DNA of 42,572 bases. Origin: a virus. Below the pieces are notes generated by a model. The model saw only the letters and a list, made by a program, of their open reading frames with translations. It had not been told where the DNA came from and did no database searches. Positions within the stretch are counted from its first letter, which is position 1. Each line of letters begins with the position of its first letter. The DNA lies in IMG/VR virus record IMGVR_UViG_3300032132_000001, positions 1 through 42,572 of that record; one strand, given 5' to 3'. The position numbers and the translations under genes are program-made. Positions 1 through 42,572 of the stretch are shown here, piece by piece.

Positions 1-520
1 GGAGGTCGTCCAGCGCGGCGAGGGGGCTTCCGCCCGTGCCGAAGTCCGACGTCGCCTTGGCGAGGTTGGTGCGAATCTGAGCGCTCGCAGAACGAGCCTT
101 CAGCTGCGCGTGATTGCTCTTCGCCGCCGTCACCTTCGCCTTGGCATTCTGCAGATTCTTCCGCAGATTGTTGACGATGTTCTGGTTGCGATCGATGTCC
201 TTGGTAAGGGCATCGACCCGGGCCTGAGCCTGGCTCTTCTGGACCAGCGCTTCGCGGGCGTCGTCAGTGTTGTTCGCCTTCGCCGCCTTGGTGGCGATGT
301 TGTTGAACTTGTTGACTTCCTCTTCTGAGGAATCCCGCTGCTTCTCCAGCTTCTTGTTTTCCGCCATGAACTTGGCGATGTTCACTTGAAACTTGGAGAT
401 CTCGGTCTCGGAGTCCTCGATGGCGAACTTACCATCCCGGACGGGATCCGCGATTGACTGCGCGGCATCGTCGCGCTTGCCACGGATCCAGTTCATGATG
501 CTCTGTGTCAGCGATGCCAC
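1..520 (-). CDS. PspA/IM30 (Vipp1-like) family protein, C-terminus beyond window
   Basis: Translating the minus strand from the GTG at 520 gives 173 residues with no stop before the left edge. They are rich in Lys, Ala, Glu and Asn and look like one long coiled coil. Early landmarks are MNWIRGKRDDAAQ, then ADPVRDG, then a Lys/Gln/Ala-rich helical hairpin. This is the layout of PspA/IM30 proteins (usually about 220-230 residues), ESCRT-III-like proteins that bind stressed membranes with an N-terminal amphipathic helix and polymerise. The GTG overlaps the upstream stop (TAGTG) and has GGGAG upstream; an ATG at 496 is the alternative. The adjacent DUF2170-like and DUF350-like genes are the same partners found in the E. 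coli yjfIJKL cluster, which supports the call. The family assignment is by sequence character and context, not by a search. Confidence 0.75.
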   Translation of the reverse strand, partial: MASLTQSIMNWIRGKRDDAAQSIADPVRDGKFAIEDSETEISKFQVNIAKFMAENKKLEKQRDSSEEEVNKFNNIATKAAKANNTDDAREALVQKSQAQARVDALTKDIDRNQNIVNNLRKNLQNAKAKVTAAKSNHAQLKARSASAQIRTNLAKATSDFGTGGSPLAALDDL

Positions 521-1299
521 TAGTCGTCGCTCCCACCGGAGTCGTCCGACCCGGAATCGTAGGAAGAGGAGTCCGACGAAGACGACGTGTCCTCGGTCGT
601 GACGGACGAGGTAACCGGCTCGCGGTTCTCGTTGTTGTCCTCGTTGTTCTCGTTGCCTGCGGTACAACCACAGGTCGAGCTGTGAACGTGCTCTTCCGTG
701 GTGTTCTCGAAGGTCTCGTCGAACGTACTGGCGAGGATAGCCGCGCCGACGATCACCAGATCGGTGATGTCGTCTTCGTTGTTGTCCTCGTTGTTGACGC
801 CCACGGTGCCACCCGTGGTCTTGCGGATGATCGGCTTGTTGCCATCAGCCGTGGCGACCCGAAGCTCGCCACAACCCACCGCGAGGATCTCGCGGGTGCC
901 GAGCAGGGCGGAGAGCAGCGAGTCCATCGCGGACTCCAGTTCGCTCTCCTGGAAGTCACCCAGCGGCACCGTGTCCGTCAGGACGATGGGCCAGTTGTTG
1001 TGGTTGTCGTCGTCCGCATCATTGTTGGTGATGATGCCGAAGGCGAACGGCTGGAACCGGGTGAGGGTGTTGGCGTCGAGACAGGCCAGGAAGAATTCCT
1101 GCTGGTTCTTGATGCGCCCCAGCGTGGTGATCTGGCAAGTAACTGCCAGATTGTTATCCCCGCTGATGTTGAGAACGGCGGTGAAGGGGTTCTCAGAGGT
1201 ACCGATCTTGACAGCAATGAAGCCATCATTCAGTACCGCTTCGAACCCCAGGTTCTGCAGGGAGTTGAAAATCTCCTGCAGGTTGTTGAGATTGGTCAC
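520..1299 (-). CDS. YjfI-like (DUF2170) protein with acidic Ser/Asp-rich tail
   Basis: This 259-residue protein has an N-terminal globular part (about 1-140) with the pattern expected of DUF2170: an N-terminal LxxLQ helix, a GFIAVKIG strand, a QEFFLACLDANTL helix and an FQPFAFGI strand, ending in a helix that carries paired Glu residues. Residues from about 185 are low complexity (Asn/Glu/Asp, then Ser/Asp) and contain a CxC pair, so the protein is much longer than ordinary DUF2170 members. The start is GTG at 1299, two bases after the upstream stop (TAACCGTG), which suggests translational coupling. DUF2170 (YjfI) genes sit beside PspA homologues in proteobacteria; their molecular role is not established. 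Here the neighbour downstream is PspA-like. Confidence 0.65.
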   Translation of the reverse strand: MTNLNNLQEIFNSLQNLGFEAVLNDGFIAVKIGTSENPFTAVLNISGDNNLAVTCQITTLGRIKNQQEFFLACLDANTLTRFQPFAFGIITNNDADDDNHNNWPIVLTDTVPLGDFQESELESAMDSLLSALLGTREILAVGCGELRVATADGNKPIIRKTTGGTVGVNNEDNNEDDITDLVIVGAAILASTFDETFENTTEEHVHSSTCGCTAGNENNEDNNENREPVTSSVTTEDTSSSSDSSSYDSGSDDSGGSDD

Positions 1300-1301
1300 G
1301 G

Positions 1302-1958
1302 TTAGGATCCCATCAGTTCGATGTCATTCGTGCCGATTGTACAACCCTGGAGAAAGCGCACGAATCCTCCCTCTGGGTTATCCTGTTCGTCTGGGTCCGG
1401 GGTGACACCACCGAGTTCGATGATGATGCACTCAGGATTTTCAACGTTGTTGTCAGCCATGTACTCAGTCACCTGAGCAAAAGTCTGTTCACCAACGATT
1501 TCGCCAAACTTGGTACCGAGTTCGGTGACGAACTCCACTTTTCCTTCTTCCTTCGTATCGCTCTCGATGACTTCTTTATATGCCAATTCAGCCGGCACGA
1601 AGTCATCGACATCTTGCGGTTCCTCAAAGAGCCAGGTAACCCCGTTGTTCACGAGATCACCCCTACTGGCTGATTCGAAGTCGTCAGGTTCGAACATCAC
1701 CTTGATGTCGAACGCGTCTTCCACGATCAGGAGGACCAGAGAGAGGTTGTACATATTCTCTTTGAAGTCTACAACGATCCACTCGCAGAGCCCCTCTTGC
1801 TCTTTGATGCGAGTGACGTCAGATACGGTGAGGTCCAAGCCCCGCATTGCTTGGGCTCGCTTACCGAGCAGATCAGAAATAGTCTGCTCATCGGTAAGCG
1901 TGATGATGTCACCCTTCTTGATTCTAGTCCAATGGGTGACGCTTCCTTCCTCGATCAT
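1302..1958 (-). CDS. uncharacterised acidic protein of the PspA/DUF350 cluster
   Basis: The product is 218 residues, strongly acidic and soluble, with a C-terminal stretch PDPDEQDNPEGGF. ATG at 1958 is preferred over the longer frame because GGGGG lies seven bases upstream, directly after the preceding gene's TAG. No catalytic motif is visible. The N-terminal RIKKGDIITLTDE and central CEWIVVDF/LSLVLLIVEDAFDIKVMFEPDDF stretches suggest a beta-rich domain. It occupies the position of YjfK (DUF2491) in the E. coli cluster, and DUF4178-type proteins also occur with PspA and DUF350, but I cannot assign it to either family by eye. A role with the membrane cluster is inferred from position only. Confidence 0.6.
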   Translation of the reverse strand: MIEEGSVTHWTRIKKGDIITLTDEQTISDLLGKRAQAMRGLDLTVSDVTRIKEQEGLCEWIVVDFKENMYNLSLVLLIVEDAFDIKVMFEPDDFESASRGDLVNNGVTWLFEEPQDVDDFVPAELAYKEVIESDTKEEGKVEFVTELGTKFGEIVGEQTFAQVTEYMADNNVENPECIIIELGGVTPDPDEQDNPEGGFVRFLQGCTIGTNDIELMGS

Positions 1959-1966
1959 GTGACCCC

Positions 1967-2632
1967 CTAGTGGGTGTTGTTGAGCGCCATTCCGAAGACG
2001 ATGGCGATCAGGAGACACATGAAAATCATACCGATGAGGAACCCGCCCCCACCTCCGCTACTAGTATGGTGCACCCTAGTACTTGGGGTATCATAGTAGT
2101 AGTGATGGCGGCTCATGAGTGAGCCCATCATCGCCGCATCAGCCATCGCGTTGTAGGCGATCCACGACCCACTTGGTCCCATGTAGCCGTAGCCGCCATG
2201 GTTGACATTGTAGGTGACGTTGTACGACCTCCCGCCCGAACTGTACGTCTTGGGGATGTGGTTGGGGCGAGTCTTGGGCTGGGTCTTGTACGACGAGGTG
2301 TACTGCTTTGCGTACTTCTTCTTGAAGCCAGTGGTGGCGGCAGACTTGTTCTTGTACGCCGTGCCACCCTTCTTGGCCGCTTCGTAGCGCTTCTGTTGAG
2401 CAGAAGAGCGCTTGGGGGCAGAAGGTGTTGTCCGCTTGCTTGAGGACGAGCGACTGCTGTTCCAGCGCGAAGAGCGGGACGAAGAAGGTTTGGAAGAACT
2501 CCGTGAGCCCCAGGAGCGGGATGAGCTTCGACCGCTTGACCGGAACCCTCCACCCCTGCGCGCGAACGCGTCCTCAGGAATGAGGATGAAGACTGACAGG
2601 AATAAGGCTACTGCTACGAGATACTTTCTCAT
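1967..2632 (-). CDS. secreted Ser/Arg/Lys-rich protein with C-terminal membrane segment
   Basis: The 221-residue protein starts with a textbook signal peptide: MRK, a hydrophobic core and a likely cleavage after DAFA (residue about 24). The mature N-terminus is RRGGGFRSSGRSSSRS followed by roughly 80 residues of Ser/Arg/Lys low complexity. After a His/Tyr-rich stretch with HHYYYD comes GGGGGFLIGMIFMC and a transmembrane helix close to the C-terminus. The SD GAGGGAG lies just before ATG 2632. It lies between DUF350 and the rest of the PspA cluster, so it is probably an envelope component. A basic Ser/Arg-rich linker of this kind could bind anionic membrane or cell-wall polymers; that is inference. 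No enzymatic motif is visible. Confidence 0.75.
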   Translation of the reverse strand: MRKYLVAVALFLSVFILIPEDAFARRGGGFRSSGRSSSRSWGSRSSSKPSSSRSSRWNSSRSSSSKRTTPSAPKRSSAQQKRYEAAKKGGTAYKNKSAATTGFKKKYAKQYTSSYKTQPKTRPNHIPKTYSSGGRSYNVTYNVNHGGYGYMGPSGSWIAYNAMADAAMMGSLMSRHHYYYDTPSTRVHHTSSGGGGGFLIGMIFMCLLIAIVFGMALNNTH

Positions 2633-2642
2633 CGTTCTCCCT

Positions 2643-3566
2643 CTAGTTCGCAGCAGCCGCAGCTGCGGACACTACGGGATTGGCGATTGCCATGGCCGAC
2701 GCGAATGCGATCGACAGGCAGACAAATACAGCAGCGGCAACCGCACCTGCTCCCGCGTTCTTGTCGTTAGCGACTTCGTGGGAGAGAGAAGAGGCGGGCA
2801 GGAAAGCCTTATCTACGATGATGCGGGTGATGCACAGCATACCCGTACCAAAGGCGACCATCACTAGAGTTGTGATGATTTCCTCACCCAGGACTGAGCT
2901 TGCGCCCATCAGGCCGGAACGAATGATGATTCCGATGCCGACCAGGAATCCGCCGAAGCTAAGACCCGCAGCAGCATTGTCGTCATCCTCGATGACTTTG
3001 TGGATGTCGTAGTCGGTGATCTTCTGGAAGACCAGACTTCCGACTATCAGTGCAGCCTGGCCAATACCCCAGTAGATCACAAGATCTCGAAGGGAGTTGG
3101 TGAAGGTGGCGGATTCTCCGCTCAGCGCACCGTTGATGACCAGACCTGTTGCAACGCAGGAACCACCGACCACGAAGGCCGTGCCCAGATTGCGATCTGT
3201 AATCATCTCTTTCTGGATGCAGAAGTGAGGCAGCACCGCTTTGTCATTCACCCAGATGCTGGCACGGATGAGGACGATTGCGATTACTGTGTAGATAGCG
3301 ACATTCAGGATGTCGCTATTGAACTCTTCGGCACCAGCACCGAAAGAAGCTCCAGCCATCGCAATCGTGACGCCGATGTAATACAGCGCCAGATGGAGCC
3401 CGAAAGCTGGGTTGTCTTTTGACGTGAGCTGCTCGTTGAAATTGTAGCTCGTGGTCTTGTCGTAGAGGTACTTCGCCAGTAGCAGTCCGAAGAACCATAC
3501 CCCAAAGTATGGCAGGACGCTAACTATCCGTCCACCGGTCGCGGCGGCGGCATCATATGCCCACAT
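2643..3566 (-). CDS. duplicated DUF350 (YjfL-like) inner-membrane protein
   Basis: The 307 residues form about eight hydrophobic segments in two halves. Each half carries the DUF350-type Asp-Asn/Ala-Gly helix signature, seen four times: KDNPAFGLHLA (from residue 50), DRNLGTAFVVGG, DDNAAAGLSFGG and DKNAGAGAVAAA. A single DUF350 protein such as E. coli YjfL has about 130 residues and four helices, so this is two DUF350 units in tandem. The start is ATG 3566 because AAGGAGAA lies at ideal distance; a longer frame to 3617 has no such site. DUF350 proteins are small multipass membrane proteins that co-occur with PspA homologues, and their mechanism is unknown. It is the first gene of the 3566-to-1 block and a GTATCTGA motif lies in its leader. 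Confidence 0.75.
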   Translation of the reverse strand: MWAYDAAAATGGRIVSVLPYFGVWFFGLLLAKYLYDKTTSYNFNEQLTSKDNPAFGLHLALYYIGVTIAMAGASFGAGAEEFNSDILNVAIYTVIAIVLIRASIWVNDKAVLPHFCIQKEMITDRNLGTAFVVGGSCVATGLVINGALSGESATFTNSLRDLVIYWGIGQAALIVGSLVFQKITDYDIHKVIEDDDNAAAGLSFGGFLVGIGIIIRSGLMGASSVLGEEIITTLVMVAFGTGMLCITRIIVDKAFLPASSLSHEVANDKNAGAGAVAAAVFVCLSIAFASAMAIANPVVSAAAAAAN

Positions 3567-3597
3567 GCGCTTTTCTCCTTGTTGAAAAAGCCGAGGC

Positions 3598-3607
3598 TCA
3601 GATACCG
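3598..3607 (-). promoter_or_regulatory. GGTATCTGA leader motif, copy 1
   Basis: The minus strand reads CGCGGTATCTGA about 32 bases upstream of the DUF350-protein start. The same core recurs before the AAA+ gene (10649), the VWA gene (18984), the coiled-coil gene (17450) and, as GTATCTAA, the tRNA at 37091. It could be a -10-like promoter element, but no shared -35 box was found. Confidence 0.3.
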
Positions 3608-3633
3608 CGCGAACCATGGAGATGGGAGTGCGC

Positions 3634-4065
3634 CTAGTAAAACTCGTCCTGCTCCTTCAGAAACAGGGGAATACCTGAGAACAGAAAATCTCCCCACCCC
3701 TTTTCACAGCTGTCCCACTTTTCGAATGTGAGATCAAACTCTCGGGAAAATTTCCTTGCACCTTCCATCGCCTCCTCTGTAGGCCAGGCAGTTCCACAGC
3801 AATCGTTTCCTGTGCGGTGTGTTTTACACTCAATTCCGAGTATAGTGTCACCTCCAAAAGGAAAGTATCGAACGCTGCGCACTTCGGTGATGTTGGGCCC
3901 GATAAGCTCGTTTGCTCTGCTCCACAATTTGTCACAGTAAGAGTCACGAGCACCACGCACTTCTCGGTAAATTGGTAGGACCCTTCCAACGATACCAGGT
4001 GCTGTGCTCAAAAGAGTCAGTAGTAAATCTTGATAAGAAAGGGAACGGATCTTTTGTTTTTCCAT
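3634..4065 (-). CDS. hypothetical protein, 143 aa
   Basis: The protein starts MEKQKIRSLSYQDLLLTLL and contains seven scattered cysteines or cysteine pairs, including ECKTHRTGNDCC at its centre, plus a C-terminal GDFLFSGIPLF. ATG 4065 is taken; an in-frame TTG two codons earlier is an alternative. No known domain was recognised. It is followed by 67 bases before the DUF350 gene, so it ends a separate unit. Cys/His spacing does not match a standard zinc finger. Confidence 0.6.
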   Translation of the reverse strand: MEKQKIRSLSYQDLLLTLLSTAPGIVGRVLPIYREVRGARDSYCDKLWSRANELIGPNITEVRSVRYFPFGGDTILGIECKTHRTGNDCCGTAWPTEEAMEGARKFSREFDLTFEKWDSCEKGWGDFLFSGIPLFLKEQDEFY

Positions 4066-4202
4066 AGCCAAACCTAAACTATGAGACTTAGCCGTTTATT
4101 CGAATCGGCTGGCCATTGGTCATCCTGGTGGCTCCAAAGAGGAGCGCACCGAGGACGACCTCACATTCTCCACTCGGTCGAAGAAGGAGAATGATGCATG
4201 GG
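4066..4202 (-). other. 137-base intergenic gap with a hairpin
   Basis: A CATTCTCC/GGAGAATG inverted repeat (4164-4193, 14-base loop) lies just after the stop of the 4203 gene. No T-run follows on the minus strand, so it is not a clear terminator. A frame of only 11 codons (MTNGQPIRING, ATG near 4122) preceded by GGAG could be a leader peptide but is too short to support. The overlapping longer frame here is a shadow. Confidence 0.4.
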
Positions 4203-4994
4203 CTAAGAAGATGGGACTCGCAGGCAAGGAAGGTCGAGTTCCCAACGATTGATCTTCCCCTTCTTCCTCTTCTGTAGAATCCGGATAGGGTTCGGCCACA
4301 TATTATCAGGGTCACAGTTGCGCCGATGGTTTGAGATCCCAGGTTGGCTCTTGTAGGTGTTACCGCATTTGTAGCACTGGAGAGCGTCGAAGTTCCTGTC
4401 GAAGTGCGCCATTACTTCATAGTACTTGCTTAGCCTGCACCGGATCGCAACACCCATAGCCACTTCTGGGATAGATGTAGTGCTCATATGCATTACTGCT
4501 TCATCGAAAGAGTTAGCAGCAACATATGCGCCAGTCACACACCTGGTGACATCCTTAATTTGTTCCTTGTACCAGAGATCAGGGTCATGGCGCAAGGCGA
4601 TTTCAGATATCTGAGCCCCGTTACATCGCCTCAAGAAGCTGATACAATCGAGTTGCGCTAGAGAAGCATGTCGTGCAACGAGATGAACCTTCTCATCTGG
4701 GACTCTCTTGAAGATGCTCTCAATTGCATCTCCTCTTCTCCATTCGTGATTGTTATCTGGGAATTGGAGGAACTCCAAGACTTCGACAGTGAAGGAGTCA
4801 TCGTCAAATTGGAGATGTCTACCCAATTCTCGAATGCAGCTTTCAACTACAAAATACTTCAGATATTTGGGATGCTCTGTTAGGATTCTACCGAGCATCT
4901 GACCGACCAAAGAGATCACAGCGTCGCCGAAGTAAGGCTGTGGATCGAAACTCGGGTCAGACAGAAGCTCCTTGATAGCCGCAGTTTTGCTCAT
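4203..4994 (-). CDS. SDPxFDP-family protein with C-terminal C2HC zinc finger
   Basis: This 263-residue protein begins with ELLSDPSFDPQPYF (residues 9-22), the motif shared with the proteins at 7739, 13506 and 26662. The middle (about 25-210) appears all-helical. The C-terminal part carries CYKCGNTYKSQPGISNHRRNC, a C-x2-C...H-x3-C finger of the C2H2 type, followed by a basic tail. The closest internal relative by layout is the protein at 13506-14282, which has the same motif, a helical body and a C2H2 finger. The start ATG overlaps the TAA of the upstream gene (ATAATG). Nucleic-acid or protein binding is likely for the finger; the FDP motif has no known function. Confidence 0.75.
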   Translation of the reverse strand: MSKTAAIKELLSDPSFDPQPYFGDAVISLVGQMLGRILTEHPKYLKYFVVESCIRELGRHLQFDDDSFTVEVLEFLQFPDNNHEWRRGDAIESIFKRVPDEKVHLVARHASLAQLDCISFLRRCNGAQISEIALRHDPDLWYKEQIKDVTRCVTGAYVAANSFDEAVMHMSTTSIPEVAMGVAIRCRLSKYYEVMAHFDRNFDALQCYKCGNTYKSQPGISNHRRNCDPDNMWPNPIRILQKRKKGKINRWELDLPCLRVPSS

Positions 4995-5416
4995 TATGTC
5001 ACCAGATGCTTGAGAGCTTTTATGAAAGCCTCTCTATGGTGTGCTACCAGCTTCTTCCGATTGGGAAGATGCACGATCTTGAAATCCTCGATTCCAGGAT
5101 CGGGGACGTCGTCTACGTCCACATTATAGTAGCCTTCTTCGTTCCCAATGGCCCATAGTCTATTCTGCAGGGCTCGTGGGAGATGTTTATATTCCCCTTT
5201 CTTGTTCTTTGTGCCAGTTATTGCTAGCACGAAGATATCTGAATCAGGGGTGGATGGATCTACAGTTTCTAAGTCCATCACACCCACGATTGAGATCATC
5301 CTGACCCGAATGCTATAACTATATTGGTGGTCAGCTTTGGGGAACCATTGCTGTAATCGATGTCTCGATTTGCTTTTATGGAGGGGGAGGGAACTGCTAT
5401 ATTGGAGTAGTTTCAT
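4994..5416 (-). CDS. hypothetical basic protein, 140 aa
   Basis: The N-terminal third is basic (MKLLQYSSSLPLHKSKSRHR), followed by an acidic DVDDVPDPG segment and a helical end. ATG 5416 is chosen over an in-frame GTG at 5428, with GGGGG a few bases upstream. Its leader contains copy 1 of the 13-base repeated element, only about 18 bases before the start. No family was recognised. Confidence 0.6.
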   Translation of the reverse strand: MKLLQYSSSLPLHKSKSRHRLQQWFPKADHQYSYSIRVRMISIVGVMDLETVDPSTPDSDIFVLAITGTKNKKGEYKHLPRALQNRLWAIGNEEGYYNVDVDDVPDPGIEDFKIVHLPNRKKLVAHHREAFIKALKHLVT

Positions 5417-5430
5417 ATGGACCCCCACTT

Positions 5431-5448
5431 ACCCAACGTGCCACGGGT
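5431..5448 (-). repeat. 13-base intergenic element, copy 1
   Basis: Minus strand ACCCGTGGCACGTTGGGT, core CCGTGGCACGTTG at 5446-5434. It begins immediately after, and shares a base with, the TAA of the gene at 5448. ACCC and GGGT could form a 4-bp stem closing a 10-base loop. The next start codon is only about 18 bases downstream, which makes a promoter role unlikely. Confidence 0.8.
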
Positions 5449-5843
5449 TAGTAGGAATAGGTGAGAGTTTCTTTGATATTCTTCTCGCATTCCTCGATAT
5501 TGTTGATATCTCCGCAGTCATCGTCGTCTTCCATCAGGCGACCACCCTTGATGAAGAATTCGTATTCTTCGTGCATGCAACCCCCGCGATCATCTGGGTG
5601 CTCATAGACGATTTCTACACGTAGGACAGGGCCACGGGGGTCTTCACCTGCCGGATGCACTTCGTAATCGCAGCGCTCCGCATACCATCCGGAGTCACTT
5701 TTCCCAGTTTCGACCGCTAAATGTTGAAGCTGTTCCATCCTGGGATCGCCATCGTTAAGCAGCAGCTTCTTCTGGTATTCTAGGACGCCCAGCTTGCTAC
5801 GCGCTTCCTTGATCTGTTCCTCTAGTTCTTCCAGTTTGCTCAT
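5448..5843 (-). CDS. hypothetical protein with N-terminal coiled coil, 131 aa
   Basis: Residues 1-30 (MSKLEELEEQIKEARSKLG onwards) form a short coiled coil. The rest is acidic with a CDYEVHP stretch, EIVYEHPDD and a DDDDCGD run. The start ATG overlaps the end of the upstream gene by four bases. No known domain is seen. The stop codon abuts the 13-base element. Confidence 0.65.
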   Translation of the reverse strand: MSKLEELEEQIKEARSKLGVLEYQKKLLLNDGDPRMEQLQHLAVETGKSDSGWYAERCDYEVHPAGEDPRGPVLRVEIVYEHPDDRGGCMHEEYEFFIKGGRLMEDDDDCGDINNIEECEKNIKETLTYSY

Positions 5844-6616
5844 TTCGCCTCTTCTAGCACACTATCGGTTAGAACGATATCATCTTCCACCATATCGCCA
5901 TTGGGGAGAGTGATAGTAACCTTGAGGTTGATTTCTGCAGTCATCTCTAGGTTCACATCGCCGTAGATGGAGTCATACTTGCGGAATTGATGGCACATCG
6001 TCTGTTTGATGCGGTCCACGCCTTTGACGAACTGGTCGTGGTAGTGGGTCTGTGGAACCTCGTTGATCTGCCTTCGAAGCTCGGGTCCGAAGTCAATGTC
6101 TGGGTCACCCAGGTCAATGTCAAGTTCAAGGTGGGGCCTGTGTCTATACCCTCCCCTCGGCTTCTCCTTACTGACTCCCATATAGACTTTCAAAGTCTGG
6201 CCGATAATCCCAATATAGGTATGGTCTTCAATCATACCACCTTCATCAGGGACATGCTTCTTATCGTAAGGCTTTACACCAAAGACCGGCATTGCCCAGC
6301 CCATCGCCTCGGCAACCTTGAAGAGTAGGTTCTTATTCAGATCCTTCCTTGCAGCTTCCTGCGAGATCCTGATCTTGCAACTGCGCAAGTGAATTTTTAC
6401 GCTCTTGAATTCTCGCTTACAGTATTGGCAGGTGCGCTCGTCCTTGCTGCGACGGTGAGCGCGGACGACCTCTAACTCTTCAGAGGTAAGCTCGTATGGG
6501 TTCTTGTGTTTGTACTCAGGGATCTGGAGATGGCCCTTGATCTCTTTATGGAGATCAAAGACCACACTGCGCATCTTGTGGATAAAGTCGGTGTCTGGAG
6601 TGTTCCTTTCAGCCAT
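5840..6616 (-). CDS. hypothetical protein with a single C2HC zinc finger
   Basis: About 258 residues. Residues 62-80 hold CQYCKREFKSVKIHLRSCK, a C-x2-C-x9-H-x3-C finger resembling those of the SDPxFDP proteins at 4203 and 13506, although this protein lacks the FDP motif. The C-terminal half is beta-rich and acidic, with DIDLGDPDIDFGP and MTAEINLKVTITLPNGD. ATG 6616 is preferred because it leaves two bases after the ligA stop; an ATG at 6631 inside ligA is possible. Nucleic-acid binding is plausible but unproven. Confidence 0.65.
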   Translation of the reverse strand: MAERNTPDTDFIHKMRSVVFDLHKEIKGHLQIPEYKHKNPYELTSEELEVVRAHRRSKDERTCQYCKREFKSVKIHLRSCKIRISQEAARKDLNKNLLFKVAEAMGWAMPVFGVKPYDKKHVPDEGGMIEDHTYIGIIGQTLKVYMGVSKEKPRGGYRHRPHLELDIDLGDPDIDFGPELRRQINEVPQTHYHDQFVKGVDRIKQTMCHQFRKYDSIYGDVNLEMTAEINLKVTITLPNGDMVEDDIVLTDSVLEEAK

Positions 6617-6618
6617 TT

Positions 6619-7749
6619 TTATTTCTTGCATTTGAGGCAGAGGTATTCTCTACCAGAGCGATCGACCACTGCTGTAATCTTGGGAATGACGTCGTTAGAG
6701 CGGATAACCATCACCCGATCTCCGATAGCGACGTCTAGCTGCTTAATATAGTCGAGGTTGTTGAGGGTGACTCGGGCGATTGTCGCGCCAGCGAGATTGA
6801 TAGGCTCGACTTCAGCTACCGGGCACATACGACCAGTAAGACCGGCCTGCCAGGTGATATCGTTGATCGTGGTGATCCCGCCCTCAGATTCGAACTTAAT
6901 AGCGAGCGCAGCCTTAGGCCGACCACCCACCATGCCAAGCTTCTTGTGAAGGGAGAGATCGTTACAGTCCACGACCAGACCGTCGATGAGATAGTCCAGC
7001 TTGTCACGCCGGTATTCCTCAAATCGATCCCACAGATCATCGGGTGTCCGCTTGTCGAAGAACCGTGCATAGGTCACGTGCTGGAGGCCGAGCTGTTGGA
7101 TCAGCTTGAACTCGTCCAGCTTCGTCTTCAGCCCAGGAACTACAGCCTGGAACCAGACGACCTTGAGATGTACGACGAGATCGTTGTCGCCCCTCTTGCC
7201 CTTCTTGTCCCTCGCCTTACCTGCTGCTGCGTTCCGGCAGTTCCGGTAGCCGAGAGGTACGAAGTGCTTGTTGAAGAGCGACTTCTCTAGCAGAATCTCA
7301 CCACGCAGTTCACCAGTGAATCTTGCATCTAGATCCTCCTTGATGTTCTGCATCTTGATGAAGTTGGGTGTGATATTCTCACCCTCGGCGCCGTTCCCTC
7401 GGGTGACGGCGTGGATGAGCTTTCCCTTCTTGTACGTTGCCACGATGGTGATCCCATCGAGCTTCTCGCTGAGGATGAGGTCACCCTTACCCTTGGCCCA
7501 CTTCAAGAAGTCAGCCTTCTCGTCGTGCTTCACCTTGGCAAGGGAACCGATAGTGCGCGAGTGCTTCTGCACGGGCCACACGGTGACCTGCACCGGGGCA
7601 CCTACGACCTTGAGAAAAGCGTTGGTGGGATCTAGCTTCTCTAGCTCGTCACGGAGTGTGTCGAACTCCGCGTCGTCCATTACGGGGCTGCCAGCATAGT
7701 ACGCATTGCTGGCGTCAGTCAGGGTCTTGACTAACGTTTTAATGTCCAC
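6619..7749 (-). CDS. ligA: NAD+-dependent DNA ligase, short form
   Basis: This enzyme seals nicks in duplex DNA using NAD+. The 376 residues show domain Ia (NAYYAGSPVMDDAEFDTL, residues 15-32), the adenylation motif SEKLDG with nucleophile Lys96, TRGNGAEGENIT, and an OB fold (GLTGRMCPVAEVEP through NNLDYIKQLDVAIGDRVMVIRSNDVIPKI). It ends at YLCLKCKK, only the first cysteine pair of the usual zinc finger. Full bacterial LigA has about 670 residues, so the zinc finger, HhH and BRCT regions are absent. Truncated phage LigA forms are known. The GTG start follows an excellent AGGAG and overlaps the upstream stop. A second, ATP-type ligase core lies at 10732. Confidence 0.92.
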   Translation of the reverse strand: MDIKTLVKTLTDASNAYYAGSPVMDDAEFDTLRDELEKLDPTNAFLKVVGAPVQVTVWPVQKHSRTIGSLAKVKHDEKADFLKWAKGKGDLILSEKLDGITIVATYKKGKLIHAVTRGNGAEGENITPNFIKMQNIKEDLDARFTGELRGEILLEKSLFNKHFVPLGYRNCRNAAAGKARDKKGKRGDNDLVVHLKVVWFQAVVPGLKTKLDEFKLIQQLGLQHVTYARFFDKRTPDDLWDRFEEYRRDKLDYLIDGLVVDCNDLSLHKKLGMVGGRPKAALAIKFESEGGITTINDITWQAGLTGRMCPVAEVEPINLAGATIARVTLNNLDYIKQLDVAIGDRVMVIRSNDVIPKITAVVDRSGREYLCLKCKK

Positions 7750-8452
7750 GTAGTTTCTCCTTCATCTTCGCAGAGTGATCCACGATCAGTTGTACGATTT
7801 CACCAACCCGATCTTGAATTTTAGCCAGCGGCAAAAAGACGGGCTTCATCGATGGAGTGTGGTGATTGTAGTATTGGTTTACTGGCTCGGCAGATACCTC
7901 TACCTGCTTTGCGGGGCGAGTTGCTATCTTGATCTCTAATTCGCTATAATAATGGTTCCCGTCCCACTCTTTCCGATTCGGACGTGCGCGGAACGTGGAT
8001 TTGAACATATCGCCTCCTGCGCCCCAACCTTTTCCTTTCAAGGCTTCCATCACAGCTTGGCGAGCAAGGGGGAGAGGTTTATGACCTTCATCCCATTCTT
8101 TCAGCCCAGCGGGCCGCTTGTGTGAAACAAGCACCTCTCCGCCTTCGGCGTACATCACCCCGTAGATCTTTTTGCCATCTTCTTCTAGCACTAGGCATCT
8201 AGACCAGTTGGATCCTCGGTTTCGTAGGATCGTAAAACCTGACTCGCGCAGCGTGTCGAAGATTCCACGTTTTATGGTGATCCCAGTAACTTCAGTGCCG
8301 AGGAACGCACAATTAAAAGTGCGCACCATGTGTACAAACACTTCTGGAGAGTTGACGAATTTGTTTACAGCCCAGTGGTCCTTGAACGGAAAGTTGACCG
8401 CAGTTAGAAACTGATCTGGATCGAACTTCGGATCCGAGAAGTAATCATGCAT
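7739..8452 (-). CDS. SDPxFDP-family protein, 237 aa
   Basis: Starts MHDYFSDPKFDPDQFL, with the motif closer to the N-terminus than in its relatives. The rest is a mixed alpha/beta protein with VTGITIKRGIFDTL and GVMYAEGGEVLVSHK, a Gly-rich loop (GKGWGAGGDMF) and a helical end KIQDRVGEIVQLIVDH. There is no zinc finger, unlike the members at 4203 and 13506. It overlaps ligA by 11 bases and the upstream zinc protein by eight, so all three are probably co-translated. Function unknown. Confidence 0.7.
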   Translation of the reverse strand: MHDYFSDPKFDPDQFLTAVNFPFKDHWAVNKFVNSPEVFVHMVRTFNCAFLGTEVTGITIKRGIFDTLRESGFTILRNRGSNWSRCLVLEEDGKKIYGVMYAEGGEVLVSHKRPAGLKEWDEGHKPLPLARQAVMEALKGKGWGAGGDMFKSTFRARPNRKEWDGNHYYSELEIKIATRPAKQVEVSAEPVNQYYNHHTPSMKPVFLPLAKIQDRVGEIVQLIVDHSAKMKEKLRGH

Positions 8453-8705
8453 CAGGTTTGCTTGCTATATGAAACTTCATTACAGGGACGATACCAGTCT
8501 CGTCACAAGCTGGACACCCTGTAGACACCACTCCATCGCAGTATTGGACGAGAAGCGCTGTATTCCCGCACTTCTCACAACCAAGCAGTACTGGATGCCA
8601 TTGATCGTGCTCACCTTGGGAGTGAGCACATTCGGGATCCTCACACGAGTTTACCCCTTTCTCCCTAATGTCCTCGTCAACGTCTTCTCTGTACCGTGGT
8701 TCCAT
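8445..8705 (-). CDS. small zinc-ribbon protein, 86 aa
   Basis: Three cysteine groups are visible: CEDPEC with a following H, CEKCG, and CPAC near the C-terminus. Two CxxC knuckles 20-30 residues apart form a zinc-ribbon pattern. The N-terminus is acidic (MEPRYREDVDEDIREKG). The start overlaps the upstream stop as TAATG. It may be an adaptor or nucleic-acid-binding protein; no specific family was recognised. Confidence 0.65.
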   Translation of the reverse strand: MEPRYREDVDEDIREKGVNSCEDPECAHSQGEHDQWHPVLLGCEKCGNTALLVQYCDGVVSTGCPACDETGIVPVMKFHIASKPDA

Positions 8706-9106
8706 TAGTCTCTCACGTTGATCCCGCTGCGTCGCAGGGCGTTTACCAACTCGCCTACGATTCGTTTGGTTATGCTGTTGTGCCTGTTGGGATCTGTGGA
8801 TCCCTTATGGCATTTATTGCACTCTCGTAGTCCTGACAACACCGAAGATCGCAACCGCTGTCGAGACAGCTGTTTGGCTGTCGCTTTCCATTCTTGATAC
8901 AAGCGGTTGATCGCCCAAGGGAGCGCGTAATTGCTCCCTTTGGCGTCATCCGGGAATGTAGCCATGATCTCTTCGAGTTTGTGCAGAGTCTCTTCATTAA
9001 AGGTACTCCACTCAAACTCGTCGTGATCTAGATATGGCCTAAGTTCCGAATCCGAGCCTGGGGTTGGGAGAGGACTCGGAGTTGGCTTGCCATCCGAGTG
9101 ATTCAT
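8705..9106 (-). CDS. hypothetical protein with partial zinc-finger motif
   Basis: About 133 residues from ATG 9106, which lies inside the end of the AAA+ gene (68-base overlap). No start codon exists after that gene's stop, so the overlap seems real. The N-terminus is Pro/Ser-rich, the middle is helical, and CNKCHKGSTDPNRH near the C-terminus resembles a C-x2-C-x9-H knuckle. It is the immediate downstream partner of the AAA+ ATPase and may be its adaptor, which is inference. Confidence 0.55.
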   Translation of the reverse strand: MNHSDGKPTPSPLPTPGSDSELRPYLDHDEFEWSTFNEETLHKLEEIMATFPDDAKGSNYALPWAINRLYQEWKATAKQLSRQRLRSSVLSGLRECNKCHKGSTDPNRHNSITKRIVGELVNALRRSGINVRD

Positions 9107-10649
9107 CGCCCATGTATTCCTGAGACACCTGATCGAGTGCTTTGTGCGGATCCTCTCCAAGCTTTACCTTCACAGCCACATCTTTCAATGTAGAGGCGAT
9201 GTGGCTCCCTAACACAATGTCAGGGTTGAATGTGGTGCGCACAAGATCGTTGGCGTCGAACTGTTCAGTTAGATTGTAGCGGTCGAGATAGAACTGAACG
9301 ATGTCCAGCTTCAACTGACCTTCGGGAGGGCCAAACTCAATACACATCCCCAAGCGACCAGGGCGGAGGATTGCCCTGTCGAACCGCTCAGGATAGTTTG
9401 TAGTTGCGACGGTGATGACGTCGTATTCCTTATCTCCGTCCAGCACATCCAGCAGCAAGGAGATGAAACGAGGACTTTCACTATCCCAACCTAACCCATC
9501 ACGCCTGACCTGGATCCCGTCCATGTCTTCGCAAACGATGATGTTGGGGCCGATCTTCTCCAGCCACGGGTAAATCTGGGCGAGGAAGCTCGCGGGCAGA
9601 TTGCTCACAAAGAATACTGTCGCCTCGCCGGCCACATCCTTGACGAGCTGGGTGATAGAAGCTGTCTTTCCTCCGCCTGGGAGTCCGTACAAGATGAGAC
9701 CCATCTTGCGTTCTCCTTTGCTGAGCTTGTCCCAGTTCCTCACCACTTTCTTGATGTGGTCGAACCTCTGCTGCTTCTGCTCGTCCAAGAGCGCAGGCTT
9801 GTCGGGGATCCCTCGGATAGTAAAGGAGAGATTGCCGTGCGAATCCGCGTCCACCTTGGTGATCTTGTTCTTGAACAAGCAATGCTTGAAGTAGAGCTGT
9901 GAGAATTCGTCGATGATCTTGGTCATGTCGTTTTTGGTTGACGTGACCAGGTAATCGACCAATGATGCGCTAGGCGTGGAGCTTTCCTTCCCCTTCTCGG
10001 TTGGGATGCCGAGAAGGATGAACACATCTCCCGAATCAAGTCCTACTCTGTAGACTCTGGCTAACTTGATGTGCTTTACTTCATCCCCCTCTTTCCACGA
10101 GATGCTCTGGTCGCTAGACGCGGACCGCATTGGGCTGAACATGATCTTGCCCGATGGTGAGTGGAAGAACACGCCTTCAGACACCAAAGGCTCACCTGCT
10201 GTGCTGAGAAAGTGAGCCTTATCTGCGTCTGTCAACCAGGGTTCTATCTGGTTCTTGTTGTAGTCGCCTTTGAGCTTGAGATATTTGGAGAGGAGAGTCT
10301 TGACAGCGATACGTTTCTTGGAAGCTCGTTCGTACTTGAGCTTCTCCATGTGTTCTCTCTGAGCTTTTAATTCCCCCTTCATGGCTTTCATAAGGAAGGA
10401 AAGCCCAGCTTCGTAAAGGTTACCGAACTGAACGCCCATCACATCATAGAACTGATCGGGGGTCAAACCCCATTCAGCTAGTGAGTCGATGAGCTTTCGT
10501 TTTTCGGCTCGATTCAGGTCTTTTCCAAGCACGACACGGGCGCGGAAGGCGTCCATGACCTTCGAGCGCACCTCTTCTCTTTGGTCGAAATCCTCGTCAG
10601 CGATTTGCTGGAGTTGTTCTCTGAGCTTTTCTTTGGAATTTTCCGACAT
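9039..10649 (-). CDS. AAA+ ATPase (FtsH/BCS1-like core) with novel N-terminal region
   Basis: The 536-residue protein has a roughly 310-residue N-terminal part with coiled coil and no recognised domain, then one AAA+ module. Walker A is GLPGGGKT (about 322-329), Walker B IIVCEDMDG, and sensor 1/arginine-finger region TTNYPERFDRAILRPGRL, which is close to the classical AAA clade that includes FtsH and BCS1. Such proteins unfold or remodel protein substrates with ATP. No protease domain follows, so it probably acts as an unfoldase or assembly factor. The SD GAGGAG precedes ATG 10649, and the leader carries a small hairpin and the GTATCTGA motif. Confidence 0.85.
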   Translation of the reverse strand: MSENSKEKLREQLQQIADEDFDQREEVRSKVMDAFRARVVLGKDLNRAEKRKLIDSLAEWGLTPDQFYDVMGVQFGNLYEAGLSFLMKAMKGELKAQREHMEKLKYERASKKRIAVKTLLSKYLKLKGDYNKNQIEPWLTDADKAHFLSTAGEPLVSEGVFFHSPSGKIMFSPMRSASSDQSISWKEGDEVKHIKLARVYRVGLDSGDVFILLGIPTEKGKESSTPSASLVDYLVTSTKNDMTKIIDEFSQLYFKHCLFKNKITKVDADSHGNLSFTIRGIPDKPALLDEQKQQRFDHIKKVVRNWDKLSKGERKMGLILYGLPGGGKTASITQLVKDVAGEATVFFVSNLPASFLAQIYPWLEKIGPNIIVCEDMDGIQVRRDGLGWDSESPRFISLLLDVLDGDKEYDVITVATTNYPERFDRAILRPGRLGMCIEFGPPEGQLKLDIVQFYLDRYNLTEQFDANDLVRTTFNPDIVLGSHIASTLKDVAVKVKLGEDPHKALDQVSQEYMGDESLGWQANSESSPNPRLGFGT

Positions 10650-10662
10650 CTCGTCTCCTCGA

Positions 10663-10677
10663 CGGCTTCTGAAGCCG
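10663..10677 (-). other. leader hairpin upstream of the AAA+ gene
   Basis: CGGCTTC and GAAGCCG form an inverted repeat with one central base, so realistically a 5-bp stem with a 5-base loop. It lies directly upstream of the GAGGAG ribosome-binding site and directly downstream of the GTATCTGA motif at 10679-10686. Confidence 0.45.
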
Positions 10678-10678
10678 G

Positions 10679-10686
10679 TCAGATAC
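10679..10686 (-). promoter_or_regulatory. GTATCTGA leader motif, copy 2
   Basis: Minus strand GCCTGTATCTGA, 30 bases upstream of the AAA+ start and inside the 82-base gap after the ATP-ligase gene. Candidate promoter element by recurrence only. Confidence 0.3.
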
Positions 10687-10731
10687 AGGCGTGTCGGACC
10701 ACCTCGCAGATTCTACTAATTTCATAGTGAT

Positions 10732-11313
10732 CTACTGTTTAATAGTCCAGCCATCCGCACCAGAGCGCCACTTGTACTTGTACCAAAGTGGGTTCTGCTT
10801 GCTATCGGTCAGATTTCCAAGGAGCTTAGAGTCCAACTTCTTCAAGACGATTCCTTCACTGCTCGGATCTTTCTTTGTCTGTTCGAAGAAAGCCTCATAC
10901 CCTGATGTGGTGGTCTGGGGCAACCGAAGTAGGGGGCTACGGTTGTGACGCATGATCTCTTGTACCATCTCCCATCGCTCGATTTCAGGCAAGCGGCCCA
11001 TCCACTTGTCTCCCCACCACAGCACGCCGAACAGGTAGATCATCTCGGGGCCAGTATAGTTGGGGCGACGTTTCATCCACTCACCATCTAGCACGCTGCC
11101 AGATGGAATGGGAAGATTAGCAATGGCAGTGGTGAAATCGAAGGACACGGGAAGCTTCTTCTGCTGCCGTGACCAAAACTCGATGTCATCATGCTCGTTC
11201 ATGACGATTAGGCATCGCCAGCCGTCGTGCTTAGACTGTGCCAGATACTCTCCATCTCGACAGATGGAGAGGGAGTTAATCTCTAGTGGTTTATCAGGAT
11301 AGCGCCATCGCAT
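10732..11313 (-). CDS. minimal ATP-dependent ligase nucleotidyltransferase core
   Basis: The 193 residues contain the covalent nucleotidyltransferase motifs in order: motif I KHDGWR with nucleophile Lys28, motif III LDGEW, a FGVLWW stretch, motif IV SEGIVLKK and motif V KYKW near the C-terminus. The KxDGxR form is that of ATP-dependent DNA ligases rather than T4 RNA ligase 1. The protein ends right after motif V, so the OB fold and motif VI of ordinary ligases (smallest around 270-300 residues) are missing. It may work with a separate OB protein, act as an adenylyltransferase on other substrates, or be a degenerate ligase. The start lies one base after the upstream TAA. Confidence 0.82.
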   Translation of the reverse strand: MRWRYPDKPLEINSLSICRDGEYLAQSKHDGWRCLIVMNEHDDIEFWSRQQKKLPVSFDFTTAIANLPIPSGSVLDGEWMKRRPNYTGPEMIYLFGVLWWGDKWMGRLPEIERWEMVQEIMRHNRSPLLRLPQTTTSGYEAFFEQTKKDPSSEGIVLKKLDSKLLGNLTDSKQNPLWYKYKWRSGADGWTIKQ

Positions 11314-11314
11314 A

Positions 11315-11983
11315 TTACACCACCAATCCGATATTGGCTAGCACCTCGTCTAGGTTGTTGATTCTAAACGGGTCTAGTTGATATTGCTTGTCCAGGGACA
11401 GGTTGCCATTGCTGTCCATCTTCCAGTCACCCTTGATCGGCTTGAGAGTCTTGAGATCGAGCATGAACCTGATCTCACCATAGCAGTACTCCCACTGCAC
11501 CCCGTTATCTGCGCAAGCGAACTTCCCTTCAATGACCCCATAGGGTGCATCGTATTCGGGGTCGCTCAAGATCTCGTGGTCACCTAGTTTGGTCAGCTTG
11601 TACGAGATGCGCTTACACTTGGGCTTCTCAACCTTCTTGCACTTGCGATGTTCTTTACATTCCTTGCGGATGCTGTCAACATAGTCTTGGATCTGCTTTT
11701 TACTCCAGTTGTATTTGCTGACCTCCTTCTCTTTCCGCACAGCATAGTCGCAGTGCTTAGGTGTGCAACCTTTATGGTTACACTTAGTTTCTCTAGTGCG
11801 CACCAGACACGGCCTATATCCACAAGTCCTGTGCCTGCAGAATTCTGACTTCCCCTTGAGCACTGCAAACCCCAAGAACTTGGCGGTAAACAACATGCCA
11901 CTGGAGTGTTCGTGTTGGAAGAACTCCCCGTTCCCAGCTTGGAGACGGGGATGGTTCCTCACTTTAGTCCGACCTTTGGCCAT
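11315..11983 (-). CDS. Cys/His-rich zinc-binding protein, 222 aa
   Basis: The N-terminal half has many Cys and His residues: FCRHRTCGYRPC, CNHKGCTPKHC, and CKEHRKCKKVEKPKC. This suggests at least two zinc sites. The C-terminal half has YGVIEGKFAC, a YGEIRFML strand and a Lys/Asp-rich end. A short DPEYDA stretch resembles the SDPxFDP motif but is internal and incomplete. The start overlaps the upstream stop (TAATG). Probably nucleic-acid binding; family not recognised. Confidence 0.7.
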   Translation of the reverse strand: MAKGRTKVRNHPRLQAGNGEFFQHEHSSGMLFTAKFLGFAVLKGKSEFCRHRTCGYRPCLVRTRETKCNHKGCTPKHCDYAVRKEKEVSKYNWSKKQIQDYVDSIRKECKEHRKCKKVEKPKCKRISYKLTKLGDHEILSDPEYDAPYGVIEGKFACADNGVQWEYCYGEIRFMLDLKTLKPIKGDWKMDSNGNLSLDKQYQLDPFRINNLDEVLANIGLVV

Positions 11984-12600
11984 TATTGCCTCAGTAAGAT
12001 CTGCTTCAAGGCGGGGTCGTCAGTCAGCAACATCTTCAACACGAACGAGTGCCCCATCTTGCGCTTCGGATTGTTCAGGACATGGGTCAGATCCTGACCC
12101 TTCTTGTCGTGGTCGTAGCCATCGAAATCTCGGAAGATCAAGTGGGTTTGGCTCTGGTATAAACCCTGCAGCTGCGTCCATCCCGCCGTCTTCTGGACGG
12201 CTTCGGCGTAGAGCGGGGCGTAGATCTCCTTACGGGCGTCGATGTACCCAAGCTTACGTCCGTCCCACCAGGCGTGAAGGGGCTTCTTGCCCCGGCCCAT
12301 TGGAAATCGGATGGCCTTCGGGTTCTTGATCCCCTTATCCATCCAGTCCCAGAACGTCTGGGTGGGGTTACCGCTCTTGTCGGCATGGACTGCGTACAAC
12401 TTGGTGAACTGCCACCCGTTCTCCATGTTGAGAGCGGTGTGCTTTCCGTAGAGCGGGCACGGCCCGATGACGAATGGGCTTAGGTCGAGCTGCCAAGCAG
12501 CTGGGTGGGATGGCTTACCACCAAAGCAGGTGTTGATGACCGTTGCGTTGGTCGTGTCTACTTTTTGTCGGAATCCGACGACTTGAATCCGGGCAGGCAT
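11983..12600 (-). CDS. conserved phage-type protein (possible DUF6939)
   Basis: 205 residues with a distinctive order of motifs: WQLDLSPFVIGPCPLYG, ENGWQFTKLY, FWDWMDKG, IRFPMGRGKKPLHAWWDG, YIDARKEIYAPLY, FRDFDGYDH, and NPKRKMGHSFVLKMLL. I associate this pattern with a widespread phage and bacterial family of unknown function that I believe is DUF6939, from memory and unverified. The combination of PMGRGKKP, DFDGYDH and KMGHSFV suggests an enzyme with a phosphate- or nucleotide-binding site. It overlaps the preceding gene by 43 bases. ATG 12600 is the first plausible start. Confidence 0.7.
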   Translation of the reverse strand: MPARIQVVGFRQKVDTTNATVINTCFGGKPSHPAAWQLDLSPFVIGPCPLYGKHTALNMENGWQFTKLYAVHADKSGNPTQTFWDWMDKGIKNPKAIRFPMGRGKKPLHAWWDGRKLGYIDARKEIYAPLYAEAVQKTAGWTQLQGLYQSQTHLIFRDFDGYDHDKKGQDLTHVLNNPKRKMGHSFVLKMLLTDDPALKQILLRQ

Positions 12601-12860
12601 TGCTCAGCTCGATATAGGATGTATTCGTGGTCGAAGAAGAACGAGACTTCTCCGTTGGATAGATAGGCCCCATCTCCTGGCTCAACCTGACAATTCCAGC
12701 CCCATGCTTTGTCTCCATCGTCTATGATAGGGATTGTTGCATAGAGCATGGTTTCGATCAGGCTCTGATCCTTCCAGGGGAGCTTGCCTAGAAGGCTGAA
12801 ATCCAGGCGGGCATAGCTTATCCCGCCTTCTTTCCACCACTCAACAGCCGCAGTTATCAT
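12558..12860 (-). CDS. hypothetical protein, 100 aa
   Basis: A compact protein containing WWKEGGISYARLDFSLLGKL, ATIPIIDDGDKAWGW and VSFFFDHEYILYR, with a hydrophilic C-terminal SSDSDKK. It overlaps both neighbours (20 bases upstream, 43 downstream). No motif identifies it. Confidence 0.55.
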   Translation of the reverse strand: MITAAVEWWKEGGISYARLDFSLLGKLPWKDQSLIETMLYATIPIIDDGDKAWGWNCQVEPGDGAYLSNGEVSFFFDHEYILYRAEQCLPGFKSSDSDKK

Positions 12861-13506
12861 CGTTGCAACAGGTCTTCTTTTCTTTCGGTTCCTCGGGTTC
12901 TTCTTCCGGGGGCTCTACCTCTTCCTCGATGAAAGTGGCAATACTCGGGCAATGTTCGCTCTTCCACTCTGTCAGAGCGACCTGATAGTGCCTAGTTTCA
13001 ATGGGCATCGGGCCGAACTTGGCCTCGTACGCGGCTTTGAACTGCGCTTCCAGCTCACGCTCGTGCTGCTGATCCTTGTCGTACTCCAGGCTGGCTTCCA
13101 AGACCGCTTGGAAGTCGGAGAAGGTCCCGCCACTGTCGATGTACTCGTACAGGTTCTTCAGCTGCATCGCTGCCGTCTTCGTGTCTCCACGAGAAATGGA
13201 GTTCAGAGCGGTCATGAGCGGATAGTCGCCCGCTTCCTTCTCTAGTTCCTCGGGGATCCCGACGCGCCGCCTTACTTCCTCATAGACCAGAGGAAGTTGG
13301 TCGTACAGCTCGTCCGTATCGGTGAGGTGGTAATACCTGCGACCGCAGCTGCAGTAGACCACACGAAGCTCTAGCTTCTCCACCTTTGCGAACTTGCGCA
13401 TCTTAGCTTTCAGTTCGAAGACTTCGTGCATCTTCTTACTGTCGATTTCTCTTGGCTCTAGATCCTTATGCCAGACCTGTTGGCCACAGTCGCAAGTGAT
13501 GTTCAT
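12841..13506 (-). CDS. zinc-ribbon protein with acidic coiled region and Cys-rich tail
   Basis: 221 residues. The N-terminus has CDCG (residues 5-8) and CSCGRRYYH (about 52-60), a two-knuckle zinc ribbon typical of small nucleic-acid or transcription proteins. A long helical middle follows, then a Pro/Glu-rich stretch (EVEPPEEEPEEPKEKK) and a terminal CCNDDNCGC that could bind another metal. The start overlaps the TAA of the upstream gene. Not assigned to a family. Confidence 0.65.
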   Translation of the reverse strand: MNITCDCGQQVWHKDLEPREIDSKKMHEVFELKAKMRKFAKVEKLELRVVYCSCGRRYYHLTDTDELYDQLPLVYEEVRRRVGIPEELEKEAGDYPLMTALNSISRGDTKTAAMQLKNLYEYIDSGGTFSDFQAVLEASLEYDKDQQHERELEAQFKAAYEAKFGPMPIETRHYQVALTEWKSEHCPSIATFIEEEVEPPEEEPEEPKEKKTCCNDDNCGC

Positions 13507-14282
13507 TAGTCGCTTTTCCAGTGTTGGTTGATCTCGTGAATCTGCCGCAGATGCAGCGTGATCCCCGGATAACTCTTGATTTTCTTCACACAGAACGGGC
13601 AGCGTACCCCGCTATCCTTAGGGATAGACGAGGATTGCCTGATATAGGCAGCTAGTTCCTTTGAGTGGAAGTCGTTAAGCGCCCTGAAAAGGTGCGCCAA
13701 TAGCTTGACTTTCTCTTGGAGCCGCATTCTGTTGATCGCCGCTTTGCGGACATTCATGGTGTCCTTTGGATGGTGGGCGACCTTTCGAATAAACTCATGG
13801 TCAGCAGGCAGGTCAGTGAGGGCAATAATAGCAGCGCTCTCAGGGATAGGCCATTGCTTGCTTTTTGTGTACTCCCACATCTGGACGACAAAATCTGGAT
13901 CCATCTTGGTGGGATTGCTTGCTAGCCCATCCCAAGCTGCGTGCATTCTATCCCCATCTAGTGTAGACAACCAACCTTCCACCATTGGTTGGTCAACATA
14001 CTTGGCGATAGTCTTTACTGCCCCCGTATCCATCCTATGAGCTTGCTCTGCCAACTTCCGAATCAGTGTTGGGTTGTTGTGCTTCTCAAGAGCTTCCCGA
14101 ATATCCTTAGCGTACTGGCTCCAGAAAATGTTGATTGCCAGTTGTTCATCGTACTCGAACAACAACAATGGGGGCAAGGAGACGATCAACTTACTAAGAA
14201 CATCACGATCAGCTTTATGGATCGCAACATAGGTCAGAAAAAGCTCTGGGTCGAAATCGGGATCGGATAGTACATTGGACAT
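13506..14282 (-). CDS. SDPxFDP-family protein with C-terminal C2H2 zinc finger
   Basis: 258 residues starting MSNVLSDPDFDPELFL. A long, helix-rich body of repeat-like segments (for example QLAINIFWSQYAKDIREAL and AAIIALTDLPADHEFIRKVA) resembles a HEAT-type solenoid, an impression only. The C-terminal finger is CPFCVKKIKSYPGITLHLRQIH, a classical C-x2-C-x12-H-x4-H arrangement. The pairing of N-terminal FDP motif, helical body and finger matches the protein at 4203-4994, so the two are probable paralogues. Its leader contains the strongest hairpin form of the 13-base element. Confidence 0.75.
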   Translation of the reverse strand: MSNVLSDPDFDPELFLTYVAIHKADRDVLSKLIVSLPPLLLFEYDEQLAINIFWSQYAKDIREALEKHNNPTLIRKLAEQAHRMDTGAVKTIAKYVDQPMVEGWLSTLDGDRMHAAWDGLASNPTKMDPDFVVQMWEYTKSKQWPIPESAAIIALTDLPADHEFIRKVAHHPKDTMNVRKAAINRMRLQEKVKLLAHLFRALNDFHSKELAAYIRQSSSIPKDSGVRCPFCVKKIKSYPGITLHLRQIHEINQHWKSD

Positions 14283-14295
14283 TATCGTCTCCGGG

Positions 14296-14327
14296 GGTGG
14301 GGACCCAACGTGCCACGGGTCCCCACC
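14296..14327 (-). repeat. 13-base element copy 2, within an 11-bp hairpin
   Basis: GGTGGGGACCC and GGGTCCCCACC form a perfect 11-bp stem around the loop GTGGCACGTT (minus strand). The core CCGTGGCACGTTG is at 14318-14306. It lies 8 bases after the stop of the 14336 gene and 14 bases before the start at 14282. On the plus strand the hairpin is followed by CTTTTTAT, so it could terminate antisense transcription; no T-run follows on the minus strand. Confidence 0.85.
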
Positions 14328-14335
14328 TTTTTATA

Positions 14336-14881
14336 CTAGAGGGTGATCTTCACCTCGTTCTCACTTTCGAAGCGAGCCTCAACCTCCTTGCGCTTGGCGT
14401 CCAGCAACTTCTCCAAGCTCATGAAGCCGAACTCCATCACGTCCGACATGTTGAAGAGGAGAGCGAGGCGACGAGCCTCATCCAGCTTCTTCCGCGCCTG
14501 GGCGACGGACCACAAGCTGTTCTTCTCCCAATCCTTCTTGTCCTCTAGCTCAGCGAGCTTCTCCTCCTGTTTCTGGAGACGGGACATCAAGGTCTCCTTG
14601 GACTGTGCGATGAGATGCTGGAAGGCATCCTTGCACGCGTCGTCCAGAGCCTTCTGGTCGGAATCATCGAACTTGAGGATCCGGTATCGGATCCGCATGT
14701 TCTTCTCTTCCTGGATCTCCTTCAAGATCCGCTCCACGTCGTCCTTCATGGACCAGTGGATGAGGTAGACACTCCACGTCATCGGGAGGCAGTATCCCTT
14801 GATCTGACGCCGAAGCTTGTTGTAGACACTCCGCTGGGTTACCGGAACGTCGTAGCACAAAACACCCATGGGCTCAGCCAT
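14336..14881 (-). CDS. protein with Cas2/ferredoxin-like N-terminal fold and coiled coil
   Basis: 181 residues. The first 75 follow a beta-alpha-beta-beta-alpha-beta order: GVLCYDVP strand, RSVYNKLRRQIKGY helix, MTWSVYLIHW strand, KDDVERILKEIQEE helix, then MRIRYRILKFD strand. The YD(V/I)P..R...KLR..I..Y......SVY signature is reminiscent of Cas2 and the C-terminal domain of PaaX. The rest is a charged coiled coil with an LxxxMSDVMEFGF break. No Cas1 or CRISPR array is present, so a CRISPR role is not supported. A Cas2-like RNase or dimerisation fold is inference. The SD AAGAGG precedes the ATG. Confidence 0.6.
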   Translation of the reverse strand: MAEPMGVLCYDVPVTQRSVYNKLRRQIKGYCLPMTWSVYLIHWSMKDDVERILKEIQEEKNMRIRYRILKFDDSDQKALDDACKDAFQHLIAQSKETLMSRLQKQEEKLAELEDKKDWEKNSLWSVAQARKKLDEARRLALLFNMSDVMEFGFMSLEKLLDAKRKEVEARFESENEVKITL

Positions 14882-14895
14882 GATAACCTCTTCAT

Positions 14896-15591
14896 CTAGA
14901 AGCTAATGGTGACCTCAACAGATTCTTCAACCTGCTCTTGGTCTTTTCGCTTCGCATTTCGGAGCTTAGACTGCTCCTTTGAGTAAGCCTTTTGGCAAGG
15001 CTTACAACGGGTGACCTGGTGAAGGTCAGCCTTATGACACTCACGTTCGGTGCCACAGTCTGCACAATCGATGATCCAGACTTTCGGTTCGCCCTCTTTT
15101 TGTCTTGCAGTGGGATTGGGGCTTACCCACGGCTTCTTTTCTTTCTTGACCCGCTTCTTTTTCTTCGGTGCTTCTGAAGTGGTTGCGGGTTCGTATACCT
15201 CCCTCGGCTTGGTCTTGGGCCGGCTCACGATCCTGTGAATGAGGATACGGGATCCAGTCTCACTTGCCGGGTTAAGTTCAGATTCTTCGACGGTGATTTC
15301 GCCTGGATCGAAATGCCTCAGGTACTTGTCCCTGGGAAATTCGAAGGCAATAATCGGAGCGTCGATATCGTTATGTTCCTCCAGCAGAGTCTTAGCCACA
15401 GGATCTGCATAGATCACGTCTATAGAAGCCAGCTGCTTTCCGCTCATGTACTTCACATCCTTAAACGTATCAGATGTGCAGCACCAAACAGAAGCTGGCG
15501 ACCCGGCAAACGTGGTTGGATTGCCGAGTGCATAGACGTAGTGGTGTTTCTCCTGGAAGAGTGCAACGAGTATTTTATATCGCTTTTGCAT
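14896..15591 (-). CDS. hypothetical protein with C-terminal zinc-binding domain
   Basis: 231 residues. The N-terminal 110 are mixed alpha/beta (YKILVALFQEKHHYVYALG, PIIAFEFPRDKYL). A basic Lys-rich linker (PKKKKRVKKEKK) follows. The C-terminal part has CADCGTERECHKADLHQVTRC, a C-x2-C...C-H...C-x2-C zinc module ending in a charged helix. The layout suggests a nucleic-acid-binding tail. The SD TAGGAG precedes ATG 15591. Family not recognised. Confidence 0.65.
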   Translation of the reverse strand: MQKRYKILVALFQEKHHYVYALGNPTTFAGSPASVWCCTSDTFKDVKYMSGKQLASIDVIYADPVAKTLLEEHNDIDAPIIAFEFPRDKYLRHFDPGEITVEESELNPASETGSRILIHRIVSRPKTKPREVYEPATTSEAPKKKKRVKKEKKPWVSPNPTARQKEGEPKVWIIDCADCGTERECHKADLHQVTRCKPCQKAYSKEQSKLRNAKRKDQEQVEESVEVTISF

Positions 15592-15599
15592 GCTCTCTC

Positions 15600-16190
15600 C
15601 TAGAGTAGGTCTCCATCAATTTCATCGATATGCTCGGTCTCACAGTACCGAACATATGCCAACATTACATCTCCTACCTCCTTCATCAAGTTGGGATCAG
15701 CTAGTGCATATGGCTCATTTATGCGGAGCCCGTGGTGTTCAGCGTTGGTTGCTGGCTGGATGGTGAATCGGATGGCCTCCTTACGGTGATGCATCTTGAT
15801 CGTAGCGTAAGTGTTATAGATCATCCTGGACTGATTGCCACTCCAGCATTCCTTCATGTCGCGATTGACGATGGTGAGATCGGACCCAACCAGACGGGAA
15901 CCACGCCAGGTGGCGGTCCCCGTCACGATGAAGTCGCTCCATTTCAGCCCAGCCGACTCGATGCCTTCCAGCAGGACGGCTTTCATGATACGGATTTCTC
16001 TCAACCCCTGCCGTCGCTTTGGGTTATCGTAGGTCTCTACTCCTGTGACCTCAGCCTGGTGGATCTTGACAACTCGACCACCGTGCTTGACTCGGACGAA
16101 CCGGTTTACTAAATGGGACCTAGACCAGTCACTCTGGTCCCCCTGGACTTCGATCTCCAGCTGGAGCCTAACGATCGACTTCTTGTGCAT
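15600..16190 (-). CDS. hypothetical protein, 196 aa
   Basis: Starts MHKKSIVRLQLEIEVQGDQSD, a long beta-strand, then a basic GGRVVKIHQAEVTG region, FIVTGTATWRGSRLVGSDLTI and a helical C-terminus with ADPNLMKEVGDVMLAYVRYCE. The SD AAAGGAG is strong. No known family. It is the first gene after the 550-base non-coding stretch, so it may start a transcript. Confidence 0.65.
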   Translation of the reverse strand: MHKKSIVRLQLEIEVQGDQSDWSRSHLVNRFVRVKHGGRVVKIHQAEVTGVETYDNPKRRQGLREIRIMKAVLLEGIESAGLKWSDFIVTGTATWRGSRLVGSDLTIVNRDMKECWSGNQSRMIYNTYATIKMHHRKEAIRFTIQPATNAEHHGLRINEPYALADPNLMKEVGDVMLAYVRYCETEHIDEIDGDLL

Positions 16191-16277
16191 GGAGACTCCT
16201 TTTGATGGTGTTTTCGGGCCGCTTCTCAGCCTATCTGTGAAATACGACAGCCGAGGACTATTGGGTGTGCGCGCTCA

Positions 16278-16292
16278 CCGCCTTCGAGGCGG
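16278..16292 (-). other. small hairpin CCGCCT/AGGCGG
   Basis: Six base pairs with a 3-base loop, located directly after the stop of the doubtful frame ending at 16295 and about 90 bases upstream of the 16190 start. No T-run follows. Confidence 0.4.
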
Positions 16293-16294
16293 GC

Positions 16295-16625
16295 TCACGA
16301 TATGGTCTCGTATCTCTCCATAAACTTCCTAAGGAGTCCCTTGAAGTCGGGATGGAGGAAGTGGAGATGCAAGGATGAAGGATGGGATCCTTCATCTGGG
16401 GTTACGGGGGAGCGGTTGATCTGAACTATCAGCTGATCAATAGCTATCAGATATCGATTATGTATAGTACGAAATGATAACCTAGTCTGCTGATATCGAT
16501 GCTTCCCATTTGGGATCTGCAGGTTGTACAACTGCAAACACACCAATTGCAGTGGACTCCACTGGATCACCGGTCGCTGGGTGCGATCTAGATCAGACCA
16601 ATGAAAATCAGCAGGATATCGCATA
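16295..16625 (-). CDS. doubtful 109-codon open frame
   Basis: An ATG frame begins exactly after the T-run of a terminator and continues to TGA at 16295. It lacks a ribosome-binding site, and a perfect 10-bp hairpin lies inside it, which is unusual for coding sequence here. The predicted product is His/Leu/Gln-rich with LHLHFLHPDFKGLLRKFMERY at the end. It may be a chance frame in a regulatory gap; comparison with a related genome would settle it. Confidence 0.25.
16374..16396 (-). other. perfect 10-bp hairpin
   Basis: GATGAAGGAT and ATCCTTCATC pair around a CCC loop on the minus strand. There is no following T-run, so an RNA-structure or operator role is more likely than termination. Confidence 0.55.
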
Positions 16626-16654
16626 ACAAAGGGCTCCGGGCGAACCCGGAGCCC
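16625..16654 (-). terminator. strong intrinsic terminator
   Basis: GGGCTCCGGG and CCCGGAGCCC form a perfect 10-bp stem with the stable loop TTCG (minus strand), followed by TTTGTT. It ends the transcript carrying the coiled-coil gene at 16740. Confidence 0.85.
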
Positions 16655-16739
16655 CATTCTCTCCTTGCACGTACCCGCACCAGCTTAGACATGTGCGACC
16701 TATTGGTCACGTATTCAATGCTGGGTATAGGGTTAAGAG

Positions 16740-17450
16740 TTACGCTGGCTTGAGGGCCGGCTTGTACGGCTTGACGATGCCCTGGTCCATGACCTCCTGG
16801 GCCTTCTCCCGCACTTCGTCGTTGACGGAGCGCTGCTGATGGAAGGCGTCGGTCGGCGCGATCTTCTGCGTGACTTCGAAGTACTCACCGAAGACGTCGC
16901 TGCCGAAGGTCTCCACGAGCTTGCCGACGAACTCCGGGTCCTCCAGAGCTTTCGCAGCGACCTTGACTTCGCTCTTCTTGACGAAGAACTCGTCGTAGCG
17001 GTCACCGAAGGTCTCCTGCAGATCCTCTTCGAACTCGGTGCTGATGGGTGAGTACTGGTTCTTGGTGCTGACGACCACCATGCCGTCGATGGCTACCGAC
17101 GATTGGAATTCGCCCTTGGCGCACTCTTCCAGTCGCTTCTTCTCGGCCTCTGGGATGATCTGAGCTTCGGCCTGAGCCATCCGCGCCTTTGCATCCTTGA
17201 GATCGGCGTGAGCATCCTTCCACTGTCCGATGACGCCCTTCTCTGCGATACCTTCGATCTTCACCGACTTGGTGAGTTCGGGCGACATCTTGTCGCTGAG
17301 ATTCTCCAGCTCTTCCTGGAGCTTCTGGGCGCGATCAGGGATGATGGGAGCGACCAGCGTTGGAATGCTGACGTCCGGGGTTTTGGATTTGGACTTCTTC
17401 TTGGACTTGGGCTTCGCAGCCTTGCCCAACATATCATTAAGGTCTACCAT
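16740..17450 (-). CDS. hypothetical Lys-rich coiled-coil protein, 236 aa
   Basis: A basic N-terminus (KAAKPKSKKKSKSK, residues 10-23) precedes a helical coiled-coil region and an acidic globular part with VAIDGMVVVSTKNQYSP and FEEDLQETFGDRYDEFF. The end is Lys/Pro-rich. A DPEFVGKLVETFG segment resembles the FDP motif only loosely. The GAGGAG ribosome-binding site is good. It is flanked by terminators on both sides, so it may form its own transcript. This isolation and its solubility-type composition suggest a relatively abundant protein, which is speculation. Confidence 0.7.
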   Translation of the reverse strand: MVDLNDMLGKAAKPKSKKKSKSKTPDVSIPTLVAPIIPDRAQKLQEELENLSDKMSPELTKSVKIEGIAEKGVIGQWKDAHADLKDAKARMAQAEAQIIPEAEKKRLEECAKGEFQSSVAIDGMVVVSTKNQYSPISTEFEEDLQETFGDRYDEFFVKKSEVKVAAKALEDPEFVGKLVETFGSDVFGEYFEVTQKIAPTDAFHQQRSVNDEVREKAQEVMDQGIVKPYKPALKPA

Positions 17451-17472
17451 TGTCTCCTCGTTGCTATCGATA

Positions 17473-17509
17473 GGTAATAATTCGGGCGAGCCGGCGTGGC
17501 CCGCCCGAA
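17473..17509 (-). terminator. intrinsic terminator upstream of the coiled-coil gene
   Basis: TTCGGGCGGGCC and GGCTCGCCCGAA form a 12-bp stem with one G-U pair and a 5-base loop, followed by TTATTA on the minus strand. It follows the VWA gene and precedes the start at 17450 by about 23 bases, so it may also act as an attenuator in the leader. Confidence 0.65.
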
Positions 17510-17558
17510 AAGGGAGATTGGGAGAGGTGACGGCCTCTCAGAGGTGGGAGATACCTCT

Positions 17559-17577
17559 GGCGACCAGAACGGTCGCC
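17559..17577 (-). other. 7-bp leader hairpin
   Basis: GGCGACC/GGTCGCC with loop GTTCT (minus strand) in the gap between the VWA and coiled-coil genes. It is the middle one of three hairpins there. Confidence 0.5.
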
Positions 17578-17585
17578 GTCGTTCT

Positions 17586-17594
17586 TCAGATACC
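17586..17594 (-). promoter_or_regulatory. GGTATCTGA leader motif, copy 3
   Basis: Minus strand GCAGGTATCTGA, identical over 12 bases to the copy upstream of the VWA gene at 18999. It lies 11 bases after the VWA stop codon. Confidence 0.3.
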
Positions 17595-17616
17595 TGCAGG
17601 GGGCTTAATCCCTGCA
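17595..17616 (-). other. hairpin overlapping the VWA stop codon
   Basis: TGCAGGG and CCCTGCA flank an 8-base loop that contains the TAA of the VWA gene. It ends exactly where the GGTATCTGA motif begins. Confidence 0.45.
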
Positions 17617-18984
17617 ACTTAGCTGGATCTTTCGGCCCCACGGGGGCTCAACATCGGTGTTGATGCACCATAGGACAGGGAACGGGGGAGGTTCGGGGAA
17701 TCCTGCGTATCCATCAGTCAGGATGATGTTCACCCGGCCAACCACGCTGTGTTCGATGATACCATTGATGGCGATGTCGAAGCTCGTTCCTCCTCGTCCG
17801 TGGATCTTGATTTTCCTCCAGTCGCCACGGTGGTAGATATCGATCGCCTGGATCGCGTGGTCGAACTGTACCACGGTGATCTTGAACTTAGCGCTCATCG
17901 ATTCGATTTCTGCGAAGAACTGTTTGATCAGTTCATCTGAGACTGACCCTGAAGTGTCCACCAGCAGGGTGAGCGGTACACTTGCGTGATTGCTCTTGCC
18001 AGGGACCCCGAAGGTGTCGTGGCGTCGGCTTCGGCGGGCGTACGTCTTGCGCTTGCCTCCCAGCTTGCGCCCCACGTACTGCTTCAGTTCCGACTTCCAG
18101 TTGACCTGTGGGTCCTTGAGGGCTTCGATTGCTCCCACCAAGTGCCCTGGGATGTCACCAGCAGAGGTGGACTGCTGCACCATATCCCTGACGACTTGTC
18201 GTGCTTCGTCAGAGTCCGCAGTGGAGGTGTCCCAGATCGAGTGGTCGTCAATCAGCACGCCGTCGAGGAAGTCACCCATACCACCAGCACAGGCGTCACA
18301 TCCACCGCCCTTCTGCTTGTCTTGGTCTCCTTGGCCTCCACCCTTCTGGCCCTTGCCCTTCTTCTGGCCTCCGCCTCCACCCTTGCCATCTACACCTCGT
18401 CCACACTTGGGGCACTTGATGTTCTCTCGTGCCCATTTGTAGACCTCTTCAGAACTAGACTCTTGCGGCGGTCCGTTCTTGGTGGGGAAGTAAACCGCCT
18501 CACCATACTTCGGCTTGCCCTTCGCGTCTAGCTCGTGTTCCCCATCCTTGTTGAAGATCGGAATAGGTGGGAGCTTCTTGATGCGCGGCCTCTCCTTGGG
18601 GCCGTTGAGTACGGCATCGCATGACCAGTTGAACAGTTCTGGGTGCTTGGTGCCACCACGTACGATGTGCATACGTACCACATGCTCCACCTCGTGGATC
18701 AGCACGGCGATCAGCGCGTTATTCTGGGCATCCGTTCGGTTAGCAGCGATAGCTGCCACGAACAACGGGCTCCACAGGCACTCCACACGGCCACCAGCCA
18801 TCATCCGGACGCCCATCGTGGGCACTTGGCGCGATTCTTTCCAGTCGATGAGTGAACACATGGTGCCGTACCACGGCTTTGTGGTGAGCAACTTACACCT
18901 TGCGTTCATTAGGATCTCGCCAGCCTCATCTACTGCCGCTTTCGCGTCTTCGATTGAGGGCGGCGTGTATTTCTTGTCAGCCAT
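17605..18984 (-). CDS. VWA-domain protein with DUF2201-type metallopeptidase-like N-terminus
   Basis: 459 residues. The N-terminal domain has HEVEH (97-101) followed by VVRMH, the zinc-metallopeptidase-like helix of DUF2201 (COG3864) proteins. A Gly/Lys/Gln-rich hinge with CPKCGRG and a CDAC pair follows. The C-terminal VWA domain has the MIDAS start LLVDTSGSVSDE, a GRGGTSFD stretch (MIDAS threonine) and ILTDGYAGF. In bacteria such proteins pair with a MoxR-type AAA+ ATPase to remodel or activate targets; a MoxR-like gene lies upstream at 21111. The SD GGAGG precedes ATG 18984. Confidence 0.85.
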   Translation of the reverse strand: MADKKYTPPSIEDAKAAVDEAGEILMNARCKLLTTKPWYGTMCSLIDWKESRQVPTMGVRMMAGGRVECLWSPLFVAAIAANRTDAQNNALIAVLIHEVEHVVRMHIVRGGTKHPELFNWSCDAVLNGPKERPRIKKLPPIPIFNKDGEHELDAKGKPKYGEAVYFPTKNGPPQESSSEEVYKWARENIKCPKCGRGVDGKGGGGGQKKGKGQKGGGQGDQDKQKGGGCDACAGGMGDFLDGVLIDDHSIWDTSTADSDEARQVVRDMVQQSTSAGDIPGHLVGAIEALKDPQVNWKSELKQYVGRKLGGKRKTYARRSRRHDTFGVPGKSNHASVPLTLLVDTSGSVSDELIKQFFAEIESMSAKFKITVVQFDHAIQAIDIYHRGDWRKIKIHGRGGTSFDIAINGIIEHSVVGRVNIILTDGYAGFPEPPPFPVLWCINTDVEPPWGRKIQLSCRD

Positions 18985-18998
18985 CGTTCCTCCGCTTC

Positions 18999-19007
18999 TC
19001 AGATACC
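18999..19007 (-). promoter_or_regulatory. GGTATCTGA leader motif, copy 4
   Basis: Minus strand GCAGGTATCTGA, 15 bases upstream of the VWA start codon. If it is a -10 element, transcription would begin just before the ribosome-binding site. Confidence 0.3.
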
Positions 19008-19030
19008 TGCGGCAGAGATTATTTGTACCG

Positions 19031-19951
19031 CTAGAGCGATTTGCTCACATGCTTCGCGATCCATTTCTTCTGCTTGGCGTCTAGTGGGTATGGTCTACAA
19101 CGAAACTTCACAGTCTTCACATTGTCTTCTGGTGATAATGCAGTTCCACGAGGGGTATCTACTGTGTACTCATGCACACGGTAGTAGATGTCGTTGTAAA
19201 CCACGAATAGATCACATCTATTTTGTGCGAATAGGACTATGAAATCGGAGCAAGGGTCAGCTAGTTGTTCTTGGTTGGGAGGCTTCACCGTAAAGATAGT
19301 ATTACCATCGACCTCTTGCCAGCCCTTTAGCAAGCCCAACTTACCCTCACAAGTCCTGCTTGCCTTTCCTGAGGGCTCATAGGTGAGATCAGACATGCTA
19401 ACTGGACGATGATATGAGGCTGGTTTTGGTAACCTTGACTCTTTACAAGCTGCAATACCATCGTCCATTAGTGCGAAGAGCCATTCTATCGTTTCCTGTG
19501 GAAGGTCTAGCTTAGCCACAATAGCGAATTTCTGCTTCTTCCTGTTCTTGATGGCGATTACGCCATAGAATTCAGCATCCTTGTAGATCAGAGTGTTCCT
19601 ACCATTCTGTGCTAGATACAAGGTGTTGAATTCACCGATATCAGGATATGGGACCTTAGTTTGACGATGGACTTTCTCTACCGTCCATCCCCAGCACTGA
19701 GGCCCCTTAGTACGATACCCATTACTATCTAGTATGTCCACCCGAATGCTGGATAGGGTATAGGTCGGGCCGACGTCATTGTTGTGGAAGAATCCGAGGA
19801 CTCCAGGTTTGAAGATCTCGGAATGCTCACCACCAATCTGTTCGATCTCGGTTATTTCGATAGGATGGAAACTGAAACCGATAGCGGCTGCCCTCGGGGG
19901 CTTGGGCAGCCTATTCCAGGTATGGTTCCAATTGGCGTCTGCCATACTCAT
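19031..19951 (-). CDS. hypothetical protein between VWA and radical SAM genes, 306 aa
   Basis: A mixed alpha/beta protein starting MSMADANWNHTWNRLPKPPR. It includes GFSFHPIEITEIEQIGG, RNTLIYKDAEFYGVIAIKNR, LDLPQETIEWLFALMDDG, and near the end FIVLFAQNRCDLFVVYNDIYYRVHEYTV. The ATG at 19951 overlaps the radical SAM stop as ATGA, so the two are probably co-translated. No family was recognised. Because it is locked into the MoxR/radical SAM/VWA block it may be part of that system, by position only. Confidence 0.65.
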   Translation of the reverse strand: MSMADANWNHTWNRLPKPPRAAAIGFSFHPIEITEIEQIGGEHSEIFKPGVLGFFHNNDVGPTYTLSSIRVDILDSNGYRTKGPQCWGWTVEKVHRQTKVPYPDIGEFNTLYLAQNGRNTLIYKDAEFYGVIAIKNRKKQKFAIVAKLDLPQETIEWLFALMDDGIAACKESRLPKPASYHRPVSMSDLTYEPSGKASRTCEGKLGLLKGWQEVDGNTIFTVKPPNQEQLADPCSDFIVLFAQNRCDLFVVYNDIYYRVHEYTVDTPRGTALSPEDNVKTVKFRCRPYPLDAKQKKWIAKHVSKSL

Positions 19952-20979
19952 GCAGTGTCTCCCCAATCTAGATCTGCCAGGCCAGGCATCTCAGTGTATC
20001 CGTAGTCCTTGATAGGAAGAGATTTACGTGCAGTGATCTTCTTCTTTCCCTGCTTGGTAAAGGTGTCCACGATCTTCTTGATCACGTTACCTTCTTCGTT
20101 GCGGACATGTTCCCCGGACTTCACCAGGAACTCCTTGTCCGGGTCGGAGAACTTGCCCTTTACCTTCTTGGCAGGGCCTTCTAGGAGCTGCTCGGTGTCG
20201 AAGTAGTGGAGGGGCTTGGACTTGATGCCCTTTGCTCCTCTCTCCCTCGCCGCTGCCCAGATCGCCTCAGCAACCGACCAACGCTTCTCTTCCAGCTCCT
20301 CGATGGTCTCGCAGCCTGCTTCTTCCTCAGGCTTAAGGAACATCGGCATCGCCATCGCACGAGTCCAGATGCCGGCCTCGGAAAGCTCCTCGATCAACTT
20401 CAGGCGACGCTTGACTGATGGTGTGCGATCCTCCCACACTTTCTTCAGTTCCTCATCCAACGTCGTGATCGTGATCTCGGCCTGCAGACACTTCAACTCT
20501 TTCAAGAGTTCCAGATCCTCCAAGATGAGTGGAGATTTGGTGACGATACTGATGGCCCACAGTGTACCATGGTCTTCTTGCTCTTCCAAGAATGCCCTTA
20601 GCACGTTGTGCATTAGACCCACGTCTTCCATGTCCAGGCCGTGCCCCTTTTTGGGGTATTGTTCGTCGGTTTTGATAGCCTTGATCATTCTGGGGTGGTA
20701 CACCTCAGACGCAACACCAATCTGGACACGGCGAAGGTGAAGCGGGAGGGTGCGCAGCTTCGCGAGCTGTCGCGCGAGCTTCTTGGCGATCTTGGCTTTG
20801 TACCCCATCGTCTCACCTAGGGTGGACGACTGGTTGAAGGGGAAACTTCGCAGATAACAGTATCGACAGTTGAAGAGACAGCCGATTGCAGGGTTGCAGG
20901 TGTAGGGAAAGTTGTAAGTGTTGACCTTACTTTGGCGAGTAAGGGCGGGGCTAGTCCCCTTAGACTGAAAAACTTCCAT
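19948..20979 (-). CDS. radical SAM enzyme, SplB/COG1533-like (1 of 2)
   Basis: 343 residues. The cluster motif is CNPAIGCLFNCRYCYLR with Cys34, Cys38 and Cys41 in C-x3-C-x2-C spacing, plus the upstream Cys28 and GC typical of the SplB/Rv2578c-like group. These enzymes bind a 4Fe-4S cluster and cleave S-adenosylmethionine to a radical; spore photoproduct lyase repairs DNA this way. Later motifs are LRRVQIGVASEVYHP, WAISIVTKSPLILED, LQAEITITTLDEE and MAMPMFLKPEEE. Many COG1533 members have no known substrate, so a DNA-repair function is not claimed. A paralogous gene lies at 34084. The SD CAGGAGG precedes ATG 20979. Confidence 0.82.
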   Translation of the reverse strand: MEVFQSKGTSPALTRQSKVNTYNFPYTCNPAIGCLFNCRYCYLRSFPFNQSSTLGETMGYKAKIAKKLARQLAKLRTLPLHLRRVQIGVASEVYHPRMIKAIKTDEQYPKKGHGLDMEDVGLMHNVLRAFLEEQEDHGTLWAISIVTKSPLILEDLELLKELKCLQAEITITTLDEELKKVWEDRTPSVKRRLKLIEELSEAGIWTRAMAMPMFLKPEEEAGCETIEELEEKRWSVAEAIWAAARERGAKGIKSKPLHYFDTEQLLEGPAKKVKGKFSDPDKEFLVKSGEHVRNEEGNVIKKIVDTFTKQGKKKITARKSLPIKDYGYTEMPGLADLDWGDTA

Positions 20980-21047
20980 GTTCGCCTCCTGTTTGCGGAT
21001 ATTTCTTGGATACAGCGCCCCGAGGGCATCCCAACCCAGACATGGAT

Positions 21048-21067
21048 TATCCCCTAGAGTGGGGATA
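21048..21067 (-). other. 7-bp hairpin in the radical SAM leader
   Basis: TATCCCC and GGGGATA pair around a 6-base loop, immediately downstream of the 13-base-element hairpin at 21069-21104. The two hairpins are stacked in tandem in the 131-base gap after the MoxR-like gene. Confidence 0.5.
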
Positions 21068-21068
21068 G

Positions 21069-21104
21069 TGGGAGCCGTGGCGACTCAACGTGCCACGGCT
21101 CCCA
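21069..21104 (-). repeat. 13-base element copy 3, inside a 13-bp hairpin
   Basis: Core CCGTGGCACGTTG at 21098-21086 on the minus strand. The flanks pair as TGGGAGCCGTGGC with GCCACGGCTCCCA, so here half of the element is in the stem, unlike copy 2 where it is the loop. Six bases separate it from the MoxR stop at 21111. Confidence 0.85.
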
Positions 21105-21110
21105 GGGGGC

Positions 21111-22439
21111 CTACTTCTTGCCCCAGGCCACGTCCTGCATGAGGTCGGCCAGGTCCTTACGCTTGTTCAGCGCACCCATCCAGCCGAGACCGCCACCCAA
21201 GTCGCCGGTCTGCTTGAACCGCAAGGCGATCCGTCGCAGGTTCTCGTTAGAGATAACCGACGCACCCAAGCTCTGAGTCTCCTCACCCACCAGCTGACGA
21301 CCGAGCATCACCGCCAGGTCTCGGTCACGCTGTGCGCACAGCCACTGCATGAAGTCCAAGACGTTCTTGACGATCTTCTTGTCGCTGCTGTGCTCCCGCG
21401 CGTTGCTCACGATACCCCACGTGAGACCGGCGAGCTGCGGGCGCTTCCACTTGCTGAGCTTGCTGGAGAACGGGGTCACACCCCGATCCAGGATATCCTT
21501 CGGCACCACTTCCGCCGAGAAGCTGAGGTAACCACGCGCCAGGCCCTGACCAACCAGGCCGGCAATGACTTCCTCGTACACATCCCGTACATCCTGCGGG
21601 AGGTCGTCCGAGTCGGAGATCACGGCCTCGACACGGGCCACCATATCCCACGCACGGGGCGAAGGCTTGATGGTGAATCCGTAGTCACCCTTGATCTCGC
21701 CCATCAGGTTCTTCTTGTCGAACCCGACGAACTGCAAGATACGGTCAGCCTGCTCACCGTACTTGCCGACCATGTACTCCGTCCAGTCCTGCGCCGCAGC
21801 ATCACCACCAACGGTGACGTTCAGGTGGCAGAACCGGTCGAGGAATGCCTCATCGGTGAAGTTGTTGACGACGTAGTTGCCGCCTTCCGCGTTCATGTAG
21901 TTACCAGCACAGGCGATCATCCAGCCTGACGGTACGGTGTACATGCCCACAGCGCGGTCCAGCACGAGCTGGAAGCTAGCCTGCAGCACGTCATCTTCCG
22001 AGCGGTTGATCTCGTCCAGGAACGCGATCCCCCGGTGCAGGTCGATGTCCACGCTCTTGCACTTGGGGCATTCTTCCGGCAGCTCACCAGTCAGCTGGTA
22101 GTCGCCATTCTTGCCGAACTTCTCACCGCATTCGCAGCAAGCATATTCACCATGCGGCAGCTCTGCCGGGGGCAGGTACCGGGTGACATGGTTGCCGTAG
22201 TCATCTTCGTGCTTCTCGGGCAAGCCACGGATGTCGGGCGCTTCACACTGGCTCAGGCGCAGGTCAATGAACCCCCACTTGAGCTTGGAGGGATTACCAT
22301 CGCGGAGGCGGTGGAAGTTCTCCGTCGTGATCTGCTTGACGCCCTGTGACTTGCCGATGCCACGGTGACCCCAGAGCATAGGGGTGACACCGGCTGCACC
22401 GCACAATTGGACGGCGAGCTTCGCTTTCGAGATATTCAT
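21111..22439 (-). CDS. MoxR-like AAA+ ATPase with zinc-ribbon insertion
   Basis: 442 residues. Walker A is GHRGIGKS (24-31), Walker B GIAFLDEIN (137-145), sensor-1 region ACAGNYMNAEGG. Between Walker A and B an insert carries C-x2-C at residues 101/104 and 124/127, a zinc ribbon not usual for this family. MoxR ATPases act as chaperone-like partners of VWA proteins; the VWA/metallopeptidase gene downstream (17605) fits that pairing. Two genes, an unknown and a radical SAM enzyme, separate them. It follows a terminator and has its own 65-base leader. Substrate unknown. Confidence 0.87.
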   Translation of the reverse strand: MNISKAKLAVQLCGAAGVTPMLWGHRGIGKSQGVKQITTENFHRLRDGNPSKLKWGFIDLRLSQCEAPDIRGLPEKHEDDYGNHVTRYLPPAELPHGEYACCECGEKFGKNGDYQLTGELPEECPKCKSVDIDLHRGIAFLDEINRSEDDVLQASFQLVLDRAVGMYTVPSGWMIACAGNYMNAEGGNYVVNNFTDEAFLDRFCHLNVTVGGDAAAQDWTEYMVGKYGEQADRILQFVGFDKKNLMGEIKGDYGFTIKPSPRAWDMVARVEAVISDSDDLPQDVRDVYEEVIAGLVGQGLARGYLSFSAEVVPKDILDRGVTPFSSKLSKWKRPQLAGLTWGIVSNAREHSSDKKIVKNVLDFMQWLCAQRDRDLAVMLGRQLVGEETQSLGASVISNENLRRIALRFKQTGDLGGGLGWMGALNKRKDLADLMQDVAWGKK

Positions 22440-22502
22440 ACTTTCTTACTCCTACATCTATTACGGACCAGCCTCAACGGCGAGCTGAGATTGCTCATCA
22501 TC

Positions 22503-22534
22503 TAATAACCCTGCAGGTTACTCTACTGCAGGGT
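22503..22534 (-). terminator. intrinsic terminator between the 22563 gene and the MoxR gene
   Basis: CCCTGCAG and CTGCAGGG pair around a 9-base loop with one extra A-T pair, followed by TTATTAG on the minus strand. It separates the long upstream run of genes from the MoxR/VWA block. Confidence 0.65.
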
Positions 22535-22562
22535 GTTCGATGGCCTTGCGAAGCTTTATGTC

Positions 22563-22988
22563 CTAGGGACCAGACGGTTGCTGCTGTTGCGGGATATTTA
22601 CCAGGTGACGGCAGTTAGGATAAGTGGAGCAGCCCCAGAAGGGCCCACGCCGACCAGTCCTGTAAACCATCGCCGAATTGCACTGTTGACATACGGGAGC
22701 CTGCAGACCATTTGGCGGCGCAGGGTTGGTATGGGGTTGGCTCGGAGCCGGTGTCTGAGCAGGAGCCTGTGGAGCGGGTTGGGTGAAAGCTGGTTGAGGG
22801 GGACCAGCCGGTCGCAACGCGGCCTGCTTCCTATCCTCTCGGTACCTCTCGGCCCTGAGCAGCTCCAACCCAGCGACGAATAGCGCTGTGGTTTGTTCGC
22901 TTGGGAGAGCCAGCTGCGTGTGGAAGTGAGTGTAGAGATTGGCGAGTTCAGTGAGGAACTCTTTCTCACTTGTGATTTCGATTGGCAT
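22563..22988 (-). CDS. protein with topoisomerase-type C4 zinc finger
   Basis: 141 residues. The N-terminal 60 are helical (LANLYTHFHTQLALPSEQTT). A Pro/Ala/Gln-rich linker (62-92) follows. The C-terminus has CQQC, then GPFWGCSTYPNC, the C-x2-C...C-x5-C finger found at the C-terminus of bacterial topoisomerase I and in some helicase or nuclease accessory proteins. It probably binds single-stranded DNA. The final residues are Gln-rich. No catalytic domain is present. Confidence 0.8.
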   Translation of the reverse strand: MPIEITSEKEFLTELANLYTHFHTQLALPSEQTTALFVAGLELLRAERYREDRKQAALRPAGPPQPAFTQPAPQAPAQTPAPSQPHTNPAPPNGLQAPVCQQCNSAMVYRTGRRGPFWGCSTYPNCRHLVNIPQQQQPSGP

Positions 22989-22989
22989 A

Positions 22990-23298
22990 TTAGCCTCCGA
23001 ACCTATCTTCCCACATTTCCTCTTGTTCTTGGATACGCAGGATTTCGTGTTGTAGATGGTAGACTCGTAGGAGCCTCATATCGTTCTCGATGGAGGCTCT
23101 TAGAATATAGCCCTTCCCATCACATCCACCACAGGGTAGGAATGATTCGAATAGATCCATGAACTGCCCCTTGGTTCCTTTACAGGTGAGGCAAGTTACC
23201 CTGCGTGCGACCAGCTCTACTGTTCTTGTGTGACCTGGCTTTCCAACCCAAATATTAGTGGCTGGGTCAATCCACATATCGAACTTGATCTTGTCCAT
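22990..23298 (-). CDS. DnaJ-type zinc-finger protein, 102 aa
   Basis: Two CxxCxGxG-like knuckles, CLTCKGTKG and CGGCDGKG, lie 21 residues apart as in the DnaJ cysteine-rich domain. The surrounding parts are a beta-rich N-terminus (TRTVELVARRVT) and an amphipathic C-terminal helix (LLRVYHLQHEILRIQEQEE). Similar pairs occur in the proteins at 32303 and 39655. It may bind unfolded polypeptide or nucleic acid; no J domain is present. Confidence 0.75.
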   Translation of the reverse strand: MDKIKFDMWIDPATNIWVGKPGHTRTVELVARRVTCLTCKGTKGQFMDLFESFLPCGGCDGKGYILRASIENDMRLLRVYHLQHEILRIQEQEEMWEDRFGG

Positions 23299-23311
23299 GG
23301 CCTATTCCGGC

Positions 23312-23707
23312 CTAGCTATTTATAGCTTCTTCCCACAGATCAAACCTGTCCAGCATCTGCTTAGCTAGGCGTCTATTGTGAGCTATCCACTTTCTTAGGT
23401 TGCTCACTAAATGTTCTATTATGATTTCTTTGCTGCGGGGATCGGCTATCTGCACCTCGATCTCCGCCTCCCCCACCTCTGTCGCATAGGGAGTCCTGAA
23501 GATGATTAGATCTTCCTCGGCGTTCCCTTGCTCATGGAGAGTGATAGAGGTGGTTTGCTCATCGATCTCGTACATCGTAAGGATATGCGCCGGCCCCTGA
23601 AACGCGATACCAGGGAACCGTTGATTCACTTCCTCTACGATCTCACGGATGTACTCCGCTTGCACCCTATGGTTTAGGGATTTCCAATGGTCGGGGTCAT
23701 CGGCCAC
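23312..23707 (-). CDS. hypothetical protein, 131 aa
   Basis: Starts MADDPDHWKSLNHRVQAEY and has an alternating strand/helix pattern: TMYEIDEQTTSITLHEQ, EAEIEVQIADP, and a C-terminal helical SNLRKWIAHNRRLAKQMLDRFD. The start ATG overlaps the upstream TAG. Family not recognised. Confidence 0.6.
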   Translation of the reverse strand: MADDPDHWKSLNHRVQAEYIREIVEEVNQRFPGIAFQGPAHILTMYEIDEQTTSITLHEQGNAEEDLIIFRTPYATEVGEAEIEVQIADPRSKEIIIEHLVSNLRKWIAHNRRLAKQMLDRFDLWEEAINS

Positions 23708-24006
23708 TAGACTTCTCGGACACGCCGAACATGTTCGAAGAAGACGTTGACCTGATCGATGTAGTCGGTGCTCTCTTCGCCCTCTGACGTGATCTCGATC
23801 ACAGTACAGTTGTCGTTCCGCTCTACAACTTGGGAGACCCTGTAAGTGCGACCCTGGTGTTCTAGATGGCCTGCCAATACACCATCCTTATTACCCATCA
23901 CGATCTTGGCGAATTGGGCTAGTAGATTCTCTAGCTCTTCTACTTCTTCCTTCATGCACTCCACAACCTTCAACTTTCGTGGAGTGGCGGTTGCATCATT
24001 CGTCAT
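23707..24006 (-). CDS. hypothetical protein, 99 aa
   Basis: The N-terminal region is helical (VVECMKEEVEELENLLAQFAKIV) and is followed by strands (HQGRTYRVSQVVERNDNCTVIEI). It resembles a small helix-plus-sheet protein, and no motif identifies it. It begins inside the last codons of the tiny membrane-protein gene at 23996. Confidence 0.6.
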   Translation of the reverse strand: MTNDATATPRKLKVVECMKEEVEELENLLAQFAKIVMGNKDGVLAGHLEHQGRTYRVSQVVERNDNCTVIEITSEGEESTDYIDQVNVFFEHVRRVREV

Positions 24007-24133
24007 CGTGCTGTCTCCTTAATTGTTTTCTTCTTTCAACTTCAATGGGGGCACCGATGCCCACTACCACCACTATAAGGAGAAATAGGGCTACCCATAG
24101 GTAGCCCAGAATTTGACTAAGCGTCTCCATCAT
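23996..24133 (-). CDS. tiny single-span membrane protein, 45 aa
   Basis: A frame too short for default gene calling: MMETLSQILGYLWVALFLL, then a hydrophobic IVVVVGIGAP and a highly charged tail VERRKQLRRQHDDE. One transmembrane helix with a positively charged C-terminus suggests N-out/C-in inner-membrane orientation. It starts inside the end of the 24117 gene (overlap 17 bases) and its TGA overlaps the next gene's start. The tight coupling supports its reality. Confidence 0.6.
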   Translation of the reverse strand: MMETLSQILGYLWVALFLLIVVVVGIGAPIEVERRKQLRRQHDDE

Positions 24134-24707
24134 CACCGTCAGCCGGCTGCGGGAAGGACGGAGATGGGACAGCAGCTGCCAGATCGTCCAGGAGGTCGCC
24201 GTCGTCATCGTCGTCATCGTCCCCGTCATCGAAGACAGGAGCAGGTGCCGGCGCTGGCGTGGTGACACCTTGATGACTATACGGGTCTCCCGTTGTCGGG
24301 TGGTAGAGCCAGCACCCGCTTGGGGCACCAGCCATCTGTACCATCGTACGAGCGTATGCCGGTGCCTCTCGGATGACGGCATCGTGTACCGCATCTCGCA
24401 TCGTGGTGTGACGTTGGTCACCACCCCGATTCTGGACTTCCTTGCTCACGTCGTACGCGGTGAACATCTTGTCGGCGTCACGCCATTCGGCGATGACTTC
24501 TTCTACCAGGCTGAGGTTGTCGTTATGAATCATTGTCTCGTTGTGAAATACGGGAGGGGTGATCTTGACTTCACCCTCGTCGAGTTGTCGGTGCAGTTCA
24601 TTCAGTTCGTGCCAAGCTGCATCGATATGGTTCCAAACAACATCTGCATGCTCTGCTGTCAGGGAACTTAGGAGGTTACACATGACGTGTTCAACAGTTT
24701 CTCGCAT
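24117..24707 (-). CDS. hypothetical protein with Pro/Ala and poly-Asp tail, 196 aa
   Basis: Residues 1-140 form a helical domain with FTAYDVSKEVQNRGGD and MRDAVHDAVIREAPAY, resembling a small winged-helix-like arrangement, followed by YARTMVQMAGAPSGCWLYHP. The tail is Pro/Ala repeats (TPAPAPAPVF) then a run of Asp (DDGDDDDDDDGD). The AYDVSKEV and HTTMRDAVHD spacing could be a DNA-binding helix-turn-helix, but this is weak. Highly acidic tails occur in DNA-mimic or single-stranded-DNA-binding-protein-like proteins. Confidence 0.6.
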   Translation of the reverse strand: MRETVEHVMCNLLSSLTAEHADVVWNHIDAAWHELNELHRQLDEGEVKITPPVFHNETMIHNDNLSLVEEVIAEWRDADKMFTAYDVSKEVQNRGGDQRHTTMRDAVHDAVIREAPAYARTMVQMAGAPSGCWLYHPTTGDPYSHQGVTTPAPAPAPVFDDGDDDDDDDGDLLDDLAAAVPSPSFPQPADGDDGDA

Positions 24708-24710
24708 TCG

Positions 24711-25058
24711 TTACTCGTATTCCTCTACCACGGTAAGGGACCCATGTCCATCAATGCTTTGGGCGAATAGGTAGTAAGTTCCTTCGGAGGTAATCATCTT
24801 ATGGACCATGCATTCTCTCCGATCTTCAAACTCACAACCGGCTATTCCTTCGCTAAGTTCTGCGGTACGCTCCGCGATTTTTTCGGGTGTATCCAAGTAC
24901 CCTTCGTCGATCTCTTCTTGGATCCACTCTTTGAGAGCTTGAGCATCAGGAGGGAAGGCCAAGTATTCAGACCTGCGGAGTTCTTCGGTGTCCTCACTAT
25001 AACCAATTGGTTCGAAGCTGAGGATCTCACCATGAGGGACTGCTTCTCGTAGTTTCAT
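24711..25058 (-). CDS. hypothetical acidic protein, 115 aa
   Basis: Starts MKLREAVPHGEILSFEPIGY, with an acidic helical middle and a C-terminal strand pair (ITSEGTYYLFAQSIDGHG, LTVVEEYE). Start and upstream stop overlap at 25058. No domain recognised. Confidence 0.6.
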   Translation of the reverse strand: MKLREAVPHGEILSFEPIGYSEDTEELRRSEYLAFPPDAQALKEWIQEEIDEGYLDTPEKIAERTAELSEGIAGCEFEDRRECMVHKMITSEGTYYLFAQSIDGHGSLTVVEEYE

Positions 25059-25369
25059 TATTCCTCCTCTTCAAACAGGTCCGTCTCATCCTTGAGGTAC
25101 TGAATGTACTCTTCTAGAGTGTAGACTCGGAACACCTCGAAATGAGTAGACTCAGCTTCCTCTACGCGGATATTGAGTTTTTCCACTAAAGCCCTAAGCT
25201 CGTCCCACTCGTCAATCAGAGCTTTTACGATCAGATCAAGATCTGGGTCGAAGAAATGGATCCTATCTGGTGGGTCGATCCACTCGCCTTCCATTGCGTA
25301 GTGGATTTCAGCTGTGGGCCAGGTACGATGTCCTGGCTTCTTTTTTGCTTGTTTAGTTTTCTTGGCCAT
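25058..25369 (-). CDS. hypothetical Lys-start/acidic-end protein, 103 aa
   Basis: ATG 25369 is chosen because it lies two bases after the kinase-HAD stop and is preceded by AAGGGG. The N-terminus is basic (MAKKTKQAKKKPG), the rest acidic with FFDPDLDLIVKALIDEWDEL and a DLFEEEE end. The internal FDPDLD resembles the FDP motif but is not N-terminal. Not recognised. Confidence 0.6.
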   Translation of the reverse strand: MAKKTKQAKKKPGHRTWPTAEIHYAMEGEWIDPPDRIHFFDPDLDLIVKALIDEWDELRALVEKLNIRVEEAESTHFEVFRVYTLEEYIQYLKDETDLFEEEE

Positions 25370-25370
25370 C

Positions 25371-26303
25371 TTACCCCTTGAAGAATTCCTCGGCGTCGAT
25401 GTACTGGAATCCGAGGCGCTTGGCGAAGGTCTTGTCTGTGGTCTGGTCACCTACGTAGATGCACTTACCTGGATTGAGCTTGTGCTTCTCGATCAGGAGT
25501 ACACCGAGACCAGATTGAGGCTTGCGACAGTAGCAGCGAGGCGGGACGTTGTGATCACAGAAGTGGTACTCGATCTGCACCCCAAGCTGGCGGTTGGTCT
25601 CCTCAAAACATGCCACGGCATCCTCACGAGTCAACTGACCCCGTGCCACACCGGACTGATTTGAAACACCAAGCATCAGCCGATCACCGACGAGCTTCTC
25701 GATCACCTTACGACCAGGCAGGAGCTTCACCTCGCTCGGCTTGGTGGGGAACTTGAGCTTCTCGTGGAGCGAGGTGCGAAGCGTCTCATCATAGTCAAAG
25801 ATGACAGCTTCAGTCTTGTACCCTAGGGAGCGACGGACGAACTTGACCTTCTCGATCTTGTCGAACCCCTCACTCTTATCGGGCTTCTCGAATTCCTTCT
25901 TGTACTTGAAGATCACGGCGATGGGGAAGGTGTTAGGACACTTGATTCCCTTCAGATCTTCTGGTGCACAGAAGATGCGCCCGTGCTTCTTGTACATGCG
26001 GTGCAGCGCGTTAATCTGCGCGTCTTCCGCTGAGGTCGCGACCCAGATGCAGCGGATCGGGATGCCCGCTTTCCGGCAGGCGTCGATGAACGGCTTCCGC
26101 ACCTCTGCCGTGGGGAAGAGGTTGTCGAGTACGACGGATTCGCCAGCTTTCAGCGCCCCGTCGAGGTGAGGGAGGAGTCCGACGATCTTGCCGCCGATCT
26201 TATCCCGGTTGAGGTGGACATACCCCTTGTCGATGAGTTCTTGGGAGTGGGAGGTCTTGCCGCTGGCGGGAAGACCGATCACCATCACTGCCTCTTGGGT
26301 CAT
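25371..26303 (-). CDS. polynucleotide kinase/phosphatase-like fusion (P-loop kinase + HAD with Zn loop)
   Basis: 310 residues. The N-terminal kinase has Walker A GLPASGKTS (10-18), then HLNRDK and DNLFPTAEVR, as in T4 Pnk-type and related nucleic-acid 5'-kinases. The C-terminal HAD phosphatase starts FDYDETLRTS, has GVSNQSGVARG and VGDQTTDKTFAKRLG. It also has CDHNVPPRCYCRKP, a C-x-H...C-x-C zinc loop typical of GmhB/HisB phosphatases. The domain order (kinase first) is that of T4 Pnk (301 residues), which heals RNA and DNA ends. The GmhB-type loop is an oddity and could mean another substrate. Start ATG overlaps the upstream TGA. Confidence 0.82.
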   Translation of the reverse strand: MTQEAVMVIGLPASGKTSHSQELIDKGYVHLNRDKIGGKIVGLLPHLDGALKAGESVVLDNLFPTAEVRKPFIDACRKAGIPIRCIWVATSAEDAQINALHRMYKKHGRIFCAPEDLKGIKCPNTFPIAVIFKYKKEFEKPDKSEGFDKIEKVKFVRRSLGYKTEAVIFDYDETLRTSLHEKLKFPTKPSEVKLLPGRKVIEKLVGDRLMLGVSNQSGVARGQLTREDAVACFEETNRQLGVQIEYHFCDHNVPPRCYCRKPQSGLGVLLIEKHKLNPGKCIYVGDQTTDKTFAKRLGFQYIDAEEFFKG

Positions 26304-26665
26304 TCTGTTTCTCCACAGGCAAGGTGCCACACCTTGCCTTTGATGTCTACGGTATCAGATCCTGCTTTCACAGGCTCATCACATCCGGGGCAGTTACCCC
26401 AACAGTCGCAAACCGCTTCGCCCCCACCATATGCTGGAGGGATTTCCCTATGAGGCTTGTCGCAAGTGGTACACCACATGAACGGGCCGTTCCCACAGGA
26501 ACTACAACCTACGTGAGGGCACTTATTTTCTCGCATCTCAGCGAACCAGGATTGCGGCAGCTCACAGCTGGAACATTCCCTTTCTCGGTCGTTATCGTTG
26601 TTCCCACAGTTAGTGCTATCACATTCTGCAAACGATTGACCACAGCTCTGGCACCCTTTAGTCAT
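26300..26665 (-). CDS. multi-knuckle zinc-binding protein, 121 aa
   Basis: At least six cysteine pairs: CQSCG, CDSTNC, CSSCELP, CSSCG, CTTCDKPH and CPGC, plus CDCWGNC. They form several consecutive zinc knuckles, with a C-terminal LIM/treble-clef-like KVWHLACGE. Probably a protein- or nucleic-acid-binding scaffold. The start overlaps the upstream gene's stop (ATGA). No catalytic motif. Confidence 0.7.
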   Translation of the reverse strand: MTKGCQSCGQSFAECDSTNCGNNDNDRERECSSCELPQSWFAEMRENKCPHVGCSSCGNGPFMWCTTCDKPHREIPPAYGGGEAVCDCWGNCPGCDEPVKAGSDTVDIKGKVWHLACGETE

Positions 26666-27654
26666 TTGCTTGCTGCTTCCTGTTCTTCCATCTTCCTGTT
26701 ATGAGTTTCCATCGCTTTTAGGCCGTCTTCGGTGGGTACGACCTCGCCGCTGAAGTTATCCACCATCCAGTCAATCATCCGATGGAAAAGCTCTTCCCCG
26801 CCTTCCCCGATAGGCAACTTCACAGTCGCCTTCACCATATTCCTTCTCGGCTTCACCATCCGGCGGTTCGTTTCCTCTTTGCCCCAAACGGTGAATAGAA
26901 GTTTAGACTGCCTGGTGATGCGGATGTGGTCCTTCCCGCTCTGGGCGATTTGGAACGTTCTTTCTGGGGTGCCGTATCTAGAGATCTGCTCAGAGATTTT
27001 CACCAGAGACTCTGCTCTCTCATCGAAGCCTAGCTCTTTCTTCTGGTCATCCACCTTTAACGTTACGCCCGCTCTACGCTGTTCTATCCACCACTTCTTG
27101 AAATCCTTGCGGATCTGGACAACAGCCTGCACTACCTTGGCCTTCTTGGGTGCGATCTTCTGTTCACCGGAAATCTGCTTGAAATCCTTCTTATGCCATT
27201 CTTTGCGCCAGAAGTCAATCGTATCTTCCAGAGTCCAGTCGTCGTCTACAGCATGATGGAGGCTGAGATCCCATTCAAGGGTGTTGTGGCCCTTCCAGTG
27301 TCGGCTGATTTCGAAGCACAGACCTCTACCTACATCGATGAATCCGTAGATTTCCTTGGACTGCATCTTCTTGTGCCAGGTTTCCTCTAACACCTGCGAT
27401 AGATTCTTCCCTGTCTTGGAATGGATGTGGTGAGCGTTACGCTCTAGGAACTTCGGCCTAGCAGACATCAAACCCATAAAGAATTGCGGGTCGAAGGTGA
27501 GTCGCTTCCACACGCCAGGATTCCTGGCGAAGAACATGAAGTGGTCTGCTAGCGCAATGGGGTCGAACTCAGGGTCGGCGATGACTTCATCTAGGTCACC
27601 GCTATCTGCGGCTTTCTCTCGCCTTTTGTCTATATCAGGATCGATTTGGGACAT
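26662..27654 (-). CDS. SDPxFDP-family protein, longest member, 330 aa
   Basis: The motif appears at residues 21-31 as DEVIADPEFDPIAL, after a 20-residue charged leader. The body is helical with a FFARNPGVW segment, MGLMSARPKFLERNAHHIH and a Trp/Lys-rich region. It ends HNRKMEEQEAASK. It lacks the zinc finger of the members at 4203 and 13506. A segment around 215-275 (GTPERTFQIAQSGKDHIRITRQSKLLF) is beta-rich. The motif's recurrence at the N-terminus of otherwise unlike proteins suggests a common signal or docking element. Confidence 0.7.
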   Translation of the reverse strand: MSQIDPDIDKRREKAADSGDLDEVIADPEFDPIALADHFMFFARNPGVWKRLTFDPQFFMGLMSARPKFLERNAHHIHSKTGKNLSQVLEETWHKKMQSKEIYGFIDVGRGLCFEISRHWKGHNTLEWDLSLHHAVDDDWTLEDTIDFWRKEWHKKDFKQISGEQKIAPKKAKVVQAVVQIRKDFKKWWIEQRRAGVTLKVDDQKKELGFDERAESLVKISEQISRYGTPERTFQIAQSGKDHIRITRQSKLLFTVWGKEETNRRMVKPRRNMVKATVKLPIGEGGEELFHRMIDWMVDNFSGEVVPTEDGLKAMETHNRKMEEQEAASK

Positions 27655-27979
27655 TTCTTTCCAGTATCCATTCGGAGAGGACAGCTGCGAGGAGCTGGTT
27701 TACCTCTTCGAGATGTTTCAATTGTTTTCTATAGGTCCGCTGATTGGTCTCACCTTGGCTCCAGCCAGAGACGTAGAAGCGATCATTAGACCACCAGAAC
27801 TTGCCCGCCATCCCGTACCGCCCACCGAATCGGAACTCCCTGGGGGCGCCATGGTAGTCTTGGCAGAAAGCATGGGTGAACTGATCCTGATCGACCTGAC
27901 GAGGGGAGGCATCGCAGTGGTCAATCAAGATATCGTAGATCTTGCGGGCGACGTGCTCGGGGAGGTGCCGCTTTTCCAT
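27635..27979 (-). CDS. hypothetical protein, 114 aa
   Basis: A compact protein with HLPEHVARKIYDILIDH, a REFRFGGRYGMAGKFWW stretch and a helical C-terminus (TYRKQLKHLEEVNQLLAAVLSEW). The RFGGRYGMAGKF portion suggests a beta-hairpin. It overlaps the FDP gene by 20 bases. No family recognised. Confidence 0.65.
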   Translation of the reverse strand: MEKRHLPEHVARKIYDILIDHCDASPRQVDQDQFTHAFCQDYHGAPREFRFGGRYGMAGKFWWSNDRFYVSGWSQGETNQRTYRKQLKHLEEVNQLLAAVLSEWILERNVPNRS

Positions 27980-28272
27980 TATCGGAGCTTCTTGAGTGCC
28001 CGGCCGATTGCGATGGTGCGACCCAGCCGCTTGCAGAAGTTGTCCTTCTTGGAGCAGGCAGCGACCCCAACGGCCAGCGGCTCTTCTCCATCGACTCTAG
28101 ACTTGATTGATGGATAGATCTTGGCGACCGTCAGCTTGGAGCTGCGTTCCACCATTCGCCTGGAGACTAGCCCCTCAGTCGCGGCACGATCACGCTTGGC
28201 GTCATCTTCCATGTCCACGTAGAAAATGTGAGCCCAACGAGACTCACTACCATCTTGTGTCAGTTCGATCAT
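27979..28272 (-). CDS. hypothetical basic protein, 97 aa
   Basis: Begins MIELTQDGSESRWAHIFYVD. It has an ATEGLVSRRMVER helix and a basic C-terminus NFCKRLGRTIAIGRALKKLR. ATG 28272 lies inside the end of the lipoprotein gene (26-base overlap). Family unknown; nucleic-acid binding is plausible from its charge. Confidence 0.6.
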   Translation of the reverse strand: MIELTQDGSESRWAHIFYVDMEDDAKRDRAATEGLVSRRMVERSSKLTVAKIYPSIKSRVDGEEPLAVGVAACSKKDNFCKRLGRTIAIGRALKKLR

Positions 28273-28405
28273 CGAAGAAACCTCTTTCTGGTGTAGCTTT
28301 CTTTTTCTCTTTCCAGGGATAAACTGTCACACCCTGGACTTGTACGTCGTACCCCTTGCACCCGCAAAGGAGCAAGAGGATGAGGAGAGCTGCCTTCTTT
28401 AGCAC
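28247..28405 (-). CDS. small predicted lipoprotein, 52 aa
   Basis: A frame too short for default calling begins with GTG 28405, overlapping the stop of the 28399 gene. Product: basic start LKKAALLILLLL, then lipobox-like LCGC (Cys16), followed by KGYDVQVQGVTVYP and a charged tail. GGCGGA lies upstream. It would be lipidated on Cys16 and anchored in the envelope. Size and lipobox recall Rz1-type spanin lipoproteins, but there is no adjacent Rz-like gene or Pro-rich body, so that role is not claimed. Confidence 0.6.
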   Translation of the reverse strand: MLKKAALLILLLLCGCKGYDVQVQGVTVYPWKEKKKATPERGFFDDRTDTRW

Positions 28406-28692
28406 AGGTATCCGCCAACGTTGTATGCGAAGATCTCAACTACGTTGAGGATGGGGTCCTTGTAGTCCTCGCACATCACCCCATCGCTCGCATCCCAACC
28501 CAGGCAGTCCACGAAACAGATCTTGGGGTGGCGTACGTGACTGCCCAACCTGGACTTGTAATCCTCGTACAGCTCTTGGACGTCTTTCTCGTTGATCGGG
28601 ATGAGGGTCCAGACCACCGGGATTTCAGTATCCCCGTTGTGGGGATTCTTCTCTTGTGAGAGCTTGATTAGGTAGTCGTCGTCTAGTTTCAT
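28399..28692 (-). CDS. hypothetical protein, 97 aa
   Basis: ATG 28692 overlaps the upstream TGA (ATGA). Sequence features are VVWTLIPINEKDVQELYEDYKSRLG, then ICFVDCLGWDASDGVMCEDY and a hydrophobic end. Mixed alpha/beta; no known domain. Confidence 0.6.
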   Translation of the reverse strand: MKLDDDYLIKLSQEKNPHNGDTEIPVVWTLIPINEKDVQELYEDYKSRLGSHVRHPKICFVDCLGWDASDGVMCEDYKDPILNVVEIFAYNVGGYLC

Positions 28693-28925
28693 ATCCACAC
28701 CATATCGCTGGTAAAAGTAGCCCACTCGATCTTACCGTGCGGGTCGATACCCTCGATGCAGAGCTGACCACTTGCTAGTTCCCAGCGGACTCCACTATTA
28801 GTCTGGCCGAAAGTCCAGTCACCTGCCGATTTCGGCTCACGAGCGGATCCATCGCAGATCCAGAAAGCGCCATCGTCGGCACCACACTCGATCTTGGCTT
28901 CGTTTAGGGCTTCTGCGAAAGTCAT
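28689..28925 (-). CDS. hypothetical protein, 78 aa
   Basis: Starts MTFAEALNEAKIECGADD. The rest has several strands (WTFGQTNSGVRWELASGQLCIEG). ATG 28925 overlaps the preceding stop. A small beta-rich protein of unknown function. Confidence 0.6.
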   Translation of the reverse strand: MTFAEALNEAKIECGADDGAFWICDGSAREPKSAGDWTFGQTNSGVRWELASGQLCIEGIDPHGKIEWATFTSDMVWI

Positions 28926-29311
28926 TCTGCCCATCCATCTACGGTAAGAATCGGACCGGCGGTGAGCCTTGGGTGATATCCACCGCGATCAGCTCCGTCT
29001 GGGTCCGCTTCCAAATGGCCGATGTCGTCGGGGTCGATACCCATCCAGCGAAATTGCTGCTCTCCGAGGTCCACTTTGGTCAGGATGGTTCCACCGAACC
29101 ACAAATTAGCCTGGAGCCCGACGATCCTTCCTTTTTCGATAGTCGGCACGATGCCCAGGCGGTTGAGTTTGCCGGCCATCGTATCTTCTGCAGGCTGCCA
29201 TAGTTCAGTAACACTCAGAGACTTGACAGGGAAAGCCTTATCGATCGCGTCCTCTAGATTAGAGGGCCTAAGGTGGTGCTCATTTTCAATCCGCACTTGG
29301 AATCGTTGCAT
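28922..29311 (-). CDS. hypothetical protein, 129 aa
   Basis: Begins MQRFQVRIENEHHLRPSNLEDAIDK, an edge strand and helix, followed by VTELWQPAEDT and VDLGEQQFRWMGIDPDD. The C-terminal part is Gly/Asp/Pro-rich with a YHPRLTAGPIL stretch. It is immediately downstream of the PARP gene with a one-base gap and may be co-expressed with it. Not recognised. Confidence 0.6.
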   Translation of the reverse strand: MQRFQVRIENEHHLRPSNLEDAIDKAFPVKSLSVTELWQPAEDTMAGKLNRLGIVPTIEKGRIVGLQANLWFGGTILTKVDLGEQQFRWMGIDPDDIGHLEADPDGADRGGYHPRLTAGPILTVDGWAE

Positions 29312-29312
29312 C

Positions 29313-30599
29313 TTAGTTCCCGAACTGGATCAGGTACATCGGGTTGATCTGCCCCGTCCTGTACACGATCATCTCATTGTTCATGACACCGCTCTTATTC
29401 GCCTTCGCGAACGTTGAGTCGTACCCCGCTTTGGGGAGGCGCTCGCTGTAGCTCTTCGGGACGTAGTGCTTGCCCATGGCGACCTCGTTGAGGAACATAA
29501 AGCAGCTGCTATCTTTTGCTCCACCCCAATAGCCGTAGGCATAGTTCAGCGACTTGGTGGACTGGTCGCTGAAGTAGACGCCGTTGCCAAACATCCGGCC
29601 CGTGCAGTGGGCAGCGTTGCTGGGTGGGATGTAGAACCCGCTCTTGAGGATGGAGAGGAGGTTGGCCGCTCGGGTTCCGTGCCAGAGCCGCATGATCTTG
29701 CCAACCTTACGACCGTCAGCCTCGAAAGCTTCAGCCATTGCAGTGATGCTCACCGCGTAGACCTTCTTGATCTTGAGGTGGGCGCAGGCATGGCGTCCTT
29801 GGAGCGTGGACTTGTACAGCTTCTCCAGTGGTCCAACCACCTTCTTGTCTGCGACGAGATGGAGCGAGACGTCGAACACCTTCGGAGCCGACCTCTTGGC
29901 CTTCTTGTCTTGCTTCTTACGCGCATCAGCTACCTGGTCCAGAGCCGTAGCAAGGGAGTCCAGGAGGTCGTTCTGCTGACGCATATGCTCCAGCGTGCCC
30001 ATGTCACGCCGTGGGCTGAACTTCTTCATCCCGATATCGGTTGGGATGATGCGCATGTAGTCGCCGCACAGGGTCAGGTACGGCTTACTGGTGATAGTAT
30101 CCTTGGCGACGTAGCCCGAAATCTTGCCAAGCAAAACTCGCGCCTCATCCAGCCCGTCTTGGGTGATGACACCCAGCGGGGTGGAGAACACACCAGTTAC
30201 CGCATCGTACGTGATGTTGGCGTTGCTGGTGATATTGTGGATGTTGACTTTGGACAGGTATCGGACCAGATCATTCGTCTCCTTGCAGGACGTATCGATC
30301 TGATCTACTGCCAGCTGGGTGAGATTACCGACTGGCTTCGCTCCCGCCTTGTCTCCACCCTTCGTACCCGACACCGTTCGTTGGTGAGTGTACCCTTTCT
30401 TCAGCTTGGACTTGAGGAGCTTGTCCAGCTTCCCCTCACCGGCACCAGAGTGAGTCTTGCTTTGGCCGTTGGCTCCAACACGACCCCACTCTACATAGAG
30501 ATCATCGTTCTCGTAGAGTGTTCCATGCCAGAATTTGTTGGAGTTCTTCTCGATGTTATCGACGTAGATTAGTCTCTCTTCACGCAGTACTTTGCTCAT
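29313..30599 (-). CDS. WGR-domain poly(ADP-ribose) polymerase, PARP1-like
   Basis: 428 residues. N-terminal WGR domain (FWHGTLYENDDLYVEWGRVG, about 18-37, then TGYTH-like end), a helical regulatory-type region (about 95-220), then the ART catalytic domain. The catalytic triad is H-Y-E as in PARP1: HGTR His307, FGNGVYFSD Tyr342, MNNEMIVY Glu409; SKSLNYA matches the conserved SKSANY segment. Such enzymes transfer ADP-ribose from NAD+ to proteins, and WGR domains bind DNA ends. The intact triad predicts chain-forming ability. A host-takeover or DNA-damage role is inference. The start is ATG 30599 after AAGGGA; an in-frame GTG is two codons earlier. Confidence 0.9.
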   Translation of the reverse strand: MSKVLREERLIYVDNIEKNSNKFWHGTLYENDDLYVEWGRVGANGQSKTHSGAGEGKLDKLLKSKLKKGYTHQRTVSGTKGGDKAGAKPVGNLTQLAVDQIDTSCKETNDLVRYLSKVNIHNITSNANITYDAVTGVFSTPLGVITQDGLDEARVLLGKISGYVAKDTITSKPYLTLCGDYMRIIPTDIGMKKFSPRRDMGTLEHMRQQNDLLDSLATALDQVADARKKQDKKAKRSAPKVFDVSLHLVADKKVVGPLEKLYKSTLQGRHACAHLKIKKVYAVSITAMAEAFEADGRKVGKIMRLWHGTRAANLLSILKSGFYIPPSNAAHCTGRMFGNGVYFSDQSTKSLNYAYGYWGGAKDSSCFMFLNEVAMGKHYVPKSYSERLPKAGYDSTFAKANKSGVMNNEMIVYRTGQINPMYLIQFGN

Positions 30600-30632
30600 T
30601 GTCACCAGTTCCCTTATGCGGTTATTTCGCGA

Positions 30633-30647
30633 CGGGCGTGGAGCCCG
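30633..30647 (+). terminator. possible plus-strand hairpin terminator in the PARP leader
   Basis: CGGGC and GCCCG pair around a 5-base loop and are followed on the plus strand by GGTTTTTG. It faces against gene direction, so it could limit antisense transcription or act as an RNA hairpin in the leader between tRNA-Leu and the PARP gene. Five base pairs make it weak. Confidence 0.35.
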
Positions 30648-30684
30648 GTTTTTGAATACGAGCCAGCTGCAATTATTAGCAGAA

Positions 30685-30769
30685 TGGTGAGGGTGGGGGG
30701 ACTCGAACCCCCAATCCTTTCGGCAAGGGATTTTAAATCCCCCGTGTATACCAATTCCACCACACCCCC
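30685..30769 (-). tRNA. tRNA-Leu (anticodon UAA)
   Basis: An 85-base cloverleaf with 7-bp acceptor stem (GGGGGTG/CACCCTC, one G-U), T arm GGGGG-TTCGAGT-CCCCC and a long variable arm, as expected for a class II leucine tRNA. The anticodon stem GGGGA/TCCCT closes TTTAAAA, giving UAA, which reads UUA/UUG. The CCA end is encoded. It lies between the 30780 gene and the PARP gene. Confidence 0.95.
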
Positions 30770-30779
30770 AGATTATAGA

Positions 30780-31076
30780 TCAGGGGTGTAATCGTGTGAT
30801 GAATTCTTCTATTAGAATTCGCACTTTCTGGCGAAGGATAGGGAGATCATTAGAATCCTTCGGGATGAAATCTAGGCGTTCTTCGTGGATTTCTCGTCCA
30901 GGGTCTCCAGTGTCGTGGCCCCAGACCACCACGACTGGAACACCATCTTTGTATTCCACTCGTACGTTGATGTCTTCCATCGAAATGATTTTTGCAGCTT
31001 CGATTAGCGCAACCTCTCCCATGGAGATGCCTTCTCCAACTTGGAAGATCTTGGCGGTCCACATTTCTTGTTTCAT
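30780..31076 (-). CDS. hypothetical protein, 98 aa
   Basis: Starts MKQEMWTAKIFQVGEGISMG, contains VALIEAAKIISMEDINVRVEY and VPVVVVWGHDTGDP, and ends with FITRLHP. ATG 31076 overlaps the upstream TGA. A small alpha/beta protein of unknown family. Confidence 0.6.
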   Translation of the reverse strand: MKQEMWTAKIFQVGEGISMGEVALIEAAKIISMEDINVRVEYKDGVPVVVVWGHDTGDPGREIHEERLDFIPKDSNDLPILRQKVRILIEEFITRLHP

Positions 31077-31450
31077 CGACGGGCTCGGGATTTGCCAGCC
31101 CTTATTGGCGGCTTGGTTGTATGGCGATCCCACTTTCCCTTCTTGATCGCCTTCTCGATTTTCTGGGAGAGTTTAGGGTCCTCTAGGCCAATTTGAATGC
31201 CAGGTCTAGTGGTGACGAAGATCTCTTTCCTTCCAATCACCCAAATGATCTTGCATTCTTTCCAGGTCGGCTTCCCACTGATCTTCACACTTTCATCTTT
31301 CTGGATTATGCAACACACCCACGTGTCGCCATGATTATCCAGTTTGGCGTTAGTATATGCGATCTCCAGTCCCTTCTTGTCCTCCAGAGTTTGGATGACA
31401 TCACTAGTAAGGGTCTTGAAGACGTAGTTGTTGAATTTCTGTTCGCTCAT
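31073..31450 (-). CDS. hypothetical protein, 125 aa
   Basis: Begins MSEQKFNNYVFKTLTSDVIQ, with a strand-rich middle (TWVCCIIQKDESVKIS, CKIIWVIGRKEIFVTT) and a basic C-terminus (KPPIRAGKSRARR). Directly downstream of the nucleotidyltransferase, with a TAATG overlap. Unknown. Confidence 0.6.
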   Translation of the reverse strand: MSEQKFNNYVFKTLTSDVIQTLEDKKGLEIAYTNAKLDNHGDTWVCCIIQKDESVKISGKPTWKECKIIWVIGRKEIFVTTRPGIQIGLEDPKLSQKIEKAIKKGKWDRHTTKPPIRAGKSRARR

Positions 31451-32352
31451 TAGTCCAGGGATAGGGAGTTTAGCTTATCGCGCACTTCTCGCAGCGTACT
31501 TGCTAAAATACCCTCGTCGTACACGCACTTTTCTAGGGAGCCGAAATGTGTCTCCAGGCACTGCATTAACAGTGCCTTGATCTTTGACTCATCCGGTTTA
31601 TGTGCCAGAGCGCTTTTGTAGTACAGCTCCTCCAGCAGCGGCTCCTTGTGTGCGAAGTAGTCGTAGATTCGCTGCTCTTTCCACTCACCACGCCTGATCT
31701 CTTTGAGCGTTTCCCGACTGCGCTCAAGGTCTAGGTCGTAGCCTTCTAGGATTTGCTCAACCTCGTCCATCAGACGTACGATGTGGTAGGCGAACTTGAC
31801 GTCGTAGCCGAATTTCTCCACCAAGTCCTTGCGCTTCCCTTCTTTCGGGGTCTTGATGCGCATCTTGTGCATCTGGCTCTTAGCGTAGCCACGGAACTTG
31901 TGCCAGCAACCCTTGTGCAGGAAGAGGCGTCGGTTGTCCCGAAGAAGCTGTCCGATCTGCGTCATGTGCCGAATGCAGCGCTCGGGGACGAAAAGCGCGT
32001 CCACCATGTTCGGGTTGTTCTCCATGCAGAGCTGGAAGAACTTGATGATGCTGTAGACCGTGAGGTCGTACTCGCAACCCTTCCCACCTGCCGCCTGTGG
32101 GTCGTTGATGTGGTGCTGCTGGTATTGTTCGAATCGCTGCTTCTGGCGACCGAATCCCTGGATCTCACCACGAAGATGAGGGAATACCTCAGTCTTCTCT
32201 GGGATACAGAACCCGTACATGTCCACATCCGAGTTATCGGAAGAGACTCCATATGCCACCGACCCCATCTGACACAGATAGTGGACGTTGGTGGGGAGCC
32301 ACTTAGGTGGCGTGATCAGCTTCTTTTGCGCCAGATCTTGTACTAGGTTCAT
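31450..32352 (-). CDS. nucleotidyltransferase superfamily protein (COG3541/YcgL-like)
   Basis: 300 residues. The pol-beta nucleotidyltransferase signature GSVAYGVSSDNSDVDMYG is at about 31-48, with the two metal-binding aspartates in SDVD; a third acidic position is in YDLTVYSI. This matches the predicted nucleotidyltransferases of COG3541. The rest is helical (HKFRGYAKSQMHKM, YHIVRLMDEVEQIL). Such enzymes may add nucleotides to RNA or act on tRNA; substrates are undefined. It lies two genes from tRNA-Leu. Start ATG 32352 sits inside the upstream gene by 50 bases. Confidence 0.83.
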   Translation of the reverse strand: MNLVQDLAQKKLITPPKWLPTNVHYLCQMGSVAYGVSSDNSDVDMYGFCIPEKTEVFPHLRGEIQGFGRQKQRFEQYQQHHINDPQAAGGKGCEYDLTVYSIIKFFQLCMENNPNMVDALFVPERCIRHMTQIGQLLRDNRRLFLHKGCWHKFRGYAKSQMHKMRIKTPKEGKRKDLVEKFGYDVKFAYHIVRLMDEVEQILEGYDLDLERSRETLKEIRRGEWKEQRIYDYFAHKEPLLEELYYKSALAHKPDESKIKALLMQCLETHFGSLEKCVYDEGILASTLREVRDKLNSLSLD

Positions 32353-32673
32353 CGTCTTGCCTTAGATGCTCAATAGGAATACCACATGGGGTGCAATCTG
32401 GACAAGGACCGTTTCCTTCCCAATGTCCTATGCGTCCACCGCCAGCAGATTGTGAGATACGAACAGAGCGAGTTCCCCCACACGTGTCACAATCACTCGG
32501 ACCCGGATCTCTTCTCTTCTCTTTCAACTCCTCCCCACACCAGGGGCAGAATCGGAAGGGTGTACCATCATACTGCCACTTGAATCCGCTGCGAGCGGAT
32601 TGTAATTGGATGGGAGCATTGAGCTTAGGAAGGGTCTCCTTCCAATCACTACAAGTACAATCTACTTCAGCCA
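32303..32673 (-). CDS. DnaJ/treble-clef-type zinc-finger protein, 123 aa
   Basis: Cysteine pairs CTCSDW, CPWCGEELK, CDTCGGTR and CPDCTPCG give at least two zinc sites, the last two forming a CxxCxG...CxxC unit like DnaJ. ATG 32673 is preferred, with GGGAGGG six bases upstream, over a longer frame that runs through the 13-base element. It overlaps the nucleotidyltransferase start by 50 bases. Adaptor function likely; not proven. Confidence 0.7.
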
Positions 32674-32684
32674 TCTTACCCTCC

Positions 32685-32697
32685 CAACGTGCCACGG
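32685..32697 (-). repeat. 13-base intergenic element, copy 4
   Basis: Core CCGTGGCACGTTG (minus strand), 4 bases after the stop of the gene at 32702. Here CGTGCC and GGCACG flank GT, giving an alternative 6-bp inverted repeat. The GGGAGG ribosome-binding site of the next gene starts right at the end of the element. Confidence 0.8.
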
Positions 32698-32701
32698 CAC
32701 G

Positions 32702-33205
32702 CTAAAGTTCGGTCCCAACCGCTTTTCTCAGTTCTTCGTAGTTCCTGCAGAGTTTAGGGTCGAGTTGCTTCAACCCCTGCGCAGTCCGACGTACTCCGGC
32801 TTTTTCCTTGTTCTTCGGTCGGCCCCCTTTATAGTACGGCTTCCAGGGGCCAGAGATGAAGTCGTCGCTTTTCATGTCCAACATGTAGTGTCTTGACATG
32901 ACTTGGTTTGGATCCCAGCCGGCGATGTCTCCACCGATGAAGATCTCCAGCTTGAGATACGCGAAGATTCTATCCACCTCGGGATCGGCAACAATCTCGG
33001 CGGTCATCAGTGGGAAGATCTCCATCTGACATTGGACCAGGCTGTCGTCTACCCACCGGTTTGGTGCGACCGACTTTCCTTTGTATCCACAGCCTTTGTG
33101 CCTGCACTGTATGTCCTGGGGCTCCAGCTTATAGTGAAATCCCCGGAGGGTTGCATCTAGGATTAGGGAGTAGGTACTTGCTGTGAGGAGCTTTTTGTCT
33201 GGCAT
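32702..33205 (-). CDS. hypothetical protein, paralogue of 36124-36567
   Basis: 167 residues. Shared layout with the 36124 gene: CRHKGCGYKGK with N-W-V, then VQCQMEIFPLMTAEIVADP, RIFAYLKLEIF and HYMLDM, ending NYEELRKAV. The partner has CCGYEK, DCTLQFFPVLTESELADP, RIFLEMLIA, TYMFDL and NYDIMMEALK. The Cys-His pair suggests a metal site. Family unknown; two copies in 4 kb suggest duplication. Confidence 0.65.
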   Translation of the reverse strand: MPDKKLLTASTYSLILDATLRGFHYKLEPQDIQCRHKGCGYKGKSVAPNRWVDDSLVQCQMEIFPLMTAEIVADPEVDRIFAYLKLEIFIGGDIAGWDPNQVMSRHYMLDMKSDDFISGPWKPYYKGGRPKNKEKAGVRRTAQGLKQLDPKLCRNYEELRKAVGTEL

Positions 33206-33211
33206 AGGCTA

Positions 33212-34084
33212 TCACATCCAGTTGTGTTCAGGGGTCATCTCCGTCAGGTCAGCTTCGAAGAACTCTAGATCCTCGACGTTCCCGTCGATTGACTTGGGGT
33301 CAGACATCTCGATACCCCATAGGTCTAGAAAGTCCATCTTGTTGTACTTGACCAGGGTGGGTGCGTCGATGACCAGCTTGCCAGGGTATTTGTGATGGGT
33401 GTGGAACCAGGTCCTATTGATCGGTTCTCCCACTGGGCGTCCGTTCTGACCATAGTATACATCACCATAGGCGATAGCAACCACGGCTCCAGCATTATTG
33501 CCCAACTTGACCAAGTTGTCTCGCAGATACTGCATATAGTTGCCGTCTTCTGCGATCATGATGATCGAGTTTCCGACGATATCAACCACCTGGTATCCTT
33601 TCTGGTTCAGTTTGGGACCCTTAGCCAATTGGTGGAGATCTTCCAACCGTACCATGACAGTGTTGTCTACTTTCAGCTTGTTAGGGAACAAGCCAGGGAA
33701 GTTGATAGTCACCACATAGCATTGGATCGCAGGCTGAACGTTGGCCTCATCTGCCATCCTGTTCTTAGCCCGATCGATACCCTCTGCCACTTTGTCATAG
33801 CCGATTTCATGTAGGATATCCGCTGGCCCACCAGGCCAGACAAATCCACCCTTCCATGGGTAGGTGGGGAAACGTGTCAGCCCCCAACCCCAACTGGAAG
33901 AACAAGAAGCCGTGAAAGACCTCTCGAAGATGACGTACGGTTGGGACCAGTGTTCTCCATCGGGGATGAGAGCAATGATCTTACTCTCATCCCCGAAAAT
34001 CGACTTATTTTCGAAGTCAGAGTGCGGATGCCCCAGAGAACCTTCTAGAATCTCACCCGCAGTCTCGAAGTTGAATTCACCCAT
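33212..34084 (-). CDS. hypothetical protein, 290 aa
   Basis: ATG 34084 (MGEFNFETAGEILEGSLG) is chosen because its TAATG overlaps the radical SAM stop. The protein contains FVWPGGPADILHEIGYDKV, VVTINFPGLFPNK, VVDIVGNSIIMIAEDGNY and a WFHTHHKYPGKLVI stretch with several His residues. The C-terminus is acidic. It may be an enzyme, but no motif matches a family I recognise. Confidence 0.65.
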   Translation of the reverse strand: MGEFNFETAGEILEGSLGHPHSDFENKSIFGDESKIIALIPDGEHWSQPYVIFERSFTASCSSSWGWGLTRFPTYPWKGGFVWPGGPADILHEIGYDKVAEGIDRAKNRMADEANVQPAIQCYVVTINFPGLFPNKLKVDNTVMVRLEDLHQLAKGPKLNQKGYQVVDIVGNSIIMIAEDGNYMQYLRDNLVKLGNNAGAVVAIAYGDVYYGQNGRPVGEPINRTWFHTHHKYPGKLVIDAPTLVKYNKMDFLDLWGIEMSDPKSIDGNVEDLEFFEADLTEMTPEHNWM

Positions 34085-34938
34085 TACACGTAGTATTCCT
34101 CTGGTAGGGGATCGCCAGTCCTCAGTTCCTGCCACCCCTTGAAGTGAGTGTCACGCCAGATGATGAGCTTGTCGCTCTTCCACGCCTTCGCCCATTGAGC
34201 ACGGTACTTGCGCTTCCAAGCGCGGTAGAGAGGAACGTCCACATAGTGGTCTACGATCTTGTCCCCGAAAGCGTGGGTCTTCAGCGTGTTGATCACGTTC
34301 TGACGCACACCTTGATACAAGCAGGTCAGACCAACACATACCTCGTCCACGCCGACCGCAATTAGATCACGGGCTAGCGTTTCTACCGCCCGATCCGACA
34401 AGAGAGGGATGGAGGGGGAGACGTTGGCGACCACGAACACGCCCATCTCCTTGAGACGCCAGATAGCCTGGAGTCTCTCACCGTTCGTCACCTTCATCCG
34501 CTCGACGTGCTGACGGTCCTCTTCCAGGTACGGAGAGATCGTGAAGTGCACCCGACCACGAGGGAGGAGAGCAATGAGGTCCGTGTCTTCCACGACGCTC
34601 GGGGAGCGGGTGAAGATCCCGACCTTGGTGATCTCGTCCTTCTTGGCGAGAGATTGCAAGATCGTACGGGTGATGCGAGCCTTGCGCTCGACAGGCTGGT
34701 ATGGGTCACAGTCAGTGCCGATGGCAATCTTACCGGCAATGTCTGCGGAGAGGATTCGGTCAGCGACGTTTTCCCTCTCGTGGACGAACGTACCCCAATC
34801 CATTGGTGCGATGCTGCGCACGTAGCAGTACGAGCAGCCGTAGGTACAGCCGACGTACGGATTACAGCTGTGGTCGTATGCGGTGAATCCCGTCTCCCGG
34901 AAGAGAGCAGCGTGGTTTACAACCGATTTGATTTCCAT
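34084..34938 (-). CDS. radical SAM enzyme, SplB/COG1533-like (2 of 2)
   Basis: 284 residues. The cluster motif CNPYVGCTYGCSYCYVR has Cys31, Cys35 and Cys38 in C-x3-C-x2-C spacing and an upstream Cys25. Later segments are IAIGTDCDPYQPVERKARITR, VGIFTRSPSVVEDTDL, RVHFTISPYLEED and GVFVVANVSPSIPLLSD, similar in layout to the homologue at 19948. The CDPYQP stretch is typical of the Rv2578c-like group. Substrate unknown. It lies in a run of unknown genes, so the two copies are in different neighbourhoods. Confidence 0.82.
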   Translation of the reverse strand: MEIKSVVNHAALFRETGFTAYDHSCNPYVGCTYGCSYCYVRSIAPMDWGTFVHERENVADRILSADIAGKIAIGTDCDPYQPVERKARITRTILQSLAKKDEITKVGIFTRSPSVVEDTDLIALLPRGRVHFTISPYLEEDRQHVERMKVTNGERLQAIWRLKEMGVFVVANVSPSIPLLSDRAVETLARDLIAVGVDEVCVGLTCLYQGVRQNVINTLKTHAFGDKIVDHYVDVPLYRAWKRKYRAQWAKAWKSDKLIIWRDTHFKGWQELRTGDPLPEEYYV

Positions 34939-35717
34939 TATTCGCCTCCTGCGGCAGTCGTCTTCAGCGTCTTGGTCGTCTCACCATGGTAGAGCCCTTG
35001 CAGCTCCACTACACAGCACCCTTCAGGTTCTACTTCTTGATTGACCTCTTCCACCATGTCAGAGTAGATCGACTCTGCCGCCGCTAGAGTTGTAGCGATC
35101 TTGACCTTCTGATCGAACATCTCACCGTACTCTTCCCATTCGGTGCGGACGATGGCATACATGTCCGGGTGGACTGTCGCCGGATCGCGCCTCTCTGGGT
35201 GATCCGGGTTGAAATCTGCCTGGTCGTACTTCTTGTAGTAGCTGTGTTCCCAATCTGGCCTAGGAACAGGGAGGGACCCAGCACCTTGAGCTTCGATAAG
35301 AAGTTCTTCGAAATCGTTGAATTTCGAATGTTCAGGATCAGACCATTGCTCAGGCACCTTTCCTCCCATCACCCGCTCAATGAGATGCCTTGCATTTGGG
35401 ACGATGGGATAGTCGTGGTTGTTAGAGGCGTAGTTTGTCCTCTCAGTTCCGAGATGCTTGAACCCGTTGTAGTGACCAGACAACTTGACAGCTGTCTTGG
35501 TTTTCCCATCTACGATCTCATGGACCACGAAGTTGCTCATGAGATCGTTCGTCTCTGCGAGAGTCATCAACACTCGCATCATGGACAACTTGTTTTTGAA
35601 TGTCCACATTCGGCAGGGCTGAGCGCTGCCGCCTCTACTCTCTGATGGTTTCTTGATGAGTAGCACGACGCTACCATCGACCATCTCACCAGCAATATCA
35701 CGCCAAGGAGCGGGCAT
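34938..35717 (-). CDS. hypothetical protein, 259 aa
   Basis: Starts MPAPWRDIAGEMVDGSVVLLIKK. Contains RMWTFKNKLSMMRVLMTLAE, a DFNPDHPERRDPATVHPDMY stretch and a C-terminal CCVVELQGLYHG strand pair. The N-terminal VVLLIKKP suggests a beta-rich domain. No family recognised. Its stop overlaps the radical SAM start. Confidence 0.65.
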   Translation of the reverse strand: MPAPWRDIAGEMVDGSVVLLIKKPSESRGGSAQPCRMWTFKNKLSMMRVLMTLAETNDLMSNFVVHEIVDGKTKTAVKLSGHYNGFKHLGTERTNYASNNHDYPIVPNARHLIERVMGGKVPEQWSDPEHSKFNDFEELLIEAQGAGSLPVPRPDWEHSYYKKYDQADFNPDHPERRDPATVHPDMYAIVRTEWEEYGEMFDQKVKIATTLAAAESIYSDMVEEVNQEVEPEGCCVVELQGLYHGETTKTLKTTAAGGE

Positions 35718-35725
35718 TATGCCTC

Positions 35726-36127
35726 CTAGGTCCAGTGGAGGCTGTGGCCTCCAAGCTTTTCGATGCGATTGAAGATTGGATCAAGACGCAGAGCGTCCTT
35801 CTTGGTACCCTCATACATCGCCGTATCCCGACCGATGATGAGGTCTACCAGCTTCTGATCGAATTCAGGGATGACGAAAGAAGCGCCGAAATTGTAGACG
35901 ATCCCGCCGTCATACTTCCGCAGCACCTTCTCGGGCTTACCCCGGTCGTCCCCATAGAGGTTGATCTTACCAAGCCAACACTCACCATGGTCTTTGACCA
36001 TTGCCATGACGATCTGGCGGGACGCGTCATTGATGTCAGGGTCCGCTTCTGGCAGACAGCCGTTGAATCGAAGGTGGGGGAGCATGAGATTGGTCAACCT
36101 CCCCACCGCTTGGGATGTATAATTCAT
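35726..36127 (-). CDS. hypothetical protein, 133 aa
   Basis: Begins MNYTSQAVGRLTNLMLPHLR and has NGCLPEADPDINDASRQIV, WLGKINLYGDDRGKPEKV and an FVIPEFDQKLVDLII region. The ADPDI segment resembles the ADP segments of the two paralogues at 32702 and 36124. Unknown family. Confidence 0.65.
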   Translation of the reverse strand: MNYTSQAVGRLTNLMLPHLRFNGCLPEADPDINDASRQIVMAMVKDHGECWLGKINLYGDDRGKPEKVLRKYDGGIVYNFGASFVIPEFDQKLVDLIIGRDTAMYEGTKKDALRLDPIFNRIEKLGGHSLHWT

Positions 36128-36567
36128 AGAGCCCTCTTGAGTGCTTCCATCATGATGTCGTAGTTTGGATATTGCGACAGATCACGGGGAACCAAAATAC
36201 CGGTGTACCCTTCTTCCAAAAGCCGACTTTTAGCTAGGCCGTAGAATTTAGATTCTGCTAGGTCGAACATGTACGTGGTGCCAGTGAATTCGTCATCTTC
36301 ATCGTAATGTTCACCTCTTGCGATAAGCATTTCTAGGAAGATTCGTCCGACGTTTGGGTCTGCCAGCTCAGATTCTGTTAGGACTGGGAAGAATTGTAGA
36401 GTACAGTCTACTTTGGGATGCACTTTAGTCCACGGACCAGTCTGCTTTTCATAACCACAACAGTGGTGCATACACTTTCCGGTTGGTGAAACGAAACCGT
36501 AGAAAGATCCGGTTTCTGCTCTCTGGATAGCTTTCCTAAACGGAAGATCTAGGATTATTTGTTCCAT
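36124..36567 (-). CDS. hypothetical protein, paralogue of 32702-33205
   Basis: 147 residues: MEQIILDLPFRKAIQRAETG, CMHHCCGYEKQTGPW (possible metal site), DCTLQFFPVLTESELADP, RIFLEMLIARG, TYMFDLAESKFYG and a C-terminal NYDIMMEALKRAL. The spacing of these blocks matches the 32702 protein. It overlaps the 35726 gene by four bases. Confidence 0.65.
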   Translation of the reverse strand: MEQIILDLPFRKAIQRAETGSFYGFVSPTGKCMHHCCGYEKQTGPWTKVHPKVDCTLQFFPVLTESELADPNVGRIFLEMLIARGEHYDEDDEFTGTTYMFDLAESKFYGLAKSRLLEEGYTGILVPRDLSQYPNYDIMMEALKRAL

Positions 36568-36586
36568 CTGTCACTCCGGACATACA

Positions 36587-36614
36587 AATGGCCCGGCAGG
36601 GAAGCCGGGCCATT
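36587..36614 (-). terminator. intrinsic terminator after the tiny membrane genes
   Basis: AATGGCCCGGC and GCCGGGCCATT form a perfect 11-bp stem with a 6-base loop, followed by TGT-rich sequence on the minus strand. It separates the tRNA/small-gene block from the 36567 gene. The T-run is short, so efficiency is uncertain. Confidence 0.7.
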
Positions 36615-36617
36615 ATG

Positions 36618-36749
36618 TTAGCAGGATTGGACGAGGGTAATCGCCAACATCACCAAGAATCCAGCAGAGAGGCCGAGGAAGGCGCTCAAAGAGAAGTCTA
36701 GGATATGACGTTGGGGATCTTCATCTCGATGTTTCTTTCGGTGTCTCAT
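36618..36749 (-). CDS. tiny membrane protein, 43 aa
   Basis: Too short for default calling. Product: a basic N-terminus (MRHRKKHRDEDPQRH), then a hydrophobic helix LSAFLGLSAGFLVMLAITL and VQSC at the end. ATG 36749 overlaps the stop of the preceding tiny gene (TAATG). The arginine/histidine-rich start suggests N-in topology. Its reality is supported by the overlap, the upstream gene's good ribosome-binding site and the terminator right after its stop. Confidence 0.6.
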   Translation of the reverse strand: MRHRKKHRDEDPQRHILDFSLSAFLGLSAGFLVMLAITLVQSC

Positions 36750-36847
36750 TAGTCGTCAATTACTATATGGCACACCAGGCACGCTACCAGTCCTACCAAA
36801 ATGTCGTCGGTGATGAACCAAAACGCAATTCCGACTAGGATTGACAT
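36749..36847 (-). CDS. tiny membrane protein, 32 aa
   Basis: Product: MSILVGIAFWFITDDILVGL then VACLVCHIVIDD, almost entirely hydrophobic. An AGGAG ribosome-binding site lies six bases before ATG 36847. Its stop overlaps the start of the next tiny gene. Two consecutive single-span proteins may act together, for example as a membrane-active pair; this is inference. Confidence 0.55.
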   Translation of the reverse strand: MSILVGIAFWFITDDILVGLVACLVCHIVIDD

Positions 36848-36864
36848 TACTGCTCCTGGGTGGG

Positions 36865-36941
36865 TGGTAGACCGGGTGGGAATCGAACCCACGACCTCCA
36901 CTTTATAAGAATGGCGCTCTTACCGACTGAGCTACCGGTCC
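36865..36941 (-). tRNA. tRNA-Ile (anticodon UAU)
   Basis: A 77-base cloverleaf with encoded CCA. Acceptor stem GGACCGG/CCGGTCT (one G-U), D arm GCTC/GAGC, anticodon stem CCATT/AGTGG closing CTTATAA, T arm GTGGG-TTCGATT-CCCAC. The UAU anticodon reads the rare isoleucine codon AUA. Confidence 0.95.
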
Positions 36942-36944
36942 AAG

Positions 36945-36964
36945 TTGGGAGCGGTAGCTCCCAA
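36945..36964 (-). other. hairpin between the two tRNA genes
   Basis: TTGGGAGC and GCTCCCAA pair around a 4-base loop. It lies three bases upstream of the tRNA-Ile 5' end in transcription order and may serve tRNA processing. No T-run follows. Confidence 0.55.
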
Positions 36965-37014
36965 ATTAGCTCGGTATTCGTATTCGTGGATGTGGGTGGG
37001 TCATGGTTTATGTT

Positions 37015-37091
37015 TGGTGGGCCGTGCAGGACTCGAACCTGCGACCAACTGGTTATGAGCCAGCCGCTCTAACCAACTGAGCTAACGGCCC
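37015..37091 (-). tRNA. tRNA with CAU anticodon (Ile2 more likely than Met)
   Basis: A 77-base cloverleaf with encoded CCA. Acceptor GGGCCGT/ACGGCCC, D arm GCTC/GAGC, anticodon stem GCTGG/CCAGT closing CTCATAA, T arm GCAGG-TTCGAGT-CCTGC. CAU tRNAs are either Met or, after lysidine modification by TilS, Ile2 reading AUA. C4-G69 and C5-G68, as here, are TilS recognition features of E. coli Ile2, whereas elongator Met has U4-A69 and A5-U68. It follows the 13-base element and a GTATCTAA motif. Confidence 0.93.
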
Positions 37092-37098
37092 GCTCCCT

Positions 37099-37107
37099 TT
37101 AGATACG
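37099..37107 (-). promoter_or_regulatory. GTATCTAA leader motif, variant copy 5
   Basis: Minus strand CGCGTATCTAA, eight bases upstream of the CAU-tRNA 5' end. It differs from the other copies by one base (A for G). Confidence 0.25.
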
Positions 37108-37116
37108 CGGGGTCAC

Positions 37117-37134
37117 ACCCAACGTGCCACGGGT
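37117..37134 (-). repeat. 13-base intergenic element, copy 5
   Basis: Minus strand ACCCGTGGCACGTTGGGT, core CCGTGGCACGTTG at 37132-37120, identical to copies 1 and 2 over 18 bases. It overlaps the TAA of the 37134 gene and precedes the tRNA pair by 26 bases. Confidence 0.8.
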
Positions 37135-37382
37135 TAGCCGTGTTTCTTGTATTCCTCTTGCCAGAGTCGAGCACCATCAGGATGTTCGATGGCCATCATT
37201 GTGATGTCATCGGGAGGATCGCCCTTGAAGACTTCATCTACGTCGCAGTCTCGACCGTTGAACTCGGCCCAGACCGTGCATTCGTATTCGTCTCCATCTT
37301 CGTTCTTTCCCGCCACCCTGAAGGTGATCCCATCTTGATCAGCTTTCTCGCTCTTGATGGAATCAATCGTTGGTTTGCTCAT
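37134..37382 (-). CDS. hypothetical protein, 82 aa
   Basis: Starts MSKPTIDSIKSEKADQDGITFRVAGK, then YECTVWAEFNGRDCDVDEVF and an EEYKKHG end. ATG 37382 lies one base after the upstream TAA; a longer frame to 37514 is antisense-like filler. Beta-rich small protein, unknown family. Confidence 0.65.
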   Translation of the reverse strand: MSKPTIDSIKSEKADQDGITFRVAGKNEDGDEYECTVWAEFNGRDCDVDEVFKGDPPDDITMMAIEHPDGARLWQEEYKKHG

Positions 37383-37383
37383 A

Positions 37384-37869
37384 TTAGATGCCCTGTTCTT
37401 TGTAATCACCAGCCAGTGTGCAGAGAGATGCAGCAGTATTGAACTCATTATCGAAGTCGAAGTTGACAGCACCGGACACGGGACGATCATAGTCGATGCA
37501 GGCCAAAACCTCATGTCGTAGAGTCTCAGCCATCAACTCGGTCAATCCTTCTTTCCCTAGTTTGCAAACCTTCTCAACCACCGGGCGGAGCTTTTCAAGA
37601 TCGATAGATTGGATGAAGTTGCCTTCGCTGCAAAGGACACAAACTGCACCCCATCTCTTTGCAGCATCCTCTACCATCCTCACTTCGATCACAGCGTGGC
37701 AGAGGACGTTGTCATATCCATCTGTGACGATAATGACACCATCTTCCTGTGGGCGAAACCCGATCTCACCTTCTCCAACTGGCAAGATCCAGTCACCTGA
37801 GGCGGAGTTGGTGCGCACCGCCTTCTCGATCTCTTTCCTGATCGTTTCAGCTTGGTTTATATCGCTCAT
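37384..37869 (-). CDS. hypothetical protein, 161 aa
   Basis: Helical N-terminus (QAETIRKEIEKAVRTNS), then strands WILPVGEGEIGFRP and GVIIVTDGYDNVLCHAVIEVRMV, followed by a Cys-containing helical C-terminus. The start overlaps the upstream stop. No known domain recognised. Confidence 0.65.
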   Translation of the reverse strand: MSDINQAETIRKEIEKAVRTNSASGDWILPVGEGEIGFRPQEDGVIIVTDGYDNVLCHAVIEVRMVEDAAKRWGAVCVLCSEGNFIQSIDLEKLRPVVEKVCKLGKEGLTELMAETLRHEVLACIDYDRPVSGAVNFDFDNEFNTAASLCTLAGDYKEQGI

Positions 37870-38351
37870 GCTTGCTCAAAGATGTTCTTCAGGTCGCCGG
37901 TCTGGCTGCGGTGGAGAGTGTGCACAACACGGAACCCCATGTTATTCTCGTCATCCGGCTCTTTTGGGCCGTATTGATCACACTTGTGAGTCTTACGCCA
38001 GGCGTCCTTCTGCTCGTCGGTCAGCTTCCCTTCCACGACACCGACAAACGTCTCAGCATCATGACCACGGTACATGGTGACGACGGTGACCTTAGCCGGT
38101 TCGAAAGGAGGTCCTTCCTGCCACTCGTTGGTCATACCCCATTCGGCTGAGTCGTACCATGCTTGCTCGTCCCCACGGGAGACGACCACCACCACACGAG
38201 CGTGAAGACCTTCTTCAGTGATCTCGGTGAGACCAAGCTCGTTCCCTTCTTGGTAGCCGCACTCCTTGTGCGGCTCCTCTTTCGTGATGAGGACCACGCC
38301 ACGTCCTGGGTGATAAGGGATCCAATCTACGAGGTCTTGTGCTAGGGTCAT
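37866..38351 (-). CDS. hypothetical protein, 161 aa
   Basis: Starts MTLAQDLVDWIPYHPGRGVVLITKEEPHKECGY. Contains LHARVVVVVSRGDEQAWYDSA and TVVTMYRGHDAETFVGVVEG, alternating strands and helices, ending with RVVHTLHRSQTGDL. It could be an enzyme of alpha/beta type, but no catalytic signature is visible. Confidence 0.65.
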   Translation of the reverse strand: MTLAQDLVDWIPYHPGRGVVLITKEEPHKECGYQEGNELGLTEITEEGLHARVVVVVSRGDEQAWYDSAEWGMTNEWQEGPPFEPAKVTVVTMYRGHDAETFVGVVEGKLTDEQKDAWRKTHKCDQYGPKEPDDENNMGFRVVHTLHRSQTGDLKNIFEQA

Positions 38352-38908
38352 TGTTTCTCCGCATAAAAATCTGCGATGGTCTGCTTTACCTTGGAGATTG
38401 ATGCCTTCTCCACGGCTCGCATCTCACGCTGGATACGGCGTCGTTCTACCTTCAGCTCGTTTCGCCTGTCTTGCAGCTCTTGGATGCTGGAATCCTTGAG
38501 AGCATAGACCAACCGATCGAAGAGTCTAGGAAGATCCTGGAAAGGAACCGACATATTATCCAGATGAAGGCTATTTAGGGCGGGCCGAACATGGATCATA
38601 AAGGACTTGGTAGGATGGTGCGTAGGTGTGAAATTCACCGTAATCCAGGAATAGAAATCGTTCTCGGGTAGCCCAAGGTGCCGAGGTTGGATATGCAGAT
38701 AGATGCCGTGGTGATTAGGGGCACCTACAACCGAATCCTGGCCTTCCACTGGTAGGTCATATTTAGAGATAATCTCATCTAGGACCTCTTTCGCTTGGTC
38801 GGTAGAGGTGCGCACGGCACTCTCCCTCTCCATCTCCGTCTTCCGACGCTGGAGATCGTCGATCTGTCGTTGAAGGTCTTGTGGGTTCTCTTGATTTACG
38901 TCGGTCAT
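38348..38908 (-). CDS. hypothetical protein with terminal coiled coils, 186 aa
   Basis: An N-terminal coiled coil (LQRQIDDLQRRKTEMERESA, residues 12-31), a globular middle with IYLHIQPRHLGLPENDFYSW, and a long basic C-terminal coiled coil (LQDRRNELKVERRRIQREM). The two coils could pair back on each other. Unknown family. Confidence 0.65.
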   Translation of the reverse strand: MTDVNQENPQDLQRQIDDLQRRKTEMERESAVRTSTDQAKEVLDEIISKYDLPVEGQDSVVGAPNHHGIYLHIQPRHLGLPENDFYSWITVNFTPTHHPTKSFMIHVRPALNSLHLDNMSVPFQDLPRLFDRLVYALKDSSIQELQDRRNELKVERRRIQREMRAVEKASISKVKQTIADFYAEKQ

Positions 38909-39216
38909 TAGTCTGTTCTGATTCGGGAGAGGTCGGGGTTCAGCCCGCTCTCGACTGTTACGATCAGATTCGCTTTGAACCCCTTCTTCTCAATCCAAGG
39001 CACCATCTTCTTCCAGAAGAGATTCTTGGCGTTGGGGCGGGAGCAAGTATAATGGCGACACCCGATGTAAGCACCCGCCTGCTGGCTGAAAGCGAAACCC
39101 CACGACTTCTTCTTGTACCCGCGATAAGCAGGAATCCTGCCGTACCAGACGGTGATCTCCGTTTCGGACGGATTCTCACCCATGTCGATAAGCTCTTCGT
39201 AGGTTGGTTCAGTCAT
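38908..39216 (-). CDS. hypothetical protein, 102 aa
   Basis: ATG 39216 overlaps the upstream TAA (TAATG). Sequence starts MTEPTYEELIDMGENPSETEI and has VWYGRIPAYRGYKKKSWGF, IGCRHYTCSRPNAKNLFWKKM. Basic middle, unknown family. Confidence 0.6.
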   Translation of the reverse strand: MTEPTYEELIDMGENPSETEITVWYGRIPAYRGYKKKSWGFAFSQQAGAYIGCRHYTCSRPNAKNLFWKKMVPWIEKKGFKANLIVTVESGLNPDLSRIRTD

Positions 39217-39455
39217 TAGAATCCCCAAAGCCCACCTTCTAGCTGCTTCCCCATCTCTTCGATGGTGACTACGTTCTCCTCGCTATCAACGTAGTCCCTA
39301 GCCAGCTCGATGGGCGTGTCGGGAGGATACTTGGCGGAGAGATATTCGTAGAGAGCTTGATCGCCCGTTACCCAATGGAAGGAGAAGTCCTTCCCCTTAC
39401 CTTCGGTGATCTCGATTTCACCTGAGCTGAAATCGAGGAGGAGTGCTTGGATCAT
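39216..39455 (-). CDS. hypothetical acidic protein, 79 aa
   Basis: Begins MIQALLLDFSSGEIEITEGKGK, then FHWVTGDQALYEYLSAKYPP and an acidic EENVVTIEEMGKQLEGG end. Overlaps its neighbour's stop by four bases. No domain identified. Confidence 0.6.
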   Translation of the reverse strand: MIQALLLDFSSGEIEITEGKGKDFSFHWVTGDQALYEYLSAKYPPDTPIELARDYVDSEENVVTIEEMGKQLEGGLWGF

Positions 39456-39658
39456 TTTCCACTCTTCTTGATCACGACGATGTCGTCGTACTCATCGACT
39501 TCCAAGACTGTGTTGACAGACAGTGAGGTGTCGAACCCCTCGCCAGAAATCACTACCTCTTTGTCGAGGGAGACTGTCTCGCTGGTTTCCAGTTCTCGTA
39601 GCCCGTCGTCTAGTTCGCCGATTTCAAGGAATACCTTGAGGACTTCTCTGAGAGTCAT
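39452..39658 (-). CDS. hypothetical protein, 68 aa
   Basis: ATG 39658 (MTLREVLKVFLEIGELDDGL) overlaps the TGA of the 39655 gene. The rest is strand-rich: KEVVISGEGFDTSLSVNTVL and YDDIVVIKKSGK. A longer upstream frame is coding in another frame and was dropped. Unknown. Confidence 0.6.
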   Translation of the reverse strand: MTLREVLKVFLEIGELDDGLRELETSETVSLDKEVVISGEGFDTSLSVNTVLEVDEYDDIVVIKKSGK

Positions 39659-40068
39659 TGTTCTTCTCCGCTCCCATAGCAGTATGGACAAGGTGCGAGT
39701 TCTTCTTTCCCACCACCTGTCATTCTCTGTGGTCGCCCTCTTGGGTCGCGATCCGCACGAGTTTGTACTGGATCTTCTCCGGTTCCTTTGCACCGTGGAC
39801 AGAGTTTTCCCTTTTTCACCTCTACCGCAACCGGCTTCTTACCGTTGAATTGATCTTGCATGTACTGGTCGAAATAAGACAGGTCATCGCCTAGCCCCAT
39901 CTCGATGATGGCGTCCACAAGCGGGTCACCCAGGTACTTTCGGATGTCTTCCCAGCTTCCGGTGTGTTGATGAAGATCATAGGCGGTGAACTTCTGACCG
40001 TCGATCACCCACCCAAAATCCTCTGGGCAACTGCCGTTGCTCCAGCCAGAGATGTAGATGGTTTTCAT
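39655..40068 (-). CDS. protein with DnaJ-type zinc finger, 137 aa
   Basis: The C-terminal region has CPRCKGTGEDP and CPYCYGSGEE, a pair of CxxCxGxG repeats separated by 32 residues. The N-terminal part (MKTIYISGWSNGSCPEDFGW...) has DLHQHTGSWEDIRKYLGDP. A single Cys2-Cys2 site is predicted. No J domain is present. Confidence 0.75.
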   Translation of the reverse strand: MKTIYISGWSNGSCPEDFGWVIDGQKFTAYDLHQHTGSWEDIRKYLGDPLVDAIIEMGLGDDLSYFDQYMQDQFNGKKPVAVEVKKGKLCPRCKGTGEDPVQTRADRDPRGRPQRMTGGGKEELAPCPYCYGSGEEQ

Positions 40069-40316
40069 TATTCCCTCATCTTATCTCGAACAGCATTAAG
40101 CAGCCCACGCTCCCGGCGCTTCAGTCTCATGACATTGGCTCTTGGGCCGTGAATGTACAGCATATCACCATATGCTTCATAGTAGAACACTGTACATTCA
40201 TCGATCTCCCATGCCGTCCTCATCGTGCGAGATTCACCACCAGAGCTTTCGAAGAAATGGAGCGCTCGATCTGTTACGGGATTTAATCTATCGGTAAGAT
40301 CAGAGTGTCTGGGCAT
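40068..40316 (-). CDS. hypothetical protein, 82 aa
   Basis: Begins MPRHSDLTDRLNPVTDRALHF, with a TVFYYEAYGDMLYIHGPRANV strand pair and a basic C-terminal helix. Immediately downstream of the SPASM radical SAM enzyme (TAAATG), so it may be a partner or substrate; no RiPP-like leader/core pattern is seen. Confidence 0.6.
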   Translation of the reverse strand: MPRHSDLTDRLNPVTDRALHFFESSGGESRTMRTAWEIDECTVFYYEAYGDMLYIHGPRANVMRLKRRERGLLNAVRDKMRE

Positions 40317-41384
40317 TTATCCGTTGATTACGGGGAAGACCGGGCAGGCCCTCTTGTTCGCGAACAGGGCGCTCCTGAAGTGCTGGGCAGCTGGAGAGTT
40401 CCAGATGTCCCGCACGAAGTCGTCGCACTCTAGCACGTTGACCGACATCCAGCCGTGTTCCTTCTCGGTGAAGGAGCAGTGCCAGTAGTCGCCGGTTACG
40501 TTGATGTAGGAAGAGAATACCGAGGCTTCGCATCGCTCCGTAGAGGTCAGCATCATCCGCTTCATCTCGTCAGGCAAGTCCATGTTAATCATGGCCTGCT
40601 CAAACTTCGGAGCCGAGCAAGAGTCGAAACCGAAGCGGATCTCGTTGTCCAGGCAGAACCGTACCAGCTTCTGGTACTCTTCCAGGGGGAGAGGGGTGAA
40701 GCCGTTCGCACCACGACCCTTCGGCTTGAGGCCGAGGAAGACGATGGCGTTCATCTCCGCAAGACGTGGGTCGTGCAGACGGTCGTGCAGCACTTCGTGT
40801 GCGTGCTTCAGCGTCCGGTCCGAGATCATGAGGTGGATGTTGGTCTGCTGGAGGCCATGGTCGGTGAACCACTTCACTCCCCTATAGCAGACGCTTGGAT
40901 CCTTCTCATAGGCGGAGATCGCCACGGCACCAATCACCTTGACAAACTCCTTGACCAGATCCTCACGCAGGTCCATACCGGACAGGGTGAAGTTAGGGGC
41001 GATGCCCTGCTCTCTGGTGTGCCAGAGGATGTCCATGAACTCAGGGTTGGCCTCGATGCCACCGATACCGAAGGCGATCTGCGTGAGGCTGCGAGGCATC
41101 TTCGCAAGCAGCTTCTCAAACGTCTTCAACGTCATGTTGATCGGGGCAGACGTTTTATTGTTCTTGTAGCAGAAATTGCAGGCGTCAGGACAGCCGTGCT
41201 TGGAGATCTCCAGGTCCATAATCTCCGGAGCCGGGGCCTCCTGCGGGTCCTCTTCCAACATGCCACCCCACCGCTCGAAATAGCCAGTGACCTTATCGAA
41301 GTTGTAGTTGTACTTGGGAGACCGGAAGATCTTGACCCTTCCGGTCTCGTGGACGTGCTTGTTTACTTCAGCTGTTGTCTGCAT
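40317..41384 (-). CDS. radical SAM enzyme with SPASM/twitch-type C-terminus
   Basis: 355 residues from ATG 41384. The cluster motif is CPDACNFCYKNN (Cys65, Cys69, Cys72). GIGGIEANPEF is the GGE-like SAM-binding region, and LMISDRT and NAIVFLGLKPKGRG are barrel strands. The C-terminal third has CSAPKFEQ, CEASVFSSYIN, YWHCSFTE and ACPVFPV, i.e. several cysteines able to hold an auxiliary cluster, as in SPASM/twitch proteins that modify peptides or enzymes. No candidate precursor peptide is nearby. Its first 18 bases repeat those of the 41368 gene. Confidence 0.82.
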   Translation of the reverse strand: MQTTAEVNKHVHETGRVKIFRSPKYNYNFDKVTGYFERWGGMLEEDPQEAPAPEIMDLEISKHGCPDACNFCYKNNKTSAPINMTLKTFEKLLAKMPRSLTQIAFGIGGIEANPEFMDILWHTREQGIAPNFTLSGMDLREDLVKEFVKVIGAVAISAYEKDPSVCYRGVKWFTDHGLQQTNIHLMISDRTLKHAHEVLHDRLHDPRLAEMNAIVFLGLKPKGRGANGFTPLPLEEYQKLVRFCLDNEIRFGFDSCSAPKFEQAMINMDLPDEMKRMMLTSTERCEASVFSSYINVTGDYWHCSFTEKEHGWMSVNVLECDDFVRDIWNSPAAQHFRSALFANKRACPVFPVING

Positions 41385-41745
41385 AGCTTTCCACACGTTC
41401 CTTGATTTCGCTATATGCTGTGTCCGACGAACTTGGAACCCCTCCACTTTTATAGGCATTCCATTCGATCCAGCGTAGGCCGACGAACTCAGGCCCTTCA
41501 CACAGGCACTCTTCCTCGTCTGGATGTGCCTTGTGCCATTCATCGCAGACTGAGTTTAGCTTCTGCTTATAGCGCTGAAACGTGCTTTCTAGAAGCGTCG
41601 TTAGATCAGCAAGCTCGCTACTGGTGACAGCGATCGTGTGGCACTCTTTTTGGATGTGATCGTCTGCAGCGTACCCACGACATCGTTCAGCGATTTGCTC
41701 ACAAAAGGCTATTACAATGGTATTTGGTTCAGCTGTTGTCTGCAT
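41368..41745 (-). CDS. hypothetical Cys-containing protein, 125 aa
   Basis: Begins MQTTAEPNTIVIAFCEQIAERC, then a helical region (ELADLTTLLESTFQRYKQKLN) and CEGPEFVGLRWIEWN. Its end, YADNS-stop, is encoded by the same 18 bases that begin the radical SAM gene. Unknown family. Confidence 0.65.
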   Translation of the reverse strand: MQTTAEPNTIVIAFCEQIAERCRGYAADDHIQKECHTIAVTSSELADLTTLLESTFQRYKQKLNSVCDEWHKAHPDEEECLCEGPEFVGLRWIEWNAYKSGGVPSSSDTAYSEIKERVESYADNS

Positions 41746-41890
41746 CTTGATTCACTTTTGATGGTGGCAGAGCGCTAGATGGAACATCGTTGCACTCAAC
41801 ACACTTATTGCACATCTCACATGGGCCGAAAGATTTAGAGATACCTTGAGGCCAACCATGCTTTACTCTGCATTCTTCGCAGTAGAACAT
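41729..41890 (-). CDS. small zinc-binding protein, 53 aa
   Basis: Too short for default calling. Product: MFYCEECRVKHGWPQG, then CEMCNKCVECND and an ADNS end. Cysteine pairs C-x2-C and C-x2-C-x2-C-x2-C give one or two zinc knuckles. ATG 41890 overlaps the upstream TAA (TAATG). Its last codons share the 18-base overlap module with the start of the 41368 gene. Confidence 0.65.
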   Translation of the reverse strand: MFYCEECRVKHGWPQGISKSFGPCEMCNKCVECNDVPSSALPPSKVNQDADNS

Positions 41891-42291
41891 TATTCCTCGA
41901 CCCCCTCCATTGCCGCGATGATCTTCACCTCGATCTCGTTGGGAACGAAGTCGGGATCAGGCAGCTTTTCTTTCCACTCCTCAAACTGCCTCTTACAAGA
42001 GTCAGTGATAGTGAAACACTTCGGGCAGATGTACCGCTCGAATCGGTACATCTCTCCAGTGAAAACTTCCACATCTTGGCTACCGGTGTCTACGCCGTCT
42101 TCGTTGCCGAAGACCTCACCACAAGGGCAACAAAAGTGAGTTTTACCACAATCGTCGCAAAGCCCAGACATGGGGGGTTCCCAATCATCTCCGGTTCCGC
42201 CTCGTGCTTCTACATCATATAGTTTGGTGCACCAGTCGCAGAGGAAGCTGGCGCTACTAGAGTTGGAAACGAATCCACGTCGATTTTTCAT
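41890..42291 (-). CDS. zinc-finger protein with RRGFVSNSSSASF N-terminus, 133 aa
   Basis: Begins MKNRRGFVSNSSSASF, a short N-terminal signature that I recall from many unrelated phage and bacterial hypothetical proteins. Then CDWCTKLYD, CDDCGKTHFCCPCGE and YICPKCFTITDSCKRQ give three to four zinc knuckles. The C-terminus is a helical acidic region. The start overlaps the upstream stop. Function unknown. Confidence 0.75.
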   Translation of the reverse strand: MKNRRGFVSNSSSASFLCDWCTKLYDVEARGGTGDDWEPPMSGLCDDCGKTHFCCPCGEVFGNEDGVDTGSQDVEVFTGEMYRFERYICPKCFTITDSCKRQFEEWKEKLPDPDFVPNEIEVKIIAAMEGVEE

Positions 42292-42572
42292 TAGTGGTGA
42301 TTTATTCTGATATGGGGTAGCTTACGGAATAGGTTGCCATGCTCCATGCAAGCACCCATTCCACCACCGTTGTCATGGATTTCCCATACGCGCAGTTCTG
42401 CGTCTTCGTTCTGAGCTAGGAACACAGCAGCGAGGCGAGCTGCGGCTTCTGTTCTGACGAGGTCCTCTTCTTCCCATTTCGCGCGCCATGCTTCTGAGCC
42501 GTATTCGGCCTTTTCATCGTCGTTGTCGTCCCAGAAGTCTGGCTTGCCTTCGAAGCCACCTCGTGCGATTTC
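42291..42572 (-). CDS. hypothetical protein, N-terminus beyond window
   Basis: The frame is open at 42572 and gives 93 visible residues: EIARGGFEGKPDFWDDND, then an Ala/Arg-rich helix TEAAARLAAVFLAQNEDAEL, RVWEIHDNGGGMGACMEHGN and INHH-stop. The TAA overlaps the next ATG. No motif assigned. Confidence 0.6.
   Translation of the reverse strand, partial: EIARGGFEGKPDFWDDNDDEKAEYGSEAWRAKWEEEDLVRTEAAARLAAVFLAQNEDAELRVWEIHDNGGGMGACMEHGNLFRKLPHIRINHH

Follow-up and report, generated by a model that had tools for sequence, protein, structure and literature searches.

A leftward gene block of about 110 kb in the genome of a circular jumbo phage of about 395 kb carries an array of approximately 32 same-strand copies of a short asymmetric element, which we tentatively interpret as one-way elongation-control sites acting on the travelling RNA polymerase. 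Elongation control is the reading we favor, with stoperator-like brakes and promoters of an unrecognized polymerase as close rivals. We infer a function for the array in which the sites would be read by RNA polymerase and the effect would be positive, rather than that of a brake.

The DNA analyzed here, hereafter the window, is a stretch of 42,572 nucleotides that represents part of this genome, the circularity of which is based on the 127 identical bases common to both contig ends. The block extends from 90.1 kb through 0 to 374.8 kb (circular coordinates), with all genes oriented one way, and the cumulative GC skew reaches its minimum near 90 kb. The 110-kb block has only 10 candidate strong intrinsic terminators, so that long transcripts are plausible, and the only known RNA families in it are tRNAs.

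An earlier note, made from the window alone, described five exact copies of a 13-base element, and these are all present; every one is on the minus strand, and the plus strand has no exact copy. The copies are listed below together with degenerate copies within the window.

5434..5446, minus strand, exact copy CCGTGGCACGTTG; stop codon 1 nt before
11889..11901, minus strand, degenerate copy GTGGCATGTTGTT; inside a gene, array member
14306..14318, minus strand, exact copy, lying in a hairpin loop (hairpin of 11-12 bp), GGTGGGGACCCG(TGGCACGT)TGGGTCCCCACC; stop codon 17 nt before
21086..21098, minus strand, exact copy, part of a 13-bp stem, TGGGAGCCGTGGC(ACGTTGAGTC)GCCACGGCTCCCA; stop codon 12 nt before
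25604..25616, minus strand, degenerate copy GTGGCATGTTTTG; inside a gene, array member
26318..26330, minus strand, weak copy GTGGCACCTTGCC; inside a gene, 14.7 bits with the position weight matrix (PWM)
32685..32697, minus strand, exact copy; stop codon 4 nt before
37120..37132, minus strand, exact copy; stop codon 1 nt before, tRNA-Met about 28 nt downstream
41254..41266, minus strand, degenerate copy GTGGCATGTTGGA; inside a gene, array member

The distance of 0-12 bases past a stop codon, given in the note for every copy, holds for four of them (1, 12, 4 and 1 nt), with the copy at 14306-14318 located farther away, at 17 nt. The adjacent GGGT, described as usual, is found in three of the five copies, the other two having GAGT and GGGA, and the remark that the element forms the loop of one hairpin (14306-14318) and half of the stem of another (21086-21098) is borne out. 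The GGGAGGG tail of the copy at 32685..32697 looks like a ribosome-binding site of the next ATG. On the other side of the circular junction, about 5 kb away, is a sixth exact copy, at 390,484-390,496 and also on the minus strand.

The five exact 13-mers are one end of the larger, variable array of about 32 sites. The degenerate family CCGTG(G/C/T)CA(T/C)GTTGG(G/A) spans the entire 110-kb block, and its sequence shifts along the array, forming a cline from variable copies at the block start to near-identical ones downstream. The whole-genome scan that the earlier note had called for places the array largely within the leftward block and almost entirely on one strand, with 33 PWM matches inside the block, 2 outside it and 1 on the opposite strand; among the seeds, 40 are sense and 1 is antisense. 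The PWM has the invariant core GTGGCAYGTTGG and no A/T run, and the octamer CATGTTGG is the most over-represented one of the block (22 copies, with 2.06 expected). Chance or an assembly artefact would be in keeping with the apparent absence of motif-bearing relatives, for which only single matches per contig were obtained, but is extremely improbable, being refuted by the 40:1 strand bias and by the 13 copies of GTGGCATGTT where 0.08 are expected.

Among the 32 sites, 22 are located in gaps between genes and 10 within genes. The earlier note held that copies lying inside coding sequence, or in both orientations at random, would speak against the element; 10 degenerate copies do lie within genes, but all of them are on the same strand and fit the spacing. 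The distance between sites is about 1 kb at the block start and widens to 4-9 kb, correlating with the distance from the block start (Spearman 0.84). None of 5000 random trials was as regular. Calculated with the weak copy at 26318..26330 excluded, the residual standard deviation of log spacing is 0.41, compared with 1.15 under random placement limited to gaps and 1.00 when the in-gene copies are randomly placed, and neither randomization reached the observed value (0 of 4000 trials). The regularity holds only when the 10 in-gene copies are included. Such independence of gene boundaries fits an agent that moves along and measures distance. A more specific possibility, on which we place less confidence than on elongation control as such, is a distance-measured relay, in which about 32 same-strand milestones, running through genes and gaps with spacing and sequence graded together, would repeatedly re-arm the elongating polymerase. 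To our knowledge, no phage is known to possess a regular, graded array of elongation-control sites.

Regular spacing and copies inside genes could also be expected of polar DNA sites for replication, recombination or translocation, similar to Chi or KOPS and separate from transcription, and the orientation of the element indeed matches one of the arms that begin at the GC-skew minimum (near 90 kb). Nevertheless, this explanation is quite improbable, given that the array occupies one arm only, that the copies, unlike KOPS, are directed away from the dense end, and that gaps behind stop codons are strongly preferred.

This preference is pronounced, with a stop codon no more than 22 nt upstream in 17 of the 22 gap copies (8 expected). 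Strong hairpins centered on the element are found at 8 of the 22 gap copies, compared with 0.1 when the flanks are shuffled. The hairpin register varies, and a fixed RNA fold for the element was accordingly rejected; no consistent association of the sites with intrinsic terminators was found in the block. These features bear on RNA-processing or 3'-end sites, at which the element would be cut or bound, so that the long transcript is divided into 1-6 kb segments. The location right behind stop codons, the presence of the motif in or near hairpin loops and the tRNA adjacency are compatible with processing, which is nonetheless unlikely because loop centers vary, 14 of the 22 gap copies lack a strong centered hairpin, and the in-gene copies would imply cleavage of coding RNA. 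The alternative offered in the earlier note, antitermination or processing at the RNA level, is possible and accords better with the hairpins than stoperators do, with the in-gene copies and the unfixed hairpin register weighing against its processing variant. At the block head, GC hairpins precede a related GTTG core by exactly 9 nt (13 sites with this spacing, 0-1 with any other), a distance close to the length of the RNA-DNA hybrid.

The strict sense orientation (40:1), the regularity, the stop-codon anchoring, the hairpins, the scarcity of terminators and the 9-nt spacing at the block head all speak for elongation control. Under this scenario, the polymerase would pause at each site, or else the exposed strand or the nascent RNA would be recognized by a factor, which could be encoded by the phage or by the host. 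Recognition would renew, over the stretch that follows, a modified state of the anti-Rho or antitermination type, and the sites would lie behind stop codons, where ribosomes leave the RNA unshielded. The known pause consensus is G-10, Y-1, G+1, and the 12-base ops element is a pause element of this type. The invariant PWM columns 0, 9 and 10 are G, T and G (34-35 of 35), and the resulting G-N8-T-G fits both this consensus and the ops layout, although weakly and in a register chosen after the data had been seen. On the other side, the in-gene copies would sit under translating ribosomes, and the sites have no fixed relation to terminators. No NusG/RfaH-type protein (PF02357) was found in the source phage genome, with positive controls in 10 genomes, and no antiterminator was identified.

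Exact-pattern scans of IMG/VR with the C and T forms of the element produced single matches per contig only, consistent with chance. Protein searches led to no phage closer than those with DnaE polymerases that are 40-48% identical; the motif is absent from these phages, most of which are represented by fragmentary records. An array of a different sequence, AGCTGTAC, is present in the 595-kb uncultured phage LR756511 (59 sense and 0 antisense gaps). Like the source array, it is oriented, intergenic, built from a short motif right behind stop codons or terminators and concentrated in one part of the genome; the differences include about one motif per gene in the densest stretch, strong hairpins at only 2 of 134 motifs, and a density that rises downstream on its minus strand, opposite to the source array. 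The intergenic motifs of PB1-like phages (PMC3008698) were rejected as a match, being dissimilar A+T boxes, and repeated k-mers in two other genomes resemble low-complexity repeats of coding sequence and were left out. The analogous array of LR756511 suggests that such arrays may be general in huge phages, in which case motif searches in small genomes miss them. One-way gene blocks of more than 100 kb occur in huge phages, and the array provides a handle on the way in which such blocks are kept transcribed, or have their transcription timed, without a phage RNA polymerase, each site being a predicted position for a pause, start or stop.

Stoperators and T7-type promoters would fit the density gradient just as well as elongation control. 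The T7 promoters are likewise dense first and sparse later (Spearman 0.71), lie on one strand directly behind stop codons, with one inside a gene, and in some cases start GGAGG 11-13 nt before an ATG. Variable dense copies followed by near-identical sparse ones, as in T7, and several source-phage copies that run directly into a ribosome-binding site or tRNA make a T7-like promoter set, starting at the GG that follows GTT in a phage-specific transcription system, possible, if less likely than elongation control. Unlike the source array, T7 promoters are irregularly spaced (standard deviation 1.04) and are accompanied by an A+T-rich melting region before the start and by a phage polymerase. The element itself is rich in G+C and lacks a melting or -10 region, and the next start codon is about 4 to more than 500 nt away. 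Neither a single-subunit RNA polymerase (PF00940, phrog_414, phrog_2206; T7 and N4 controls positive for the two PHROG models), nor a multisubunit one (PF00623), nor an N4-like one was detected in the source phage, and a "polymerase" PHROG match at 29313-30605 proved to be a PARP rather than an RNA polymerase. Sigma-54 promoters have GG at -24 and GC at -12, 10 bp apart, and were rejected because only a -24-like TGGCAY is present, with no conserved GC at the -12 distance; sigma-70 promoters at the GTTGACA sites (86-89 kb) were rejected because no -10 element stands 17 nt away and start codons are too close by.

The stoperators of cluster A phages (L5, D29, Bxb1) are short asymmetric sites, present in about 20-30 copies, oriented with transcription and mostly located in short gaps (PMC9283540, PMC6550527). 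Cluster A stoperators go together with a cognate repressor that has HTH and stoperator domains, in temperate phages carrying an integrase or parABS. The array shares with them an asymmetric, oriented site of about 13 bases and a location mostly in short intergenic spaces behind stop codons, and differs in its sequence, in the cline along the array and in being accompanied by no recognized repressor or lysogeny genes. In D29, which carries L5-type stoperators in the right arm, we find the same orientation rule, gap preference, in-gene minority and density gradient, with stoperators crowded around the early promoter and thinning out downstream (Spearman 0.86, compared with 0.84 here). Stoperator sequences differ from one phage to another (PMC6550527), in line with the lack of the motif in the relatives searched. 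It is possible, if less likely than elongation control, that a phage DNA-binding protein on asymmetric dsDNA sites halts the polymerase from one side, thereby silencing or timing the leftward block in the manner of cluster A mycobacteriophages; a protein-dependent block to elongation is the property that such brakes would have. Conversely, sites in D29 are spaced far less regularly (residual standard deviation of log spacing 0.83, versus 0.41 here), and element-centered hairpins, found at 8 of 22 sites here, are seen at 0 of 23 D29 stoperators. A phmmer search with Bxb1 gp69 produced no match among the source phage proteins, a weak result given the single-sequence query, and no stoperator-type repressor was detected in this way. 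The source phage also yielded no match to tyrosine integrase, the integrase type covered (PF00589; D29 control positive), or to ParA (PF13614). The resemblance to stoperators noted earlier extends to architecture, as benchmarked on D29; membership among the cluster A stoperators is not supported.

For elongation control, the closest parallels are ops, nut and put, elements that act on the elongating polymerase and are read in the sense orientation alone, as proposed here for the array. The ops, nut and put systems known to us rely on a single site or a pair in each transcription unit, compared with about 32 in this array.

The source record comprises 395,473 bases in IMG/VR, the window being its bases 1-42,572, and its first 127 bases reappear at the end of the record; the molecule is therefore circular, at ~395,346 bp. 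It is a jumbo phage with ~600 genes (predicted with our own gene caller) that encodes a contractile-tail module, a DnaE-type DNA polymerase and a DNA ligase, as well as 41 tRNA genes and one tmRNA. The DnaE-type polymerase is split across two adjacent minus-strand reading frames (163792-166377 and 167238-168713; L013), the matches of which overlap slightly in the family profile. From 90.1 kb leftwards via 0 to 374.8 kb, all genes lie on the minus strand, and the window falls within this 110-kb leftward block. Individual features include the following:

Window 17605-18984 and 21111-22439, minus strand: VWA-like/metallopeptidase protein (DUF2201) and ATPase, related to N4 gp25 and gp24
Window 29313-30605, minus strand: protein combining a WGR domain, a PARP regulatory domain and a PARP catalytic domain (the last at Pfam E 2.8e-28)
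Source record 81839-81914, minus strand: tRNA gene, anticodon CTA (reported by ARAGORN as tRNA-Pyl)
Source record 85066-85500 (L009:3066-3500), minus strand: phage-encoded peptide deformylase (Pfam 2.6e-35)
Source record 265517-268165 (L018:3517-6165), plus strand: 882-aa protein with the shoulder domain of Major Vault Protein (Pfam 8.1e-25) and a vault repeat
Source record 290758-290830, plus strand: tRNA gene, anticodon CTA (reported by ARAGORN as tRNA-Pyl)

The two CTA-anticodon tRNAs are possible amber suppressors. The sole PHROGs label of the PARP-domain protein is 'polymerase', and the N4-related pair is also present in the relative phage G004.

The five exact copies of a 13-base element that the earlier note placed on one strand of the window are confirmed, and an additional exact copy lies at 390,484. 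A mismatch-tolerant scan detects many related sites, almost all on the minus strand and clustered at 0-90 kb. Word statistics, with no prior choice of motif, recover the same family: CATGTTGG tops the over-represented octamers of the leftward block (22 observed vs 2.06 expected, and 1 on the opposite strand), and GTGGCATGTT is found in 13 copies vs 0.08 expected. An iterated weight matrix, with the consensus CCGTG(G/C)CA(T/C)GTTGG(G/A), yields 35 minus-strand sites, 33 of them in the leftward block. One orientation is strongly dominant (40 minus-strand seeds vs 1 on the opposite strand). Ten array copies lie inside genes. The sequence changes along the array: the variable Y position is C in 8 of the 12 sites that lie below 38 kb but in 0 of the 21 beyond it (p 4e-5), and positions 2-3 read GG in 16 of the 17 sites below 60 kb as against 5 of the 16 beyond that point (p 2e-4); the exact 13-mer is the far-end form of this graded array.

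Starting at 89.45 kb and following transcription, with one weak site at 26,330 excluded, successive distances (kb) are 1.9, 1.0, 1.0, 1.3, 1.0, 1.4, 1.8, 2.2, 1.9, 1.5, 1.2, 2.5, 4.4, 2.2, 2.5, 2.6, 4.0, 3.0, 5.7, 5.1, 4.1, 4.4, 7.1, 4.5, 6.8, 2.4, 6.5, 5.6, 4.7, 9.3 and 3.7. Spacing thus grows with distance from 89.45 kb (Spearman 0.84, p 2.5e-9), and the detrended standard deviation (sd) of log spacing is 0.41 vs 1.26 under random placement, a regularity matched in 0 of 5000 trials. Random sites confined to gene gaps give an sd of 1.15; among 4000 such trials, none was as regular and none held every site 958 bp apart. When the gap copies are fixed and the ten in-gene copies randomised, the sd is 1.00 and never falls to the observed value, so the in-gene copies are array members. 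Each interval spans 1-5 genes where the sites are dense and 7-18 at the opposite end, and gene length therefore does not explain the gradient.

Of the 22 gap copies, 17 lie no more than 22 nt past the preceding stop codon (8 expected for uniform placement in the same gaps). The next start lies at highly variable distances; some starts are probably called too late, e.g., 5432 and 32683, with a good ATG within 8-15 nt. Strong hairpins are centred on the element in 8 of the 22 gap copies vs 0.1 with shuffled flanks (maximum 1). The hairpin centre shifts relative to the element from copy to copy, which bears out the earlier suggestion that the sequence, rather than one fold, is conserved.

At 81,177-89,026 (L009, minus strand), a recurrent composite consists of a G+C-rich hairpin with CGGG at its end, a gap of exactly 9 nt and GTTG(ACA/GAA/TCC), with a ribosome-binding site and the start codon of the next gene behind it. 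CGGG-N9-GTTG occurs in 13 cases (0-1 for N7, N8, N10 and N11) and is nearly missing elsewhere. The GTTG core is common to this composite and the array, in which the first nine bases, CCGTGGCAY, stand at N9, suggesting that the two elements are related. A second oriented intergenic element, GTATCTGA, accompanies genes of both directions; of its 31 copies, 18 fall in gaps, frequently behind hairpins. It is possibly a promoter element, and GTATTTCA takes this kind of position in the relative G002. Examples of GTATCTGA are:

Window 3598-3605
Window 10679-10686
Window 17586-17593
Window 18999-19006

Searches of the source record for a protein reading the array detected no single-subunit RNA polymerase (PF00940, phrog_414, phrog_2206; controls matched except for PF00940), multisubunit polymerase (PF00623; control matched) or NusG family member (PF02357; control matched), no tyrosine integrase or ParA, and, in a single-sequence search, no match to the Bxb1 repressor. 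A gene for a sigma-70 region 2 protein lies at 304 kb, but the array element forms one G+C-rich block and lacks a -10. The sites may be read by an undescribed polymerase, by a host factor or by a DNA- or RNA-binding protein that escaped recognition.

All readings of the array's function are drawn from sequence. We tentatively favour a relay controlling the elongating RNA polymerase, to which point the sense-only orientation, the independence from gene boundaries, the regular spacing, the position at points where ribosomes no longer shield the RNA, and hairpins, which fit RNA and not a DNA-bound repressor of a known kind. The invariant G-N8-T-G agrees with the general pause consensus, a match that was noticed after the fact and carries little weight.

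The array motif is absent from the seven relatives with 40-48% identical polymerases (G001-G007) and from the uncultured 595-kb phage LR756511. The latter has an oriented intergenic motif of different sequence, AGCTGTAC (consensus TAAAGCTGTACTAA; 59 gaps sense, 0 antisense), with 134 octamer copies at 0.7-300 kb of LR756511.1 (L100-L129), directly after stop codons or terminators and with roughly one copy for each gene over 0.7-18.9 kb. This supports the possibility that huge phages have such arrays with phage-specific sequences. Strong hairpins are centred on 2 of these 134 sites, and the functions of the two arrays may differ.

The same spacing statistics were applied to two known sets of oriented sites, the right-arm stoperators of D29 (Spearman 0.86, residual sd 0.83) and the T7 promoters (0.71 and 1.04). 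The density gradient common to D29 and the array would fit stoperator-like brakes, a reading we place somewhat below the relay; the resemblance to stoperators proposed earlier extends to the gradient, but the array is more regularly spaced and 0 of 23 D29 stoperators lie at the centre of strong hairpins. T7 promoters share the gradient as well, and promoters of an unrecognised system are a reading we hold about as likely as brakes. Because both site sets show it, the gradient does not arbitrate between brake and promoter. Regularity, in which the array exceeds both D29 and T7, is its distinctive property.
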